A stretch of DNA of 64,000 nucleotides, from assembly GCF_007845675.1 (NCBI RefSeq), contig NZ_VOBR01000003.1:310001-374000 (forward strand), read 5' to 3'. The number at the start of each line of letters is the position of its first letter. The first letter of the stretch is position 1. Shown here one piece after another: positions 1 to 64,000 of the stretch. Source of the DNA: Lentzea tibetensis. Its GTDB lineage: Bacteria > Actinomycetota > Actinomycetes > Mycobacteriales > Pseudonocardiaceae. The notes under the pieces are model-generated. The model had not been told where the DNA came from. It worked only from the letters and a program-made list of their open reading frames with translations, and made no database searches. A program made the position numbers and the translations under genes.

Positions 1-583
1 TGTCGTACAACGGACTCGCGCGCAACTCCGGCCCCATGTCCGTGTACACGCTCCACACCTCGACGAACGCGGCGTTGGCGCGCGTGCTGGACTTGTTGCG
101 CGCCATCAGCTGCCACTCCTCGCCGACGACGAGCCGCCCGTACGTCCGCTCGGCCTCGACGACCTGCCTGCGCACCTCGACGGGGAACCCCTTCGACATG
201 CGCTCGAGGTCGGCCAGCGCGTTGGCCTCGTGCGAGATGACCCGCTGCGTCTCCTGCAGGGTGTCCCACACCGAGCTGACCGCGAACCCGGCGACCACGG
301 CGTAGACCGTGCCCACCGTGCCGAACGCCGCGGCCAGCAGTCCCGCGTATCGATTGGCGATCCGCGGTGGCAGCAGCAGCGCCCCCACCGGCAGCGCTGA
401 GTCCGCGAGCGTCGCCATGGCGATGACGATGAGTGCTCCGGCCAGCCACGTCGGCAGTTCCGCCCAGTACCGCCAGAGCAGCGCGATCGCGGTCAGCCCG
501 AGTGCGACCTCGGCGTACCACGTGCGGGTGCGCCACGAATGCCCTGGCGCCGTCGGACTCGGCCCGGACTTGCGCGTGGGCAT
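1..583 (-). CDS. DUF4239 (bestrophin-like) membrane protein, 3' end cut by window
   Basis: The frame opens at an ATG at 583 and is still open at the window edge, so only the first 194 residues are visible. They contain a basic N-terminus and about three hydrophobic segments (roughly residues 23-40, 44-66 and 80-104). A soluble stretch follows with the DUF4239 signature: FAVSSVWD after the last helix, then ISHEANALADLERMSKGFP and a later EEW. DUF4239 proteins are bestrophin-like membrane proteins of unknown function. A 65-bp gap separates it from the EspG-like gene, so it may be the last gene of that unit or independent. The family call is from motif memory; function is not inferred. Confidence 0.8.
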   Translation of the reverse strand, partial: MPTRKSGPSPTAPGHSWRTRTWYAEVALGLTAIALLWRYWAELPTWLAGALIVIAMATLADSALPVGALLLPPRIANRYAGLLAAAFGTVGTVYAVVAGFAVSSVWDTLQETQRVISHEANALADLERMSKGFPVEVRRQVVEAERTYGRLVVGEEWQLMARNKSSTRANAAFVEVWSVYTDMGPELRASPLYD

Positions 584-648
584 GGGACTCCTACTCGAGA
601 CTGGCGCACAGTATCCAGATCGCCCTCGAGTGGATCAAGTTCAGTGGA

Positions 649-1404
649 TCATCGTTGACTGGTCAAGGACAGCACCTGTGCCAGCTGGCGGGCCACGCCG
701 TTGTTGTCGGCGGGCGCGACGGTGATCCAGTCGGGCGTGCGGCCCGGCGTGTTCACGTAGCGGCCGGCCTCCGTGTCGACCCAGGTGACCGGCGGGAAGT
801 TCTTCTTGGTGCGGCCCTGTTCGAGCGTGACCGTGAAGTGCCCGGTGCCGATCGGCGGGTTGGACATCATCTGCTGGAACAGCCGGACGTCTTCGTTCGG
901 CGTCATGCGGACCGTCTGCCGGAATCCTTGCTGCTGCTCGGGTTGCTGTTTGAGCGCCGCGACGTTCAGCGTCACCAGCTTGCCGGGACCGGGCCGCATC
1001 TGCGGCAGCAGCCCGACCAGCGCGGGGACGAGTGCGTTGTCCTGCACCAGGTTCAGGCTCACCGACTTCTCGTCCTGCTGCACCAGCACGGCGTAACTCC
1101 CGCGCGCCACCACGGACGCGCGCAGCAACGTCTCCGTCTTCTTGTCCGGCATGCCCAGCGCGACGATGCGCAACTCGGGGCGCGCCAACAACATCAGCGC
1201 GTCCTCCAGCTCCGGCTCCGGACGCCCGCGCCTCGCGAGGTTGCGGCGTTCCAGGTCGGTGTGGACGGCGGCCTTGATCCGATTGCGCTCTTCGATCGTC
1301 TCGCCGTGTGACTGGACGTCGAAGGGGTGGGGAATGCTCCCCGCCCGCAGGTCCTCCCAGAGGACCTCGAACGCGGGCAGGGAGAGCGTCGCTATGTTCT
1401 TCAT
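649..1404 (-). CDS. EspG-family ESX secretion-associated protein
   Basis: This 251-residue protein has the EspG fold signature: N-terminal LSLPAFEVLWEDL, a central strand region around SYAVLVQQDEKSVSL, and a C-terminal GTGHFTV..GR.. segment followed by WVDTEAGRYV. EspG proteins are cytosolic chaperones that bind the helical tip of PE/PPE-type type VII secretion substrates. Its ATG overlaps the stop of the upstream PPE-like gene by four bases (ATGA), implying translational coupling with its probable client. No EccB/C/D or MycP core gene is in the window, so the secretion machine must be encoded elsewhere. The family assignment is strong; client specificity is inferred from position. Confidence 0.9.
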   Translation of the reverse strand: MKNIATLSLPAFEVLWEDLRAGSIPHPFDVQSHGETIEERNRIKAAVHTDLERRNLARRGRPEPELEDALMLLARPELRIVALGMPDKKTETLLRASVVARGSYAVLVQQDEKSVSLNLVQDNALVPALVGLLPQMRPGPGKLVTLNVAALKQQPEQQQGFRQTVRMTPNEDVRLFQQMMSNPPIGTGHFTVTLEQGRTKKNFPPVTWVDTEAGRYVNTPGRTPDWITVAPADNNGVARQLAQVLSLTSQR

Positions 1405-2633
1405 CCGCCGATCACCGGGGGAGCGACCATGCGGTCGTCGTCGAAGTACTCGTCAGTGGGCTGCAGGTAGGTGGACTTGTGCTCCTTGTCCTCCGCGCCC
1501 TGCCCGGCACCCGCGCCGCCGCCCATGCCGCCGGCACCGGCCGCACCCGCGCGACCGGCCGCACCTCCTGCGGCACCACCACGTCCGGCCGTCCCTTCAG
1601 GACCGTGCGCGTTGTTCATGACACCCGAACTGCCACCGGGACTGGCAGGCCCGAAGCTGCCCGCACCGCGGCCACCCGCACCACCGGGCCCGAAACCACC
1701 CGCGCCGCGACCGCCGGGGCCACCGCCACCAGGACCGCCGCCACGACCGGCGGGGCCGCCGCCGCGACCATTGGGGCCACCGCGTGGGTTGTTGCGCGGG
1801 TCGTTCGGGTTCGGCTTCCCGCCGGGCGGGAACAGGCCGGGGGGCGGCGTGAGCGGCGGCATGCCCGGAGGCTTGGTGCCGGGCGGCAGGGTCGTGTTGG
1901 GGGGAGGCATCACCGGCGGCGTGGTGGGCGGCGCCGTCCACGACGTGTTGGTGGTGCCGGTGTTGTTGACGCCCTGCATGTTCGGCTGGCCGAACTGCTG
2001 GTTCGGGTTCACCGAGTTGGTGTTCTTGCTGTACGTGGTGCTGCTCGTCTGCGTCGTGCCCTGCTCGTGCGTCACCTGCGGGGTGTCTTCGAACGTGGGC
2101 ATCTGCGCCGCGGCCGTCGCCATCGAGTTGTCGCGCTCGGTCATGACGCGCTCGGCCTCTTGCTTGGCCTGCTGGGACTTCTCCCGCTGCTCCATCATGT
2201 CGAACGGCAACGTGAAGTTGTCGATCGGATTCCAGTTGGTCTGGGCATCGATGAACATCTTCTTGGGGTCGTACGGCACTTCCTTGGGAAAGCTGTTCTG
2301 TGCCTTCTCCGCCGCATCGGTCTGCGTCTGGATCGAGTTGCCGGTGCTGGTGAACGTCTCCGACATCTTGTCCGTGAAGTTGCCGACCTTGGTCAACGCC
2401 TGTCGGGCTGCCGTGCCTGCCGTACCGGACCAACCCCCGCTCAGTCCGTTGACGACGGTGTTGAGGCCGACCGCGACTTCGGTGAGCTCGTCCGCAATCG
2501 ACTTCCACTCCGCTGCGATCTCACCTGCGGCACCCGGATTGTTGTTCTCCCGGACCTGCTGGTTCATCGCCGCATGGCTCTGCCCTGGATAGTGCGCGGT
2601 GGGCGGCGGAACCCGCGGTGTGTTGTGAGCCAT
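1401..2633 (-). CDS. WXG100/PPE-like secreted substrate with Gly/Pro-rich C-terminus
   Basis: This is a 410-residue protein in two parts. Residues about 30-135 are helical, with a WSG turn (W68-S69-G70) between two helices, as in WXG100 and PPE proteins. A second helical block ends near residue 190 (region with NPIDNFTLPFD). The remainder is very rich in Gly, Pro and Ala, with long GG/PG runs, and ends in an acidic tail. The Pro-Pro-Glu motif of mycobacterial PPE proteins is absent. Its stop overlaps the EspG start, and a DUF3558 lipoprotein and a helical protein lie upstream on the same strand. I infer a type VII secretion substrate acting outside the cell. The repetitive C-terminus also produces several long false frames on the other strand. 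Confidence 0.85.
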   Translation of the reverse strand: MAHNTPRVPPPTAHYPGQSHAAMNQQVRENNNPGAAGEIAAEWKSIADELTEVAVGLNTVVNGLSGGWSGTAGTAARQALTKVGNFTDKMSETFTSTGNSIQTQTDAAEKAQNSFPKEVPYDPKKMFIDAQTNWNPIDNFTLPFDMMEQREKSQQAKQEAERVMTERDNSMATAAAQMPTFEDTPQVTHEQGTTQTSSTTYSKNTNSVNPNQQFGQPNMQGVNNTGTTNTSWTAPPTTPPVMPPPNTTLPPGTKPPGMPPLTPPPGLFPPGGKPNPNDPRNNPRGGPNGRGGGPAGRGGGPGGGGPGGRGAGGFGPGGAGGRGAGSFGPASPGGSSGVMNNAHGPEGTAGRGGAAGGAAGRAGAAGAGGMGGGAGAGQGAEDKEHKSTYLQPTDEYFDDDRMVAPPVIGG

Positions 2634-2661
2634 CGATCATCCCCCCTCGGGATTGGCTGGA

Positions 2662-3198
2662 TCAGGGCAGCTTGGCGGCGACCAACTCTGCGGACTTGGT
2701 GGCGACGTCACACGCCTTCGCGGTGTCGGTGGACGTCACACCGGCGTTCATGACGATCTGCACACTGGACGAGTCGGTGACGGCGAGCACCACGTCGCAG
2801 AAGTTCGGGCTCTTTGCTCCGGCGACCTTGTAGCCCTCGTACTTCCCGAATTTGGCCGGGGTCTTGGTGTCGCCCGTGTAGTTGTAGTCCTTACTGCCCT
2901 GCTTGGTGTTGACCGAGATCAGCAGTCCACCGTTCTTGTCGATCCACTCACAGGTCTCTTCACCAGCGAGCTTGCGTGCCTCAGGCTTGGCGTTGAGGCC
3001 AAGCTGAGAAGCCTCACCAGTGCTGACGAGCTCACACGGCTTGACGCTTGCCAGCTTGTCCTCCCCAGCACTGCTGCTGCTCGTGGGAGTAGATGCTGTC
3101 GTGCTGGTTCCGGGTGTCGCGGTGCCATTGGTGTTCCCACTGGTGCATGCGGTGGCCAGCAGGGTGAGCCCGACAATCGCGATACGAATGTGGTTCAT
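2662..3198 (-). CDS. DUF3558 lipoprotein
   Basis: The 178-residue protein begins with a lipoprotein signal ending in LLATAC, followed by a Ser/Thr-rich linker to about residue 45. A DUF3558 domain comes next, with conserved cysteines (KPCELVS, ETCEWID, NFCDVV) and the final KSAELVAAKLP helix. DUF3558 proteins are actinomycete surface lipoproteins of unknown function. It sits 9 bp downstream of the helical protein and 28 bp upstream of the PPE-like gene, so the four genes look like one operon. A role at the cell envelope near the exported ESX substrate is inference. Two further DUF3558 lipoproteins occur at 33001 and 42183. Confidence 0.88.
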   Translation of the reverse strand: MNHIRIAIVGLTLLATACTSGNTNGTATPGTSTTASTPTSSSSAGEDKLASVKPCELVSTGEASQLGLNAKPEARKLAGEETCEWIDKNGGLLISVNTKQGSKDYNYTGDTKTPAKFGKYEGYKVAGAKSPNFCDVVLAVTDSSSVQIVMNAGVTSTDTAKACDVATKSAELVAAKLP

Positions 3199-3207
3199 GA
3201 CTTCCTG

Positions 3208-3660
3208 TCAGAGTTTGTTGAAGGTGGTCGACTGGCCCTCTTCGACGGCCTGGTAGGACTTGCGGCTCTTTTCGATCTCAACTTTGAGCGCTTCGATCGC
3301 CTTGACCAAGTCCGGAATGACCGCGTTCTGCGCTAGCAGGCCGACCTCTTCGTTGACCTTGCTGACCTGTTCGGCGTAGCCGCCACCCAGCGGTGTCTTG
3401 GTGCCCAGCACGCGAGCCCTGGTCGCGATCTTCTGAAGGACGACCTGGAAGTCGTCAAGCTTCTTGATCGCGGAGTCGATGGCGTGCGGGTCGGCAGCCA
3501 GAGCTCCGGCCTCGTTCGCGGCGGCGATCGACTTCACCGCGGCGGTGATCGTGCTGATGCCACCGGTCATGAAGCCCATGAAGCTGCCGCCGGACTGCTC
3601 GTTGTACTGCTCGAACGCGTAGGTCTGCGCGCTCTCCTGAGGACTGCTCTGGGCCGTCAC
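3208..3660 (-). CDS. Small helical protein heading the ESX-accessory operon
   Basis: This 150-residue protein has no signal peptide. It is predicted almost entirely helical, with a Gly-rich patch near residues 24-34 (GGSFMGFMTGG) and then two long amphipathic helices that look coiled-coil-like. There is no WXG motif and no YxxxD/E tail that I can see. It is first in the apparent operon: helical protein, DUF3558 lipoprotein, PPE-like protein, EspG. Size and context suggest a PE-like or ESX-B-like partner of the PPE-like protein, but I do not recognise a named family. It is preceded by about 100 bp without coding signal that should hold the operon promoter. Confidence 0.7.
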   Translation of the reverse strand: MTAQSSPQESAQTYAFEQYNEQSGGSFMGFMTGGISTITAAVKSIAAANEAGALAADPHAIDSAIKKLDDFQVVLQKIATRARVLGTKTPLGGGYAEQVSKVNEEVGLLAQNAVIPDLVKAIEALKVEIEKSRKSYQAVEEGQSTTFNKL

Positions 3661-3759
3661 AGGGCTTAACCCTCCCCGATTGCACTCTGTGTTCGGCAGT
3701 TGACCATACAGCGATGCACCCGGTTGGGGGATCAGTTGAACTACTTACAACCGTTTGGG

Positions 3760-3924
3760 TTAGGACGTTGCCCTGGTCAGGAAGGCTCTGAACGCGCTCA
3801 GTGAGAAGATAAGTGCAGGTCCGGCGGTGTGCTTGGAGTCTCTGACTCCGGCTGCGGAGGTGGTCAACGCCACCTCAACGCAGTTCGCCTCCGTGCCGCT
3901 GTAGCTGCTCTTCCGCCAGTTCAC
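3760..3924 (-). CDS. DUF397 protein (54 aa)
   Basis: From a GTG at 3924 the frame reads MNWRKSSYSGTEANCVEVAL and continues with GVRDSK and an F..FL C-terminus to a TAA at 3760-3762. This is the standard DUF397 pattern (W.KSSYS, CVEV, VRDSK, F..F). A GGAGG lies nine bases before the GTG. It overlaps the last 50 bases of the XRE/DUF5753 gene in another frame, so the two are co-transcribed. In Streptomyces, DUF397 proteins partner XRE regulators of the WhiJ/BldB-associated type in developmental and antibiotic control. That pairing is established for the families; partnership here is inferred from the overlap. Confidence 0.9.
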   Translation of the reverse strand: MNWRKSSYSGTEANCVEVALTTSAAGVRDSKHTAGPALIFSLSAFRAFLTRATS

Positions 3925-4771
3925 CCTGTGTCGCCTCCGGGTCCAGCCTGCGCGCCAGCTTGTTGATCAGCAGGATCGATTCTTGCGCAGGTAGAGCGCG
4001 TCTCACCAGGAGCCGAATGGCTTGCTCGTACCGGGTGATCTCGTGGTCCTCTTCGAGGATCAGGACGGACGTCAGGTTCTCCAGGTACACCGCCTTGTGG
4101 CCGTTCGCGCGCCTGAACAGGGCGAAGGCACCGTTGGCTCCGGCGTGGCCGCCGGAGTTGGGGACAATCCGCAGGTCGATGTTCGATTGCTTGGCGGCAT
4201 CGTCAAGGTAGTCGAGCTGGCGGCGCATGACGTCGTCGCCGCCGACCATCCGGTGCAGGGCGAGTTCGTCGATGATCGCGAGGAGCTTCGGTGGCTTGGG
4301 CTTCAGCAGCAGCGCATGCCGTTGCATGCGGATCACCATTCGATGCTCGACCTCGGAGTCGGGAACCAAGCCGCTCTCCCGCAGCAGCGCGCGGGTGTAC
4401 TCGCCGGTCTGCAGCAGGCCCGGGATGTTCATGCCCTCGAAGTTGACGATCAGATCGGCCTTGTTCTCCAGGTTGATCAGGGTGCGGACGCGCTCGGCGA
4501 AGTCCGGCTTGTTGCGCTGCCACCAGCCGCGCCGCTCGAACTCGTGGGCGAGTGCCAGCAACTCGGCGCGGCGCGGGCCCACGCAGCGGTAGATGGCGAG
4601 CAGGGCAGCGACGTCCTCCGGCGAGCCTTCGCGGAGACCGTTCTCGATGCGGCTCATCTTGGTGGCGGAAGCGTCGATGAGCTCACCGGCGCGCTCGAGC
4701 GAGAGTCCGGTCTGCTCGCGCAGGCGGCGCAGATCGTCTCCGAGTTCTTCGGCGCGCACGGTGAGGTTCAT
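3875..4771 (-). CDS. XRE-family regulator with DUF5753 domain (WhiJ-like)
   Basis: Residues about 5-60 form an XRE helix-turn-helix (LREQTGLSLERAGELIDASATKMS pattern, with SRIENG). The remaining roughly 230 residues are the DUF5753 domain: IPGLLQTGEYTRALL, ALLLKPKPP, IIDELALHR and a C-terminal ENLTSVLILEE. This is the WhiJ-type architecture, in which a DNA-binding regulator is antagonised or modulated by a DUF397 partner, here encoded at its 3' end. I place the start at the ATG at 4771 (298 aa), just before the helix-turn-helix. A GTG at 4816 would add 15 residues. It lies 54 bp downstream of the lipoprotein gene on the same strand. Confidence 0.9.
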   Translation of the reverse strand: MNLTVRAEELGDDLRRLREQTGLSLERAGELIDASATKMSRIENGLREGSPEDVAALLAIYRCVGPRRAELLALAHEFERRGWWQRNKPDFAERVRTLINLENKADLIVNFEGMNIPGLLQTGEYTRALLRESGLVPDSEVEHRMVIRMQRHALLLKPKPPKLLAIIDELALHRMVGGDDVMRRQLDYLDDAAKQSNIDLRIVPNSGGHAGANGAFALFRRANGHKAVYLENLTSVLILEEDHEITRYEQAIRLLVRRALPAQESILLINKLARRLDPEATQGELAEEQLQRHGGELR

Positions 4772-4825
4772 CGGTCCATCGTGGCCGGTCGTACCGACGG
4801 AAACGATTGCCAGCACTCGATGGCA

Positions 4826-5320
4826 CTACACCTTTCCCACAAGGAAAACCCGATCGGATTCACCGGGCGAGAGCGGCCGCGACAGCTTGTGCCGCGGGCT
4901 CACGTTGACCTTGTTGTGCTGGAACGTGAGCGCCCAGTTGTTGTTGAGACTGCTCATGCACGTGTTGCCGGTGCCGATGGACGGCGAGACCGCGACCGGT
5001 GGCGCGAACTGATGGTCGTCCGCGGGGTCGCACGAGTACGCGTTGCCGCCTGTGGCGGCCTCTTCCTTGTCCCACATGGAGAAGCTCGCGTAGAGGTGGC
5101 GGTGCTCCCGGCCGGTACGTCGCCCGTCGACGGAGAGCTGCGAACACGCGTCGTAGGTCGCCGTCGAGCCGTACCTCGCGGGCGCACCGTCGCCCGGCAC
5201 CTGCCTGACGAGGATCGGGGCCGAGGTCGGCGCGGACGGGACGTGACTCGGCGCCTGGAACGACGTGACCGGTCCGCAGGCGGTGACCAGCACGGCCAGG
5301 AGTGCGAACAGGCGGATCAC
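4826..5320 (-). CDS. Small secreted lipoprotein, unknown function
   Basis: This 164-residue protein has a lipoprotein signal (residues 1-15, LVTAC). The mature part has four cysteines likely to pair (YDACSQL, AYSCDPAD, NTCMSSL plus the lipidated one), several His residues and a motif DDHQFAPPVAV. I do not recognise a family and it lacks the DUF3558 pattern. Its GTG overlaps the stop of the preceding 42-aa gene by four bases (GTGA), so it is translationally coupled. The same strand continues into the XRE/DUF397 pair. The coupling suggests the lipoprotein and the regulators belong to one functional unit. Confidence 0.72.
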   Translation of the reverse strand: MIRLFALLAVLVTACGPVTSFQAPSHVPSAPTSAPILVRQVPGDGAPARYGSTATYDACSQLSVDGRRTGREHRHLYASFSMWDKEEAATGGNAYSCDPADDHQFAPPVAVSPSIGTGNTCMSSLNNNWALTFQHNKVNVSPRHKLSRPLSPGESDRVFLVGKV

Positions 5321-5445
5321 CGGTCGTCCAGCATCCTGCCGAGCTCGGCGGCGAACTCGCCCACCTCGTCCAGGCCGCAGCCGGGGAAAGCCGAGGACAA
5401 CTCCACGATGTCCTGGCCGATCTTGATCAGTTCCTCATCGGGCAT
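5317..5445 (-). CDS. Tiny acidic protein (42 aa), unknown
   Basis: The ATG at 5445 opens a frame beginning MPDEELIKIGQDIVELSSAF and ending AELGRMLDDR at 5317. The composition is acidic and helical with one central Cys (PGCGLDEVGEF). It overlaps the end of the upstream 70-aa gene by 11 bases and the start of the lipoprotein gene by four bases, a double overlap typical of coupled genes. High third-position GC supports coding. I do not recognise a family. Confidence 0.55.
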   Translation of the reverse strand: MPDEELIKIGQDIVELSSAFPGCGLDEVGEFAAELGRMLDDR

Positions 5446-5647
5446 GTAGCACTCCAATGCGACGGAAGTTCCCCGCGCAGATGTGGGAAACCAAGCGCTC
5501 CAACAGGTCCATGGGCATCGAGTCCACGTCGAACGCCGTGCAGCACAGTCGGCAGATGACGTCCAACCGGTCAGGGGGTGAGAACGTGCCGAACACGGCG
5601 GACACGGGGTGTGGACAGAGGACGACCATGCGACCAAGACAAGCCAC
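5435..5647 (-). CDS. Small Cys-rich protein (70 aa), possible zinc binder
   Basis: The frame from a GTG at 5647 (or ATG at 5629, 64 aa) contains LCPHP near the N-terminus, CRLCC mid-protein and HICAGNFRR near the C-terminus. That gives Cys/His spacing suitable for metal binding. It overlaps the 42-aa gene by 11 bases. It is the first gene of the minus-strand run ending in DUF397 and lies 53 bp from the divergent tsaC, so the shared intergenic space should contain both promoters. I do not recognise a family. Start choice is uncertain because no clear ribosome site precedes either candidate. Confidence 0.5.
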   Translation of the reverse strand: MACLGRMVVLCPHPVSAVFGTFSPPDRLDVICRLCCTAFDVDSMPMDLLERLVSHICAGNFRRIGVLHAR

Positions 5648-5700
5648 CGGAGAGACGAAGCGGAACCAGTTGCATCCCTGGCAAAGCCCGAAGGAGGAGC

Positions 5701-6369
5701 GTGGCTAAGCTCACGCAGGTGAGCACGGTCTACGACTGCAGCGAACCGAGCAACCGCGCGGCAGGCCTCGCCGCAGCTGCCGGGGCGGTGCGCAGCGGGC
5801 GGTTGGTCGTCATGCCGACCGACACGGTCTACGGCATCGGCTGCGACGCGTTCGACGCCGAGGCGGTCCGAAGTCTTCTCGAGGCCAAGGGGCGCGGGCC
5901 GGACATGCCCGTTCCCGTGCTGGTCGGCAGCTGGACGACGATCGACGGGCTGGTGCTCAGCGTGCCGCGGCAGGCCCGCGCGCTGATCGAGGCGTTCTGG
6001 CCCGGCGGATTGAGCCTCGTGCTGCCGCACGCGCCCAGCCTGGCGTGGGACCTGGGGCAGACGCGCGGCACGGTGATGCTGCGGATGCCGTTGCACCCGG
6101 TGGCGCTCGAGCTGCTCAGGGACGTCGGGCCCATGGCCGTGTCCAGCGCGAACAAGACCGGGTTCGCGCCCGCGTCCAGTGCGCAGGAAGCGCGCGAGCA
6201 GCTCGGTGACTCGGTGCCGGTGTACCTCGAAGGCGGTCCGAGCATGGAGAACATCGCCTCCACGATCGTCGACCTCACCGGGCCGGACGCGCTCATCCTC
6301 CGCGAGGGAGCGGTGTCCGCGAAGGACGTCAACGAGGTGCTGGGCATCGAAGTCGAAGTCGCCCAATAG
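5701..6369 (+). CDS. tsaC: L-threonylcarbamoyladenylate synthase (Sua5/YrdC family)
   Basis: The GTG at 5701 follows AAGGAGGAGC, a near-perfect ribosome site, giving 222 residues. The YrdC domain is evident: SGRLVVMPTDTVYGIGCD (ATP/threonine pocket), KGRGPDMPVPVLV (the KxR-type basic motif) and SSANKTG. The enzyme makes threonylcarbamoyl-AMP from threonine, bicarbonate and ATP for the t6A37 modification of ANN-decoding tRNAs. It is the short single-domain form without the Sua5 extension. In M. tuberculosis the same gene (Rv1301) also sits directly before wecA and the ATP synthase operon, so the gene order supports the call. Confidence 0.95.
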   Translation: MAKLTQVSTVYDCSEPSNRAAGLAAAAGAVRSGRLVVMPTDTVYGIGCDAFDAEAVRSLLEAKGRGPDMPVPVLVGSWTTIDGLVLSVPRQARALIEAFWPGGLSLVLPHAPSLAWDLGQTRGTVMLRMPLHPVALELLRDVGPMAVSSANKTGFAPASSAQEAREQLGDSVPVYLEGGPSMENIASTIVDLTGPDALILREGAVSAKDVNEVLGIEVEVAQ

Positions 6370-6380
6370 TGGATCATGAA

Positions 6381-6396
6381 CCACGCGGTAGCGTGG
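6381..6396 (+). terminator. Short hairpin between tsaC and wecA
   Basis: CCACGC-GGTA-GCGTGG forms a perfect 6-bp stem with a 4-base loop, 12 bases after the tsaC stop. No T-run follows. It could be a weak terminator or a spacer. The sequence after it (GATAGATT) could be a -10 element for wecA. Confidence 0.35.
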
Positions 6397-6418
6397 CACC
6401 CAACACCTCGCCGATAGA

Positions 6419-7582
6419 TTGGTAAGCCTTCCCGCCGTGGGCCAGCTGCCTGCATCAAGTTTCGTCCTGCCGGTACGTGAGTACGTGCTGGTCGGACTCA
6501 CGGCCGCCGTCGTGACGTTCCTGCTCACCGGCCTGGTCCGCCTCCTCGCGTTCCGCATCGGTGCGGTCGCGTACCCGCGGCAGCGCGACGTGCACGTCAA
6601 ACCCATGCCGCGCATGGGCGGGCTCGCGATCTACGGCGGCGTGCTCGGCGGGATGCTCCTCGCGCACCAGCTGCCCGTGCTGCGGGCCGCGTTCGACTTC
6701 TCCAACGACCCCATCGGCGTGATCATCGCCGGCGGCGTCATCGTGCTGGTCGGCGTCATCGACGACCGGTTCGAGCTGGACTCGCTCACCAAGCTCGCCG
6801 GTCAGGTCACGGCCGCGGGCATCCTCGTGCTGTTCGGCCTGCAGTGGATGATCGCCTGGGTGCCCTGGGGCGGCGGTGCCACGCTGAGCCTCGACCAGAA
6901 CCAGGGCGCGCTGCTCACCGTGCTGCTCGCCGTCACCATGATCAACGCGATGAACTTCGTCGACGGGCTCGACGGGCTCGCCGCCGGCATCGGGCTCATC
7001 GCGGCCACCGCCACCTGCGCGTTCTCCATCGGGCTGCTGGTGCAGGCCGAAGGCTCCGTCGACGCCTACCCGCCCGCGCTGATCGCGGCCGCGCTCGCCG
7101 GTGCGTGCCTCGGCTTCCTGCCGCACAACTTCAACCCGGCGCGCATCTTCATGGGCGACTCGGGCTCCATGCTCATCGGGCTGATGCTCGCCGCCGCGAC
7201 CACGAGCGCCAGCGGCAAGATGAACGTCGGCAGCCGCGACGCGAGCGACCTGCTCGGTCTGCTCTCCCCGCTGATCGTCGTCGCCGCCGTGCTGTTCGTG
7301 CCGCTGCTGGACCTGCTGATGGCGGTCATCCGGCGCACCGCGCGCGGCGAAAGCCCGTTCTCCGCGGACAAGATGCACCTGCACCACCGGTTGCTGGAGA
7401 TCGGCCACTCGCAACGGCGTGCGGTGCTGCTCATCTACTTGTGGGCCGGAGTGCTCGCGTTCGGCGCCGTCGCGCTCACGCTGTTCGACCCCGCCATCGT
7501 GGTGACGTTCCTCGTCATCGGGCTGATCGTCGCGGTCTTCGTCTCGGCGGTTCCGAGGCTGCGTGAAGCGCGGAAGTCCTGA
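6419..7582 (+). CDS. wecA: Undecaprenyl-phosphate GlcNAc-1-phosphate transferase (WecA)
   Basis: This integral membrane protein (about 11 helices, 387 aa) belongs to the MraY/WecA family. Visible motifs are the VREYVLVGLTAA opening, PRMGGLA, VIDDRFELD (Asp-Asp pair), NAMNFVDGLDGLAAG, HNFNPARIFMGDSGS and HLHHRLLEIGHSQ. It transfers GlcNAc-1-phosphate to decaprenyl or undecaprenyl phosphate at the cytoplasmic face, starting linker or wall polysaccharide synthesis. The position before atpI-like and atpB matches M. tuberculosis Rv1302. The start is uncertain: TTG at 6419 is the longest form, and GTG at 6437 is equally plausible because neither has a clear ribosome site. Confidence 0.93.
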   Translation: MVSLPAVGQLPASSFVLPVREYVLVGLTAAVVTFLLTGLVRLLAFRIGAVAYPRQRDVHVKPMPRMGGLAIYGGVLGGMLLAHQLPVLRAAFDFSNDPIGVIIAGGVIVLVGVIDDRFELDSLTKLAGQVTAAGILVLFGLQWMIAWVPWGGGATLSLDQNQGALLTVLLAVTMINAMNFVDGLDGLAAGIGLIAATATCAFSIGLLVQAEGSVDAYPPALIAAALAGACLGFLPHNFNPARIFMGDSGSMLIGLMLAAATTSASGKMNVGSRDASDLLGLLSPLIVVAAVLFVPLLDLLMAVIRRTARGESPFSADKMHLHHRLLEIGHSQRRAVLLIYLWAGVLAFGAVALTLFDPAIVVTFLVIGLIVAVFVSAVPRLREARKS

Positions 7583-7599
7583 CTTCCTACACTGAGCCC

Positions 7600-8055
7600 A
7601 TGAGCGACGGGGCCATGAGCAGCGATGACGTGACGCACGCGCAGGTCGTGCAACGGCTGGCGGACGAGATGTTCAAGTCCGCCGTGTGGGTCGCGCTCGG
7701 CACCGTCGTGGTGGGCGTCGTCGTGTCGGCCCTGATCTGGGGGACGACCGGCCTGTTCGGAGCGCTCGTCGGTGGCGGCATCGCCTGCGCGTCCGCACTC
7801 GCGACCCTGTTCCTGATGCGCAAGACCGCGGACCTCGATCCGATGATCGTCATGGGTGCGGCGCTGGCCGGGTTCATGGGGAAGCTGATCGTGCTGTTCG
7901 TGGCGCTGTTGTTGTTGCGCGGCCAGGATTGGCTGCATCCGACGGCACTCGGCCTCACGATGGCGGCGACCGTCGTGGTGACGGCATACATGGAGGCCAG
8001 AGCCTCGAAGCGGTCACGGAGCCAGATGGTCGTGCCCGCCTCGGATGGCACCTGA
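7600..8055 (+). CDS. AtpI-like membrane protein preceding ATP synthase genes
   Basis: This 151-residue protein has a short polar N-terminus (helical, containing VVQRLADEMFKSAVW), three to four transmembrane helices between about residues 28 and 130, and a basic C-terminal tail (EARASKRSRS). It occupies the place of Rv1303 and of atpI in bacterial ATP synthase operons. AtpI proteins help assemble the c-ring or import Mg2+; that role is known for the family, not shown here. The start could be ATG 7600 or ATG 7615. A 148-bp gap with a hairpin separates it from atpB, so the operon may have its main promoter after this gene. Confidence 0.8.
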   Translation: MSDGAMSSDDVTHAQVVQRLADEMFKSAVWVALGTVVVGVVVSALIWGTTGLFGALVGGGIACASALATLFLMRKTADLDPMIVMGAALAGFMGKLIVLFVALLLLRGQDWLHPTALGLTMAATVVVTAYMEARASKRSRSQMVVPASDGT

Positions 8056-8080
8056 CCCCCGCTGATAAGGTCCGCCCATA

Positions 8081-8110
8081 CCAGGGACACCGCCTCAGGG
8101 GTGCCTCTGG
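8081..8110 (+). promoter_or_regulatory. Hairpin in the atpI-atpB intergenic leader
   Basis: CCAGGGACACC at 8081-8091 pairs with GGTGCCTCTGG at 8100-8110 (one mismatch, one wobble) around an 8-base loop. A second small stem, CCGGCG/CGCCGG at 8162-8180, lies nearer the atpB start. No T-run follows either, so a leader structure or attenuator is as likely as a terminator. Confidence 0.4.
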
Positions 8111-8203
8111 CAGTCGCTTGCGAACCGTAAGGTACGTTAAGTCCAGATCGTGACGATTCCCCCGGCGGAGTGAACGCCGGCCGGGAGAACCGGAAGGAAC
8201 ACA

Positions 8204-9299
<1,096 letters not shown>

Positions 9300-9328
9300 T
9301 CAAGCACTCCATCGCGTAAGGAGACGTC

Positions 9329-9877
9329 GTGGTGAATACCCTCTACTTGGGTGCGGAAGGCGGGATCAACCCGGTCATCCCGCACACGTCGGAGATCATC
9401 CTCGGCCTGATCTCGTTCCTGGTCCTGCTTTTCGTGATCTCGAAGTTCGTCACCCCGAAGTTCGAGGCTTTGTACGCGGAGCGGGCGGCGAAGATCGAGG
9501 GTGGCATCGAGAAGGCGGAGCAGGCTCAGGCCGAGGCTCAGAAGCTGCTCGGGCAGTACAAGGAGCAGCTGGCCGAGGCTCGCGCCGAGGCGGCACGCAT
9601 CCGCGACGACGCGCGGGCCGAAGGCCTGCAGATCATCGAGGAGCTGCGCGAGCAGGCGCAGGCCGAGTCTTCCCGGATCGTCGCCCAGGGCCAGCACCAG
9701 CTGGACGCGCAGCGCGCCCAGATCGTCGCGGAGCTCCGCGCCGACCTCGGTCGCACGGCCGTCGAGCTGGCCAGCAAGGTGGTCGGTGAGTCCCTCGAGG
9801 ACGAGGCGCGCCGCCGCGGCACCGTGGACCGCTTCCTCAACGAGCTGGACGCCGTCGCGGCGCCGGCGAGCAAGTAG
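9329..9877 (+). CDS. atpF: ATP synthase F0 subunit b
   Basis: The GTG at 9329 follows AAGGAGACGTC; a second GTG is adjacent. The 182-residue protein has one N-terminal membrane helix (residues about 22-43, ILGLISFLVLLFVISKF). A long charged coiled coil follows, rich in Glu, Ala, Gln and Arg, forming the peripheral stalk. Unlike M. tuberculosis, where a b-type domain is fused to delta, b and delta here are separate genes ten bases apart. Confidence 0.96.
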   Translation: MVNTLYLGAEGGINPVIPHTSEIILGLISFLVLLFVISKFVTPKFEALYAERAAKIEGGIEKAEQAQAEAQKLLGQYKEQLAEARAEAARIRDDARAEGLQIIEELREQAQAESSRIVAQGQHQLDAQRAQIVAELRADLGRTAVELASKVVGESLEDEARRRGTVDRFLNELDAVAAPASK

Positions 9878-9886
9878 AGGACGCCC

Positions 9887-10714
9887 ATGACGCTGCATGC
9901 CGCAAGTCGTGAAGCTCTGGCAGCCGCTGAACTGCGGCTGCTGGAGCTGGCCGACGCCACCAAGGCGCCCGCCGAGCTCTCGAAGCTCGGCGAGGAGCTG
10001 TTCGCCGTGCTCGGTGTGCTCGTCGGGCAGCCGCAGCTGCGGCGGGCGTTCGCCGACGCGTCGTCGGACCCGGCCGGTCGCGAACAGCTCGTGCGGGGCC
10101 TGTTCGACGGCAAGGTCACCGGCGCGACGCTGCAGGTGCTGGTCGTGGTGGTCACCGCTCGCTGGTCGAGCCCGCGTGAGCTGGTCGACGGCATCGAGTC
10201 GCTCGCACGCACCGCGCTGCTGGTGCGTGCCGAACGCGACGGCAAGCTGGACGACGTCGAGGACGAGCTGTTCCGGCTCGGCCGCATCGTCGCCGGCTCG
10301 CACGAGCTGGAGCTGCTGCTCGCCGACCACGCGGCCGACACCGCGGGCAAGGTCGAGCTCATCGACGGCCTGGTCGTCGGCAAGGTCGACGAGGTCACCA
10401 AGACCCTGGTCGACCAGCTCGTCCGGCACCCGCGCGGCCAGCGCGTCGTCGACGGGCTCAGCGAGCTCGCCGACCTCGCCGCGAAGCGCCGCCAGCGGTC
10501 GGTCGCGCACGTCCGGTCCGCAGTGGAGCTCACCGCGGAGCAGGTCGACCGCCTGACGACCACGCTGACCACGATCTACTCCCGTCCGATCGCGCTGCAC
10601 GTCGAGGTCGACCCCAGGCTTCAGGGCGGACTGCAGATCAAGATCGGCGACGAAGTCATCGACGGAAGCGTGGCAGGCCGGTTGGCGGCGCTGCGCCGCA
10701 ATCTCGCCAGCTAG
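9887..10714 (+). CDS. atpH: ATP synthase F1 subunit delta
   Basis: This 275-residue protein begins at ATG 9887, nine bases after atpF. It is longer than the roughly 180-residue E. coli delta because of an extra N-terminal helical half, as usual in actinobacteria. The C-terminal signature [20 protein letters not shown] and [19 protein letters not shown] identifies the OSCP/delta family. Delta ties the peripheral stalk to the top of the alpha3beta3 head. No fused b domain or membrane helix is present at its N-terminus. Confidence 0.96.
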
Positions 10715-10761
10715 GCCCCGAGCCCCTTTTCCTAGAACGAAGAAGTGAGAGCAGGAACGAC

Positions 10762-12408
10762 ATGGCGGAGCTGACGATCTCGTCGGACGAGATCCGCAGT
10801 GCGATCGAGAAGTACGTCTCGAGCTACTCCCCGGAGGTCAGCCGGGAAGAGGTTGGTGTCGTTGCCGAGACCTACGACGGCATCGCCATCGTCGAAGGCC
10901 TCCCTGGCACGATGACCAACGAGCTCCTCGAGTTCCCGGGCGGTGTGCTCGGCGTCGCGCTGAACCTGGAAGTTCGCGAGATCGGCGCGGTCATCCTCGG
11001 TGACTTCGACAAGATCGAGGAGGGCCAGGAGGTCCGCCGGACGGGCAAGGTCCTGTCCGTGCCGGTCGGCGACGGCTTCCTCGGCCGCGTCGTGAACCCT
11101 CTCGGCACCCCGATCGACGGCCTCGGCGACATCGTGGCCGACGACAACCGCGCCCTGGAGCTGCAGGCGGCGTCCGTGCTGGAGCGCCAGCCGGTGTCCG
11201 AGCCGATGCAGACCGGCATCAAGGCGATCGACGCGATGACCCCGATCGGTCGCGGCCAGCGCCAGCTGATCATCGGTGACCGCAAGACCGGCAAGACCGC
11301 GGTCTGCATCGACACGATCATCAACCAGAAGAAGGCCTGGGAGTCGGGCGACCCGAAGCAGCAGGTCCGCTGCGTCTACGTCGCCATCGGCCAGAAGGGC
11401 TCCACCATCGCGGGCGTCAAGACCGCGCTGGAGGAGGCGGGCGCGCTCGAGTACACGACGATCGTGGCCGCCCCGGCGTCTGACTCCGCCGGCTTCAAGT
11501 GGCTCGCGCCGTACGCCGGTTCCGCGATCGGTCAGCACTGGATGTACCAGGGCAAGCACGTCCTGATCATCTTCGACGACCTGACCAAGCAGGCCGAGGC
11601 GTACCGCGCCATCTCGCTGCTGCTGCGCCGCCCGCCGGGCCGCGAGGCGTACCCCGGCGACGTCTTCTACTTGCACTCGCGTCTCCTCGAGCGTTGCGCG
11701 AAGCTGTCGGACGAGCTGGGCGCGGGCTCGATGACGGGTCTCCCGATCATCGAGACCAAGGCGAACGACGTGTCGGCGTACATCCCGACCAACGTCATCT
11801 CGATCACCGACGGTCAGTGCTTCCTCGAGTCCGACCTCTTCAACGCCGGTGTCCGCCCGGCCGTCAACGTGGGTATCTCGGTTTCCCGGGTCGGTGGTGC
11901 CGCGCAGATCAAGGCCATGAAGGACGTCGCAGGCTCGCTGCGCCTCGACCTGTCGCAGTTCCGCGAGCTGGAGGCGTTCTCCGCCTTCGCCTCGGACCTC
12001 GACGCCGCGTCGCGCGCCCAGCTGGACCGCGGTGCCCGCCTGGTCGAGCTGCTCAAGCAGGGCCAGTACTCGCCGGTCCCCGTCGAGGAGCAGGTCGTCG
12101 AGATCTTCCTCGCGACCAAGGGCCACCTCGACGACGTGCCCGTCGCGGACATCCGCCGCTTCGTCGCCGACTTCAAGGACTCGCTCCGCCGCAACCACGC
12201 GGACGTGCTCGGCGGCATCGTCGAGACGAAGAAGTTGTCCGACGACGCCAAGAAGCGCATTGTCGATGCCGTCAGCGACTTCAAGAAGCAGTTCACCGCT
12301 TCGGACGGCACCACGATCGTGAACGAGGCGCCGGCCAAGGCGATGGACGCGGACAAGGTCGGACACGAGTCGGTCAAGGTCCACAAGCCCGAGCCCACCA
12401 AGAAGTGA
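10762..12408 (+). CDS. atpA: ATP synthase F1 subunit alpha
   Basis: The 548-residue protein contains the Walker A motif [10 protein letters not shown] near residue 172, the Walker B region [15 protein letters not shown], the alpha signature [20 protein letters not shown] and the Arg-finger region [16 protein letters not shown] charged C-terminal extension of about 30 residues (after FTASDGT) is longer than in E. coli and is typical of actinobacterial alpha subunits, where it limits ATP hydrolysis in mycobacteria. The start is ATG 10762, eight bases after a GAGAGCAGGA stretch. Confidence 0.98.
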
Positions 12409-12416
12409 TCTGAGCC

Positions 12417-14760
<2,344 letters not shown>

Positions 14761-14776
14761 TCTAGCCGCAGCGTGA

Positions 14777-14814
14777 ACTGAGGCCACCCCGGCAGCTGCC
14801 GGGGTGGCCTCAGT
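14777..14814. terminator. Perfect 38-bp palindrome, bidirectional terminator
   Basis: The two arms, each 19 bases (left arm ACTGAGGCCACCCCGGCAG), are exact reverse complements with no unpaired centre. It sits 17 bp after the atpD stop and 5 bp after the stop of the convergent PASTA gene, so it can terminate transcription from both sides. There is no long T-run, as usual for high-GC actinobacterial terminators. Confidence 0.85.
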
Positions 14815-14818
14815 CATG

Positions 14819-15370
14819 TCACCCGCAGATCGGCGGTCTGTCGCCGATCGTGATGTTCACGGCGGTGCCAGGTTCAGCAGGTGTGCCTGCTGCGGGGATC
14901 TGGCTCATGACCTTGTCGATGTGGTTGCAATTGAGGTCGTCAAGGCGGTGTCTCACTGAACCGAGGACCAAGCCCGCTCCGGTAAGGGTGTTTCTGGCCT
15001 CTCCCTCGCGCTGGCCTTCCAGGTCCGGCACCACGATGGCCTTGCGCCAGCCCGTGTTGTTGGACCACTGGATCAGGTTGGGCGCGAAGAGCGTGGCGGT
15101 GAACGTGGCCGCGTCGGGGAAGGAGACCACGATGGTGTTGCTGCTGAGCACCAGGCCGCGGGCGGTGGGGCGCCGGAACTGCGACATGTCGATCGTCAGC
15201 TGGTCGTTGTTGTTCGAGATCACCGGGCGCCCTGGCACGCCGACCGAGTAGGCGCCGTTGAGGTCGAACACCGTCGTGATCGCGGCACTGGCCACGGTGG
15301 CGATTCCCAGCAGGCTGGCCGCCGCCAGCGCCAGCGCGGCGCAGATCACCCCGAATCTCTTGAGCAGCAC
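14819..15370 (-). CDS. Secreted single-PASTA-domain protein
   Basis: The GTG at 15370 follows AAGGGGG and gives 183 residues. An N-terminal signal peptide (residues 1-29, ending ATVASA) precedes a beta-rich segment of about 85 residues. One C-terminal PASTA domain follows (VVPDLEGQREGEARNTLTGAGL ... VMSQIPAAGTPAEPGTAVNITIG split by a short loop). PASTA domains bind muropeptides or beta-lactams, usually on Ser/Thr kinases; here there is no kinase. A Cys pair (LNCNH, PPICG) may form a disulphide. It is downstream of the sigma factor and its membrane partner on the same strand, so it may be a target gene of that sigma factor. Confidence 0.8.
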   Translation of the reverse strand: MLLKRFGVICAALALAAASLLGIATVASAAITTVFDLNGAYSVGVPGRPVISNNNDQLTIDMSQFRRPTARGLVLSSNTIVVSFPDAATFTATLFAPNLIQWSNNTGWRKAIVVPDLEGQREGEARNTLTGAGLVLGSVRHRLDDLNCNHIDKVMSQIPAAGTPAEPGTAVNITIGDRPPICG

Positions 15371-15471
15371 GGAAAAGCCCCCTTGTGACGGACTGGTCGA
15401 GCGGGATTCGCTCACCACGTCACGGTGGCACCGCACCCTGCAACGGGGCTGCAACGGAGCTGACGCCCCGA

Positions 15472-16695
15472 TCAGTTCAACGGGACGACCGTCGTCGACC
15501 CGGCGGTCATGACCTGCACCTCGCCGGTGTTGGCCGGAGCGAGCCACGCGTCGGACTTCCCGTCGGGGCCGATGCCCGAGCCGTAGTCGGCGAGCACGAT
15601 GCCCAGCCCGTCGGGCAGGTGGAACCGCACCGGCAACGGGCCGCCCGCCAGGACGGGGGGACCGACGATGGTGCGCTGGAGCGAGCCGTCCGACCCGTAG
15701 ATGACGGCGTACAGCTGGTTCTCGAACTCGGTGACGAGCGCGGTGCGGTCGCCGGGGAGTGCCGCGATGACGTGCCACTGCCCGGAGGTGATGGAGCCGA
15801 TCCGGTAGTCGACGAGCCGCGCCCGGTGCAGCGTCTCGTAGAGGTCGTGGATGACGGTGCCGCTGGGCAGGTACTCGGGCTCGGCGGTCGCGAACCTGCG
15901 GTCGTTCCACCCGAGTCCGGTGTAGGGGATGTACGCGCGCTGCGGCGTGATGGGCGTCCGCGGGTACAGCAGCTGCTGGTCGAGGTTGAAGTCGTCCGGC
16001 GGTGGAGGGGTCTGGGCCAGCACGAACAACGGCTTGTCGCCCTGCTCGGCGGTGACGACGGCGACCCCGTCCGTCATGGTCAGCGGGCGCCACTCCCGTG
16101 ACAGCGCGCCGTCCTGGCCGCGCGTCGCCCGCATCGAGTGCTGGACCGGCACGCTGCGCTCCAGCACGAGGAACACGGAGTCCTTCGGCCCGAACTGGAA
16201 CACGCCGTGCTGCGGGTTCTCCGCGGTCTGCGACTCGAAGCTGATGAGCTGGTCGTTCACCACGAGCCCGACGGACGTCGCCCAGCTCTTGTCGGCGTGC
16301 TGGGCCTGCAGCACGACCGCCGTCTTGCCCGCGGGGGTGTTGCCGGCCCACAGGACGTGCGTCGGGGCGTCCTCCGGCGAGTCCACGCGCTGAGACATGG
16401 CGGATGGCGTCTGCGTGCGCCACGACGCCCTGGCGCCGTCGAGGAACTGCTGGTCGCTCGCGAGCTCGCCGCGCGTCGGCAGTGCGAACCGCTCGTCGGT
16501 CGTGCTGACCTCGGACGTGCCCGCGCGGGTCAGCACCACACCCGCGACACCGCCCGCGATCAGCGCGACCACGGCGGTGGTGATCACCAGCTTGCGGGTG
16601 CGACGTCGGCGCGCACCGGTCATGACATCCCCCAGGAACCCCGGCCGCACGTCGACGTTCTCCGTCACGGCCTCGAAAGCATCTTTCAGCTGCAC
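15472..16695 (-). CDS. Single-pass membrane protein partnered with sigma factor
   Basis: This 407-residue protein has a short cytoplasmic N-terminus (residues 1-35, [20 protein letters not shown]), one transmembrane helix (about 37-58) after a basic RRRRTRK patch, and a large extracellular domain of about 350 residues. The outer part has repeated beta-propeller-like strands. Its start overlaps the sigma gene stop by ten bases. Position and topology suggest a cognate anti-sigma factor or sensor, but the zinc-binding HxxxCxxC motif of ZAS anti-sigma proteins is absent. I do not recognise a named domain in the outer region. Function is inferred from the overlap. Confidence 0.72.
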   Translation of the reverse strand: MQLKDAFEAVTENVDVRPGFLGDVMTGARRRRTRKLVITTAVVALIAGGVAGVVLTRAGTSEVSTTDERFALPTRGELASDQQFLDGARASWRTQTPSAMSQRVDSPEDAPTHVLWAGNTPAGKTAVVLQAQHADKSWATSVGLVVNDQLISFESQTAENPQHGVFQFGPKDSVFLVLERSVPVQHSMRATRGQDGALSREWRPLTMTDGVAVVTAEQGDKPLFVLAQTPPPPDDFNLDQQLLYPRTPITPQRAYIPYTGLGWNDRRFATAEPEYLPSGTVIHDLYETLHRARLVDYRIGSITSGQWHVIAALPGDRTALVTEFENQLYAVIYGSDGSLQRTIVGPPVLAGGPLPVRFHLPDGLGIVLADYGSGIGPDGKSDAWLAPANTGEVQVMTAGSTTVVPLN

Positions 16696-17177
16696 GTCAG
16701 CACCTCCTCACCCATGAGCTCCCGCATGCGCGCGAGCCCGCGTGAGGTCTGGCTCTTCACAGTTCCGATGCCGCAGCCCAGCGCCGCGGCCGTCTCCGCC
16801 TCGGTCAGGTCGTCGAAGTACCTGAGCACCAACACCGCTCGCATCCTGTTCGGCAGCTGCGCGAGTGCGCGTACCACGCTGTCCTGGTCGACGACCCGTT
16901 GTTCGTGACCGCGGGCAACCGGGTCAGCCGCGTACTCCAACGGCGCCTCGGCCGGCCTGCGCGACCGCCACCGCCAGCGGTTGGCCGCCGCGTTGGCGAG
17001 CGCGGCCCGCACGTACGCCTCGTGGCCGCCGTTGATGCGCCGCCATCGGCTGTACATGCGTTCGAGCACGTCCTGGAGCAGGTCCTCGGCCGCACCCTGG
17101 TCGCCGCCGCACAACAGGTACGCGGTGCGCAGCAGCGCCTGCGACCGCAGTGCGACGAAGTCCTCGAAGTCCTGCAC
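16686..17177 (-). CDS. SigE-family (small ECF-type) RNA polymerase sigma factor
   Basis: The 163-residue protein has sigma region 2 ([31 protein letters not shown] pattern, residues about 13-45) and region 4 ([41 protein letters not shown], residues about 108-150). It ends soon after, which is the SigE/SigL-like subfamily layout common in actinomycetes. It directs RNA polymerase to a small regulon, often including its own operon. It is divergent from atpC, 139 bp away, and overlaps its membrane partner gene. Placement inside the ATP synthase locus is unusual. Confidence 0.9.
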
Positions 17178-17201
17178 GTTCCCCCCTGCCCGTCACTCTA
17201 A

Positions 17202-17228
17202 GGACACCACCTTGGTGCGAAAGGTTGT
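17202..17228 (-). promoter_or_regulatory. Candidate ECF-type promoter for the sigma operon
   Basis: Read on the minus strand, ACAACCTT (17221-17228) and GTGTCC (17202-17207) give AAC and GTC cores about 17 bases apart. This resembles ECF promoters (AAC ... CGTC) and lies about 25 bases before the sigma start. Autoregulation would be typical. The match is by eye only. Confidence 0.3.
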
Positions 17229-17316
17229 CGTCGCCCGTCCGAAAGGCGGTTCATGCGCGACTGCGTTGAGTGACCGTTTAGACTGCGTTCGAGTCCAGAC
17301 GACGAGGGAGAATCGC

Positions 17317-17682
17317 GTGGCCGAGATGACCGTGCAGCTGGTCGCCGTGGAACGACGCCTGTGGTCCGGCACGGCCACCTCCGTTGTGGCGCAGACGACC
17401 GAGGGCGAGATCGGCATCCTGCCCGGCCACGAGCCCGTGCTCGGCCAGCTGGTCGAGGGTGGCGTCGTCCGCATCCGCACCACCGACGGCGAGCTGGTGA
17501 CCGCAGCGGTGCACGGCGGTTTCCTCTCCGTCACCGGTGACGGCGTGAGCGTCCTCGCTGAGGACGCCGAGCTGGCCGGTGAGATCGACATCGAGCAGGC
17601 GCGCCAGAAGCTCCAGGACGCCGACGAGGCGGAGCGGGCCCGAGCGGCCGCGCAGGTACGCGCCGTCGAACAGTCGGCCTGA
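17317..17682 (+). CDS. atpC: ATP synthase F1 subunit epsilon (displaced from operon)
   Basis: The GTG at 17317 follows GAGGGAG and gives 121 residues. The beta-sandwich signature is clear: [37 protein letters not shown], and [25 protein letters not shown], with a short C-terminal helical part. Epsilon links gamma to the c-ring and inhibits ATP hydrolysis. It lies 2.56 kb from atpD, beyond a terminator and three minus-strand genes, so it needs its own promoter in the 139-bp gap shared with the sigma operon. The gene itself looks intact. Confidence 0.95.
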
Positions 17683-17704
17683 GCACGGACGCGGGCGAGC
17701 AGCC

Positions 17705-18136
17705 GTGGGGATCACCGAGATAGCCGGGCTGATCCTGCTCGGTGTGGCACTCGTCATCACGTACTTCGCCTGGCGCCGCATCCGGCTGCTCCGCGAGGGC
17801 GGCGTGCACGTCGCCCTGCGCAAGCGGTTCGACGACAGAGGCAGAGGCTGGCATCTCGGTGTCGGCCACTACCGGGGCGACGAGTTCGCGTGGTTCCGCG
17901 TGCTCAGCCTCGGTACCGGCCCCGACGAGATGCTGTCGAGAGACGGCCTCGAGATCGACACGCGGCGCGAGCCGACCGGGCCGGAGGCCTACGCCATGCC
18001 CGCCGGGGCGACGGTGCTCCGGTGCCGCAGCACCGGCGGTGAGGTCGAGATCGCGATGGGCCCGGATGCGCTCACAGGATTTCTCTCCTGGTTGGAGTCA
18101 GCGCCTCCGGGCCGTTCCATTCCCTGGGCCAGCTAG
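17705..18136 (+). CDS. DUF2550 membrane-anchored protein
   Basis: This 143-residue protein starts with GTG 22 bp after atpC. One N-terminal transmembrane helix (residues 4-22) precedes a soluble domain: the GWHLGVGHYRGDEFAWFRVLSLG motif, a central SRDGLEI, and a C-terminal LTGFLSWLESAPP. DUF2550 is the family of M. tuberculosis Rv1312, which likewise follows atpC. Function is unknown. It probably forms an operon with atpC. Its last bases overlap the convergent adenosyltransferase stop by four. Confidence 0.88.
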   Translation: MGITEIAGLILLGVALVITYFAWRRIRLLREGGVHVALRKRFDDRGRGWHLGVGHYRGDEFAWFRVLSLGTGPDEMLSRDGLEIDTRREPTGPEAYAMPAGATVLRCRSTGGEVEIAMGPDALTGFLSWLESAPPGRSIPWAS

Positions 18137-18711
18137 TCCTGGGCGTGCGCCCCCGGCTGCCACAGCACGTCGCCGTCGGGGTTGGCCACGCGGGCGAGGA
18201 TGAACAGCAGGTCCGACAGCCGGTTGAGGTACTTGGCCGTCAGCACGTTCGTGTGCTCGGGGTCGTCCTCGATGAGCGCCCACGTCCGGCGCTCCGCGCG
18301 ACGCGAGATCGTCCGCGCCTGGTGCAGCAGTGCGGCGCCGGGAGTCCCGCCGTTGAGGATGAACGACTCCAGCTTGCCCAGTCGCTCGTTGAACTCGTCG
18401 CACCAGGACTCGAGGCGGTCCACGTAGGCCTGGGTGACGCGCAGCGGCGGATACTTGGGGTCGGGCACGATGGGCGTGCACAGGTCGGCCCCGACGTCGA
18501 ACAGGTCGTTCTGCACCTTGCGGACGACGTCGTGCACGTCGGAAGTCAGTGCGCCGAGCGCGAGTGCGACGCCGAGCGCGGCGTTGGTCTCGTCGACGTC
18601 GGCGTAGGCCTCGATGCGCGGGTCGGTCTTGGGCACGCGCGAGAAGTCGCCGAGTCCGGTGGTGCCGTCGTCGCCGACTCGCGTGTAGATCTTGGTCAGG
18701 TGAACCGCCAT
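18133..18711 (-). CDS. Cob(I)alamin adenosyltransferase, PduO type
   Basis: The 192-residue protein has the N-terminal KIYTRVGDDGTTGLGDFSRVPK signature, DVDETNAALGVALAL, and the C-terminal SRRAERRTWALIEDDP...YLNRLSDLLFILAR motif of PduO-type ATP:cob(I)alamin adenosyltransferases. It makes adenosylcobalamin, the cofactor of MeaA (21475) and other acyl-CoA mutases; the chaperone MeaB is at 53714. The same family member lies between Rv1312 and murA in M. tuberculosis (Rv1314c), again on the opposite strand. No riboswitch-like leader was seen upstream; only 62 bp separate it from divergent murA. Confidence 0.94.
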   Translation of the reverse strand: MAVHLTKIYTRVGDDGTTGLGDFSRVPKTDPRIEAYADVDETNAALGVALALGALTSDVHDVVRKVQNDLFDVGADLCTPIVPDPKYPPLRVTQAYVDRLESWCDEFNERLGKLESFILNGGTPGAALLHQARTISRRAERRTWALIEDDPEHTNVLTAKYLNRLSDLLFILARVANPDGDVLWQPGAHAQD

Positions 18712-18773
18712 GACCGCACTCTAAGCGGCATCCGTACGATTGCCCGGCAGGGGCAACAGCTAGGAGTTCTTCG

Positions 18774-20042
18774 GTGAGCGAGCACTTCCGGGTACACGGC
18801 GGCGCACGACTGGTCGGCGAGGTCGACGTCGTCGGCGCCAAGAACAGCGTGTTGAAGCTGATGGCCGCGGCGCTGCTGGCCGAGGGCACCACGACGATCA
18901 CGAACTGCCCGGAGATCCTCGACGTCCCGCTGATGGCGGACGTGCTGCGCAGCCTCGGCTGCGAGGTGACGCTCGAGGGCGACGTGGCGAGGATCACCAC
19001 GCCCGCCGAGCTCAACCACATGGCGAACTCGGAGGCCATGGGCAAGCTCCGCGCGTCCGTCTGCGTGCTCGGCCCGCTGGTCGGCCGCTGCAAGCGCGCG
19101 GTCGTCGCACTGCCCGGCGGTGACGCGATCGGCTCGCGTCCGCTGGACATGCACCAGAACGGCCTGCGCAAGCTCGGCGCCACGTCCGAGATCGAGCACG
19201 GCTGCGTCGTCGCCGAGGCCGAGGGCCTGCACGGCGCGCAGATCTGGCTCGACTTCCCGAGCGTCGGCGCCACCGAGAACATCCTGATGGCCGCGGTGCT
19301 CGCCAAGGGCACCACGATCATCGACAACGCCGCGCGCGAGCCGGAGATCGTCGACATCTGCGTGATGCTGCAGCAGATGGGCGCCCAGATCGAAGGCGCG
19401 GGCACGTCCACGCTGACCGTGCACGGCGTCGACTCGCTGCACCCCACCGAGCACCGCGTCATCGGCGACCGCATCGTCGGCGCCACCTGGGGCTTCGCCG
19501 CCGCGATCACCCGCGGCGACATCCGGGTGCGCGGCGTCAACCCGCACCACGTCGACCTGGTGCTGGAGAAGCTCCGCATGGCGGGCGCCGAGGTCACCCT
19601 GTTCGAGGGCGGGCCGGACGAGGGCTTCCGCGTGGTCATGAACGGCCGTCCGAAGGCCGTCGACTTCGTGACGCTGCCGTACCCCGGCTTCGCGACGGAC
19701 AACCAGCCGTTCGCCATCACGTTGTCCGCGATCTCCGAGGGCACGTCGATGATCACCGAGAACCTCTTCGAGTCGAGGTTCCGGTTCATCGAGGAGATGA
19801 TCCGGATGGCCGCTGACGCGCGCACCGACGGCCACCACGCCGTCGTGCGCGGCGTCGAGAGGCTGTCCAGCGCGCCGGTGTGGGCGTCGGACATCCGCGC
19901 GGGCGCCGGCCTCGTGCTCGCGGGCCTCGTCGCGGACGGCGAGACCGAGGTCTACGAGATCTTCCACATCGAGCGCGGCTACCCCGGCTTCGTGGAGAAC
20001 CTGCGCAAGCTCGGTGCGAACGTGGAACGCGTCAGCTCCTGA
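18774..20042 (+). CDS. murA: UDP-GlcNAc 1-carboxyvinyltransferase (MurA), Asp117 form
   Basis: This 422-residue enzyme catalyses the first committed step of peptidoglycan synthesis, transferring enolpyruvate from PEP to UDP-GlcNAc. The GAKNSVLK motif holds Lys23/Asn24. The loop that carries the fosfomycin-target Cys in E. coli (GGCAIGARPVDLH) reads [13 protein letters not shown] here, placing Asp at residue 117 by my count, as in M. tuberculosis. That substitution confers intrinsic fosfomycin resistance in known cases. The start is GTG 18774 after AGGAGTTC. Its 3' end overlaps the convergent oxidoreductase gene by 11 bases. Confidence 0.97.
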
Positions 20043-21069
20043 CGGTCACCGGCACGCGCTGGGCCGTGTTGTTCGCCATGCCCTGCGAGTTCCACGGCTG
20101 GTCGACGGGCTGCTGATGCCCGTCGGCGTCCGTGGCCCTGACGGACAGCACGTAGTCGCCGGGCTTGGCCACCCACTCGTACTCCCAGTGCTGCCACGCG
20201 TAGCGCTCGGGCGGCGGGCCGACCTTCGCGTCGTGCCACGACAGCCCGTCGTCCGTGGACACCTCGACCCGGATGATCGGTGCCAGCCCGGACCACGTGC
20301 GGCCGGACAGCGTGGTGTGCCCGGCCTCGACGGTCCGGTGCCGCGTCATGAAGTCCGGGAAACCGGGCGGGATCATCAGCGCCCGCGGCTGGATCCGCGT
20401 CACCGGCTCGCCGTTGATCCGGTACGCGACGGCCTGCTGGAAGCCGCGGAACAGTTCGGTCGAGAACTCCACGCGGCGCAGCCACTTCACGTGCGTCATG
20501 CCGTACCAGCCGGGCACGATCAGCCGCACCGGCGCGCCGTGCTGGGGGAGCAGCGGCTGGCCGTTCATCTCGTACGCCAGCAGCACGTCGCGGCGCGACG
20601 CCTCGGCGACGGACAGCGCGCGTTGGTAGTCCTGCTCGACGCCGCGGTCGAGTCCGTGGTCGGCGCCGGTGAACACGACGTCGACCGCGTCGCCGGGGAC
20701 GTCGCCCAGCAGCGGTGCCAGCGGCGTGCCGGTCCAGGTCGCGCACCCGACGGCCTCGTCGAGCCACGGCTGGCTGATCGGCCGCGGTGCCAGGCGCGCG
20801 CGGCCGTTACCCGCGCACTCGAGCGTGACGGTGTGGCTGACCTGCGGCAGCTCGCGCAGCTGGGCGAGGCTGATGATCTGGTCCGGCAGTTCGAGCCGCC
20901 ACGTCTCGGGCTCGGCGAACGGGATGTCGTAGTGGGTCAGCAGGTAGTGCAGCCCGGCCGGGGTGACGTCGTAGCGCAACGCCTCCAGCGGCATGCCGTG
21001 GTTGCGGGTGGCGAGCCTCAGTTCGTCGAGGGTGATGCCCTCGCCGAGGTCCGCGATGCGTGCGGTCAT
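20032..21069 (-). CDS. Sulfite-oxidase-family molybdopterin oxidoreductase
   Basis: The 345-residue protein has the oxidoreductase molybdopterin-binding domain. TLECAGNGR supplies the Mo-ligand Cys85, followed by [41 protein letters not shown] (split motif) and [11 protein letters not shown]-terminal Mo-co dimerisation (Ig-like) domain follows: [15 protein letters not shown] and HWEYEWV. No signal peptide and no haem domain are visible, so it is predicted cytosolic, and its substrate and electron acceptor are unknown. It is convergent with murA with an 11-base overlap, and is followed upstream by a small membrane protein gene. Confidence 0.92.
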
Positions 21070-21079
21070 GGCGCCTCCA

Positions 21080-21385
21080 CTAGGTGGGGTCGCGGAGCAC
21101 CAACCTCGCGTTAGCCACGTCAGTGGGGAAAACCATGACGCGGTAAGGCAGGTTCCGCGATCTTGTCGCCCGCACGCCGTTCTCCTTCAGCTTGCGCACG
21201 AGCACGTTCGCCGCCTCTTCGGTCGGTACGACGGCGACCTCGCTGAGCAGTCCGAAGTCGGTTCCGTCCAGGTCCGGCACCGGTCTGCGGTCGTTGCCGA
21301 AGACGAACTTCAGCATCAGCACCAGGCCGCCGATGACGATGGACAGGATCAGGAACTGGTAGATCGCCGTCACCCCTCCAATCAT
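21080..21385 (-). CDS. Small single-pass membrane protein, unknown
   Basis: This is a protein of about 101 residues from ATG 21385. One transmembrane helix (residues about 6-25, IYQFLILSIVIGGLVLMLKFVFG) precedes a soluble domain with VAVVPTEEAANVLVRKLKENGVRATR and a final YRVMVFPTDVANARLVL. The soluble part resembles the alpha/beta ACT-like or DUF2007-type signal-transducing fold, but I do not assign it. It lies 10 bp upstream of the oxidoreductase gene on the same strand and is divergent from meaA, sharing the intergenic operator. Confidence 0.7.
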   Translation of the reverse strand: MIGGVTAIYQFLILSIVIGGLVLMLKFVFGNDRRPVPDLDGTDFGLLSEVAVVPTEEAANVLVRKLKENGVRATRSRNLPYRVMVFPTDVANARLVLRDPT

Positions 21386-21430
21386 GCTCCGTTGCTTCGA
21401 TTCAGTGAGGAACAGCACGCGCCGCATTGG

Positions 21431-21444
21431 TTACCGGCCAGTAC
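21431..21444. promoter_or_regulatory. Putative operator upstream of meaA
   Basis: TTACCGGCCAGTAC is nearly identical to TTACCGGCCAGTAA upstream of ccr (50674) and similar to sites before the 3-hydroxyacyl-CoA dehydrogenase (40316) and the thiolase (52251). The form TTAC-N6-GTAA is an inverted repeat, as expected for a TetR-type dimer. It lies 31 bases before the preferred meaA start. Confidence 0.6.
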
Positions 21445-21474
21445 GCTTCGAGGAACCGATTTGTGGAGGTTGCC

Positions 21475-23469
21475 GTGCCCTACCCGGCTGACCGAGAGCG
21501 CGACCGCCCCTGGGTGATGCGCACTTACGCGGGTCACTCTTCGGCGACGGCGTCCAACGCGCTGTACCGGCGGAACCTCGCCAAGGGGCAGACGGGCCTG
21601 TCGGTCGCGTTCGACCTGCCGACGCAGACCGGATACGACCCGGACGACGAGCTCGCCAAGGGCGAGGTCGGCAAGGTCGGTGTGCCGATCAGCCACATCG
21701 GTGACATGCGCCAGCTGTTCGACCAGATCCCGCTGGACGACGCGAACACGTCGATGACGATCAACGCGACGGCCATGTGGCTGCTGGCGCTGTACGTGTC
21801 GGTGGCCGAGGAGCAGGGCGCGGACGTCTCCGCTCTGGCGGGCACGACGCAGAACGACATCATCAAGGAGTACCTGTCCCGCGGCACCTACGTGTTCCCG
21901 CCGGGACCGTCGCTGCGGCTGATCACGGACATGGTCGCGTGGACCGTGTCGAACGTGCCGAAGTGGAACCCGATCAACATCTGCAGCTACCACCTGCAGG
22001 AGGTCGGCGCGACCCCGGCGCAGGAGATCGCGTACGCGATGTGCACGGCGATCGCGGTGCTCGACTCGGTCCGCGACTCCGGCCAGGTGCCGCAGGACCG
22101 CTTCGGCGAGGTCGTCCAGCGCATCTCCTTCTTCGTGAACGCGGGCGTGCGGTTCGTCGAGGAGATGTGCAAGATGCGCGCGTTCACGCGCCTCTGGGAC
22201 GAGATCACCCTGGAGCGCTACGGCATCCAGGACGTCAAGCAGCGGCGCTTCCGCTACGGCGTGCAGGTCAACTCGCTCGGCCTGACCGAGGCGCAGCCGG
22301 AGAACAACGTCCAGCGCATCGTGCTGGAGATGCTCGCGGTGTCGCTCTCGCGCGACGCCCGTGCCCGCGCGATCCAGTTGCCCGCGTGGAACGAGGCGCT
22401 CGGCCTGCCGCGCCCGTGGGACCAGCAGTGGGCGCTGCGCATGCAGCAGGTGCTCGCCTACGAGACGGACCTGCTGGAGTACGAGGACATCTTCGCGGGC
22501 TCCGTCGTCATCGAGTCCAAAGTGGACGACATCATCCGCGGCGCGCGCGAGGAGATCGACCGCGTGCAGGCGATGGGCGGCGCGGTCGCGGCCGTCGAGT
22601 CCGGCTACATGAAGTCCGCGCTGGTGTCGTCGTTGGCGGACCGTCGTCGTCGCGTCGAGTCCGGCGAGGACATCATCGTCGGCGTCAACAAGTTCGACAC
22701 GACCGAGCCGTCGCCGCTGCAGGCCGAGGGCGCGAGCGCGATCGAGACCATCGACCCGATCGTCGAGCTGCACGCCGTCGAGGCCATCCAGCAGTGGCGT
22801 GCCACGCGTGACTCCTCAGCGGTCGAGGTCGCGCTGGACTCCTTGCGCGCCGCCGCGAAGACCGATGCGAACCTGGTCGACGTGACCCTGGCCTGTGCAC
22901 GCGCCGGCGTGACGACCGGCGAGTGGGCTTCCGCCCTGCGCGAGACGTTCGGTGAATACCGCGCGCCCACCGGTGTCTCGGCCGCTTCCGCCTCGGGCGA
23001 GGCGGGTACGGAGATCGCTCGGGTGCGCGATCGGGTGCGGTCGACGGGCGAGGAGATCGGCGAGCGGCTGCGGATGCTCGTCGGCAAGCCCGGTCTCGAC
23101 GGCCACTCCAACGGCGCCGAGCAGGTCGCCGTCCGGGCGCGCGACGTCGGTTTCGAGGTGGTGTACCAGGGGATCCGGCTCACGCCGGCGCAGATCGTCG
23201 CCGCCGCCGTGCAGGAGGACGTGCACGTCGTCGGGCTGTCGATCCTGTCCGGGTCGCACCTGGAGGTCGTGCCCGCCGTCGTGGACGGGCTGCGTGCCGC
23301 CGGTGCCGGCGACATCCCCGTGATCGTGGGCGGGATCATTCCGCCTGACGACGCCGCCAAGCTGCGGGAGCGCGGGGTGGCTCGGGTGTTCACGCCCAAG
23401 GACTACGAGCTCACGCAGATCATGGACGAGATCGTCACCGTGATCCGCGAGGTGCACGAGCTCAGCTGA
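21475..23469 (+). CDS. meaA: Ethylmalonyl-CoA mutase-type B12 mutase (MeaA)
   Basis: This 664-residue protein has the mutase barrel first and the cobalamin-binding domain last. The N-terminal RTYAGHSSATASNALYRRN and FDLPTQTGYDPD are characteristic of MeaA/Ecm rather than methylmalonyl-CoA mutase. The B12 site is LDGHSNGAEQ (DxHxxG) near residue 542, followed by GLSILSGSHLE and VGGIIP. It isomerises ethylmalonyl-CoA to methylsuccinyl-CoA in the ethylmalonyl-CoA pathway. I place the start at GTG 21475, six bases after GGAGG. An upstream TTG at 21427 would put the operator inside the gene. Partners in the window include ccr, the epimerase and meaB. Confidence 0.92.
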   Translation: MPYPADRERDRPWVMRTYAGHSSATASNALYRRNLAKGQTGLSVAFDLPTQTGYDPDDELAKGEVGKVGVPISHIGDMRQLFDQIPLDDANTSMTINATAMWLLALYVSVAEEQGADVSALAGTTQNDIIKEYLSRGTYVFPPGPSLRLITDMVAWTVSNVPKWNPINICSYHLQEVGATPAQEIAYAMCTAIAVLDSVRDSGQVPQDRFGEVVQRISFFVNAGVRFVEEMCKMRAFTRLWDEITLERYGIQDVKQRRFRYGVQVNSLGLTEAQPENNVQRIVLEMLAVSLSRDARARAIQLPAWNEALGLPRPWDQQWALRMQQVLAYETDLLEYEDIFAGSVVIESKVDDIIRGAREEIDRVQAMGGAVAAVESGYMKSALVSSLADRRRRVESGEDIIVGVNKFDTTEPSPLQAEGASAIETIDPIVELHAVEAIQQWRATRDSSAVEVALDSLRAAAKTDANLVDVTLACARAGVTTGEWASALRETFGEYRAPTGVSAASASGEAGTEIARVRDRVRSTGEEIGERLRMLVGKPGLDGHSNGAEQVAVRARDVGFEVVYQGIRLTPAQIVAAAVQEDVHVVGLSILSGSHLEVVPAVVDGLRAAGAGDIPVIVGGIIPPDDAAKLRERGVARVFTPKDYELTQIMDEIVTVIREVHELS

Positions 23470-23497
23470 CGCCTGCGGGCCAGGCGCGCAACCTCAG

Positions 23498-23588
23498 CTC
23501 AGCCGCGCGCTCAGCCTCATCAACTAGGCCGTCGCAGGCGCGCGCACTCTGCTCAGCCGAACTCAGCCGCGCGAACTCAGCTCAGCCG
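23498..23588. repeat. CTCAGCCG short repeats after meaA
   Basis: Four copies of CTCAGCCG (23498, 23552, 23562 and 23581) plus partial copies (CTCAGC, GCTCAGCC) occur in 91 bases between the meaA stop and its terminator. The stretch has no open frame with coding character. Confidence 0.6.
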
Positions 23589-23625
23589 AACAAGGGGTCC
23601 CCCGCGAAGGGGGTCCCCTTGTTTT
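23589..23625 (+). terminator. Terminator after meaA
   Basis: AACAAGGGGTCCCCC pairs with GGGGGTCCCCTTGTT around GCGAA (one T-T mismatch), followed by TT and then CATT. This is a 14-bp stem with a T-rich tail, closing the meaA unit. GGGGG/CCCCC hairpins recur near 35720, 36494 and 53600. Confidence 0.75.
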
Positions 23626-23701
23626 CATTCTCCCGCAGAGGTCTGACAATTCCGGGGCGCGGAGGGTCAGTTGTCCACAGGTCGCGGCGTCAACGGCCCG
23701 T

Positions 23702-24220
23702 TCACCCCAGCAGTTCCTTGGTGTTCACGATCTCCGCGAACCCGCCACCCCGCAGGTTCGCCACCGTGGCCGCGGTCAGCTGCTCGGCGGTCAGGTCCTC
23801 GAGGTCGAACGTGAACGTCGCGTCGATGGCGACCTTGACCCGGTACCCGAGGTTGCCGCCGACCCGAGCGGTGGTCTCGACGCACATGTTGGTCTGAATC
23901 CCGGCGAGCACGATGTCCTCGATCCCCCGCGCCCGCAGCCACCGGTCGAGGTCCACCTCCCCGTGGAAAGCGGAGTTCACCTTCTTCGCGAACACCAGAT
24001 CCGGCGAGGCAACAGCGAGCTCGGGCTTGAACCGGTTGCCGGACTGCCCAGGCCGCAGCGGCGAGTCCGGGTGGACCGAGTCGTGCCGCACCAGCACGAC
24101 CGGCCCGGTCCACGCGTCCAGCAGCGCCGCGATGTTGGCCTCGGCGCCGGGGTTGTTGCGCCTGCCCCAGTAAGCGTCGTCGAAGCCGCGCTGCACGTCG
24201 ATCACGATGAGAGCTGTCAT
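23702..24220 (-). CDS. Isochorismatase-family cysteine hydrolase
   Basis: The 172-residue protein from ATG 24220 begins MTALIVIDVQRGFDDAYWG, with the catalytic Asp in the first strand. It has VFAKKVNSAFHG (catalytic Lys) and VLAGIQTNMCVETTARVG (nucleophilic Cys). This is the full catalytic triad of the family. Substrates in the family include isochorismate, nicotinamide and N-carbamoyl compounds; I cannot choose. It is divergent from a GlxA-type AraC regulator (71-bp gap), which probably controls it. Confidence 0.9.
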   Translation of the reverse strand: MTALIVIDVQRGFDDAYWGRRNNPGAEANIAALLDAWTGPVVLVRHDSVHPDSPLRPGQSGNRFKPELAVASPDLVFAKKVNSAFHGEVDLDRWLRARGIEDIVLAGIQTNMCVETTARVGGNLGYRVKVAIDATFTFDLEDLTAEQLTAATVANLRGGGFAEIVNTKELLG

Positions 24221-24291
24221 GCGGACAACTCTGATCCAACCGAAGAAACACAAACAGTGGCAAGAGCTGCGCGATCCGGTACTTTCCTGCC

Positions 24292-25242
24292 ATGCGCACA
24301 GTGGGGATCCTGGTCCTGCCGGGCAGTCGCGTGTTCGACATCTCGGTGGCGAGCGAGGTGTGGGGCATCGACCGCTCGGACTCGGGCGTGCCCCGGTTCG
24401 AGCTCCGGATCTGCTCGCCGGCGAAGGTCACCCAGCCGCTCACGCCCATCGGCCTGATGCCGGCCACGCACGGACTGCAGGGCCTCGCCGGCTGCGACCT
24501 GGTCATCGTGCCCGGCAACGGCACACCGCACGCGGCGGTGTCGCCCCAGGTGATCCGCGCGCTCCGCAGCACGACCGCCACCGTCGCCGGCCTCTGCTCG
24601 GGCACGTTCACGCTCGCCGCGGCGGGCCTGCTCGACGGCCGGGAAGCAACGACGCACTGGCGGCTGCTCGACGACCTGCAGCAGGTGGCGCCAAGAGCGA
24701 AGGTGCGTAGAGACGTGCTGTTCACGCACGACGGGCCGGTGCTCACGTCGGCGGGCGTGCTCGGCGGCGCGGACCTGTGCCTGCACCTCGTCCGGCAGGC
24801 GCACGGCGCGGAGGTCGCCGCCGCCATCGCCAGGAGAATGGTCATGTCGCCCGCGCGCGAAGGCGGGCAGCGGCAGTACGTCGAACCCCCGATGCCGAGC
24901 AGGAAGAAGTCCGGCGTTTCGTCCACAGTGGACTGGGCGGTCGCGCGGCTGGCCGAGCCGATCGGCGTCAACGACCTCGCCGAGCACTCCGGGCTGAGCG
25001 AGCGGACGTTCCACCGCACGTTCCTCGCCGCCACCGGCAGCACACCGGGCCGCTGGCTCCAGTCGCAACGGGTCCGCCTGGCGCAGCGCCTGCTCGAGAC
25101 CACGGACCTGCCGGTCGAACGCGTCGCGGAACGGTCCGGCCTCGGCACGTCGGCGAACCTGCGGCGCCGTCTGCGCGCGGAGCTCGGGGTCTCGCCCGAC
25201 GGCTACCGGCGCACTTTCCGCGTACCTTCCAACCATGGTTGA
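24292..25242 (+). CDS. GlxA-family AraC regulator (DJ-1/PfpI + HTH), copy 1
   Basis: This 316-residue protein has an N-terminal DJ-1/PfpI-like domain (VGILVLPGSRVFDISVASEVWG; the elbow region reads VAGLCSGTFTLAAAGLLDGREATTHW, with Cys present). A C-terminal AraC double helix-turn-helix follows (VNDLAEHSGLSERTFHRTFLAATGSTPGRWLQSQR pattern and RRRLRAELGVSPDGYRRTF). These regulators sense small metabolites by unknown means. It is divergent from the isochorismatase-like hydrolase. Its stop overlaps the start of the enoyl-CoA hydratase gene by eight bases, so both genes are likely one transcript. Confidence 0.92.
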   Translation: MRTVGILVLPGSRVFDISVASEVWGIDRSDSGVPRFELRICSPAKVTQPLTPIGLMPATHGLQGLAGCDLVIVPGNGTPHAAVSPQVIRALRSTTATVAGLCSGTFTLAAAGLLDGREATTHWRLLDDLQQVAPRAKVRRDVLFTHDGPVLTSAGVLGGADLCLHLVRQAHGAEVAAAIARRMVMSPAREGGQRQYVEPPMPSRKKSGVSSTVDWAVARLAEPIGVNDLAEHSGLSERTFHRTFLAATGSTPGRWLQSQRVRLAQRLLETTDLPVERVAERSGLGTSANLRRRLRAELGVSPDGYRRTFRVPSNHG

Positions 25243-25993
25243 CGTACAGCGGGACGGCGACACCGTCCGGATCACCATGAACCGCGCGGCGAAGCGCAAC
25301 GCACTGTCCGCCGAGCACCTCGGCGAGCTGCTGACGGCGTTCCGCGAGGCGGGCGAGTCCGACGCGAGCGGCATCGTGTTCGGCGCCGAGGGGCCGGTCT
25401 TCTCGGCGGGCCACGACTTCGGCGACGTCGCCGGACGTGACCTCCACGGTGTGCGCGAGATGCTGGAGCTCTGCACCACCCTGATGCGCACCATCCAGGA
25501 GGTGCCGCAGGTCGTCATCGCCCGCGTGCACGCACTGGCGACGGCCGCGGGCTGTCAGCTGGTCGCGTCGTGCGACCTCGCGATCGCGGCCGACTCGGCC
25601 GGTTTCGCGCTGCCCGGCGGCAAGGGCGGCTGGTTCTGCCACACGCCCGCCGTGCCGGTCGCCCGCAACGTCGGCCGCAAGCGGCTGATGGAGATGGTCC
25701 TGACCGGCGACGTCGTCGACGCGCACACGGCCGTCGAGTGGGGGCTGATCAACCGGGCCGTGCCGCTGGACGACCTCGACGCCGCGGTGGACGACCTGCT
25801 GATGCGGGCGACCCGCGGCAGCCGCGCGTCGAAGGCGCTCGGCAAGCGCACCGTCTACGCCCAGCTCGACCGGCCGGAGGCCGACGCCTACGAGATCGCG
25901 CTCGAGGTCATGGCGTCGGCGTCGCAGACCACGGCCGGCAAGGAGTGGATGGCGTCGTTCCTGGACAAGCGCAAGCCCGTCTGGACCGACTAG
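25235..25993 (+). CDS. Enoyl-CoA hydratase/isomerase family protein
   Basis: This 252-residue crotonase-fold protein starts at ATG 25235 inside the end of the upstream regulator gene. Motifs are RITMNRAAKRNALS, FSAGHDFGDVAG (CoA-binding, oxyanion loop), VHALATAAGCQLVASCDLAIAADSAGF and a C-terminal helix with MASFLDKRKPVW. At the oxyanion and catalytic positions of classical hydratases I do not see both glutamates clearly, so hydratase, isomerase or another crotonase activity is possible. It is coupled to a GlxA-type regulator. Convergent with the next gene, with a four-base overlap. Confidence 0.88.
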   Translation: MVDVQRDGDTVRITMNRAAKRNALSAEHLGELLTAFREAGESDASGIVFGAEGPVFSAGHDFGDVAGRDLHGVREMLELCTTLMRTIQEVPQVVIARVHALATAAGCQLVASCDLAIAADSAGFALPGGKGGWFCHTPAVPVARNVGRKRLMEMVLTGDVVDAHTAVEWGLINRAVPLDDLDAAVDDLLMRATRGSRASKALGKRTVYAQLDRPEADAYEIALEVMASASQTTAGKEWMASFLDKRKPVWTD

Positions 25994-26388
25994 GCCCCGG
26001 TGGTCGAGCCGGGCCGGATGATCATCAACACCGTGACGGTCGCCCACAGCACGTTGAACAGGCCCGTGTGCATCGCCAGCCGCTTCGTCGCCTCGCCGGC
26101 GAGCGCACGGGCCTGGCCGGGGAGGACCAGCAGCGCCAGCACGAACGTCGCGACCGCGGTCAGCGCGATCGACACGATCACCCACGGCTCACCGGTCACG
26201 CCCATCACGCCCGCGGTGGCGAACCCGAACACCGGCACCGCGATGCCGACCGCCGCGTAGACGCGGCAGATCCGGTGCAGCACGGGCCGGTTCTCGGTGG
26301 CACGGGGGAACATGCTCGCCGCGACCGTCACCGGCCCGATGGCCACGATCGCGGCCAGCACGTGCAGCGACAGCAGCAGCTTGGTCAC
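25990..26388 (-). CDS. Four-helix membrane protein (DUF2269-like)
   Basis: The GTG at 26388 overlaps the stop of the upstream DJ-1-like gene (GTGA), giving 132 residues. Four transmembrane segments are visible (about residues 4-24, 43-65, 70-93 and 108-126). The LLLSLHVLAAIVAIGPVTVA opening and a His in the fourth segment (AMHTGLFNVLW) recall DUF2269-type small membrane proteins. Function is unknown. Translational coupling to the DJ-1-like protein suggests a joint role. Confidence 0.75.
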   Translation of the reverse strand: MTKLLLSLHVLAAIVAIGPVTVAASMFPRATENRPVLHRICRVYAAVGIAVPVFGFATAGVMGVTGEPWVIVSIALTAVATFVLALLVLPGQARALAGEATKRLAMHTGLFNVLWATVTVLMIIRPGSTTGA

Positions 26389-26975
26389 GCCGCCCGCCAC
26401 ACGACGCCGCGCCGCTCGTGGGCGAAGAACCGCTCCACCTCGTGCGCTTTCGGCGCTCCGAGCTCGCGTTCCACCAGGTGCAGCGCCAGGTCGAGGCCGG
26501 ACGTGATGCCGGCCGCGGACACCAGGTCGCCGTCGTCGACGACCCGCGCGTCGATCGCCTCCACGCCGGACTCGGCCAGCAAACCGAGGCCCAGGTGGTG
26601 CGACGTGGCCCGGCGACCGGGGATCAACCCGGCCACGGCGAGCACCAGCGAGCCGCCGCACACCGTCGCGACGGTGGTGTCCGGCAGCTCGAGCGCCTCC
26701 TTCAACACCGGGGCCAGCCCGGTCGCGACCTGCGCGAGCATCGCCGGGACCTCGTCGACGGAACCCGCGACGCCCGGCACGAGCACCAGGTCGGCGCGCC
26801 GCGGGTCGAGCGCGGCCACCGCCCGCAGCGACAACAGGTTCAGCCCGCTCGGCACCTCCCGCACACCCTCGGCCGAGACGAGCTCGGACTCGATCCCAGC
26901 GGCGGCGAGCACCTCGTACGGCGCGATCACGTCCAGCGGGTCGAACCCGTCGAACAACACCACCTGAGCAAGCAT
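26385..26975 (-). CDS. DJ-1/PfpI family protein
   Basis: The 196-residue single-domain protein starts MLAQVVLFDGFDPLDVIAPYEVL. It has the nucleophile-elbow region VATVCGGSLVLAVAGLIPGRRATSHHLG (Cys about 105) and ends with SGLDLALHLVERELG. This matches the N-terminal domain of GlxA regulators but lacks the AraC part. It is divergent from the second GlxA-type regulator (108-bp gap) and coupled to a membrane protein. Family members include isonitrile hydratases, glyoxalases and chaperones; the activity is not predicted. Confidence 0.9.
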   Translation of the reverse strand: MLAQVVLFDGFDPLDVIAPYEVLAAAGIESELVSAEGVREVPSGLNLLSLRAVAALDPRRADLVLVPGVAGSVDEVPAMLAQVATGLAPVLKEALELPDTTVATVCGGSLVLAVAGLIPGRRATSHHLGLGLLAESGVEAIDARVVDDGDLVSAAGITSGLDLALHLVERELGAPKAHEVERFFAHERRGVVWRAA

Positions 26976-27083
26976 CCGTTCCTCCCTCGATGTCGGTGAT
27001 CACGACGCTAGGAGTCGCCGGGCGCGAGGAGAATTGGCTGGATTGCCATGTTGCAACGGATTCTCGCCAGCTACCGTGGCGGC

Positions 27084-28022
27084 ATGCACACGGTCGCGGT
27101 ACTGGCGCTGGACGGCGTGATCCCGTTCGACCTGTCCACGCCCATCGAGGGCTTCTCGCGCGTCCGGCAGCCCGACGGCAGCGCCGCGTACCGGGTGCTC
27201 GTGTGCGCGCCGGCGCCTGCCGTGCGCACGGAGACGTTCACCATCCACGCGCACCACGGGCTCGAAGCACTGTCCACAGCGGACACGATCATCCTGCCGG
27301 GGTGCGCGGATCCGGCTGTTCCCGTGCCCGCCGAGGTGACGGACGCTCTTCGCCGCGCCGCCGCCCGCGGCACCAGGATCGCCTCGATCTGCACGGGAGC
27401 GTTCGTGCTCGCGGCGACCGGCCTGCTCGACGGCCTGCGCGCCACCACGCACTGGCTCGCGGCACGGGATCTCGCGGCGCGGCATCCGGAGATCGAAGTC
27501 GACCCGAACGTGCTCTACGTCGACAACGGCCAGTTCCTCACCTCGGCGGGTGCGGCCGCCGGACTCGACCTGTGCCTGCACCTGATCCGCCGCGACCACG
27601 GCTCGGCGATCGCGGCCGACGCCGCGCGGTTCGCCGTGATGCCGCTCGAACGGGAAGGCGGCCAGTCCCAGTTCATCGTGCCGGAGCTGCCGCCGACGCC
27701 ACAGGGTTCGGCGCTGGAACCGGTGCTGACGTGGATGGAGGCGAACGCCGCCGACGACCTCTCGCTCGAGGACATCGCCGCGCACGCGGGCATGTCGACC
27801 CGCACGCTCAACCGCCGCTTCCGCGAGCAGACCGGAACCACGCCGCTGCAGTGGCTGCACCGCGCGCGGATCCGGCGTGCGCAGCACCTGCTCGAAGCGA
27901 CCACCCACCCGGTCGACCGCATCGCGAGCCAGGTCGGTTTCGGCTCGCCGACGGCGTTCCGCGACCGCTTCAAGCGTGTCGTCGGCACCAGCCCGCACGC
28001 CTACCGCTCGGCGTTCCGGTAG
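27084..28022 (+). CDS. GlxA-family AraC regulator, copy 2
   Basis: This is a 312-residue protein from ATG 27084 (MHTVAVLALDGVIPFDLSTP); an ATG at 27048 would add 12 residues. The DJ-1-like domain has IASICTGAFVLAATGLLDG and the C-terminal AraC domain has LEDIAAHAGMSTRTLNRRFREQTGTTPLQWLHRAR in pattern, then FGSPTAFRDRFKRVVGTSPHAYR. The Cys of the elbow is present. It is divergent from the stand-alone DJ-1/PfpI gene at 26385, mirroring the arrangement of copy 1 with the isochorismatase-like gene. Confidence 0.92.
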   Translation: MHTVAVLALDGVIPFDLSTPIEGFSRVRQPDGSAAYRVLVCAPAPAVRTETFTIHAHHGLEALSTADTIILPGCADPAVPVPAEVTDALRRAAARGTRIASICTGAFVLAATGLLDGLRATTHWLAARDLAARHPEIEVDPNVLYVDNGQFLTSAGAAAGLDLCLHLIRRDHGSAIAADAARFAVMPLEREGGQSQFIVPELPPTPQGSALEPVLTWMEANAADDLSLEDIAAHAGMSTRTLNRRFREQTGTTPLQWLHRARIRRAQHLLEATTHPVDRIASQVGFGSPTAFRDRFKRVVGTSPHAYRSAFR

Positions 28023-28050
28023 CCGAAATCGCCCGGCTAGAGTCGCGGCC

Positions 28051-29031
28051 ATGGCGACCAGCGCCCTGCTCACGTGGCTCCTGGACGCTGATCCGGCACT
28101 GCGCTGGCAGGTCGAGCGCGACCTCGTGGGTGATCCGCCCGAGGTCTGGGAGGCGACGCGGGCGAGTGTCGCGACCGAGGGCTTCGGTGCGCGCCTGCTC
28201 GCGCTCCAGGATCCGGACGGCCGGTGGGCGGGCGGCGCGTTCTTCCCCGCGGACTTCGACTTCCACGGTCCTGAGGCGGCGGAAGGCGCCGGGCAGCCGT
28301 GGACGGCGACGACGTGGTCGCTCAACTCGTTGCGGGAGTGGGGCCTCGATCCCGCGGTACTGCGCGAGCGCCGCACGGCCGAGCTGCTCGCCGAGAACTG
28401 CCGCTGGGAGTACGGCGACCTGCCGTACTGGGGTGGCGAGGTCGACTGCTGCATCAACTCGTGGACGGTCGCGAACGGTCTGTGGCTCGGTGTCGACGTC
28501 ACCGGCAACGTCGACTGGTTCCTCGAGCACCGGCTGCCCGACGGCGGCTGGAACTGCCAGTGGGTCGATGGCTCGACCCGGTCCTCGTTCCACTCGACAC
28601 TCAACTCGCTCAAGGGACTGCTCGCCCACGAGGTCGTGACCGGAGGCACGGACGCGACGCGCGCCGCCCGGCGCTCCGGCGAGGAGTACCTCCTGCGGCG
28701 CGGCCTCTTCCGCCGTCTCTCGACGGGCGAACAGGTGGCGCCGTGGGCAGACCGCTTCGCCTACCCGTTCCGCTGGTCCTGCAGCGTGCTCAACGCGGCC
28801 GAGTACTTCCGCCAGGTCGCACTGCTGGACGGCGCGCCACCGGACCCGCGGATGGCTGACGCGATCGAGCTCATCCGCGCCGCCAGGCAGCCGGACGGCA
28901 GCTGGCGCCAGGGCCACCGGCACCAGGGGCGGGTGTGGTTCGAGGTCGACGTGCCGGAGGGCGAGCCGTCGAAGTGGCTGACCCTGTCCGGGACGCGGGT
29001 GCTCGACTGGTGGGACGGCCAGCAGGCCTGA
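28051..29031 (+). CDS. Squalene-cyclase/prenyltransferase-like alpha-toroid protein
   Basis: This 326-residue protein is full of toroid repeats with Q/D-x-DG-xW motifs: LQDPDGRWAGG, RLPDGGWNCQW and ARQPDGSWRQG. It also has CCINSW and WSLNSLREWG. Such repeats occur in terpene cyclases and prenyltransferase beta subunits. The protein is about half the length of a squalene-hopene cyclase, and I see no DxDD catalytic motif, so it is probably a stand-alone toroid with another role. It follows the GlxA copy 2 gene by 28 bp and may share its transcript; the next gene is convergent with a three-base gap. Confidence 0.78.
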   Translation: MATSALLTWLLDADPALRWQVERDLVGDPPEVWEATRASVATEGFGARLLALQDPDGRWAGGAFFPADFDFHGPEAAEGAGQPWTATTWSLNSLREWGLDPAVLRERRTAELLAENCRWEYGDLPYWGGEVDCCINSWTVANGLWLGVDVTGNVDWFLEHRLPDGGWNCQWVDGSTRSSFHSTLNSLKGLLAHEVVTGGTDATRAARRSGEEYLLRRGLFRRLSTGEQVAPWADRFAYPFRWSCSVLNAAEYFRQVALLDGAPPDPRMADAIELIRAARQPDGSWRQGHRHQGRVWFEVDVPEGEPSKWLTLSGTRVLDWWDGQQA

Positions 29032-29034
29032 CGG

Positions 29035-29571
29035 CTACGGCCGGCCGCGCTCGTGCAGCAGCAGCAACGTGTACGCGGCGATCGACTGCGCGTCGGTGAT
29101 CTCCCCGCGCGAGATCATCGCCTCGAACTCGGCGCGCGGGAACCACGCGGAGCGCATGTCCTGCTCCTCGTGCTCCCGCTCGTGGAAGCCCTCGGTCAGG
29201 TCCGTCGCCAGGTACACCCACCCGCGCTGCGACGACATGCCGGGCGCCACGTCCAGCAGGCCGAGCTCGACCATCGAACCGGCGCGCAGCCCGGTCTCCT
29301 CCCGCAGCTCGCGCCTGGCGAGCTCCAGCGGATCGGCCGACGCGCGGTCCGGCGCGGTGCCCTGCGGGAACTCCCACCGCCGCATGCCGAGCGGGTAGCG
29401 GTACTGCTCGACGAGCCGCAGTCGTTCGCGGTCGAGCGGGATGACCAGCGCGTAGTTGGGTTTGTCCACCACGCCGTAGATGCCGGTGGTGCCGTCGGCC
29501 CTGCGGATCGGGTCCTCGCGGACCGTCATCCACGGGTTCGCGTACACCTCGCGGGAGCCGAGCGTTTCCAC
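29035..29571 (-). CDS. NUDIX hydrolase (ADP-ribose pyrophosphatase-like)
   Basis: This 178-residue protein has the Nudix box helix ELARRELREETGL with its preceding PQGTAPDR loop, which is slightly longer than the consensus. The N-terminus reads VYANPWMTVREDPIRRADG and a central part VVDKPNYALVIPL ... VEQYRYPLGMRRWEFP, as in ADP-ribose/NDP-sugar pyrophosphatases. It hydrolyses a nucleoside diphosphate linked to another moiety; the substrate is not defined by sequence. It is divergent from nucS by 54 bp. Confidence 0.9.
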   Translation of the reverse strand: METLGSREVYANPWMTVREDPIRRADGTTGIYGVVDKPNYALVIPLDRERLRLVEQYRYPLGMRRWEFPQGTAPDRASADPLELARRELREETGLRAGSMVELGLLDVAPGMSSQRGWVYLATDLTEGFHEREHEEQDMRSAWFPRAEFEAMISRGEITDAQSIAAYTLLLLHERGRP

Positions 29572-29625
29572 GCCACGGACCGTACCTGCCGGTGCTCCGG
29601 TGGACGCACCCCGTAGCCTGTCGCG

Positions 29626-30285
29626 GTGCGTCTAGTCATTGCTCGCTGCCAGGTCGACTACGTCGGACGTCTCACCGCCCATCTGCCGATGGCTCAGCGA
29701 CTCCTGCTGATCAAGGCCGACGGCTCGGTGTCGATCCACTCCGACGACCGCGCGTTCAAGCCGCTGAACTGGATGAGTCCGCCGTGCTGGCTCATCGAGG
29801 ACCCGGACATCTGGACGGTGCAGAACAAGGCGGGGGAGAAGCTGATCATCACCCTCGAAGAGGTTCTGCACGACTCCAAGCACGAGCTCGGCCCAGAGCC
29901 CGGCCTGCAGAAGGACGGCGTCGAAGCCGACCTGCAGAAGCTGCTCGCCGAGCACGTCACCACGCTGGGCGACGGCTGGACGCTGGTGCGGCGCGAGTTC
30001 CCGACCCCGATCGGCCCCGTCGACCTGATGTGCCGCGACGCGGGCGGCGTGTCCGTCGCCGTGGAGATCAAGCGGCGCGGCGAGATCGACGGCGTCGAGC
30101 AGCTCACCCGGTACCTGGAGTTGCTCAACCGGGATCCGTTGCTCGCACCCGTGCAGGGCGTGTTCGCGGCGCAGCAGATCAAGCCGCAGGCCCGCGTGCT
30201 GGCCGAGGACCGCGGGATCCGGTGCGTGGTGCTGGACTACGACGCGTTGCGCGGCATCGAGTCGGACGAGTTCCGCCTGTTCTAG
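29626..30285 (+). CDS. nucS: Endonuclease NucS (non-canonical mismatch repair)
   Basis: The 219-residue protein has an N-terminal DNA-binding half ([40 protein letters not shown]). The C-terminal RecB-like nuclease has PVDLMCRD (Asp) and VAVEIKRRG (Glu-x-Lys). It ends in DEFRLF, a beta-clamp-binding type tail. In mycobacteria and Streptomyces NucS cuts mismatched DNA and replaces MutS/MutL. The start is GTG 29626. Its position after murA matches Rv1321. No mutS or mutL is present in the window, as expected. Its stop overlaps the convergent zinc-ribbon gene by four bases. Confidence 0.97.
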
Positions 30286-30719
30286 CTTCTCGTCCGCCCC
30301 GCGCAGGAGGCCATGCGCATGCACTGGCCGGTGGTGTACTCGGAGCCGACCAGCTCGCGCAGCCGGTGAAACGCCATCACCGAGCTCTTCGCGGCGGCCA
30401 CCGCTCTGACGTCGTCGCGCACGGACCGAGGCAGTCGCTCGAAGTCCTCCTCGCCCTCACACGCCATGCAGATCCTGACTTCGACGGGCTCGAAGCCGCC
30501 CATCCCGGCGTCGCATTCAGGACAGGACCACTGCCGCCAGAACGGTGCGCAGTTGTCGCAGAGTGAAGGCGAATCGTCGCCGCGCCGCTGTGCCGGGGTC
30601 GCTTGGCAGCCGAGGCAGTGCAGGTGCGGATAGGTGTCCCGAACGGTTGCCGGATCGGCGCCGCAGACGGGGCACGGGAGGCCGGCTCTCATCCACACGG
30701 GGAGCTCGGGTTCGGTCAT
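30282..30719 (-). CDS. Multi-zinc-ribbon protein, unknown
   Basis: This 145-residue protein from ATG 30719 contains five CxxC knuckles (CPVC, CLGC, CDNC, CPEC, CMAC) plus a C-terminal CMRMASC. It should bind two or three structural zinc ions. There is no transmembrane helix or DNA-binding domain that I recognise. It overlaps the nucS 3' end by four bases on the opposite strand. No function is assigned. Confidence 0.75.
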
Positions 30720-30890
30720 CTCGCAAGTCTCGGCTGCCCGCTCACCTCGCCGCACCCCAATTCCGGTGAGCGCCCCGTCTCAGGTCGTGGTTTTGTGATC
30801 ATCGGCAAGGGGTATCAGCAGGCACACCTGGAGTAATGTCCCCTCCTGGTCGTTGATGTTGAAGTCTGTTCGGTCGGGGAGGTGGGCTGG

Positions 30891-32582
30891 GTGTCGGTGC
30901 TGGCCGAAGCGGATCTGCGGCTCGACGCGGGACCGCTTGACTACGCGTTGCTGGTGATCTACTTCGTCGTGGTGCTGGGCATCGGCGTCATGGCCAGGAG
31001 GTCGGTCTCCTCCAGCCTCGACTTCCTGTTGTCCGGCCGGTCGCTGCCCGCCTGGGTGACGGGCCTCGCGTTCATCTCGGCGAACCTCGGTGCGCTCGAG
31101 CTGATGGGCATGACGGCGAACGGCGCGCAGTACGGCATGGCGACCGTGCACTACTACTGGATCGGCGCGATCCCGGCCATGGTGTTCCTCGGCCTGGTGA
31201 TGATGCCGTTCTACTACGGCTCCGGGGTGCGCAGCGTCCCCGAGTTCATGTTGCGGCGCTTCGGAAAGCCCGCTCACCTCGTCAACGCGATCAGCTTCGC
31301 GGTCGCGCAGGTGCTGATCGCGGGCATCAACCTGTTCGCGCTCGCGGTGATCATCAACGCGCTGCTCGGCTGGCCGTTGCCGCTGTCGATCGTGATCGCC
31401 GCGGTCGTCGTGCTCGCGTACACCACGCTCGGCGGTCTGAGTGCCGCGATCTACAACGAGGTGCTGCAGTTCTTCGTGATCGTCGCTGCGCTGGCGCCGC
31501 TGACGATCGTCGGCCTGATCAAGGTCGGCGGCTGGCAGGGGCTCGTCGCGAAGGTGACCGATCAGGAGCAGCTGTCGGCGTGGCCCGCGACCGGGCTCAC
31601 CGGCATCACCGACGCGACGCTCAGCGTCATCGGACTGGTGTTCGGTCTGGGCTTCGTGCTGTCGTTCGGTTACTGGACGACGAACTTCGCCGAGGTGCAG
31701 CGCGCGATGTCGGCGAAGTCGATGTCCGCGGCGCGGCGCACGCCGATCATCGGCTCGTACCCGAAGGCGCTGATCCCGGCGATCATCATCATCCCCGGCA
31801 TCATCGCCGCGGTGATCATCCCCGAGCTGGCCGCGCTGAAGGCGGGCGACACCAGCTCCGGCGTGAAGTACAACGACGTGCTGCCGCTGCTCATGCGCGA
31901 CCTGCTGCCCAACGGCATCCTCGGCATCGCGATCACCGGCCTGCTCGCGTCGTTCATGGCGGGTGTTGCGGCCAATGTCAGCTCGTTCAACACGGTCTTC
32001 ACCTACGACCTGTGGCAGGACTACGTCAAGAAGGACCGGCCCGACGAGTACTACCTGCGGATCGGCCGCCTCGCGACGGTCGGCGCCTGCGTGCTCGCCA
32101 TCGGCACCGCGTTCATCGCGGCCTCGCTCGGCGGGTCCAACATCATGGACTACATCCAGGCGCTGTTCTCGTTCTTCAACGCGCCGCTCTTCGCGACGTT
32201 CATCGTCGGCATGTTCTGGAAGCGGATGACACCGACCGCGGGCTGGATCGGTCTGCTCGCGGGCACGTTCACCGCGATGTTCATCTACCTGATCTCGGAG
32301 CCGTCGTTCGGCATCCAGTGGCTGGAGCTGCCGGGCCAGGGCGCGAGCTTCCTCGGCGCCGGGCTCGCGTTCCTCGTCGACGTCGTCGTGAGCGTCGCGG
32401 TCAGCCTCGTCACCACGCCCAAGCCGGACAGCGAGCTGGTCGGGCTGGTCTACAGCCTGACGCCCAAGAAGGACCGCACGCACTCCGCCACCGGCGAGGA
32501 CGCTGGCTGGTACCGCTCGCCCGCGCTGCTCGGCGGCGGAGTGCTCGTGCTGACGACCGTCCTGTACATCGTCTTCGGCTGA
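30891..32582 (+). CDS. Sodium/solute symporter (SSS/SLC5 family)
   Basis: This is a 563-residue transporter with about 14 transmembrane helices. Family motifs include DFLLSGRSLPAWVTGLAFISANLGALELMG (sodium site region), VAYTTLGGL-type VLAYTTLGGLSAAIYNEVLQFF and GLLASFMAGVAANVSSFNTVF. It resembles sugar or monocarboxylate symporters; the substrate is not determined. I chose GTG 30891, eight bases after GGGGAGG; GTG 30882 is possible. A 76-aa membrane protein follows 11 bp later, probably co-transcribed. Confidence 0.9.
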   Translation: MSVLAEADLRLDAGPLDYALLVIYFVVVLGIGVMARRSVSSSLDFLLSGRSLPAWVTGLAFISANLGALELMGMTANGAQYGMATVHYYWIGAIPAMVFLGLVMMPFYYGSGVRSVPEFMLRRFGKPAHLVNAISFAVAQVLIAGINLFALAVIINALLGWPLPLSIVIAAVVVLAYTTLGGLSAAIYNEVLQFFVIVAALAPLTIVGLIKVGGWQGLVAKVTDQEQLSAWPATGLTGITDATLSVIGLVFGLGFVLSFGYWTTNFAEVQRAMSAKSMSAARRTPIIGSYPKALIPAIIIIPGIIAAVIIPELAALKAGDTSSGVKYNDVLPLLMRDLLPNGILGIAITGLLASFMAGVAANVSSFNTVFTYDLWQDYVKKDRPDEYYLRIGRLATVGACVLAIGTAFIAASLGGSNIMDYIQALFSFFNAPLFATFIVGMFWKRMTPTAGWIGLLAGTFTAMFIYLISEPSFGIQWLELPGQGASFLGAGLAFLVDVVVSVAVSLVTTPKPDSELVGLVYSLTPKKDRTHSATGEDAGWYRSPALLGGGVLVLTTVLYIVFG

Positions 32583-32593
32583 GGGAGGCCGTC

Positions 32594-32824
32594 ATGAGGC
32601 TGTTCGACCTGCGGTTGATCATCGCGTTCCTGTTCGGCGTCTACGGCGTCGTGCTCACCGTGACCGGGTTCGCGTTCACCTCGACCGAGGACGTCGACAA
32701 GGCGGCCGGCGTCAACATCAACCTGTGGGCGGGGCTGGGCATGGTCGTGCTCTCGGTCGCGTTCGCCGCGTGGGCGTTGCTGCGGCCGCTGGCCGTGCCT
32801 ACCGACGCGGGTGAACGGGATTGA
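32594..32824 (+). CDS. Small membrane protein following the symporter
   Basis: The ATG at 32594 follows GGGAGGC and gives 76 residues. Two transmembrane helices (about 7-29 and 43-64) are separated by a short loop containing FTSTEDVDKAAGVNINLWAG. Proximity to the symporter (11 bp) suggests an accessory subunit, as many SSS transporters in actinobacteria are followed by such a small gene. I do not know a named family. Confidence 0.75.
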   Translation: MRLFDLRLIIAFLFGVYGVVLTVTGFAFTSTEDVDKAAGVNINLWAGLGMVVLSVAFAAWALLRPLAVPTDAGERD

Positions 32825-32882
32825 AAGCTTCGATCGTCCAGGCGTCGAGCCATCTGACGGCGCGACGGATTCGCTTGCGCAT
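32799..32882 (-). CDS. Possible 27-aa basic peptide
   Basis: A GAGGAG six to seven bases before ATG 32882 opens a frame for MRKRIRRAVRWLDAWTIEAF followed by NPVHPRR and a stop at 32799. Its end overlaps the 3' end of the 76-aa membrane protein gene on the other strand. The peptide is strongly basic and amphipathic. The ribosome site is good but no family is known, so it may be chance. Confidence 0.35.
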   Translation of the reverse strand: MRKRIRRAVRWLDAWTIEAFNPVHPRR

Positions 32883-33000
32883 GTTCGACTCCTCTCTGGT
32901 CTCATCAGGTACATCGAGTTGATGTTCTGAATCGTTCCCGAAGCGCTGGGTGACGTCGAACACGGGGTTCCGGCCACGGGTCGGGGGAAAGGTCGCTACC

Positions 33001-34008
33001 GTGCACGTCGTGCCCCGCATCCGTGCCGCTCTAGCGGTCGCCGCCGCCCTGCTGACCCTCGTGGGCTGCGCCTCAGGACCTGGTCTGGACAGGAAGGTTT
33101 CCGTCCGCCGCACCATCCCGGCGAACGCGCAGAACGCGGCCGACCCGACGGGCACGTCCGGGACGAGCGGCAAGCCCGCCGACCCCGCGTTCGCGGTCGA
33201 GAAGATGCGGCTGGTCGACCCGTGCAAGCTGATGAGCAAGGACCTGCTGGAGCCGTTCGGCAAGCCCGACACCCGGTACAGCAGCGGCAGCTACACGCGG
33301 TGCTCCAACTACATGAAGGACACCAGCGGCAAGGACCTCAACTTCAGCATCGAGGTCGGCTACACGATGTCGTTCGAGGCGAGCAAGGCGAACAAGCAGC
33401 TCGCCGGGCTGAAGAGCTACGAGCAGAAGCTGGATTCGGACGCCTGCTTCATCTCGGCGCTCACGCAGGAGGACCCTCCCGTCGGCGTGCGCATGCAGGT
33501 CGGCTACAAGACGGGCGAGCCGTGCGAGCCCGGCCGCAAGCTGCTCGAGTCGCTGATCAAGAAGCTCAAGAAGGACCCGGCGAAGTACAGCGTGAAGAAG
33601 GGCTCGCCGATCGAGCTCGACCCGTGCAAGGTGCCGGACGCCGCCGCGATCAAGGAAGCGGCCGGCGACGGTGGCAAGGAGCTGTCGTACGGCATGCACA
33701 CCTGCGGCTGGAACTCGCGCACCATCAACATCACGCTCGACTTCCGGCTGCAGTACGTCCCTGACGGCAACAAGTTCGACGACAAGCAGACCGAGGTCGA
33801 CCTCGGTTCGGGCGTCAAGGGCTACCAGGTGCTCAACGAGGGCGTGTACCCCACGTGCTCCGTCATGGTGCCGCTCACCAAGGACGGCAACAACAACGCC
33901 GAGCTCGCCGTGATGGAGGCCTCGGGTTCGAAGGACGCGCAGTTCGACCGGTGTGCGAAGGCCCAGGCGTTCGCGAAGGCCGTTCTGCCCAAGCTGCCCA
34001 AGGCCTGA
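33001..34008 (+). CDS. Two-domain DUF3558-like lipoprotein
   Basis: The GTG at 33001 lies eight bases after GGAAAGG and gives 335 residues. The lipoprotein signal (residues 1-21) ends in LLTLVGC. After a Ser/Thr/Pro linker there are two similar DUF3558-like halves. The first has MRLVDPCKLMSKDLL and YTRCSNYM; the second has IELDPCKVPDAAAIKEA, MHTCGWNS and FDRCAKAQAFAKAVLPKL. Each half carries paired cysteines. This is about twice the length of the single-domain paralogues at 2662 and 42183. Function is unknown. It precedes the aldehyde dehydrogenase by 65 bp. Confidence 0.85.
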   Translation: MHVVPRIRAALAVAAALLTLVGCASGPGLDRKVSVRRTIPANAQNAADPTGTSGTSGKPADPAFAVEKMRLVDPCKLMSKDLLEPFGKPDTRYSSGSYTRCSNYMKDTSGKDLNFSIEVGYTMSFEASKANKQLAGLKSYEQKLDSDACFISALTQEDPPVGVRMQVGYKTGEPCEPGRKLLESLIKKLKKDPAKYSVKKGSPIELDPCKVPDAAAIKEAAGDGGKELSYGMHTCGWNSRTINITLDFRLQYVPDGNKFDDKQTEVDLGSGVKGYQVLNEGVYPTCSVMVPLTKDGNNNAELAVMEASGSKDAQFDRCAKAQAFAKAVLPKLPKA

Positions 34009-34073
34009 CGGGGGCTGACGCCCGGCGCCGCGAGGCGTTACTGTCAGGTTACTCGCGAGTACCTGGAGGGCCG

Positions 34074-35585
34074 ATGACGCAGACCGCTCCCGATGCCACG
34101 TTGTCCACTGGCACGTCGGATGCTGGGCGGCTGTTCGCCTCCACCGACCCGCGGACGGGTGAGGTCGTGGCGCAGCACCCCGTGCACACCGAGGCCGAGG
34201 TGCAGGACGCGGTCGCGTCGGCACGTCCGGCGGCGGAGTGGTGGGCGGGCCTCGGCTTCGAAGGTCGCAAGTCACGCCTCGACGCGTGGCGCAAGGTGCT
34301 GGTGGGCAAGCTGGACGAGTTCGGCGCGCTGATCAGCGCCGAGACCGGCAAGCCCGCCGACGACGCCCGCACCGAGCTGGCGCTGGTGATCGACCACCTG
34401 CACTGGGCGGCCAGGCAGGCGGGCCGCGTGCTGGGTCGCAGGCGCGTGTCGCCGGGCTTGCTCATGTACAACCACGCGGCGTCCATCGAGTACCGCCCGC
34501 TCGGCGTGATCGGCGTGATCGGGCCGTGGAACTACCCGGCGTTCACGCCGATGGGTTCCGTCGCGTACGCGCTCGCCGCCGGCAATGCCGTGGTGTTCAA
34601 GCCTTCCGAGTACACACCGGGCGTCGGCACGTTCCTCGCGTCGACGTTCGCCGAGGTCGTGCCGGAGCACCCGGTGTTCCAGGTGGTGACCGGCTTCGGC
34701 GAGACCGGTGCGGCGCTGTGCCGCGCGGGCGTCGACAAGCTGGCGTTCACCGGCTCGACCGCGACCGGCAAGCGCGTCATGGCCGCGTGCGCCGAGACGC
34801 TGACCCCCGTGCTGGTCGAGTGCGGCGGCAAGGACGCGCTGATCGTCGACTCCGACGCCGATCTGTCCGCCGCGGCCGACGCCGCCGTGTGGGGCGGCGT
34901 GTTCAACGCGGGCCAGACGTGCGCGGGCGTCGAGCGCGTGTACGTGGCCGAGGACGTCTTCGACGAGTTCGTGTCGCTGGTGACCAAGCGCGTCAAGAAG
35001 CTGAAGCCGGGCGGCGAGCCGGGTGCGGACCTGGGCCCCATCACGATGCCCAAGCAGGTCGACGTGATCCGCTCGCACGTGGCGGACGCGCTGGAGCGCG
35101 GCGGCAATGCCGTCGTCGGCGGCGCCGAGTCGATCCGCCCGCCGTTCGTCGAGCCGGTCGTGCTGATCGACGTGCCGGAGGACTCGCTGGCGGTCACCGA
35201 GGAGACCTTCGGCCCCACCCTGGTGATCAACCGCGTACCGGACGCCGTCGAGGGTGTGCGCCGCGCCAACGCAGGCCGCTACGGCCTCGGTGGCGCCGTG
35301 TTCTCCCGCTCGCGCGGCGACGAGCTGGCCCGTCAGATGCGGTGCGGCATGGTGTCGGTCAACGCCGTGCTGGCGTTCGCCGCGGTACCGGCTTTGCCGT
35401 TCGGCGGTGTCGGTGACTCCGGGTTCGGGCGGATCCACGGGGAGGACGGGCTGCGCGAGTTCGCGACGCCGCAGTCCTTGACGCGCAAGCGGTTCTCCGC
35501 GCTGCTCAACCCGATGACCTACGACCGCAGTTCGCGCACCGTGAAGCACGTGCTGCGGCTGGTGCGCGTGCTGTACGGCCGCTGA
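34074..35585 (+). CDS. NAD(P)-dependent aldehyde dehydrogenase
   Basis: The ATG at 34074 is preceded by TGGAGGG and gives 503 residues. Family motifs are IGPWNYPAFTPMGSVAYALAAGNAVVFKPSE in pattern (cofactor site), AFTGSTATGKRVM, the general base Glu in VECGGKDALIV and the catalytic Cys in FNAGQTCAGVERVYV, with LPFGGVGDSGFGR near the end. It oxidises an aldehyde to the acid. The family resembles the succinate-semialdehyde/long-chain type, but the substrate is not fixed by sequence. No linked alcohol dehydrogenase is present. Confidence 0.94.
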   Translation: MTQTAPDATLSTGTSDAGRLFASTDPRTGEVVAQHPVHTEAEVQDAVASARPAAEWWAGLGFEGRKSRLDAWRKVLVGKLDEFGALISAETGKPADDARTELALVIDHLHWAARQAGRVLGRRRVSPGLLMYNHAASIEYRPLGVIGVIGPWNYPAFTPMGSVAYALAAGNAVVFKPSEYTPGVGTFLASTFAEVVPEHPVFQVVTGFGETGAALCRAGVDKLAFTGSTATGKRVMAACAETLTPVLVECGGKDALIVDSDADLSAAADAAVWGGVFNAGQTCAGVERVYVAEDVFDEFVSLVTKRVKKLKPGGEPGADLGPITMPKQVDVIRSHVADALERGGNAVVGGAESIRPPFVEPVVLIDVPEDSLAVTEETFGPTLVINRVPDAVEGVRRANAGRYGLGGAVFSRSRGDELARQMRCGMVSVNAVLAFAAVPALPFGGVGDSGFGRIHGEDGLREFATPQSLTRKRFSALLNPMTYDRSSRTVKHVLRLVRVLYGR

Positions 35586-35678
35586 GCGGTCAGCGCCGGG
35601 AGGCTTGCCAGCGTCGAGGGCCTGTCAGCGGCGAGAACTTCGCGCCAAGGTGCCGAGCGTCAGTTGCTGAGCGCCAAG

Positions 35679-35780
35679 AACTGTCGGTGCTCCGCGATAC
35701 GCTTGGCGTGGGGACCTCGCGCCCCCTTGGGGGATCTTGAGACCCCCCGAATTCCAGGCTAGCGGCGGGGTCTGACAGTT
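35679..35780. repeat. ~100-bp intergenic element with terminal inverted repeats
   Basis: It begins AACTGTCGGTGC and ends GACAGTT, giving a 7-bp terminal inverted repeat (AACTGTC/GACAGTT). It carries CCCCCTTGGGGG and GGGGG...CCCCCC stems inside. The CACCGACARTT end motif recurs at 36461-36473 and 53680-53692, and related GGTCTGACARTT sites occur at 23640 and 47506. It sits between the aldehyde dehydrogenase and the phosphotransferase gene. It is non-coding; origin unknown. Confidence 0.45.
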
Positions 35781-35852
35781 CAGCGGGTGCGAGTGCGCCA
35801 AAGGGCGAAATTCGGTTCGCGTGGCCGCGGGCGCCTGCTTACCGTGGCGCTC

Positions 35853-36395
35853 GTGACGCAGATGATCGTGCTCAACGGTGGTTCCAGCTCGGGCAAGTCG
35901 GGCATCGCGCGCTGCCTGCAGGCGGTGCTGCCGGACCCGTGGCTGACGGTCGGCGTCGACACGCTGATCGAGGCGATGCCCGCGCGCCTTCGGAGCTCGC
36001 CGGACGGCATCGAGTTCGCAGCGGATGGCGCGGTGGCGATCGGCCAGGACTTCCGGACGCTCGAAGACGCGTGGATCACGGGCATCGTCGCCATGGTTCG
36101 CGCCGGGGCGCGGATGATCGTCGACGAGGTCTTCCTCGGTGGTGCGGAGTCGCAGCGGCGGTGGCTGGACGCGCTCGGCGACCTGCCGGTGCTGTGGGTG
36201 GGTGTCCGGTGCGCCGCCGAGGTGGCCGAGGGCCGGGAGACGGCGCGCGGTGACCGGGTGGGCGGGATGGCCGTCGCGCAGGCCGAGCTGGTGCATCGGG
36301 GTGTCCGCTACGACGTCGAGGTCGACACGACCCGCACCGAGGCGATCGAGTGCGCGCGGACGATCGCGGCGCGCGTCGGAGCGGCCGTGGCGTGA
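35853..36395 (+). CDS. Chloramphenicol 3-O-phosphotransferase homologue
   Basis: From GTG 35853 the 180-residue protein shows [20 protein letters not shown] (P-loop), [11 protein letters not shown] (with the catalytic Asp of the family), [11 protein letters not shown] and [23 protein letters not shown]. It closely follows the pattern of Streptomyces venezuelae chloramphenicol phosphotransferase, which phosphorylates the primary hydroxyl of chloramphenicol for self-resistance. Family members can have other substrates. No chloramphenicol biosynthesis gene is near, so it may be an intrinsic resistance gene or a housekeeping kinase. ATG 35862 is an alternative start. Confidence 0.88.
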
Positions 36396-36452
36396 ACGGC
36401 GGTGGCGTGAACGGCCCGTTCGCAGCGCGAATTGGCCGTCCACGCCTCCTGC

Positions 36453-36514
36453 GGCACCGAAACTGTCGGTGCCTCGTGGCAGAGTTGAAATCAGGGGGTC
36501 CCCCCGGCAGGGGG
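36453..36514. terminator. Hairpins between convergent genes
   Basis: GGCACCGA-AACTG-TCGGTGCC (36453-36473) is a perfect 8-bp stem. It is followed at 36494-36514 by GGGGGTCCCCCC..GGCA..GGGGG, which can fold in two ways. The location between the convergent phosphotransferase and siderophore-binding genes fits bidirectional termination. Confidence 0.5.
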
Positions 36515-36521
36515 ACGCCCG

Positions 36522-36560
36522 TCAAGCGGTGAACTCAAGCGGTGAACTCAAGCGGTGCAC
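36522..36560. repeat. 13-bp tandem repeat, three copies
   Basis: TCAAGCGGTGAAC is repeated exactly twice (36522-36534, 36535-36547) and once with a single change (TCAAGCGGTGCAC, 36548-36560). It lies 25 bp beyond the stop of the siderophore-binding protein gene. Confidence 0.85.
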
Positions 36561-36585
36561 TCGAGCGTCGACGTGAGCAGCGTGC

Positions 36586-37587
36586 TCAGGAGATGAGCTG
36601 CTTCTCCAGGTCGGTCAGCACCTCGTTCGCCGCCAGCACGCCGAGCCCGAGGAACCAGGTCTCGTCGAGCACGGGCTTCGCGTGCCCGGCCTTCACCGGC
36701 GGGAGCCCCGCCCACAACTCGCCGGCGAGCACGCTGTTCTGCGCGGTCTTGGTCGCGTCGCCGTAGGTGCCGTACAGCACGAAGTCGGCGGAGGCCTTGC
36801 CGATCTCCTCGGCGCTGACCTGGACCGCGAGGTCGTCCACCTGGGACGCCTGCGGCTGCGGGATCTTCGCGTCGATCAGGATCGTGCCGACGAACGACTT
36901 CCTCGCGTACAGGCGGATCTTGTCCGGCATGAAGCGCAGCATCGTGACGGTCGGGCGGGTGCCCGTCTTCTTCTCGATGGCGTTGCCCACGGACTCGGCG
37001 CGCTTCGTGTACTCGTCGAGCATCTTCGCCGCGTCGGCCTGCTGGTCGAGCGCGGCGGCGTTCAGCAGGAAGTTCTCCTTCCAGGTGTAACCCGGACGCA
37101 CGGAGAACACTGTCGGCGCGATCGCCGACAGCTTCGGGTACTGGGCCTCGGCGCGCAGCTTCGAACCCAGGATCAGGTCCGGCTTCAGCTTGGTGATCGT
37201 CTCGAGGTTGAGGCTGTTGATGCTGCCGACGTTCTCCGGCTGACCGGCCTTGTCACCGACGTACGCGGGCATCGTCGGCGAACCGTCGGTGTACGCGATG
37301 CCGACCGGCTTCACGCCCAGCGCCACCACGTTGTCCAGCTCACCGGTGTCGAGGACGATCACCCGCTCGGGCTTCTTCTCGAGCTTCGTCTCGCCCAGCG
37401 CGTGCTTGATCGTGCGCGGGAACTCACCGGGCTTGGCGTTCGTGCCGAAGCCTTCGCTCAGCTCGCCCGCCTTGCCGAAGTCCGAACCGCCCTGCGCCAC
37501 AGCTGGTTTGTCCGCCGGTGCGCTCTGGGTGCAGGCGGTCAGCGCGAACGCGGTCAGCACCGCGAGCGCCGTTGCTCTCTTCGACAC
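36586..37587 (-). CDS. Iron-siderophore ABC transporter substrate-binding lipoprotein
   Basis: The GTG at 37587 (nine bases after GGAGG) gives 333 residues. The lipoprotein signal ends LTAFALTAC. The periplasmic-binding (FecB/class III) fold is shown by PERVIVLDTGELDNVVALGVKPVG, ETITKLKPDLILGSKLR, IAPTVFSVRPGYTWKENF and the C-terminal VLDETWFLGLGVLAANEVL. Class III binding proteins capture ferric siderophores for an ABC importer. No permease or ATPase gene is adjacent, so this is an orphan component. It is divergent from dhaK. A TTAGG/CCTAA inverted repeat lies 43-56 bases upstream of the start. Confidence 0.9.
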   Translation of the reverse strand: MSKRATALAVLTAFALTACTQSAPADKPAVAQGGSDFGKAGELSEGFGTNAKPGEFPRTIKHALGETKLEKKPERVIVLDTGELDNVVALGVKPVGIAYTDGSPTMPAYVGDKAGQPENVGSINSLNLETITKLKPDLILGSKLRAEAQYPKLSAIAPTVFSVRPGYTWKENFLLNAAALDQQADAAKMLDEYTKRAESVGNAIEKKTGTRPTVTMLRFMPDKIRLYARKSFVGTILIDAKIPQPQASQVDDLAVQVSAEEIGKASADFVLYGTYGDATKTAQNSVLAGELWAGLPPVKAGHAKPVLDETWFLGLGVLAANEVLTDLEKQLIS

Positions 37588-37629
37588 GACGTGCGTCCTC
37601 CACAACTCAAGGTGATCTACCTGGACTTA

Positions 37630-37643
37630 TTAGGGCGGCCTAA
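37630..37643. promoter_or_regulatory. Iron-box-like inverted repeat
   Basis: TTAGG-GCGG-CCTAA is a perfect inverted repeat of half-sites used by DtxR/IdeR/DmdR repressors, but the spacing is 4 bases where canonical boxes have 9. It is located before the siderophore-binding lipoprotein, whose family is normally iron-repressed. Confidence 0.35.
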
Positions 37644-37728
37644 CTGTAGCTGAGGCCTTTCGCCGGTTCCGCATGCCAGACCGCAGGAGTAGTAAGGAAC
37701 ACGCGATCAGCGTCGATCGGAGGACATG

Positions 37729-38730
<1,002 letters not shown>

Positions 38731-38731
38731 G

Positions 38732-39373
38732 GTGACGTGCACTGCTGAAGGCGTCGTCTCGGCGCTGCGAGCCGCGGTCGCGGTCGTCATCGCCCACCGC
38801 GACGAGCTGGTCCGGCTGGACCGGGAGATCGGCGACGGCGATCACGGCGAGAACATGCGCCGCGGGTTCACCGCACTGCTGTCCAGGTTGGACAGTGAGC
38901 CGCCCGCGACACCGGGCAGCGCGCTCAAGCTCGTCGCGACCACGCTGATCTCGACCGTCGGCGGCGCGGCAGGTCCCTTGTACGGCACGGCTTTCCTGCG
39001 CGCGGCCAGCGCGGTCGGCGACGCGACGGCGCTGGACGGCCCCGCGGTCGCCAAGGCGCTGCGCGGCGCGCTCGACGGCGTGGTGGCGCGCGGCAAGGCC
39101 GAGGTCGGCGACAAGACGATGGTCGACGCGCTGACGCCGGCGGTGGCGGCCGCGGAAGCGGCGGGCGACGACATGGTCGCCGTGCTCGTGGCCGCCGCGG
39201 ACGCGGCCGACGCCGGTGCCGAGTCGACGGTGCCGCTCGTCGCGCGCAAGGGACGCGCGTCCTACCTCGGCGAGCGCAGCGCCGACCACCTCGACCCCGG
39301 TGCGCGCTCGACCGCGTTGCTGCTGCGGGCGTTCGCCGACGCGGCCCAGTCCGACGAGCGGGCCCAGCGGTGA
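38732..39373 (+). CDS. dhaL: Dihydroxyacetone kinase ADP-binding subunit DhaL
   Basis: The 213-residue protein has the DREIGDGDHGENMRRGF motif (Asp and His residues that bind Mg-ADP) and GGAAGPLYGTAFLRAA. In the PTS type, ADP stays bound as a cofactor and is rephosphorylated by DhaM. It starts one base after the dhaK stop. Length is normal for the family. Confidence 0.95.
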   Translation: MTCTAEGVVSALRAAVAVVIAHRDELVRLDREIGDGDHGENMRRGFTALLSRLDSEPPATPGSALKLVATTLISTVGGAAGPLYGTAFLRAASAVGDATALDGPAVAKALRGALDGVVARGKAEVGDKTMVDALTPAVAAAEAAGDDMVAVLVAAADAADAGAESTVPLVARKGRASYLGERSADHLDPGARSTALLLRAFADAAQSDERAQR

Positions 39374-40083
39374 GGCCGGTCGACGAGCCCAAAGTGGGCC
39401 TGGTCGTCGTGTCGCACAGCGAGATGCTCGCGAGCGGCATCGCCGAGCTGGCCGCGCAGATGGCGCCGCACGTCGCCGTGCTGCCCGTCGGCGGGACGCC
39501 CGACGGCGGGCTCGGGACCGACTACGAGTCGGTGTGCGGAGCACTGGTCGGCGCGGACTCGGGCGCGGGCGTCGTCGTCCTCTACGACCTGGGCAGCGCC
39601 AAGATGACCGCCGAGATGGCGGTCGAGTCCGCGGACGACGCCGCGCGCTACGCCGTCGTCGACGCCCCGCTCGTCGAGGGCGCCGTGGCCGCCGCCGTCG
39701 CCGCACAGGGCGGGGCGCGACTCCGCGACGTGGCCGCGGCGGCGGAAGGGGCGTCCGGTGAGGCGCCGGTGCGCGCGTCCGCCGCACCTGCGCGCCGGTC
39801 GCTGCACCTCGTCACGGACCCGGTGAGCGTCGAGATCGAGCTGAACAACGACGTGGGCCTGCACGCGCGTCCCGCCGCGCTGCTGGCCCGCACCGTCGCC
39901 GAGCTCGACGCGGATGTCGTTGTCCGGTACGGGGAGTCGGAGGCGAGCGCGGCGAGCGTGCTGGCGCTCATGGGACTCGGCGCGCCCGGCGGCGGGTCGG
40001 TCGAGGTCATCGCGACCGGCAAGGACGCGCGCGAGGCCGTTCGGCGCATCGAGGAACTAGCTGAAAGGGGGTTCGACGACTAG
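39370..40083 (+). CDS. dhaM: PTS phosphocarrier DhaM (EIIA-Man + HPr)
   Basis: The GTG at 39370 overlaps the dhaL stop by four bases. The first domain (residues about 5-130) is EIIA-mannose-like with VGLVVVSHSEM (phospho-His) and YDLGSAKM. After a linker the second domain (about 152-235) is HPr-like with NNDVGLHARPAALLA (His). The EI-like third domain of E. coli DhaM is missing, so phosphoryl transfer must come from a general PTS Enzyme I encoded elsewhere. The operon suggests dihydroxyacetone or glycerol catabolism. Confidence 0.94.
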   Translation: MRPVDEPKVGLVVVSHSEMLASGIAELAAQMAPHVAVLPVGGTPDGGLGTDYESVCGALVGADSGAGVVVLYDLGSAKMTAEMAVESADDAARYAVVDAPLVEGAVAAAVAAQGGARLRDVAAAAEGASGEAPVRASAAPARRSLHLVTDPVSVEIELNNDVGLHARPAALLARTVAELDADVVVRYGESEASAASVLALMGLGAPGGGSVEVIATGKDAREAVRRIEELAERGFDD

Positions 40084-40117
40084 TACCGTGTCTGATGCCG
40101 CTCCTCCGGAGACGGCG

Positions 40118-40215
40118 GCGAGGTCGCCCGGAAGTCGGCCATCCGAGCCCGGTTTTCGCCGCCTCCGCAAGCTCCGGCGTCGAAAAGCGGACTCGGATGG
40201 CCGACGCGACCTCGC
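40118..40215. repeat. 98-bp imperfect inverted repeat (long stem-loop)
   Basis: Left arms GCGAGGTCGC (40118-40127) and GTCGGCCATCCGAG (40134-40147) pair with right arms CTCGGATGGCCGAC (40192-40205) and GCGACCTCGC (40206-40215). These make 24 exact pairs with one 6-base bulge. The interior has a further TTTTCGCCG / CGGCG-TCG-AAAA stem. It lies between dhaM and the dehydrogenase gene and has no coding character. It could be a dhaM terminator, a structured RNA or a small inverted element. Confidence 0.7.
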
Positions 40216-40315
40216 ATAGGTGCGAGTGGTGGACACTGAACCGGTCACTTGCTCGATCCGGATGGCGAAGCTCACGGACGTTTCCGCACGTGAGCGTGGC
40301 ATAGTCGCCCGCAAG

Positions 40316-40329
40316 TTACCGATAGGTAG
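40316..40329. promoter_or_regulatory. Putative operator upstream of 3-hydroxyacyl-CoA dehydrogenase
   Basis: TTACCGATAGGTAG fits the NTAC-N6-GTAN pattern shared with the sites before meaA, ccr and the thiolase gene. It lies 27 bases before the start codon. Confidence 0.4.
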
Positions 40330-40356
40330 CTCACGCTTAACCCGTGGAGGTAGGCA

Positions 40357-42132
40357 GTGGCGCGCGAATTCAACACCGTCGGGGTGGTTGGTCTCGGGAC
40401 GATGGGTGCGGGCATCGCCGAGGTACTCGCGCGCACCGGGCTGACCGTGAAGGTGGTCGACATCGACGACGCGGGTCTCGCCCGCGGTCTCGGGCACCTC
40501 CAGCACTCGACGGAGCGCGCCGTCGCCCGCGGCAAGCTCGACGCCGCCGCGAAGGCCGAGCTGCTGGGCCGGATCAGCACCAGCACGTCAATCGCCGACC
40601 TCGCCGACTGCGACCTCGTCATCGAGGCCATTCCCGAGCACGTCGAGCTCAAGTCGCGCCTGTTCGCCGAGATCGACAAGATCCTCGGCCCGGACGCGAT
40701 CCTCGCATCGAACACGTCGTCGCTGTCGATCACCGAGATCGGCGTCCACACCGGACGCCCCGGCAAGGTCGTCGGCCTGCACTTCTTCAACCCGACGCAG
40801 GTGCTCAAGCTCGTCGAGGTCGTCCGCACGGTCGTCACCGAGCCGGACGTGATCACCGACGTCGTGGCGTTCGTCGAGCGGCTCGGCAAGTCGCCCGTCG
40901 TGATCGGCGACCGCGCGGGCTTCATCGCGAACGCCCTGCTCTTCCCGTATCTCAACCACGCGGTGAAGATGCTCGAGGCGCGCTACGCCACGCGCGAGGA
41001 CCTGGACGCCGCCATGCGCTACGGCTGCGGCTACCCGATGGGCCCGCTCGCGCTGCTCGACCTGATCGGGCTGGACACCGCGTACGAGATCCTCGACACG
41101 ATGTACCACCAGTCCCGCAACCGCCTGCACGCTCCGGCGCCGCTGCTCAAGCAGATGATCACCGCCGGTCTGCTCGGCAGGAAGACCGGCCGCGGCTTCT
41201 ACACCTACGACGGCCCGGACTCGCCGAACGTCGTCGCGGACACCCAGACCCCGGTCTCGTCCGAGGAGGGTGTGCAGGCCCGCGACGTGCAGCGGGTCGG
41301 CGTGATCGGCACCGGCACCATGGCGACCGGCATCGTCGAGGTGTTCGCGAAGCGGGGCTACGACGTCGTCCTGCGCGCCCGCAGCCTGGAGAAGGCCGAG
41401 GGCGCGCTGGCGAAGGTCCGCAAGTCGCTGGACCGCGCGGTGTCGAAGGGCAAGCTCTCCGAGGCCGACCGCGACGCGACGCTGGCGCGCATCAGCCCGG
41501 CCGTCGAGTTCGTCGAGCTCGCCGACTGCGACCTCGTCGTCGAGGCCGTCGCCGAGGAGCTGGCGATCAAGAAGGAGGTCTTCGCGGCGCTCGACGAGGT
41601 GTGCAAGCCCGGTGCCGTGCTCGCGACGACGACGTCCTCGCTGCCGGTCATCGAGTGCGCCGCTGCGACGTCGCGCCCCGGTGACGTGGTCGGCCTGCAC
41701 TTCTTCAACCCGGCGCAGGTGATGAAGCTCGTCGAGATCGTCGAGACCATCTCCACCGGCGCCGACGTCGTCGCGACCGCCCGCAAGATCTGCCTCGACC
41801 TCGGCAAGGTGCCGGTGCACTGCGGCGACGTCGCCGGGTTCATCGTGAACGCGCTGCTCTTCCCGTACCTCAACGACGCGGTGAAGATGCTGGAGGCGCA
41901 CTACGCCGAGGCCGACGACATCGACAACGCCATGAAGGTCGGCTGCGGCCTGCCGATGGGCCCGTTCGAGCTGCTGGACGTCGTGGGCCTGGACGTGTCG
42001 CTGGCGATCGAGCGGACGCTGTACCTGGAGTTCCGCGAGCCCGGCTTCTCGCCGGCGCCGCTGCTGGAGCACCTCGTGACGGCGGGCCGCCTCGGCAGGA
42101 AGACCGGCAAGGGTTTCCGCGACTACTCGTGA
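40357..42132 (+). CDS. 3-hydroxyacyl-CoA dehydrogenase, internally duplicated
   Basis: This 591-residue protein is a tandem of two full 3HCDH units (about residues 6-290 and 310-591). Each begins with a Rossmann motif (VGVVGLGTMGAGIAEV; VGVIGTGTMATGIVEV) and has VVGLHFFNP with the catalytic His, then a C-terminal domain ending GLLGRKTGRGFYTY or RLGRKTGKGFRDY. The halves differ at many positions, so it is an old duplication. The enzyme interconverts 3-hydroxyacyl- and 3-ketoacyl-CoA; with the thiolase and Ccr it could supply the C4 intermediates of the ethylmalonyl-CoA pathway. GGAGG precedes the GTG start by six bases. Confidence 0.93.
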   Translation: MAREFNTVGVVGLGTMGAGIAEVLARTGLTVKVVDIDDAGLARGLGHLQHSTERAVARGKLDAAAKAELLGRISTSTSIADLADCDLVIEAIPEHVELKSRLFAEIDKILGPDAILASNTSSLSITEIGVHTGRPGKVVGLHFFNPTQVLKLVEVVRTVVTEPDVITDVVAFVERLGKSPVVIGDRAGFIANALLFPYLNHAVKMLEARYATREDLDAAMRYGCGYPMGPLALLDLIGLDTAYEILDTMYHQSRNRLHAPAPLLKQMITAGLLGRKTGRGFYTYDGPDSPNVVADTQTPVSSEEGVQARDVQRVGVIGTGTMATGIVEVFAKRGYDVVLRARSLEKAEGALAKVRKSLDRAVSKGKLSEADRDATLARISPAVEFVELADCDLVVEAVAEELAIKKEVFAALDEVCKPGAVLATTTSSLPVIECAAATSRPGDVVGLHFFNPAQVMKLVEIVETISTGADVVATARKICLDLGKVPVHCGDVAGFIVNALLFPYLNDAVKMLEAHYAEADDIDNAMKVGCGLPMGPFELLDVVGLDVSLAIERTLYLEFREPGFSPAPLLEHLVTAGRLGRKTGKGFRDYS

Positions 42133-42182
42133 CGTCCGCACCCGGCCTGCGCGGCCGGGGTCTCGTTTGGCAGAGTGGTCCT

Positions 42183-42758
42183 ATGCGGCTAGTCCTCTCG
42201 GCAGTGCTGTTGTTGCTCGTTTCGGGCTGCTCGTACGCGGTGCAGGGCCAGCCGGTGACCCCCGGCGTGCTCGACGTCGAGCCGCCGTTCTCGAGCGAGC
42301 GACCGACGCCGCCGTCCGGCTCCGAGGACCCCTCGGCGCCGATCGACGGTGAGGCGGGCCGGGTGTGCTCCGTGCTGACGTGGAAGGACCTGCCGTACCC
42401 GAACACGGATCCGGCAGGCCCCGCCACGCAGATCAACTACGACAGCACGTTCGACGAGTCGTGCAAGTGGCAGACCAAGACCGGCACGACCGAGGTCGGT
42501 GTCTCGCTGCGCTTCCGCGAGGCCAAGTCGATCACGCTGGAGAAGACGTCCGGCACGTTCGACGTGAAGGGCCGGACGGTCACCTACTTCGACCGCACCG
42601 ACGATCCGGACGTGCAACCGTCGTGCGTGCTCGTCATGGACTACGCGGGTGGCGGGCTCGGGATCATCGTCATCGACGGCTCCGACAAGTTCGGCTCCAT
42701 CTGCGACCAGGGCAAGCACGTCGCCGAGGTCATGATGAACAAGGAACCGGCGAACTAG
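42183..42758 (+). CDS. DUF3558 lipoprotein
   Basis: The 191-residue protein has a lipoprotein signal with LLLLVSGC, a Pro/Ser-rich linker to residue 55, then the DUF3558 domain: GRVCSVLTWKDLPYP, DESCKWQTK, PSCVLVMDYAGGGL and ICDQGKHVAEVMMNK. It is the third DUF3558 lipoprotein in the window. It follows the dehydrogenase gene by 50 bp on the same strand but is probably unrelated in function. Its 3' end overlaps the convergent FmdB-like gene by four bases. Confidence 0.86.
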   Translation: MRLVLSAVLLLLVSGCSYAVQGQPVTPGVLDVEPPFSSERPTPPSGSEDPSAPIDGEAGRVCSVLTWKDLPYPNTDPAGPATQINYDSTFDESCKWQTKTGTTEVGVSLRFREAKSITLEKTSGTFDVKGRTVTYFDRTDDPDVQPSCVLVMDYAGGGLGIIVIDGSDKFGSICDQGKHVAEVMMNKEPAN

Positions 42759-42955
42759 CCGCAGCAGCCGCCACCGCAGCAACCGCCGCCGCCTGACGGC
42801 GCCGCTGCCGTGCCCCCGATACCGGCCATGGACAGCAGCTTCACCGTGTCGTCGTGACCCGCCGGACACGGCGCGGGCTCGGACGACGCGCTCATCGGCC
42901 GGTTGACCTCGAAGGTGGACTCGCAGGACCGGCAGCGGAACTCGTACATCGGCAC
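42755..42955 (-). CDS. FmdB-family zinc-ribbon protein
   Basis: From GTG 42955 the product begins MPMYEFRCRSCESTFEV, the standard FmdB N-terminus, with CxxC at residues 8-11 and a second Cys in PCPAGHDD. The tail is Gly/Cys rich (GGGGCCGGGCCG). The second knuckle CPAGH differs from the usual CPxC, but the downstream Cys pairs could complete the site. FmdB proteins are small and of unknown regulatory role. It is about 66 residues long. Confidence 0.85.
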   Translation of the reverse strand: MPMYEFRCRSCESTFEVNRPMSASSEPAPCPAGHDDTVKLLSMAGIGGTAAAPSGGGGCCGGGCCG

Positions 42956-42997
42956 GGCCACATTGTGCCTGACCGGGCGTTGTTACCGTGGTACACC

Positions 42998-43291
42998 GTG
43001 CCTCGCCGGAACCAGCCCAAACGCGACCAACCACGTGCCCTCGGCGGCGGCACCGGCTGGGCGCGCGCCGAGAACGCGCCTGACGGCGAGTGGCTCGTGC
43101 GCAACGTCCCCGGCGACCAGACCACCAAGACGTACCGCTGCCCCGGCTGCGACCACGAGATCAGGCCCGGCACCCCGCACGTGGTCGCCTGGCCGGCCAA
43201 CGACTACGGCACCGTCGACGAACGCAGGCACTGGCACCAGGGCTGCTGGGGATCGCGAGGGCGGCGAGGTCCTACTGCACGCCGATGGTGA
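42998..43291 (+). CDS. Conserved actinobacterial small zinc-binding protein
   Basis: From GTG 42998 the 97-residue protein starts MPRRNQPKRDQP, has GEWLVRNVPGDQTTKTYRCPGCDHEI (CxxC), then HVVAWPAND and RRHWHQGCWGSRGRR (His/Cys). This is a widespread small actinobacterial family, often misleadingly labelled ATP/GTP-binding. The CxxC plus HxxC cluster suggests zinc. It is divergent from the FmdB-like gene and overlaps the convergent phosphatase gene by 20 bases. Confidence 0.8.
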   Translation: MPRRNQPKRDQPRALGGGTGWARAENAPDGEWLVRNVPGDQTTKTYRCPGCDHEIRPGTPHVVAWPANDYGTVDERRHWHQGCWGSRGRRGPTARRW

Positions 43292-43808
43292 CCCGGTAGA
43301 TCGCGGGCATCGGCATGGCGCGGGAGAACGGCCAGTCGACGTCGTGTCCGAGAGCGGCCAGCGCACGGGACACAAAGGTGCCGTGACTGCCGATCAGCAC
43401 CGTGCGGCCGGGGTGCTCGCGTTCGATGCGGCGCAGCGCGGCCAGCGCTCGAGCGCTGAGCTCGTCGAGACTCTCCCCGCCGCCCGCGCGGCCGGCCGGG
43501 TCCGCCCAGGCACGGGCGTAGTCGTCCGCGTAGTCGTCGCTCGGGACCAGGCCGGAGTCCCACTCGCGCAGCTCGTGCCGCGTGATCACCGGGAGGCCCA
43601 GGTGGTCTGCGGTGGGCTGGACGGTCTGGATCGCGCGCCGGAGCGGACTGGACAGCACGGCGGCCGGATTCAGTGCCGCCAGCTCCGGGACCAGCGCTCG
43701 TGCGGCAGCCTCACCCGCTGACGTGAGCGGGCGGTCCGGGTCGTCGGGCACACCGGAGCGAGGCGGGACCGACTGAGCGTGGCGAATCAGGACGAGTGCG
43801 GCCGACAC
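43272..43808 (-). CDS. Histidine phosphatase (phosphoglycerate mutase superfamily)
   Basis: The 178-residue protein shows VLIRHAQSVPP (RHG-type motif with catalytic His), SSPLRRAIQT, and a second catalytic His in VLIGSHGTFVSRAL. The acidic general acid lies in HELREWDSG. Members remove phosphate from sugars, nucleotides or phosphoproteins. The substrate is not evident. It lies 17 bp downstream of the AraC-type gene on the same strand. Confidence 0.9.
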   Translation of the reverse strand: MSAALVLIRHAQSVPPRSGVPDDPDRPLTSAGEAAARALVPELAALNPAAVLSSPLRRAIQTVQPTADHLGLPVITRHELREWDSGLVPSDDYADDYARAWADPAGRAGGGESLDELSARALAALRRIEREHPGRTVLIGSHGTFVSRALAALGHDVDWPFSRAMPMPAIYRVTIGVQ

Positions 43809-43825
43809 CCGTCCTGACTACCAGA

Positions 43826-44692
43826 TCAGGTGCGTTCGACGCGGATCCAGAGCTCCGCGTCCGCCTGCTTGCCATCCGGAGACAGCCGCGTGCGCAGGAT
43901 CTCCGGGCCGGGCGCGCTCCGGTACGGGTTCGACGGGAACCACTGCGTGAACACGTCCCGCCACATGTACTGCAGCGCCAACGGGAACTCACCGGAGCTC
44001 TCGAACACCGCCCACGAGCCCGCCGGGACCTCCACCACGTCCAGGTCCGGCACCTGCTCGTTCGTGCTGTTCGTGACGACGCCGTGGAAGTAGTCGAGCT
44101 CGGTGCCCTCCGCCCTGCTCTCCGCCAGGTTGTCGCTCACCTGGACGATGCCCCTCGGCTCCTGGTCGGACAGTTCTTCCAAGCGCCGCAACGTTTCCGG
44201 CTCGATGGCGCGCACGAACTCGACGATCGCCGGGTTCATGCCCTCGTGCACCAACGGCACTCGCTTCTTCAGCCCCACGAGGTTGAAGCTGTCCTTCTCC
44301 ACGATCCGGTATCGCATGCTGTTGCTCCCTTCGACGATGAGACGGAAGGACATCCGGGGCTGGGAACGCAGTGCCGCACCTGTCTGCCGCGCTTCGCCAG
44401 GGCCCACGCCGTGCACCGCTTTGAACGCCCGCGCGAACGCCTCGCCCGAGCCGTAGCCGTAGCGGGTTGCGATGTCGAGCAGCGTTTGCTCGTTGGCGAG
44501 CACCTCCGCGCCGGCGACCGTCAGTCGTCTGCGGCGGATGTACTCCGACAGCGGGATGCCCGCCAGCGCGGAGAACATCCGTCGGAAGTGGTACTCCGAC
44601 GTCATCGCTATCCGTGCCAGCTCGGCCACCTCGATGTGGTGGTCGAGGTGTTGCTCGATGTGGTCCATGGCCTGGTTCAGGCGATCCAGCAC
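43826..44692 (-). CDS. AraC regulator with GyrI-like effector domain
   Basis: The GTG at 44692 follows GGAAGGGGG. Residues 1-105 form the AraC DNA-binding domain (VAELARIAMTSEYHFRRMFSALAGIPLSEYIRRRRL pattern; ATRYGYGSGEAFARAFKAVHGVGP). Residues about 125-288 form a GyrI/AraC_E_bind domain starting YRIVEKDSFNLVGLKKRV, with EVPAGSWAVFESSG and RTRLSPDGKQADAELWIRV. The layout with N-terminal DNA-binding is that of the MarA/Rob-SbmC type, which often responds to drugs. It is followed by the histidine phosphatase. Confidence 0.92.
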   Translation of the reverse strand: MLDRLNQAMDHIEQHLDHHIEVAELARIAMTSEYHFRRMFSALAGIPLSEYIRRRRLTVAGAEVLANEQTLLDIATRYGYGSGEAFARAFKAVHGVGPGEARQTGAALRSQPRMSFRLIVEGSNSMRYRIVEKDSFNLVGLKKRVPLVHEGMNPAIVEFVRAIEPETLRRLEELSDQEPRGIVQVSDNLAESRAEGTELDYFHGVVTNSTNEQVPDLDVVEVPAGSWAVFESSGEFPLALQYMWRDVFTQWFPSNPYRSAPGPEILRTRLSPDGKQADAELWIRVERT

Positions 44693-45446
44693 TTCAGCCC
44701 CCTTCCTTCCTGATCACCACGCTAGGAGTTCGTAGGTTTGTCGGCCCGACATCCTGTGCCCGTCGCTGTCGGGTCCGTTTTTGTCGGGGGTCGTCGTTAT
44801 GGTCGAGGGGCGCGGTCGGCATGGAGGAAACCAGCACTGAAGTACGCCGGCCTCCCTGGTTTTGTCCGGGGGTGGTTGCGGGGGTTGGTCCCGTGGCCCA
44901 ACCGACGATCAGGCTTGCTGAGGGGCAACTACGTGGCCTGTCAACGCCGACCGCGCACCCCCGGCTTCGCGGTGTTGGCGGCCGCCGGTTGACGTCGGGG
45001 GCGGGGAGCCTGCCGTCCGGAGCACATTGCTCAGTGCGACGCAGGCTGAAGGTATACGTCGTGTCGGGCGATGCCCGTGACCCTGCGATCAGAGGCAGTT
45101 GTCAGCTCCTTGGCGGTCGTGAGTGTGTTGCAGCGGCTGGGAGCTGACGGTCCGAAGGGTGCTCGGTTGGCGGGGAGCGGGTGCCTCGGGGCCGAGCCGC
45201 GGCGGGCTGCGTGGCGGCTGTGGCGAGTGCGCAGGGCGGGCACCGCGTTTGTGCGAGTGGTGCCCACCTTGGCACGCAGGGGACAGCGCGCTTGCGCGCG
45301 TGGTGGGCACCATGTCGTCGGTGGCTGGTGCGGTGGCTGACGCGCTGGGTGATGGGGCTCTGGTTCCGCTGATGGGTGGTGTCCGGCGCGCGCCGCATTC
45401 GCGCGCGCGGGTGGTGCTTGGCGCAGGGGCTGACGCGTTCGCTCGG

Positions 45447-45476
45447 GGCTGAGGCTGAGGCTGAGGCTGAGGCTGA
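45447..45476. repeat. GGCTGA hexanucleotide repeat, five units
   Basis: Five perfect tandem GGCTGA units lie inside the gene-free region. On the opposite strand they would read as alternating Ser-Leu. They are a classic slippage-prone microsatellite and a likely site of strain variation. Confidence 0.9.
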
Positions 45477-45846
45477 GCGCTGGGGCCTTGGTGCCGGTAG
45501 TGCGCCGTGGCTGGCGGGTGCCGCGTTCGTGCGCGGGTGCAGCTCCTGCGTGGTGCGCAGCGTCGGCGCGTTCGTTTGGTCGCTGGTGGCCGGGGAGTCG
45601 GCGCTGGGTGTCCGGCGCGCCGCTCGCGCGCGGGTGGTGCTTGGTGCAGGCGCTGACCCGTTGGCTCAGGCGTTGAGATGTGGCACCTAGCCGGCCTGGG
45701 TGGTGTGGCTTGGCGCCGATATGTGCGGCGGTCGGTGGGCGCGGCGCTTGATCGGCATACGCGGGGTACCTCGATGTCGGTGGCCCGCAGTGGCCGACAG
45801 GAGCCATGGCCGCCCGTTCGCGCGCATGGCGCGGTCGTCGGCCGGT

Positions 45847-46100
45847 GCTGCGTGAGCGCACGTGTGGCGCGGTGGCCGACAGGTGCCGTGGCTGCTGCGT
45901 CGGCGCGCATGGTGCGGTGGCCGCGGATGTGGCTGTGACGGTGGCCGTAGCGGTGGCCGACAGTGCCGTGGTCGCCCTGTTCGCGCGCGTGGCGCGGTCG
46001 TCGGCCGGTGCTGTGGGGGCTGCGTGAGCGCACGTGTGGCGCGGTGGCCGACAGGTGCCGTGGCTGCTGCGTCGGCGCGCATGGTGCGGTGGCCGCGGAT
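45847..46100. repeat. 82-bp exact direct repeat, two copies
   Basis: Positions 45847-45928 and 46019-46100 appear identical, beginning GCTGCGTGAGCGCACG and ending GGTGGCCGCGGAT. The copies are 172 bp apart. Flanking sequence (TCGCGCGC.TGGCGCGGTCGTCGGCCGGTG split) is also duplicated with an indel of about 10 bp, so the true unit is about 120-170 bp. Confidence 0.85.
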
Positions 46101-46246
46101 ATGGCCGTGGCGGTGGCCAACAGGCCTCGCGGCTGGCGTGTTCGTGCGCGTGGCGGCGGATGTGGCGCTGCGGGTGTGGTGCTTGGCGTGTGGTGTGGCT
46201 GGGCGTGGGCGGGTTGGGTGGTGTCCGGGGTGCTTAGCATGGCGCG

Positions 46247-46981
46247 GTGAGCACGGTTGAGATCGGCGCCAGCACTGTGCTGCCTGCGTTGCGGGAGGCG
46301 GTCACGCTCACCACGGCCGATGGGTTGCGGTTGGTGGGTGAGCTTGCGTTGCCCGTGGGGCGGGAACCGCGGGCTACGTTGATCTGTTTGCACCCGTTGC
46401 CCACGTACGGCGGCATGATGGACTCGCACCTGCAGCGGAAGGCGGCGTGGCGGTTGCCCGCGTTGGCCGGGGTCGCGGTGTTGCGGTTCAACACGCGCGG
46501 CACGGGCAGTGCTGCCGGGTGCAGTGAGGGCGCGTTCGGGCATGCCGTGGGCGAGCGGCACGACGTGGCGGCGGCCGTTCAGTTCGCGGTGCGGCGCGGG
46601 TTGCCCGGCGTGTGGCTCGTCGGGTGGTCGTTCGGCACCGACCTCGCGCTGATGCACGGGTGTGAGCCCGCGGTGCGCGGGGCTGTGTTGATCTCACCTC
46701 CCTTGAAGTGGAGCACGCCTGAGCAGCGGCGCGCGTGGGCGGGCACGGACAAGCCCGTGGTCTGCCTGGTACCCGAGCTCGACGACTACCTCCGGCCCCA
46801 CGAGGTGCGGGAACGCCTCGGGGAGGACATCCCGCACGCCGTGGTGATCGACTTCCCCGGCGCCAAGCACCTCTTCGTCGGACGGGCCGACGAAGTGCTC
46901 GACGCGATCGTCACCACGGTGGTGCCGGAGGTGCCGACGCCGCTTCCGCGCCGGTGCAGGAGTGATCAGCTCAGCGGCTGA
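46247..46981 (+). CDS. Alpha/beta hydrolase
   Basis: This 244-residue protein (GTG start) has the fold core RATLICLHPLPTYGGMMDSHL, VLRFNTRGTGSAAG and the nucleophile elbow GWSFGTD (Ser). An acidic residue lies in LVPELDDYLRP and the His in FPGAKHLFVGRADEV. It resembles the dienelactone-hydrolase/serine-esterase type seen in bacteria as 'alpha/beta hydrolase, YghX-like'. The substrate is unknown. It begins right after the repeated region and overlaps the convergent acetyltransferase gene by 11 bases. Confidence 0.88.
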   Translation: MSTVEIGASTVLPALREAVTLTTADGLRLVGELALPVGREPRATLICLHPLPTYGGMMDSHLQRKAAWRLPALAGVAVLRFNTRGTGSAAGCSEGAFGHAVGERHDVAAAVQFAVRRGLPGVWLVGWSFGTDLALMHGCEPAVRGAVLISPPLKWSTPEQRRAWAGTDKPVVCLVPELDDYLRPHEVRERLGEDIPHAVVIDFPGAKHLFVGRADEVLDAIVTTVVPEVPTPLPRRCRSDQLSG

Positions 46982-47486
46982 ACGCCTCCTGGCGGCGGTA
47001 CACGGTGTCCGTGCCCAACTCGGTTTCGTGCGCACCGGTGCGCACGAAACCCAGCTTCTCAGCCACGCGCTGAGCAGGCTTGTTGAGCGGCTGCGTCACG
47101 ATCACCACCGGCCGGTCAGGGTGATCGCGCGAAGCCCGCTCGAGAGCCGCCCGGCCCATCTCCGGTGCGTAGCCCCTGCCCCAGGCGGCGGGGGAGAACC
47201 GGTAGAACAGGTTGAGCGTCTCCTCGCCCATCAGCTCGTGGATGCGCAGACCACCGAACCCGATCACCTCGCCGGTCTCGGCCAGCTCGATCGCCCAGTA
47301 GCTGACGCCGTCCGTCTGCCAGCTCCTGATCCATGTCTCGAGATAACCGGCGACCGTCGCCGCGTTCGGGGTACCCGCCGGGTTGAAGCGGTTCGTCTCG
47401 GGGTCGGCCATGATCCGGATGACGGCATCCAGATCGGTGGTCGAAACCGGTCTGAGCAGCAACCTTTCGGTGCGGGTTGTGGTCAT
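46971..47486 (-). CDS. GNAT-family N-acetyltransferase (RimJ-like)
   Basis: From ATG 47486 the 171-residue protein reads TERLLLRPVSTTDLDAVIRIM, IGFGGLRIHEL, LFYRFSPAAWGRGYAPEMGRAALE (acetyl-CoA pyrophosphate loop) and VVIVTQPLNKPAQRVAEKLGFVRTG. This is the RimJ/RimL-type subgroup that acetylates amino groups of proteins or small molecules. The acceptor is unknown. It is divergent from the next hydrolase with a 51-bp gap. Confidence 0.92.
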   Translation of the reverse strand: MTTTRTERLLLRPVSTTDLDAVIRIMADPETNRFNPAGTPNAATVAGYLETWIRSWQTDGVSYWAIELAETGEVIGFGGLRIHELMGEETLNLFYRFSPAAWGRGYAPEMGRAALERASRDHPDRPVVIVTQPLNKPAQRVAEKLGFVRTGAHETELGTDTVYRRQEAFSR

Positions 47487-47537
47487 GGGGTCACGGTACG
47501 ACGTGGGTCTGACAATTTCGCGGCAGTATTCACCGGC

Positions 47538-48221
47538 ATGGACCTGGTTCTGCTCCACGCGTTTCCCGTCGACTCCCGGATGTGGCCTGCCGAGCTCGGC
47601 GCCATCACCCCTGACCAGCGCGGACGAGATCGCGAACCCGACCTCGAGCTCATCGCGCGAGACGTGCTGGCCGATCTCGACGCGCGCGGGATCGAGCGGT
47701 TCGCGCTCGGCGGGTGCTCGATGGGCGGCTACGTCGCCATGGCGGTCCTGCGCATCGCGCCCGAACGCGTCGCACGCCTCGTGCTCGTCGACACGAAGGC
47801 GACCGCGGACACCGACGAGGCCAGGGCCAACCGCCTGACCATGGCGAAGAGGGTCGAAGAAGAAGGCACCGCGTGGCTGCCCGACGCGCTGCTGCCGAAC
47901 CTGCTCGGCCCGGACGCGTCGAACGGGGCCGGGGAGCTGGTCACGCGGATGATCGTGGAACAGCCCGCGCACGAGGTCGCGTGGGCTCAGCGCGCGATGG
48001 CCAGCCGCCCGGACTCGTCCGAGCTGCTCGCGAGGACCACGATCCCCGCGCTGGTGATCGTGGGGGAGCGCGACCAGCTCACGCCGCCGTCACTGGCCGC
48101 CGAGATGGCTGACCTGCTGCCGAACAGCACGTACGTCGAGATCCCCGGCGCCGGGCACCTCGTGCCGGTGGAAGCTCCCCGGACGTTCGCGAGCGCCGTC
48201 AGGCAGTGGTGTTCTGAGTGA
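47538..48221 (+). CDS. Alpha/beta fold hydrolase (short form)
   Basis: The 227-residue protein from ATG 47538 begins MDLVLLHAFPVDSRMWPAEL. It has the nucleophile elbow LGGCSMGGYVAMAVL (Ser), an acidic residue in VIVGERDQLTPP and the catalytic His in IPGAGHLVPVEAP. The segment between strand 4 and helix A is unusually short (ITPDQRGRDREPDLEL). It resembles 3-oxoadipate enol-lactonase/BioH-like esterases. The substrate is unknown. It overlaps the convergent coiled-coil gene by 23 bases. Confidence 0.9.
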   Translation: MDLVLLHAFPVDSRMWPAELGAITPDQRGRDREPDLELIARDVLADLDARGIERFALGGCSMGGYVAMAVLRIAPERVARLVLVDTKATADTDEARANRLTMAKRVEEEGTAWLPDALLPNLLGPDASNGAGELVTRMIVEQPAHEVAWAQRAMASRPDSSELLARTTIPALVIVGERDQLTPPSLAAEMADLLPNSTYVEIPGAGHLVPVEAPRTFASAVRQWCSE

Positions 48222-49278
48222 CCGGCTTCGCGACCTTGTCCGTGGGGCCTTCGACGGAACCGGGGTGAGCCGACTCCTTCTCCGCGTCCAGCGGGTCGAG
48301 CAGCGGCACGACGTCCTGCAACGCGCTCCGCACGCCGTGCAGCTGGTGCGACAGCCGGTTGCGCAGGTTGCGCAGCTGGTCGACCCGCTGCGTCGCCTGC
48401 GTGGTGCGCCGGTTCGCCTCGTCGGTGGCCTCGCGGACGAGGCGGTTCGCCGTGTCCGTCGCCTCCTGGACGCGCGCGGTCGCCTCGGTGATCGAGTCGT
48501 GCCTGCGCTTGTTGGCCTCTTCGGTCGCCTCGCGGACGCGCTGCTCGGCCTCGGCCTTCGACGTGGCCTGCTCCTGGGTGACGGCGGCACGGATGCGCGC
48601 GGCCTCCTCGGTCGCCTCGCGCAGCCTGCGCTCACCATCGGCCTTGGACGAGGCCTCCTGCGACGCCAGCGTGCTCATCGCCTCGGCGCGACGGGCCGCC
48701 ATCGCGATCTCGAAGTCCTCCTCGACGGTGATCCGCCGCTGCTCGGACTCCTCGGCGATCTTGCGCGCGCCCGACTCGGCGTCGCCGGTGATCTTCTCCG
48801 CCTCGGTGCGCGCCGTCTCCAGCACGTTGCGGTGCTCCGCCTCCATGGCGGTGCGGCGCTCGTCGAGCTCGGCGATCAGCTTCTCGTAGCGCTGCCGCAG
48901 CACGCTCGCGTCCGCCTCGGCCTTGGCGCGGATGTGCCCGCCCTCGGCCTCGGCGCGCGCCTTGATCTCGTTCGCCTCGTCCTGCGCGAGGCGCAGCATG
49001 CGCTGGAGGCGCTCGGAGAGCCCCTCCAGCGTCGTCGGCGGCAACGAGAGCCGCTCGACCTGGCCGCGCATCTCGGACATGTCCGAGCGCGCGGCCTCCA
49101 GCTGCCTGGTGAGGTCGTTGGTCTGGGACACCGCGGCATCGCGATCCGCGGCGAGGAGCCGCAGGTCGGAGTCGAGGCGTTCGAGGTGATCCTCGACCTG
49201 GGCGCGGTCGTAACCGCGCTTGACGATGTCGAAGCCGGATCCCAGTGGGACGAGGTCACGGTCGTCGGCGAGGCCCAT
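48199..49278 (-). CDS. DivIVA/Scy-like long coiled-coil protein
   Basis: The protein (359 aa from ATG 49278; GTG 49287 is possible) begins with a DivIVA-like N-terminus (PLGSGFDIVKRGYDRAQVEDHLERLDSDL in pattern). An almost unbroken coiled coil follows to about residue 320, rich in Ala, Glu, Arg with repeated REATEEA blocks, and then a short Pro/Thr tail. DivIVA and Scy-type proteins organise polar growth or septation in actinobacteria; shorter paralogues act in the cell envelope. A structural role at the membrane or pole is inferred. Confidence 0.82.
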   Translation of the reverse strand: MGLADDRDLVPLGSGFDIVKRGYDRAQVEDHLERLDSDLRLLAADRDAAVSQTNDLTRQLEAARSDMSEMRGQVERLSLPPTTLEGLSERLQRMLRLAQDEANEIKARAEAEGGHIRAKAEADASVLRQRYEKLIAELDERRTAMEAEHRNVLETARTEAEKITGDAESGARKIAEESEQRRITVEEDFEIAMAARRAEAMSTLASQEASSKADGERRLREATEEAARIRAAVTQEQATSKAEAEQRVREATEEANKRRHDSITEATARVQEATDTANRLVREATDEANRRTTQATQRVDQLRNLRNRLSHQLHGVRSALQDVVPLLDPLDAEKESAHPGSVEGPTDKVAKPVTQNTTA

Positions 49279-49314
49279 GACCCTCACGCTACCCGTTCCG
49301 GGAGGAAGGGAACG

Positions 49315-50628
49315 TCACACACCCCGGAAACGGTTGATAGCAGTGAGATGCGTCGCGCGCAGCTCGTGGTTCCGCACGCCGAGACCCTCCTGCGGCGCAA
49401 GGGTGAGCACGCCGACCTTGCCCTGGTGCGCGTTGCGGTGCACGTCGTGCGCGGCCTGCCCGGTTTCGTCCATTGAGTACACCTTGGACACTGTGGGGTG
49501 GATCTTTCCCTTGGCGATCAAGCGGTTCGCCTCCCACGCCTCGCGGTAGTTCGCGAAGTGCGAGCTGATGATGCTCTTGAGGTTCATCCACAGGTAGCGG
49601 TTGTCGTACTGGTGCATGTACCCCGACGTCGAGGCGCACGTGACGATCTTGCCGCCCTTGCGCGCGACGAACACGCTGGCGCCGAACGTCTCCCGGCCGG
49701 GGTGCTCGAACACGATGTCCGGGTCCTCACCGCCGGTCAGCTCGCGGATCTTGGCGCCGAACCGCTTCCACTCCTTGGGGTCCTGGTTGTTCTCGTCCTT
49801 CCAGAACTTGTACCCCTCGGCCGAACGGTCGATGATCAGCTCCGCGCCCATGCTGCGGACGATCTCCGCCTTCTCCGGCGAGGACACGACGCACACCGGC
49901 GTCGCGCCGCCGTTCAGCGCGAACTGCGTTGCGTACGAACCGAGTCCGCCGGACGCGCCCCAGATCAGGACCGTGTCGCCCTGCTTCATGTTGGCGCCGT
50001 TGGTCGAGACGAGCTGCCGGTAGGCGGTGGAGTTCACCAGGCCGGGCGACGCCGCTTCCTCCCACGTGAGGTGCTCGGGCATCGGCATCAGCTGGTTCGA
50101 CTTGACCAGCGCGACCTCGGCGAGGCCGCCGAAGTTCGTCTCGAAGCCCCAGATCCGCTGCGACGGGTCGAGCATCGTGTCGTTGTGGCCGTCCGGGGCC
50201 TCCAGCGGCACGTCCAGGCAGTGCGCGACGACCCGGTCGCCGGGCTTCCACGCGGTCACGCCCGGACCGGTGCGCAGCACGACGCCCGCCAGGTCGGAGC
50301 CGACGACGTGGTACGGCAGGTCGTGCTTGCCGCCGAGGCGCTTGAGGAAGCTGAACGTCGAGAGCGGCTCGAAGATCGAGGTCCAGACGGTGTTGTAGTT
50401 GATGGCGCTGGCCATCACGGCGACGAGTGCTTCACCGGGACCGAGCTCGGGCGTCGCGACCTCGTCGAGGTGCAGCGACTTGCGCGGATCCTTGTCCCTG
50501 GTCGCGAGGCCGTCGAACATCTCGGCCTCGTCCTTGTGCACGGTCACGCCCCGATAGCTCTCGGGTACGTCCAGGTGTGCGATCGCGTCGAGCTCATCAG
50601 CCAGGATCGCGTCAAGGATCTTCTGCAC
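49315..50628 (-). CDS. ccr: Crotonyl-CoA carboxylase/reductase
   Basis: This 437-residue MDR-family enzyme reductively carboxylates crotonyl-CoA to ethylmalonyl-CoA. Family-specific features are the long N-terminus (VPESYRGVTVHKDEAEMFDG), MASAINYNTVWTSIFEPLSTF, IWGFETNFGGLAEVALV, GDTVLIWGASGGLGSYATQFA (NADPH site) and IISSHFANYREAWEANRL. These contain the Asn, Phe-Glu and His residues known to hold CO2 in characterised homologues. The GTG at 50628 lies eight bases after AAGGAA. A TTACCGGCCAGTAA site lies 46 bases upstream. It feeds MeaA (21475). Confidence 0.96.
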   Translation of the reverse strand: MQKILDAILADELDAIAHLDVPESYRGVTVHKDEAEMFDGLATRDKDPRKSLHLDEVATPELGPGEALVAVMASAINYNTVWTSIFEPLSTFSFLKRLGGKHDLPYHVVGSDLAGVVLRTGPGVTAWKPGDRVVAHCLDVPLEAPDGHNDTMLDPSQRIWGFETNFGGLAEVALVKSNQLMPMPEHLTWEEAASPGLVNSTAYRQLVSTNGANMKQGDTVLIWGASGGLGSYATQFALNGGATPVCVVSSPEKAEIVRSMGAELIIDRSAEGYKFWKDENNQDPKEWKRFGAKIRELTGGEDPDIVFEHPGRETFGASVFVARKGGKIVTCASTSGYMHQYDNRYLWMNLKSIISSHFANYREAWEANRLIAKGKIHPTVSKVYSMDETGQAAHDVHRNAHQGKVGVLTLAPQEGLGVRNHELRATHLTAINRFRGV

Positions 50629-50673
50629 GGCGGCATTCCTTCCCAAGCTGGGATTGTCGCAGGTTGCCGGAGG

Positions 50674-50687
50674 TTACCGGCCAGTAA
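50674..50687. promoter_or_regulatory. Putative operator upstream of ccr
   Basis: TTACCGGCCAGTAA is an inverted repeat (TTAC-N6-GTAA), matching 13 of 14 bases of the site before meaA at 21431. A related half, GGTTGCCGG, precedes it. Confidence 0.6.
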
Positions 50688-50787
50688 ACGATCCAGAGGG
50701 CACCTTGTGAGGGATTCCACTTCTTGACCGGGCGGCCAATCAAGCGCACCATCGAATTGTCCGATTTGCAGGACGGAGGTACGGATC

Positions 50788-51150
50788 ATGACCAAGGCGT
50801 GGACCAGGTGGCAGGACTGGGCCGAGGTGGGCCTCGGGGTGCTGGTGCTGCTCGCTCCGCTGGTGGTGGACACGACGAACCCGGCGATGTGGACGATGAT
50901 CGTGCTCGGCGCGCTGATCGCCATCGACGGCCTGTTGTCGCTGGCCATGCCGGCGATGGTGTACGGCGAGTACGTCCAGCTGGTGCTGGGCGCCGCGCTG
51001 TTCATCTCACCGTGGGTGATGGGTTTCTCCGACATGACCGCCGCGTCGTGGGCGTGCTGGATCGGTGGTGTCCTCACCATCGCCGCGGGCGCTCTCGCGA
51101 TGCCCGCCGCGAACGCCGCCCATTCAGGGCTGGCGGCCGGATCTCACTGA
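50788..51150 (+). CDS. SPW-repeat membrane protein
   Basis: This 120-residue protein has four transmembrane helices in two similar halves: WAEVGLGVLVLLAPLV and YVQLVLGAALFISPWVMGF. Each carries the SPW-type (here AP-L / SPWVMGF) motif at the end of its first helix. The family is a small bacterial membrane protein of unknown function. It lies 56 bp upstream of the TetR gene on the same strand and may be co-regulated through the palindromes between them. Confidence 0.87.
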   Translation: MTKAWTRWQDWAEVGLGVLVLLAPLVVDTTNPAMWTMIVLGALIAIDGLLSLAMPAMVYGEYVQLVLGAALFISPWVMGFSDMTAASWACWIGGVLTIAAGALAMPAANAAHSGLAAGSH

Positions 51151-51157
51151 ATGCTGT

Positions 51158-51185
51158 GTGGGCCCACTGCGGTGTGGGCCCACAC
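51158..51185. promoter_or_regulatory. Two tandem palindromes upstream of TetR gene
   Basis: GTGGGCCCAC (51158-51167) and GTGTGGGCCCACAC (51172-51185) are perfect palindromes with centres 16 bp apart, close to one and a half helical turns. They end 21 bases before the regulator start. This is typical of an autoregulatory TetR operator pair. Confidence 0.6.
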
Positions 51186-51206
51186 ACCCCTGGCTAGGAG
51201 GAACCG

Positions 51207-51782
51207 GTGGACGATTCGGCCAGGGAGCGGATCCTCACCGCGGCCGAGGAGCTGTTCGCCGAGTCCGGGTTCGACGCCACGCCGACCTCGCGCATCGCCG
51301 AACGCGCGGGCGTGCCGAAGGGGCTCGTCCACTACTACTTCCGCCGCAAGCCCGACCTGCTCGCCGCGCTCGTCCAGCGGTTGCCGGACGGCACCGTCGA
51401 CCAGAAGCGGGTCGTGGTCGTCGGCGACATCGCGGAGAGCCTGCGCAGGCTGGTCGCCGCGCTCGACGCGCGCCTGAACGCCTCGCCGCTGCTCTCACAC
51501 CTGCTGTGGCGCGAGGCGGACACGCACAGCGCCGTCAAAGCCGCGCTGCACGACCGCTACCGCGCGGTCGCGGCGCAGATCCGGAACGTCATCCTCGCCG
51601 CGGGCGGCGCCGCCGTCGCCACGAAGGACGTCGACAGCGCGGCCGCGCTCGTGGCGCTCGCCGTCAGCTACCGGCACTCCGTCGCCCGGCTCGCCGAGGA
51701 CGACGACCGGATGGACCAGGAGCTCGAGTTCGTCGCGGACGCGCTCAGTGCGCGGCCGCGGCAGGCTCCACCAGTTCGATGA
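51207..51782 (+). CDS. TetR-family transcriptional regulator
   Basis: The GTG at 51207 follows AGGAGGA and gives 191 residues. The N-terminal domain is classic: ERILTAAEELFAESGFDATPTSRIAERAGVPKGLVHYYFRRKPDLL in pattern (helix-turn-helix). The C-terminal ligand domain has SPLLSHLLWREADTHSAVKAAL and is divergent. The inducer is unknown. It sits between the SPW protein and the convergent epimerase gene, which it overlaps by 38 bases. It is a neighbour of ccr, but its own palindromes differ from the NTAC-N6-GTAN sites, so it is not the obvious regulator of those. Confidence 0.92.
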   Translation: MDDSARERILTAAEELFAESGFDATPTSRIAERAGVPKGLVHYYFRRKPDLLAALVQRLPDGTVDQKRVVVVGDIAESLRRLVAALDARLNASPLLSHLLWREADTHSAVKAALHDRYRAVAAQIRNVILAAGGAAVATKDVDSAAALVALAVSYRHSVARLAEDDDRMDQELEFVADALSARPRQAPPVR

Positions 51783-52194
51783 GCACGCCGCCCGCGTCCT
51801 TCGGGTGCACGAAGTTCACCCGGCTGTTGGACGTGCCTCGCTTGGCCTGGTCGTACAGCAGCCGCAGGCCCTTGTTCCTCAGCGCGTCGGCGGCAGCGTC
51901 CACATCGGACACGCGGTAGGCGAGCTGCTGCAGTCCCGGCCCCGAGCGGCTGATGAACTTCGCGATCGTCGAGTCGGCGTTCAACGGCGCCAGCAGCTGG
52001 ATCATCGTGCTGCCGTGGGCTGAGCCGGGTGCGCGCAGCATGGCCTCGCGGACGCCCTGCTCCTCGTTCGTCTCCTCGTGCGCGACCTCGAGCCCGAAGT
52101 TGTCGCGGTAGAAGGCGATCGCCTCGTCCAGGTCGGGCACGGCGATGCCGACGTGGTCGATCCCGGTCACGAACCGGCGGAGTTCAGCGTCCAT
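51745..52194 (-). CDS. Methylmalonyl-CoA (ethylmalonyl-CoA) epimerase
   Basis: This 149-residue vicinal-oxygen-chelate protein begins with IDHVGIAVPDLDEAIAFYRDNFGLEVAHEE, the signature of methylmalonyl-CoA epimerases, with metal-binding His in IDHVGIA and a later Glu (LIELVEP). QQLAYRVSDVDAA and KDAGGVLIELVE complete the paired beta-alpha-beta modules. It converts (R)- and (S)- forms of methylmalonyl-CoA; homologues in the ethylmalonyl-CoA pathway also act on ethylmalonyl-CoA. It is divergent from the thiolase (123 bp) and overlaps the TetR gene. The matching M. tuberculosis gene lies next to fadA4. Confidence 0.93.
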   Translation of the reverse strand: MDAELRRFVTGIDHVGIAVPDLDEAIAFYRDNFGLEVAHEETNEEQGVREAMLRAPGSAHGSTMIQLLAPLNADSTIAKFISRSGPGLQQLAYRVSDVDAAADALRNKGLRLLYDQAKRGTSNSRVNFVHPKDAGGVLIELVEPAAAAH

Positions 52195-52250
52195 GCGGGG
52201 CAGCGTAGTTCCCTGATCGGTGCAGTGCCCTTGTGCGGGGTCTCACAGCC

Positions 52251-52264
52251 GTACCCGAAAGTAA
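52251..52264. promoter_or_regulatory. Putative operator upstream of thiolase
   Basis: GTACCCGAAAGTAA fits NTAC-N6-GTAA and agrees with the ccr site at 10 of 14 positions. It lies 53 bases before the thiolase start, in the space shared with the divergent epimerase gene. Confidence 0.35.
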
Positions 52265-52317
52265 CCGGGGGTATCGTGCGCTGTTAACGACCGTTCGCAA
52301 TCCTGCTGGAGGCCGCT

Positions 52318-53505
52318 GTGTCCGGTTCCGTCATCGTCGCCGGGGCACGTACCCCGATGGGCCGTCTCCTCGGCTCGCTGAAGGACTTCTCCGGCGCCCA
52401 GCTCGGTGGCGTCGCGATCAAGGCGGCGCTGGAACGTGCGGGCGTCTCGCCCGAGCAGGTGCAGTACGTGATCATGGGCCAGGTCCTCACGGCCGGCGCC
52501 GGCCAGATCCCCGCGCGCCAGGCCGCGGTCGCCGCGGGCATCCCGATGAGCGTGCCCGCGCTGACCATCAACAAGGTGTGCCTCTCCGGTGTCGACGCCA
52601 TCGCGCTCGCGGACCAGCTGATCCGCGCCGGTGAGTTCGACATCGTCGTGGCCGGCGGCCAGGAGTCGATGACCCAGGCGCCGCACCTGCTGCCCAAGTC
52701 GCGCAGCGGCTTCAAGTACGGCGACGTCTCGCTCGTCGACCACATGGCCTACGACGGCCTGTTCTGCGCGTTCGACCAGGTCGCGATGGGCTCGTCGACC
52801 GAGAAGTACAACACCCGCTACGGCCTGACCCGCGAGGAGCAGGACGCCTTCTCCGCGCGTTCGCACCAGCTCGCCGCGAAGGCCGCCGAGAGCGGCGTGT
52901 TCGCCGAGGAGATCGCGCCGGTCGCGATCCCGCAGCGCAAGGGCGACCCGGTGCTGTTCAGCACGGACGAGGGCGTGCGCGCCGACACCACGGTCGACAC
53001 CCTGGGCAAGCTGCGCCCCGCGTTCGCCTCCGACGGCACCATCACCGCCGGTTCGGCGTCGCAGATCTCCGACGGTGCCGCCGCTGTCGTCGTGATGAGC
53101 AAGGCGAAGGCCGAGGAGCTCGGCCTCGAGTGGCTGGCCGAGATCGGTGCGCACGGCGTCGTCGCCGGGCCGGACGCCAGCCTGCACGAGCAGCCTGCCA
53201 ACGCGATCAAGGCCGCGTGCGCCAAGGAGGGCATCTCGCCCGCCGACCTCGACCTGGTCGAGATCAACGAGGCGTTCGCCGCGGTCGGCATCGTGTCGAC
53301 GCGCCAGCTCGGCATCTCCGAGGACAAGGTCAACGTCAACGGCGGCGCCATCGCGCTCGGCCACCCGATCGGCATGTCCGGTGCGCGCATCGCGCTGCAC
53401 GCGGCGCTGGAGCTCAAGCGCCGCGGCGGCGGCGTCGCGGCGGTCGCGCTGTGCGGCGGTGGCGGCCAGGGCGACGCGCTGATCGTCCGGGTGCCGAAGG
53501 CCTGA
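52318..53505 (+). CDS. Acetyl-CoA C-acetyltransferase (FadA4-like thiolase)
   Basis: This 395-residue thiolase has the acyl-accepting Cys88 in INKVCLSG, the N-terminal [40 protein letters not shown] (His) and [12 protein letters not shown] (second catalytic Cys). It condenses two acetyl-CoA to acetoacetyl-CoA, or cleaves it. The start is GTG 52318 after CTGGAGG. The neighbours epimerase and meaB match the M. tuberculosis fadA4 neighbourhood and the ethylmalonyl-CoA pathway. Confidence 0.96.
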
Positions 53506-53514
53506 TTCTTGAAC

Positions 53515-53569
53515 TGCCGTCAGGGGCACTCCCGCAGCGCTGGACGCCGCAGGGGTGCCCCTAACGGCA
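53515..53569 (+). terminator. Large hairpin after thiolase
   Basis: TGCCGT..GGGGCAC pairs with GTGCCCC..ACGGCA (stems interrupted by a 2-base mismatch), extended inward by TCC/GGG pairs, around an AGCGCTGGACGCC loop. It sits nine bases after the thiolase stop. No T-run follows. It probably terminates or attenuates transcription before meaB. Confidence 0.6.
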
Positions 53570-53575
53570 TACTCG

Positions 53576-53695
53576 GCTGGATGCAGGGTGAGGGGCGTGC
53601 TGGCGCCGGCGTCCCCTCCGGGGGACCCCGCGGCGGGGTGGGGGAGGGCTGAGCTCCCCACTCCAATCGTCTCATCCAGCACCGACAATTTTCGG
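53576..53695. repeat. Intergenic GC-rich inverted-repeat element before meaB
   Basis: GCTGGATG (53576-53583) and CATCCAGC (53673-53680) bracket about 105 bp containing several GGGG/CCCC stems. GCACCGACAATTTTCGG follows directly. It shares the CACCGACARTT motif with the element at 35679-35780 and the hairpin at 36453-36473. Confidence 0.45.
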
Positions 53696-53713
53696 GGCCG
53701 AAGGGACGGGTTG

Positions 53714-54664
53714 GTGGCACGGACCGTTGACGTAGCAGAACTGGTGGCTCGCGCGCGTGAGGGACAGCCGCGCGCGGTCGCCAGGCTGATCTCGCTCGTC
53801 GAGGACGGCAGTCCGCAGCTGCCCGAGGTGGCGGCCGCGCTGGCGCCGTTCACCGGGCACGCCAAGGTCATCGGGCTCACCGGTGCGCCCGGTGTCGGCA
53901 AGTCGACCTCGACCAACGCGCTCGTCGCCGCCTTCCGCAGACAGGGCAAGCGGGTCGGTGTGCTCGCGGTCGACCCGTCGTCGCCGTTCTCCGGCGGCGC
54001 GCTGCTGGGCGACCGGGTCCGGATGGGCGACCACGCGACGGATCCGGGTGTGTTCATCCGGTCCATGGCGACCCGCGGGCACCTCGGCGGGCTGTCGTGG
54101 GCGACGCCGCAGGCGTTGCGGGTGCTGGACGCGGCCGGGTGCGACGTCGTGCTCGTCGAGACGGTCGGCGTCGGGCAGTCCGAGGTCGAGGTCGTGTCGC
54201 TCGCGGACACCACGATCGTGCTCCTCGCGCCCGGCATGGGCGACGGCATCCAGGCCGCCAAGGCGGGCATCCTGGAGATCGCGGACGTCTTCGTCATCAA
54301 CAAGGCCGACCGCGACGGTGCGGACGTCACCGCGCGCGACCTCAAGTACATGATCTCGCTCGGCAGGCGCGACCGCGAAGGGCCGCTGTGGCGGCCGCCG
54401 GTCGTCAAGACGGTCGCCGCGCGCAACGAAGGGCTCGACGAGGTCGTCGAGGCCATCGAAGGCCACCAGCGGTGGATGGCCGAGCACGGCGAGCTGGAGG
54501 AGCGGCGCATCCGGCGCGCCGCCGCCGAGATCGAGGCCATCGCCGTCGAACGGGTGCGCGTCCGGTTCGGGCAGACCGACCAGCTCGCCAAGCGCGTGGT
54601 CGCGGGCGAGCTCGACCCGTTCAGCGCCGCGGAGCAGTTGATCAGCGCTAACCTCGGGAAATGA
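53714..54664 (+). CDS. meaB: MeaB-type GTPase, B12-mutase chaperone
   Basis: From GTG 53714 (after GGGACGGG; a TTG at 53711 is adjacent) the 316-residue protein shows the G1 motif IGLTGAPGVGKST, GVLAVDPSSPFSGGALLGDRVRM, ETVGVGQSEVEV and VINKADRDGAD. This is the ArgK/MeaB family. MeaB loads and protects adenosylcobalamin in acyl-CoA mutases using GTP. It is separated from the thiolase by the hairpin and repeat but on the same strand, and its stop overlaps the next gene start (ATGA). In this window its likely client is MeaA. Confidence 0.95.
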   Translation: MARTVDVAELVARAREGQPRAVARLISLVEDGSPQLPEVAAALAPFTGHAKVIGLTGAPGVGKSTSTNALVAAFRRQGKRVGVLAVDPSSPFSGGALLGDRVRMGDHATDPGVFIRSMATRGHLGGLSWATPQALRVLDAAGCDVVLVETVGVGQSEVEVVSLADTTIVLLAPGMGDGIQAAKAGILEIADVFVINKADRDGADVTARDLKYMISLGRRDREGPLWRPPVVKTVAARNEGLDEVVEAIEGHQRWMAEHGELEERRIRRAAAEIEAIAVERVRVRFGQTDQLAKRVVAGELDPFSAAEQLISANLGK

Positions 54665-55245
54665 CCGTCATCGACATCGGCACCCGTGACACGCGGCGCG
54701 TGCTCATCGGTGCCTCGGTCGCCGGTGTGCTCGGTGTGCTGGCCCTGATCGGCGCCGTCAGCGCGTTCGCGGACGGTGAGCCCGTCGGCGGCGGCATCGC
54801 GGGCGTCATCGGGCTCGCGTTCACCGGCATCGCAGCCGCGGCGATCGTCAACTGGAAGAAGGTCTCCCGGCCCCGCAAGCTGATCGTCGAGCAGCCCGGC
54901 ATCCGCTGGGACGACCCGCATGGCGCGGCGTGGGCGGTGCCGTGGCAGGAGCTGGGCGCCGTGGCGGTGTCCCGCACGCAGGAACGCGTCGTGCAGCTGT
55001 CCGACGCGCTGACCCGGCGCACGATGGTGCGGCTGGACCTGTTCCCGCGCGACCCGCAGCGGTTCCGGGCGACGCACCCGAACATGGAGCACCTGTGGGA
55101 GTTCCACCACGTGCGCAACGGGTACCGGCTGCCGCTGGGTGACGCGGCGAACCTGGTCCCGGTGCTGGACAACGCGTTGCGGCACTGCGCGGGACCGCTG
55201 TACCGGGGCGTGCAGGACGAGGGGTTCACGGTAGGTCTCGTCTGA
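54661..55245 (+). CDS. Two-helix membrane protein coupled to meaB
   Basis: The ATG at 54661 overlaps the meaB stop by four bases. The 194-residue protein has two N-terminal transmembrane helices (about 14-36 and 43-64), then a soluble region with KLIVEQPGIRWDDPHGAAWAVPWQELGAVAVSR and LDNALRHCAGPLYRGV. The soluble domain looks like a PH-like fold of bacterial membrane proteins, but I do not assign it. Function is unknown. Confidence 0.75.
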   Translation: MTVIDIGTRDTRRVLIGASVAGVLGVLALIGAVSAFADGEPVGGGIAGVIGLAFTGIAAAAIVNWKKVSRPRKLIVEQPGIRWDDPHGAAWAVPWQELGAVAVSRTQERVVQLSDALTRRTMVRLDLFPRDPQRFRATHPNMEHLWEFHHVRNGYRLPLGDAANLVPVLDNALRHCAGPLYRGVQDEGFTVGLV

Positions 55246-55260
55246 GGTCTTACGACTCTA

Positions 55261-55274
55261 GGCAAGCGCTTGCC
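55261..55274. promoter_or_regulatory. 14-bp perfect palindrome before PNPOx-like gene
   Basis: GGCAAGCGCTTGCC is a perfect palindrome with the central GC step typical of LacI-family operators (for example GNAAGCGCTTNC). It ends 21 bases before the ATG at 55296. No LacI gene is in the window. Confidence 0.5.
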
Positions 55275-55295
55275 CCGAGGCCGACTGTCGTTCGC

Positions 55296-55646
55296 ATGCC
55301 ACTGACCCGCGAAGAGTGCCTCGGACTGCTCCGTTCGGTCCGCGTGGGTCGCATCATCTTCACCCAGCACGCGCTGCCCGCCGTGCGGCCCGTCCCGTAC
55401 CGCGTGGACGACGGCGCGCTGATCGTGCGGCTGCCGGACGACGTCCCCGTGTACGCCGCGCACGACACGGTCGTCGCTTTCGAGGCCGACGACGTGTCGC
55501 AGGACGTGGCGTGCAGCTGGACGGTCACCGTCGTGGGGCACGCGGTCGAGCACCCCGACCCCGATCAGCCGGGCCGATGGCTCCTGATTCCGGTCGAGAT
55601 GGTGTCGGGAAGACGAATTCTCGAGCCGTGCACATACTCAGAGTAG
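55296..55646 (+). CDS. PNPOx-like flavin/F420-binding family protein
   Basis: This 116-residue protein has the split-barrel pattern of pyridoxamine 5'-phosphate oxidase-like proteins: LTREECLGLLRSVRVGRIIFTQHALPAVRPVPYRV, FEADDVSQDVACSWTVTVVGHAVEH and VSGRRILEP. Family members bind FMN or F420, or have lost activity. M. tuberculosis DosR-regulon genes include similar small proteins. Its position 104 bp before the DevS/DevR genes suggests a regulated target. Confidence 0.85.
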   Translation: MPLTREECLGLLRSVRVGRIIFTQHALPAVRPVPYRVDDGALIVRLPDDVPVYAAHDTVVAFEADDVSQDVACSWTVTVVGHAVEHPDPDQPGRWLLIPVEMVSGRRILEPCTYSE

Positions 55647-55750
55647 TTTTCTGATGTACCACTTGCGGTGACGCTCTCCCCTTTGACTACACAGTGGAGT
55701 TACTCTCGGTCGTTCAGACGATGCGCGCCTCTACCCGAAGGGGTGAAGTC

Positions 55751-57277
55751 GTGGGCAGTTCGGTGAGCACCGATCAGCGGATGTTGGACGCGCTGCTGTC
55801 GCTCGCCGACGACGTCCGCCTGGGGGACGTGCTGCACCGCATCGTCGAGGTCGCGTGCGAGCTCGTCGGCGCGCGCCACGGCGCGATGGCCGTCGTCGGC
55901 CCGGACCGGCGCCTGCTGGAGTTCTCCGCGGGCGGCGACGAGAGCCACTTCCCGACCGAGGACCCGCGCGCGATCCGCACCGCCGACCTGCCCGGCTTCC
56001 TCGCCGTGCCCGTCCGGGTGCGCGGCGAGGAGTTCGGCAGCCTCTACCTCGCGGGCAAGGCCGAGTTCACCGAACGGGACAACGAGATCGTCAGCGCGGT
56101 CGCCGCGGCGGCGGGCATCGCGATCGAGAACGCGCGGCTCTTCGAACGGGCCCGCCAGCGCGAGGTGTGGCTGCGGGCGTCCACCGAGGTCACCACGGCG
56201 ATGCTCACCGGCACGTCCGGCCGCGACGCGCTGTGCCTCGTCGCGAACCGGGCGCGTGCGGCGGCGGGCGGTGTCGTGGCCACGCTGATCCTGTTGAACA
56301 GCGCGGGCGAGCTGGTGCTGGAGGTCGTGGACGGCGGGCGCGGCGCAGTGGCCGAGGGGCAGGTCGTCCCGCGCCGCGCCGGCAGTCCGACGCACGAGGT
56401 GTTCGACTCGGGCGAGGCGTGCCGGTCGGACGAGGCGGGTGCCTGCCTCGTCGAGCAGCCGGACTCGGTCGGGCCGGGCGTGCTCGTTCCCATGCCCGTC
56501 GGCGACCGCATGCTCGGCGTGCTGCTGGTGTCCCGCGGGGCGGGCGAGCCGGTGTTCGACGACGGGGACGTCGAACTGGTCGAGGCGTTCGCCGCGCAGG
56601 CCGCGCTCGTGCTGGAGTTCACCCGCGTGCAGGGCAACGCGCAGCGCCTCGCCGTGCTGGAGGACCGCGACCGCATCGCACGCGACCTGCACGACCTGGT
56701 GATCCAGCGGCTGTTCGGGCTGGGGCTCGGGCTGCAGGGCCTCACCGGGCTCACCACCAGGCCGATCGTGAGCGACCGCATCGCGAAGTTCGTCGAGGAG
56801 GTCGACCAGACCATCAGGGAGATCCGCCGCACCATCTTCTCGTTGCAGGAACCGTTGTCGCCGACTTCCAGCCTGCGCGGGCAGATCCTGCGCACCGTGC
56901 GGGAGTCGGCCGCGCTGCTCGGGTTCGAGCCCGGCGTCGCGCTCGACGGCCCGCTCGACTCGGTCGTGCCCGACCCCGTGCGCCCCGATCTCGTCGCCAC
57001 GTTGCGAGAGGCCCTCACGAACGTCTTCCGGCACGCGCACGCCCGCATCGTGAAGGTGTCGGTCGTCGTTGACCCTGCGGCGACACGAGTCGCACTCGTC
57101 GTGCGGGACGACGGCTGCGGGTTGCCGGTGGACGGGCCGCGGCACACGGGCGGGCTGGCCAACATGGCCGCCCGAGCCGAGCGCTGGGACGGATCCTGCG
57201 CCGTCGACTCCACGCCCGGTGAGGGCGTCGAGGTCCGCTGGTCGGTGCCCATCGGGAAGGACGAGAGATGGCGATAG
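55751..57277 (+). CDS. devS: DevS/DosS-like sensor histidine kinase
   Basis: The protein has two GAF domains (residues about 25-145 and 170-305), then HisKA_3 with the phospho-His in RIARDLHDLVIQRLFGLG and an HATPase domain with N-box NVFRHAHA and DDGCGLP. GAF-A contains VGARHGAMAVVGPDRRLLEF and PVRVRGEEFGSLYLAGKAEFTERD, as in DevS, but the segment between them is about 25 residues shorter and lacks the His-containing loop that ligates haem. I place the start at GTG 55751 (508 aa) after AGGGGTGA; longer starts exist at 55694. Confidence 0.9.
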   Translation: MGSSVSTDQRMLDALLSLADDVRLGDVLHRIVEVACELVGARHGAMAVVGPDRRLLEFSAGGDESHFPTEDPRAIRTADLPGFLAVPVRVRGEEFGSLYLAGKAEFTERDNEIVSAVAAAAGIAIENARLFERARQREVWLRASTEVTTAMLTGTSGRDALCLVANRARAAAGGVVATLILLNSAGELVLEVVDGGRGAVAEGQVVPRRAGSPTHEVFDSGEACRSDEAGACLVEQPDSVGPGVLVPMPVGDRMLGVLLVSRGAGEPVFDDGDVELVEAFAAQAALVLEFTRVQGNAQRLAVLEDRDRIARDLHDLVIQRLFGLGLGLQGLTGLTTRPIVSDRIAKFVEEVDQTIREIRRTIFSLQEPLSPTSSLRGQILRTVRESAALLGFEPGVALDGPLDSVVPDPVRPDLVATLREALTNVFRHAHARIVKVSVVVDPAATRVALVVRDDGCGLPVDGPRHTGGLANMAARAERWDGSCAVDSTPGEGVEVRWSVPIGKDERWR

Positions 57278-57921
57278 CGGTGATGCTCGTCGACGATCAC
57301 GAGATCGTGCGGAGGGGACTGCAGCAACTGCTCGCGCAGGCACCCGACATCGTGGTGGTCGGCGAGGCGGACACGGCGGCGTCCGCGGTCGCCCTCGCCC
57401 CGCAGGCGCGTCCTGACGTGGCGATCATCGACGTCCGGCTGCCCGACGGCGACGGCGTCACGGTGTGCCGGGAGATCAGGTCGATCCTCCAGCCGCCGCC
57501 CGCGTGCCTGATGCTCACGTCCTACTCGGACGACGAGGCGCTGTTCGGCGCGATCATGGCCGGTGCGTCCGGGTACATGCTCAAAGAGGTGTCCGGCAAC
57601 GACCTCGTCGCCGCCGTCCGCACGCTCGCTGAAGGCGGCTCACTGCTGCACGCCGGCGTCACGTCGACCGTGCTGCAACGGTTGCGCGGCGGACCGGAGG
57701 AGGACCCGAGGTACGCGGCGCTCAGCCCGCAGGAACGCCGGATACTCGACCTGATCGCCGAGGGCATGACCAACCGGCAGATCGCGAACCGGTTGTACCT
57801 GGCGGAGAAGACCGTCAAGAACTACGTGTCCTCGCTGCTGCACAAGCTCGGCTTCGACCGGCGGACCGAGGCGGGCGTCTACGCGGCGAGACGCAGACGC
57901 TCGCACCCCGGTCAGTTCTAG
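57268..57921 (+). CDS. devR: DevR/DosR-like LuxR-type response regulator
   Basis: The 217-residue protein has a receiver domain (VDDHEIVRRGLQQLL, acceptor Asp in VAIIDVRLPDGDG, LTSYSDDEAL, GYMLKEVSGNDL) and a LuxR helix-turn-helix (LSPQERRILDLIAEGMTNRQIANRLYLAEKTVKNYVSSLLHKLGFDRRTEA in pattern). It is very close in pattern to M. tuberculosis DosR. It overlaps devS by ten bases and partners it. I saw no canonical DosR box in the upstream gene's promoter. Confidence 0.95.
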   Translation: MAIAVMLVDDHEIVRRGLQQLLAQAPDIVVVGEADTAASAVALAPQARPDVAIIDVRLPDGDGVTVCREIRSILQPPPACLMLTSYSDDEALFGAIMAGASGYMLKEVSGNDLVAAVRTLAEGGSLLHAGVTSTVLQRLRGGPEEDPRYAALSPQERRILDLIAEGMTNRQIANRLYLAEKTVKNYVSSLLHKLGFDRRTEAGVYAARRRRSHPGQF

Positions 57922-59225
57922 GCCGCCTTGGGAGCCTTGAGAACCGGCTCCTCGGCCAGCCGTTCCGTCTTGGCCCACATGTTCCGCCCCGTGAAGTACC
58001 GGAACAACGCGCGCAACGTCGACACCGAGCCCAGGATCAGGAATCCGGGGTAGGCGAGTCCGACGAGCAGCGCCCGCCACAGCGGTTCGTCACCGTGCTT
58101 GAGCCGGTGCACGAGCCCCCACAGCAGGCCGGGCAGCACGAGCGCGCCCGCCCACAGCAGCATCGACGTCCACGCCTCCGGCCCGATGGCCACGAGCCCG
58201 AACACGTCGTCCTGGGTGATCTGCCCGTAGACGTTCAGCCCGAGCAGCGCGCAGATGACGAGCGTCATCGGCGCGACGAGCCACGGCGTCAGCAGGTACT
58301 GCAGGAACTCGATCAGCGCGATCGACGTGATGTGCCTGGCGCGCAACAGCTTCGGCACGTAGCTGAGGCACTGCAGGTTGCCCTGCCCCCACCTGGTCCG
58401 CTGGCGCAGCAACCGCTTCACGTCGACCAGGCCCTGCTGGGTGATCGTCGCGCGGGTCGCGTAGCGGATGCGCTGGCCGTCCAGGTGGATGCGCAGCCCC
58501 AGTTCCAGGTCCTCGACGAGGCACGCGGACCACGGCGCGTCGCCGAGCCGCATCAGCGTGCTCAGCCGCACGAACTGGCCGTTGCCGCCGAGCCCGACCG
58601 TGCCGACGACGTCGCGCAGGCTCTGCGAGGCGTCGACGACGCAGCTGAACTCCAGGTCCTGGAGGAACGCCAGCAGGTCGCCGCGGTTGTGGATGCGGAC
58701 GCGGCACTGCACGGCGCCGACGCTGCGCTCGGCGAAGTACTGGGTGATCTCGCTGAGCATGCCCGGCGCGCCCCGGCCGTCGCCGTCGATGACGCCGATG
58801 ACGACGCGATGCGTCTTGCCCTCGCTCACGGCGATGTCGCGGACGTACTGGAACGCGTGGTTGAGCGCCTCGCCCTTGCCCTTGCGGGCGTTGGGCGGTT
58901 CGCGCCGGATGACGTGCAGCCGGTGGTCTTCGATCTGGGCGAGCACGTGCGGCGTCCGGTCGTCCGATCCGTCGTCGACCACGACGACCTGGACGGGCGT
59001 GCGAGCGCCGTCGAGAGCGAGTGCGGAACGCACCGTGTTGGCGACGACCCGCTCTTCGTTGAGCGCCGGAATGATGATCCAGTACTCGAGCGGATGCTTG
59101 CTCCCTTGGTCCTCCGGGCCGGGTTTGGGTCTCCACCAGACGAACAGTGCGAGAACCAGGTTGTAACTCGGCCAGAACGCGAGGAGTAGGAGCATGAACG
59201 TCGCGAATTGGGTCGTGTCGTTCAT
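57918..59225 (-). CDS. Processive family-2 glycosyltransferase
   Basis: The ATG at 59225 gives 435 residues. One N-terminal membrane helix precedes the GT2 domain: VVVVDDGSDDRTPHVLAQ, VIGVIDGDGRGAPGML, LVEDLELGLRIHLDGQRI and the QxxRW motif in LRQRTRWGQGNLQ. Four to five C-terminal membrane helices complete a cellulose-synthase/PgaC-like layout. Such enzymes polymerise and export beta-linked sugars. It is divergent from wecB and a DUF2334 protein; together they form a likely exopolysaccharide cluster. Its 3' end overlaps the devR stop by four bases. Confidence 0.9.
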   Translation of the reverse strand: MNDTTQFATFMLLLLAFWPSYNLVLALFVWWRPKPGPEDQGSKHPLEYWIIIPALNEERVVANTVRSALALDGARTPVQVVVVDDGSDDRTPHVLAQIEDHRLHVIRREPPNARKGKGEALNHAFQYVRDIAVSEGKTHRVVIGVIDGDGRGAPGMLSEITQYFAERSVGAVQCRVRIHNRGDLLAFLQDLEFSCVVDASQSLRDVVGTVGLGGNGQFVRLSTLMRLGDAPWSACLVEDLELGLRIHLDGQRIRYATRATITQQGLVDVKRLLRQRTRWGQGNLQCLSYVPKLLRARHITSIALIEFLQYLLTPWLVAPMTLVICALLGLNVYGQITQDDVFGLVAIGPEAWTSMLLWAGALVLPGLLWGLVHRLKHGDEPLWRALLVGLAYPGFLILGSVSTLRALFRYFTGRNMWAKTERLAEEPVLKAPKAA

Positions 59226-59572
59226 GTCACAGTCCAGCCAGGAAAAGAGGTTGCGGGTACAACGAGTTGTGCGCACCGGCAGGGTTCTGGTGCATCGGGA
59301 ACTCCCGGTAACGAAGTGCGGTTGTTGTGCGAGATACCAGACATCAAGCCCAGGAGCTGTGGTTCGAGCCGAGCGTAGGGACAAGTACCAGTAGCGTCAA
59401 CTAAACAGATCGGCCCGGATCCACTAGTCGTTACACACGAAGTTCGCGAAGCTAATCACCGCAATGGCGGTACCCAACGCCGCCCGGTCGAATTGGTATT
59501 CGCACTGGGTGTTCGGTTACCTGATGCGCACGTTTCGCCGCGCGTGCATGAGAGTCCAAAAGAGGTAGAAAG
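59226..59572. other. Intergenic region between divergent exopolysaccharide genes
   Basis: These 347 bp have lower GC than the surrounding sequence and contain no coding frame. They must hold promoters for the glycosyltransferase (minus) and wecB (plus). A possible -35/-10 pair was not clear. AAAGAGG just before 59573 is the wecB ribosome site. Nothing else stands out. Confidence 0.5.
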
Positions 59573-60847
59573 ATGGGACTTAGCCCCCTTGTCCCTGGCC
59601 CCAGGGATATGGCATCGGGCGAGGTGCCCGAGGTGTTCTTGATCGCTGGAACGCGTCCGGAAGCGGTCAAGCTCGCTCCGGTCGCGGCGGCGATGTTCGC
59701 AGGAGGCCGCATCCGTCCGGTCCTGGTCAACAGCGGGCAGCACCCGCAGATGGTGGACCAGGCGTTCGAGTCGTTCGGCTTCACCGCCGACGTCACGATC
59801 AAGCTCGCACGGGTCACCGGTGCGCAGGCCGAGCTCACCAGCCAGCTGCTGGAGGAGCTCGACCGGCTGTACACGGAGCGCCGCCCCGCCTCGGTCCTCG
59901 TCCAGGGCGACACCACGACCACGCTCGCCGGTGCGCTCGCCGCGTTCTGGCAGCAGATCCCGGTCGTGCACCTGGAAGCCGGCCTGCGGTCCTACGACCT
60001 CACCTCGCCGTTCCCCGAAGAGGGCAACCGGCGCATGGTGGGCCAGATCGCCTCGCTGCACCTCGCGCCGACGCACGAGGCGGCCGCCAACCTCGCAGAG
60101 GAGTCACTGGCCGGCAACAACGTCCTCACGATCGGCAACACCGTCGTCGACGCCGTGCTGGACGTCGCGGCGCGTCGTGCACCTTATGGCGACAGCCGGT
60201 TGGACGAAGTCGAGACGAAAGTCCACACCGGACAGTCTCGGCTGGTGCTCGTCACGACCCACCGGCGCGAGTCGTGGGGCGAGCCGCTCGACCGCGTGCT
60301 GCGGGCCGTCGCGGACCTCGTCGCCGCGAAGCCGGACGTCGAGGTCGTGCTGCCCGCGCACCCGAACCCCGCGGTTCGCGCGCAGGTCACCGAGGTGCTC
60401 GGCGGCATGGACCGGGTGACGATCACCGATCCGCTGCCGTACGCGCAACTCGCGCGGCTGCTGTCGGCGTGCACGCTGGTGCTGTCCGACTCGGGTGGCA
60501 TCCAGGAGGAGGCACCCAGCTTCGGCATCCCGGTGCTCGTCCTGCGCGACGTCACCGAGCGGATGGAGGCCGTGCACGCCGGGTGCGCCGTGCTCGTCGG
60601 CACGGACCGCGAGCGCATCGTGTCGCTCGCGTGCGAGCTGCTCGACGACCCCACCGCACGGGAGGCGATGACGGCCGACGGCAACCCGTTCGGCGACGGT
60701 CTCGCGTCCGTGCGCACCGAGCAGGCATTCGCCTGGCTGCTCGGACTGCAGGACCAGCGTCCCACCGAGTTCAAGGCCCACAACGGGTTCCAGGCCAGCG
60801 GTTCGGCATCGGTGCCGTGTCGCGCAGGAGAGGTAGACGTCGCATGA
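59573..60847 (+). CDS. wecB: UDP-N-acetylglucosamine 2-epimerase (non-hydrolysing)
   Basis: This 424-residue enzyme has IAGTRPEAVKLAPV (Arg/Lys), VLVQGDTTTTLAGALAAFWQQIPVVHLEAGLRSYD in pattern (catalytic Asp and Glu), FPEEGNRRM, TTHRRESWG (His) and SDSGGIQEEAPSFGIPVL. It converts UDP-GlcNAc to UDP-ManNAc. A signal-free extension at the N-terminus (about 18 residues) and a 30-residue C-terminal tail are longer than usual. It overlaps the DUF2334 gene start (ATGA). In this cluster it would supply ManNAc for the polysaccharide. Confidence 0.94.
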   Translation: MGLSPLVPGPRDMASGEVPEVFLIAGTRPEAVKLAPVAAAMFAGGRIRPVLVNSGQHPQMVDQAFESFGFTADVTIKLARVTGAQAELTSQLLEELDRLYTERRPASVLVQGDTTTTLAGALAAFWQQIPVVHLEAGLRSYDLTSPFPEEGNRRMVGQIASLHLAPTHEAAANLAEESLAGNNVLTIGNTVVDAVLDVAARRAPYGDSRLDEVETKVHTGQSRLVLVTTHRRESWGEPLDRVLRAVADLVAAKPDVEVVLPAHPNPAVRAQVTEVLGGMDRVTITDPLPYAQLARLLSACTLVLSDSGGIQEEAPSFGIPVLVLRDVTERMEAVHAGCAVLVGTDRERIVSLACELLDDPTAREAMTADGNPFGDGLASVRTEQAFAWLLGLQDQRPTEFKAHNGFQASGSASVPCRAGEVDVA

Positions 60848-62640
60848 TCTCCAGACTCTCGAAGCTCGCGCTGGGCGTGGTCGCCGCGCTGGCGGTGTCG
60901 GCGGCGCCCGGCGCCCAGGCGGCGCCGATCACGCTCGGCCTCTCGCTGTCGTCAGTCGGTGAGCTGACCGACCGCCTGCTGCCCGGCCCGCCCAAGCCGT
61001 CGACAGCCCAGCCGACGACCGCGTCGACCTCGCGCGTGCCCAAGCGGACCGACAAGCCCGGCATCCTGAGCACCGTGCTGTCGCCGCTGCTGGGCGGCCA
61101 GCAGTCGGCCGCCGCCACCGCCACGAACGGCAAGGCCGCGCCCGGCGCGTCCACGTCGCAGAAGACGCTGGTGCTGTACGACAACACCGGCTCGTGGGCG
61201 TGGCTCGGCGAGGCCTACGCGGTCGTCGCCAGCAACCTCGTCTCGCACGGCAGCTCGTACGTCATGCACCCGGTGAGCAGCTACGCCGCCGGTGAGATGT
61301 CCGGCTACACCGGCGTGGTCTACATCGGCTCGACCTACGACGAGCCGCTGCCGACCGCGTTCCTCGACGACGTGCTCGCCGGCAGCCGCCCGGTGCTGTG
61401 GATGGCGCACAACATCTGGCAGCTCACCGCCAGGTCCGCCAACTTCGCCGCCCAGTACGGCTGGAACTGGGTGCAGTACGACTTCGGTGCCGCCACCTCG
61501 GTGTCCTACGAGGGCGTCGCACTGAAGCGCGACCAGCTGGCGGTGCCGTCCGGTCTGATGATCACGCAGATCACCGACGGCGCGAAGGCCGCACCCGTGG
61601 CCGTCGCGAACGGCAGCGCGGCCGGTCCGATCAACTGGGCCACGAAGTCCGGCAACCTCACCTACATCGGTGAGATCCCGTTCAGCTACGTCGGCCACGG
61701 CGACCGCTACCTCGCGGCGGCGGACCTGATCGGCCAGATCGCCAACCCGGCGGGCCTGGACCGCAAGCGGGCGCTGGTGCGCATCGAGGACGTCGGCCCC
61801 GACGCCGACCCCGCTGAGCTGCGCGCCATCGCGGACTACCTGTACTCGCAGCAGGTTCCGTTCAGCATCGCCGTCTACCCGCGGTTCGAGAACCCGCTGG
61901 GCGTCGACAACGGCGGCGTGCCCGAGGCGTACAACCTCGCGCAGCGGCCGCAGGTCGTCACCGCGCTGCGGTACATGCAGACTCGCGGCGGAACGCTGCT
62001 GATGCACGGCTACACGCACCAGTTCGGCAAGGAAGCGAACCCGTACGACGGCATGTCCGCCAACGACTTCGAGTTCTACCGCGCCCACGTCGACGCCAAC
62101 GACAGCGTGATCTACGACGGCCCGGTCCCCGGTGACTCGGCGGCGTGGATGCAGGGCAGGATCAACTCGGCGCGCACCGCGTTCATGCTCGCCGGCTTCC
62201 CGGTGCCGACGATCTTCGAGCCGCCGCACTACGCCGCGTCGGCCGTCGACTACCAGCAGATCCAGAACAACTTCGGCAAGCGCTACGACCGCGGTCTCTA
62301 CTTCGGCGGCTACTGCCCCGGTGGTGCGTGCGGCACGGGTGTCCCGCAGTACGACCGGATCTTCGGCCAGTACTTCCCGTACCTGGTGCGCGACATCTAC
62401 GGTTCCGTCGTGGCGCCGGAGGGTCTGGGCAACGTCGAGCCCGAGCCGTTCAACAACCACCCGTCGCGCATGCCCGCGGACCTGATCGACACGGCGAAGG
62501 CCATGAAGGTCGTCAACGACGGTGTGGCGAGCTTCTTCTACCACCCGTACCTGGGCGTCACGTACCTGCAGCAGACCGTCTCCGGCATCAAGGCGGCGGG
62601 CTACCAGTTCGTGCCCGTCTCCACGGTGATGGCGGGCTGA
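60844..62640 (+). CDS. Secreted DUF2334 polysaccharide-deacetylase-like protein
   Basis: The 598-residue protein has a signal peptide (residues 1-26, ending GAQA) and a low-complexity linker (about 45-100). A DUF2334 domain follows, beginning KTLVLYDNTGSWAWLGEAYAV. DUF2334 is a NodB-like barrel; visible residues are ALVRIEDVGPDAD (Asp pair), LLMHGYTHQFG (His-x3-His type) and FEPPHYAAS. It probably modifies or trims a surface polysaccharide outside the membrane. Translational coupling with wecB supports a shared pathway. The Cys pair in YCPGGACGTG may form a disulphide. Confidence 0.86.
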   Translation: MISRLSKLALGVVAALAVSAAPGAQAAPITLGLSLSSVGELTDRLLPGPPKPSTAQPTTASTSRVPKRTDKPGILSTVLSPLLGGQQSAAATATNGKAAPGASTSQKTLVLYDNTGSWAWLGEAYAVVASNLVSHGSSYVMHPVSSYAAGEMSGYTGVVYIGSTYDEPLPTAFLDDVLAGSRPVLWMAHNIWQLTARSANFAAQYGWNWVQYDFGAATSVSYEGVALKRDQLAVPSGLMITQITDGAKAAPVAVANGSAAGPINWATKSGNLTYIGEIPFSYVGHGDRYLAAADLIGQIANPAGLDRKRALVRIEDVGPDADPAELRAIADYLYSQQVPFSIAVYPRFENPLGVDNGGVPEAYNLAQRPQVVTALRYMQTRGGTLLMHGYTHQFGKEANPYDGMSANDFEFYRAHVDANDSVIYDGPVPGDSAAWMQGRINSARTAFMLAGFPVPTIFEPPHYAASAVDYQQIQNNFGKRYDRGLYFGGYCPGGACGTGVPQYDRIFGQYFPYLVRDIYGSVVAPEGLGNVEPEPFNNHPSRMPADLIDTAKAMKVVNDGVASFFYHPYLGVTYLQQTVSGIKAAGYQFVPVSTVMAG

Positions 62641-62645
62641 GGACG

Positions 62646-63365
62646 ATGAGCGGGGTGCGCCGGCTTCCGTTGGTGTCGCTGGCGTTCCTCGCTGCCTGCT
62701 CCTCGGTGGAGGGCACGCCGACCAGCGTGCCCTCCGCCAGCACGACGACCACCACTACTACCTCAGTCCCAGCGCCGACCACTTCCTCGGTCGCGCCTAC
62801 GACCACGGTGCCGCCTTCGTCCACACCGCAGCAGGTGTCGACGGGGTGGCAGGTGACCGTCTACTACACCGCGGTGGAGTCGTTCCACAGTGGACCCGTC
62901 CAGCAGGTGCGCGGCTGCCCGAAGATCGACTGCGAGAACGGTGACGACGACCTGGGCACGTACCCGGCGTCGTTCGCCAAGGCCGTCGAGGACGAGGGAA
63001 CCGGCCGCACCCGTTCGGGCAAGTACCTGAACTGGTCGCACGACAAGGGGTACTGGCTCGACACCGCCCCGCGTGACACGAACGGCAAGCCGTTGCAGCC
63101 CTTCGTCTCGGCGGCGGCCGACGGCGTGCCGCAGGGTTCCCGCATCCGCTTCGTCTCTTGTGGACAGTTGCCGGAAGGCGGCGCGGTGGACGCGAAGGTG
63201 TGCGAGAAGTTCAAGGCGTCGACGTGGGTGATCTCCGACGCGTTCACGCCGGGACTGGGCGGCGTGCGGCACGTCGACCTGTACCTGGGGGAGGAGAACG
63301 GCCCGCGCTTCACCGAGAGCGCGTGGTACACGACCTTCGCGCAGGCCGTCCTCCAGATCTCCTGA
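62646..63365 (+). CDS. Lipoprotein with 3D/double-psi beta-barrel-like domain
   Basis: This 239-residue protein has a lipoprotein signal (LAFLAAC) and a long Thr/Ser/Pro linker (to about residue 65, with TTTTTTT). The C-terminal domain starts WQVTVYYTAVESF and ends ISDAFTPGLGGVRHVDLYLGEE. The final motif (Asp, Gly-Gly, then D-hydrophobic-Y) fits the 3D domain of lytic transglycosylase-like proteins such as MltA/YabE. Two disulphides are likely (GCPKIDC; SCGQ...VCEKF). It may bind or cleave cell-wall glycan. It lies five bases after the DUF2334 gene, so is probably in the same operon. Confidence 0.72.
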   Translation: MSGVRRLPLVSLAFLAACSSVEGTPTSVPSASTTTTTTTSVPAPTTSSVAPTTTVPPSSTPQQVSTGWQVTVYYTAVESFHSGPVQQVRGCPKIDCENGDDDLGTYPASFAKAVEDEGTGRTRSGKYLNWSHDKGYWLDTAPRDTNGKPLQPFVSAAADGVPQGSRIRFVSCGQLPEGGAVDAKVCEKFKASTWVISDAFTPGLGGVRHVDLYLGEENGPRFTESAWYTTFAQAVLQIS

Positions 63366-63366
63366 C

Positions 63367-64000
63367 CTACCAGCCCGCGAGCTCCGCGAGGTGGTTGGCC
63401 TCGACGATCGGGTTCTTGGCGGCGCTACCGGGTGCGGGCAGCGGTACACCGGGGCACTGCGAGTCGCGCGGCGGCGTGACCCCGTCGACGATGAAGCTCT
63501 CGACGACGTTGTTGACGCACGCGTTGCCGAACCCGTAGATCCCGTGGTCGCCCTCGTCGTTGACCGTGAGCATCCGCGATCCGGCGAACCTGTTGTGCGC
63601 CTTGCGCGCACCTTCCAGCGGCGTGGCCGGGTCCCTGACCGACTGCACCATCAGCACCGGCGGCACCCCGATGCCGGTGGGCTGCTTGAGCTGGATGTTC
63701 GGCCGGTTCCAGAACGCGCAGGGCCCGGCGATCATGTAGTAGCCCATGAGCGGGCTCTTCCGCCCGGTCTGCTCGGAGAACCGGTTGAGGTACTCGCGCC
63801 CGCCGCGGAACGGGGTGTCGTTGCAGAGAATCCCGAACCGCGTGCCGATCAGCGCGTCCGGGAACGACGCGGTCGCCGTGAACTGTCCGGGGTTCGCGAT
63901 GAACGCGAGGTCCGCCGCGCCCTGCTGGAATCGCGCCTTGCTGTACTGCGCCTGGATGAGGATGAAGTCCAGCAACGTGGCCGTGACGACCGTGCCGTCC
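63367..64000 (-). CDS. TAP-like secreted alpha/beta hydrolase, 5' end cut by window
   Basis: The C-terminal 211 residues are visible, running off the window at 64000. They show the acidic residue region PPVLMVQSVRDPATPLEGARKAHNRF and the catalytic His in NDEGDHGIYGFGNACVNNVV. The Cys residues around GILCND, AGPCAFW, NACVN and SQCPG are typical of the disulphides in secreted tripeptidyl aminopeptidase-like (SlpD/TAP) proteases of actinomycetes. The N-terminal nucleophile elbow is outside the window. It is convergent with the lipoprotein gene, one base apart. Confidence 0.88.
   Translation of the reverse strand, partial: DGTVVTATLLDFILIQAQYSKARFQQGAADLAFIANPGQFTATASFPDALIGTRFGILCNDTPFRGGREYLNRFSEQTGRKSPLMGYYMIAGPCAFWNRPNIQLKQPTGIGVPPVLMVQSVRDPATPLEGARKAHNRFAGSRMLTVNDEGDHGIYGFGNACVNNVVESFIVDGVTPPRDSQCPGVPLPAPGSAAKNPIVEANHLAELAGW

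Follow-up and report, generated by a model that had tools for sequence, protein, structure and literature searches.

Palindromic sites of the form NTAC-Y-N4-R-GTAN stand just upstream of ethylmalonyl-CoA (EMC) pathway genes and of fatty acid beta-oxidation genes in Lentzea tibetensis, a soil actinomycete, and in its relatives. We propose that these sites are the operators of an acyl-CoA-responsive TetR-type regulator joining the two gene groups, and that a FasR-like TetR is the most likely reader, a reading to which we assign a probability of about 0.5. The sequence comparisons suggest common control of fat-burning and acetate-assimilation genes by one switch protein that senses fatty acids. 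The window, i.e. the whole stretch of 64,000 bases analysed, contains the following features.

21431..21444, + strand: operator TTACCGGCCAGTAC, upstream of meaA (ethylmalonyl-CoA mutase); motif count and conservation
21475..23469, + strand: meaA-like coenzyme-B12 mutase; TIGR00641 and TIGR00640 above cut-off
34049..34062, + strand: fifth operator TTACTCGCGAGTAC, upstream of aldehyde dehydrogenase; motif scan and window count
34074..35585, + strand: aldehyde dehydrogenase (succinic-semialdehyde-dehydrogenase-like); PF00171, best NCBIfam NF006916 under its cut-off
40316..40329, + strand: operator TTACCGATAGGTAG, upstream of 3-hydroxyacyl-CoA dehydrogenase; motif count and conservation
40357..42132, + strand: 3-hydroxyacyl-CoA (3-hydroxybutyryl-CoA) dehydrogenase (hbd), two-domain, 591 aa; NF005875, NF004474 and NF006124 above cut-off
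49315..50628, - strand: ccr, crotonyl-CoA carboxylase/reductase; TIGR01751, 604.9 bits (cut-off 378.55)
50674..50687, + strand: operator TTACCGGCCAGTAA (TTACTGGCCGGTAA in the ccr reading direction); motif scan and conservation
50788..51150, + strand: small membrane-protein-like gene, divergent from ccr and sharing its intergenic region; ORF without NCBIfam match
51207..51782, + strand: TetR-family gene beside ccr; weak matches to several TetR models
51745..52194, - strand: methylmalonyl-CoA epimerase, divergent from thiolase across the fourth operator; TIGR03081, 139.8 bits (cut-off 114.95)
52251..52264, + strand: operator GTACCCGAAAGTAA, between epimerase and thiolase; motif count and conservation
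52318..53505, + strand: acetyl-CoA C-acetyltransferase (thiolase); TIGR01930, 436.4 bits (cut-off 240.55)

The original prediction had described four 14-mers before meaA, hbd, ccr and thiolase, the meaA and ccr sites agreeing at 13 of 14 positions and all lying 27-53 bp from the start codons. All four were found in the window, the 13 of 14 identities were reproduced, and the distances are 27 bp (hbd), 30 bp (meaA), 45 bp (ccr) and 53 bp (thiolase), with start codons chosen by eye. For meaA the start at 21475 was preferred to 21463 given by the ORF caller, and for ccr it is either GTG at 50628 or TTG at 50646. The name meaA is that of the prediction and our own, the curated matches being to mutase domains. 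The site at 52251 also lies 56 bp from the start of the methylmalonyl-CoA epimerase gene. Overall, the window holds five copies of the core TACYNNNNRGTA, all of them a short distance before a gene, as compared to a mean of 0.12 and a maximum of one in 100 dinucleotide-preserving shuffles, none of which had five or more. The fifth copy, missed previously, lies 11 bp upstream of the aldehyde dehydrogenase gene; an aldehyde-dehydrogenase-like gene (assigned by eye) of G026, a relative from another family, likewise has CTACTGGACGGTAA just upstream (L456, site 11280).

Scanning the whole genome, we found the 13-mer TTACCGGCCAGTA at meaA and ccr only. The pattern TTACYNNNNRGTAA occurs 10 times versus once when read backwards, and TTACYNNNNRGTAB 41 times versus 11 for the control. 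Each of 25 same-genus genomes has 44-59 motif matches versus 2-15 control matches, exact palindromes being counted twice. By our own count, 21 of 51 sites in the genome are upstream of beta-oxidation, electron transfer flavoprotein (ETF), EMC or acyl-CoA ligase genes, rising to 27 of 51 on inclusion of the aldehyde dehydrogenase, the FasR-like gene, esterases and a DUF4442 gene; the remaining 24 adjoin genes without evident lipid link or no called gene. That about half of the sites have no obvious common function could indicate chance matches or palindromes unrelated to regulation. This is barely conceivable, given that the motif is more frequent than in shuffles and than its reversed form and is conserved at the same promoters from one family to another.

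Genome-wide, the palindromes precede fadE5-like, fadAB, etfBA, mcl and several acyl-CoA dehydrogenase genes; the fadE5-like family rests on PF12806, and the name itself is assumed from size and the N-terminus. Double sites at fadE5-like genes and sites at fadA recur in G000, G026, G032 and G039. Eight of nine distinct sites in G039 precede such genes (fadA, fadE25-like, etfD-like, fadE5-like twice, etfB, meaA and ccr; names partly by eye), and about 7 of 22 sites in G026 are lipid-linked (by eye). Sites before these genes point to a predicted regulon that is a beta-oxidation regulon including EMC genes, not an acetate-only one. The dimeric TetR-like regulator postulated originally thus gains support as to operator type from the palindromic arms, the cross-family conservation and the TetR promoters carrying the same palindrome; its restriction to acetyl-CoA (C2) assimilation does not hold, since the sites cover much of the fatty acid beta-oxidation machinery. 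Nor are the genes as dispersed as had been implied: in G026 and G039 a stretch of approximately 17 kb holds ccr, hbd, meaA and thiolase.

Absence of the motif before ccr and meaA of related genomes would have spoken against regulation, but the outcome was favourable. Sites were present before ccr, meaA, hbd and thiolase in 25/25 same-genus genomes each, including all 25 ccr loci, 24/24 meaA loci and the meaA promoter of the 25th genome (G023). The thiolase site has TTAC in 24/25 and GTAC in L. tibetensis itself. Within the genus, meaA orthologues are 91-93% identical. There the intergenic DNA around the sites, too, is 91-94% conserved, so that occurrence in other families is the stronger evidence. 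In other families of the order the ccr site was found in 8/11 genomes, the meaA site in 5/9, the hbd site in 2/10 (one further uncertain) and the thiolase site in 1/6; outside the genus, meaA sites are patchy and hbd and thiolase sites are rare. In other families, 31 loci with 129,774 bases in all were scanned for NTACY-N4-RGTAN; each of its 14 occurrences (10 distinct) stands before ccr, meaA, hbd, thiolase or the FasR-like gene. Over the 25 genomes the ccr operator shows the inverted repeat with constrained arms (1.00) and free core (0.74; flanks 0.94) of TetR-type operators. Core conservation is 0.85 at the thiolase operator; at meaA and hbd the cores are conserved like their flanks (0.94 and 0.93) and say little. 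A second ccr paralogue (84-87% identical) is without site in 7/8 genomes examined, the exception being G001 with CTACCTTGAGGTAC at -20.

The TetR gene next to ccr (51207-51782) would be the nearest candidate as a local regulator of EMC genes, since it adjoins ccr, epimerase and thiolase and lies downstream of the divergent ccr operator. This is highly improbable, as the same sites stand before distant beta-oxidation genes and its recognition segment VPKGLVHYY is unlike the SKPxLY type. It is probably not the reader because tblastn gave no match to it within 1.5 kb of ccr in 7/25 same-genus genomes, all of which keep the operator.

The FasR-like TetR (L154:804-1436, contig C18 near 98906-99442) is the most likely reader. 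Its helix-turn-helix is near-identical to that of M. tuberculosis FasR (PDB 6o6p/6o6n), with GYHAA.MDEIA.RAGVSKPVLYQHF in common with the FasR entry 6o6p. At 280.8 bits it misses the curated FasR equivalog NF053731 (330 bits), which is still by far its best NCBIfam family. Its promoter carries CTACYAGCGAGTAA in 25/25 same-genus genomes and a site in 3/8 genomes examined outside the family. The FasR crystal oligonucleotide contains TAC-CCGTAC-GTA and AAC-TCGCCA-GTA (PMC7382501; this and all papers below are cited from the accessible parts of their text), and the G026 site TTACTCGCCAGTAG agrees with the latter at 11/12 positions in its core. Our phyletic comparison covers proteins similar to three TetR queries other than the C55 TetR, among the matches listed. 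Within it, a FasR-like protein is present in 15/16 other-family genomes; G034, with no close FasR-like match listed, has no motif enrichment (15 versus 24). G027, G030, G035 and G037 have the FasR-like gene, among the matches listed, and little motif enrichment, which speaks against this reader.

Palindromes also occur in the promoters of an FdmR-like and a third (C55) TetR gene, and several Lentzea TetR paralogues have a common SKPxLY recognition segment together with TAC-N6-GTA palindromes at their own promoters; hence the reader could be another paralogue, or several. The main rival is the FdmR-like TetR (C44:266019, L173:4020-4664), which as a lineage-specific repressor of fatty acid degradation may have taken over or may share the operators. 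Its gene is divergent from an SCP2-acyl-CoA dehydrogenase pair and adjoins a MaoC gene and a thiolase, an arrangement which we take to resemble htdX-fabG4-fadA2 near Rv0238; a nearby frame (L173:6112-6660) has no Pfam match. FdmR (Rv0238) itself is a long-chain acyl-CoA-responsive repressor of fatty acid degradation regulating fadE5 (PMC12403877, PMC9262360), and sites before fadE5-like and other beta-oxidation genes are what we find. All 25 same-genus genomes have a pair of palindromes, spaced 16 bp apart, in the FdmR-like promoter; in G028, G036 and G038 there are two or three. In a set of 80 of 327 loci, with no Mycobacterium among the 80, 77 have at least two TAC-N6-GTA and three have one, but the stricter TACY-N4-RGTA occurs at least once in only 55. 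Close orthologues (54-59%) outside the genus are confined, among the matches listed, to G028, G036 and G038 (G031, 44%), whereas the ccr operators are kept in G025, G026, G030, G033, G039 and G040, where the best FdmR-like matches listed reach 28-34%. An orthologue is thus not listed for every genome that keeps the operators, and we regard this reading as rather unlikely.

Alternatively, several paralogous TetRs of one recognition type might share the operator code and have overlapping regulons, with no single reader. The slightly different bases at their own promoters would fit, the FasR-like one carrying its site in all 25 genomes, the FdmR-like one a tandem of CTACT type (25/25) and the C55 one CTACT-N4-RGTAG (19/19 loci). 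However, G026, G032 and G039 again have sites at fadE5-like genes, fadA, etfB and ccr (the last examined in G026 and G039), and in these genomes the FasR-like protein is the only one of the three TetR types among the matches listed, making shared reading unlikely.

Although no published regulator had been recognised for the motif, the half-site does have a precedent in TAC-N6-GTA of mycobacterial fatty acid genes (PMC3388012) and FasR crystal DNA (PMC7382501). The mycobacterial motif has the same half-sites and spacing and occurs upstream of fatty acid genes in clusters of 2-3, but before Rv3229c, Rv3230c and Rv2524c, with no regulator assigned and no EMC genes named in the accessible part of that paper (PMC3388012). 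FasR (Rv3208) resembles the favoured reader in TetR type, helix-turn-helix and TAC-N6-GTA crystal DNA (PMC7382501). It likewise controls lipid genes, and its DNA binding is disrupted by long-chain acyl-CoA. Unlike the proposed regulator, it activates fas-acpS from three inverted repeats, opposite in direction and pathway (PMC7382501, PMC7652896); Lentzea-type sites are mostly single or double, with a median distance of 29 bp to the start codon, and precede catabolic genes. FdmR, described also in M. marinum, is alike as a TetR repressor of fatty acid degradation with fadE5 and a similar target set, and Lentzea has a TetR whose gene neighbourhood is similar in part. The accessible parts of the reports do not list EMC genes among FdmR targets (PMC12403877, PMC9262360). 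AccR of Streptomyces avermitilis, a TetR protein, represses short-chain acyl-CoA genes and has a 16-nt palindrome spaced like the Lentzea sites. Its motif GTTAA-N6-TTAAC is not of the TTAC-N6-GTAA type and its targets are accD1A1-hmgL-fadE4, echA8, echA9 and fadE2 (PMC10933834); the Lentzea sites, reading NTAC-N6-GTAN, do not follow it. CcrR of Methylobacterium extorquens is a TetR-family regulator acting on an EMC pathway gene (by the title of a work cited in PMC4606968). It is an activator and belongs to an alphaproteobacterium. Mycobacterial MadR is an acyl-CoA-responsive TetR, too. A TetR gene beside a desaturase-like gene (L268) is presumably MadR-like. The reported MadR consensus TCTGTG-N7-GT differs (PMC8872791), which makes this TetR an unlikely reader.

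From the observed sites, their conservation, the gene set and the palindromes in TetR promoters we infer how regulation by the FasR-like TetR would proceed. A dimer would read NTAC-Y-N4-R-GTAN just upstream of the start codon of beta-oxidation genes (fadE5-like, fadAB, etfBA, etfD-like and several acyl-CoA dehydrogenase genes) and EMC genes (ccr, meaA and mcl, in Lentzea also hbd and thiolase). Bound, it would most likely repress by occupying the promoter or the DNA of the early transcript. Its release by long-chain acyl-CoA would switch on acetyl-CoA production from fat together with acetyl-CoA assimilation. Possibly, though on balance doubtfully, the ancient role of the FasR-like TetR in the order is catabolic, coupling beta-oxidation to the EMC pathway, and mycobacterial FasR secondarily re-used this operator code in its role as activator of fatty acid synthesis.

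The accessible parts of the open-access literature searched describe no regulator or operator for the actinomycete EMC pathway. The pathway channels carbon from acetate and fat into growth and has intermediates in common with polyketide extender units. The analysis yields a short list of three candidate TetR genes and bears on the role of FasR-type proteins in non-mycobacterial bacteria. If the proposal is true, a single operator code extends from fadE5 to ccr, and fat burning and acetyl-CoA assimilation would be one switch.

All four operator sites of the original prediction lie exactly at their predicted positions in the window, which is C33:310001-374000 in a 9.36 Mb genome, and the observation of a putative operator shared by genes of the ethylmalonyl-CoA (EMC) pathway is confirmed. 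We describe this palindrome by a stricter pattern, NTACY-N4-RGTAN, and by a looser one, NTAC-N6-GTAN. The features at issue, with gene starts and names from a GC-frame ORF caller plus family searches, are the following.

21431: site before meaA, a methylmalonyl-CoA-mutase-type gene
34049: fifth copy of TACYNNNNRGTA, absent from the original prediction, 11 bp ahead of a gene for an aldehyde dehydrogenase
40316: site before hbd, a two-domain 3-hydroxyacyl-CoA dehydrogenase gene
50674: site before ccr (TIGR01751, above cut-off)
52251: site before the thiolase gene, which with the methylmalonyl-CoA epimerase gene completes the window genes at issue

TACYNNNNRGTA is present in 5 copies in the 64 kb window as compared to a mean of 0.12 in shuffles. 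The 13-mer common to the meaA and ccr sites has no further copy in the whole genome.

In the whole-genome scan, exact TTACYNNNNRGTAA was counted 10 times versus once for the reversed pattern, its variants by one outer base 41 times versus 11, and mcl is among the genes with a site. TTACYNNNNRGTAR, in counts that enter every exact palindrome twice, gave 44-59 matches versus 2-15 control matches in each of the 25 same-genus genomes (own genome included). Among 16 genomes from other families of the order it exceeded its own control in 15, although only slightly in G027, G030, G035 and G037; the remaining one, G034, showed no enrichment (15 versus 24 control). By our own count, 21 of the 51 distinct sites of the genome precede genes for beta-oxidation, electron-transfer flavoproteins, the EMC pathway or acyl-CoA ligases.

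Genes with operator sites among these 21
fadAB: two sites
fadE5-like gene (611 aa): two sites
etfD-like iron-sulphur protein gene; etfBA: site upstream
mcl, a citrate-lyase-type HpcH/HpaI lyase gene: site upstream
six more acyl-CoA dehydrogenase genes or operons: site upstream
two enoyl-CoA hydratase genes (one at 256 bp): site upstream
a further thiolase gene; an AMP-binding ligase gene: site upstream
ccr, meaA, hbd and thiolase gene of the window: site upstream

The EMC genes located were ccr, meaA, hbd, thiolase, epimerase and mcl, which leaves mcd and mch of the pathway. The fadE5-like, etfD-like, fadE25-like and FdmR-like neighbourhood names are presumptive, being taken partly from mycobacterial proteins. 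A regulon of acetate assimilation alone, as originally predicted, is too narrow, since sites also precede fadAB, the fadE5-like gene, etfBA and acyl-CoA dehydrogenase genes. The count rises to 27 of 51 when two GDSL lipases, an alpha/beta hydrolase, a DUF4442 gene, the aldehyde dehydrogenase of the window and the FasR-like gene are added. The other 24 include pyruvate kinase, luciferase-like, glycosyltransferase and porin genes, and some are intragenic or have no called gene nearby; among them there must be chance matches or sites of other TetRs. Both GDSL lipase/esterase genes (L176:4260-5114 and 16847-17632) have a palindrome just upstream, which would fit extracellular fatty-acid release within the same regulon. 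In two genomes (L150:1501; L432:1501, the latter gene named by eye) the palindrome lies 140 bp ahead of the pyruvate kinase gene, a possible link of fat use to glycolysis.

Within the genus, the site is found upstream of ccr, hbd and the thiolase gene in 25/25 genomes and upstream of meaA in 24/24 loci and likewise in G023, the 25th genome; all of these sites match the stricter pattern. At ccr the arms are conserved to 1.00, the core to 0.74 and the flanks to 0.94, a profile that shows the signature of a predicted operator. Core and flanks are equally conserved at meaA and hbd, and because same-genus flanks are themselves 91-94% conserved, this comparison alone is weak evidence. Eight same-genus genomes have a second ccr (L491-L498; 84-87% identity to the first), and in seven of them no operator was found within 350 bp upstream, the exception being G001 with CTACCTTGAGGTAC at -20. 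Therefore the operator tracks the pathway gene and not each ccr, and the second ccr is likely to act in a different pathway, possibly the supply of polyketide extenders.

The other families are more telling than the genus. By the stricter pattern, ccr has the site in 8/11 genomes (G025, G026, G028, G030, G033, G036, G039, G040; none in G029, G037, G038) and meaA in 5/9 (G028, G030, G036, G039, G040; none in G025, G026, G029, G033). Hence the expectation of sites before orthologous meaA and ccr in relatives was borne out in all loci of the genus and in these fractions beyond it. The hbd site was found in 2/10 genomes, with one more among the ten (G036) uncertain because the match begins at residue 66, and the thiolase site in 1/6. 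Sites at G029 ccr (CTACGCGCCGGTAG) and G038 thiolase (GTACAGTTCGGTAC) were left out as matching the looser pattern only; the counts for the four promoters exclude G027, G031, G032, G034 and G035, that for meaA also G037. All 14 occurrences of the stricter pattern (10 distinct) in the 129,774 bases of 31 other-family loci lie upstream of these four genes or of the FasR-like regulator. It follows that ccr and meaA are old members, and hbd and thiolase mostly a feature of the genus.

Further lipid genes carry sites in other families, where several genes were named by eye. Double sites at fadE5-like genes and sites at fadA are present in G026, G039 and G032, sites at etfB and at the etfD-like gene in G039 and G032. 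Of the 9 distinct sites of G039, 8 belong to beta-oxidation/ETF-type genes, ccr or meaA, and of the 22 in G026 about 7 belong to such lipid-linked genes; in G032, 15 of 18 listed sites were examined, with genes other than the fadE5-like one named by eye. The paired fadE5-like palindromes are 22-25 bp apart in four families (L174 5708/5732; L462 4034/4056; L470 2032/2055; L473 2018/2043), suggesting that two dimers sit next to each other.

No regulator or operator for actinomycete ccr or meaA was found in the open-access literature searched. CcrR of the alphaproteobacterium Methylobacterium belongs to the TetR family and reportedly activates an EMC gene. The palindrome of Streptomyces AccR (PMC10933834) is related to the operators here, yet different. 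The crystal DNA of M. tuberculosis FasR, 5'-TACCCGTACGTAGAACTCGCCAGTA-3', described in PMC7382501 as carrying the native binding sequence, contains TAC-CCGTAC-GTA and AAC-TCGCCA-GTA. TAC-N6-GTA palindromes are described in PMC3388012 as three copies before Rv2524c (fas), three before Rv3229c and two before Rv3230c. FasR binds three inverted repeats in the fas promoter (PMC7382501, PMC7652896), which we infer to be the three copies before Rv2524c. The half-site of the operator described here is thus known from mycobacterial FasR DNA. The original prediction holds for a dimeric TetR-like operator and drew the regulon too narrowly.

Such palindromes are found within or close to the promoters of four TetR genes of the genome: FasR-like (L154:804-1436), FdmR-like (L173:4020-4664), C55 (L248) and SACE_7040-family (L176). 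Our candidate reader is the FasR-like TetR. It shares the helix-turn-helix with M. tuberculosis FasR but scores 280.8 bits against the curated FasR model, below the 330-bit cut-off, and is therefore called FasR-like and not FasR. Its promoter contains CTACYAGCGAGTAA in 25/25 same-genus and a site in 3/8 other-family genomes (G036, G028, G026). Among the matches listed, the gene is present in at least 15/16 other-family genomes (exception G034), and the motif-enriched G026, G032, G039 and G040 have, of the FasR-like, FdmR-like and C55 types, FasR-like only; G025 has the FasR-like gene and one more distant FdmR-like relative (30%, C1:1071689).

The FdmR-like TetR could also read the operator, its promoter having two palindromes 16 bp apart in 25/25 same-genus genomes and likewise in G036 and G038; G028 has three. 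Among 80 FdmR-like loci, of 327 named, 77 have at least two TAC-N6-GTA and three have one, and the stricter pattern occurs at least once in 55. The closest named relatives of one TetR of the genome are mostly Lentzea (91-95% identity). Beyond the genus the FdmR-like TetR (54-59%) is found only in G028, G036 and G038 among the matches listed. However, the ccr operator is also present in G025, G026, G030, G033, G039 and G040, outside this range. The tandem palindromes (L173:3937-3966; L338-L417), about 16 bp apart, extend from Lentzea to Micromonospora, where each repeat is one inner base off the Y/R rule (TTACTCTGGCGTAA, TTACGCACGAGTAG). Alternatively, several TetRs may share one operator code. 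The C55 TetR, also of the SKPxLY type and the third of its kind here, is encoded divergently from a flavin-monooxygenase-like gene, and CTACT-N4-RGTAG is present in 19/19 loci of its type (L248:3244-3257 in the own genome). Among the matches listed for other TetR queries this TetR occurs nearly exclusively in the genus, and it is retained as a candidate in this shared-code alternative only.

Three TetRs were rejected as candidate readers. For the TetR gene next to ccr (51207), 7/25 same-genus genomes, all of which keep the operator, show no match within 1.5 kb of ccr. In most genomes of the genus a small gene (50788-51150) and this TetR gene (51207-51782; 18/25 genomes) separate ccr from the epimerase gene; they are missing there in seven, as if inserted or lost as a unit. 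The TetR in L268, which we take to be MadR-like, has no palindrome by its gene in that locus. The published MadR consensus, TCTGTG-N7-GT (PMC8872791), is also unlike the operator. In 17/25 same-genus genomes a palindrome lies upstream of the SACE_7040-family TetR gene (295.9 bits, cut-off 250), at a distance of 115-121 bp in 15 of them and of 228 bp in the other two; among other-family loci the count is 0/5. This palindrome seems to belong to a GDSL esterase gene that is transcribed divergently. Another conserved element, GGTAAACG-N-CTGCTAACC, just before the TetR start codon (L188-L212), is close to the AccR motif GTTAA-N6-TTAAC and looks like a putative separate autoregulatory operator.

For the 22 lipid-related operators tabulated, the distance to the start codon is 4-100 bp, with a median of 29 bp. 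This table omits the hydratase of L159 (256 bp), L145 (site overlapping the called start), the FasR-like/hydrolase site of L154 and both GDSL genes. Such near-start positions are usual for a repressor rather than an activator. FasR and FdmR each respond to long-chain acyl-CoA (PMC7382501 and PMC12403877). From these two points we propose a repression relieved by long-chain acyl-CoA; the direction of control, the ligand and which TetR acts as reader are all inferred. A TetR dimer at the predicted operators would repress the lipid genes, long-chain acyl-CoA may lift this repression, and beta-oxidation and the route assimilating its product would be induced together.
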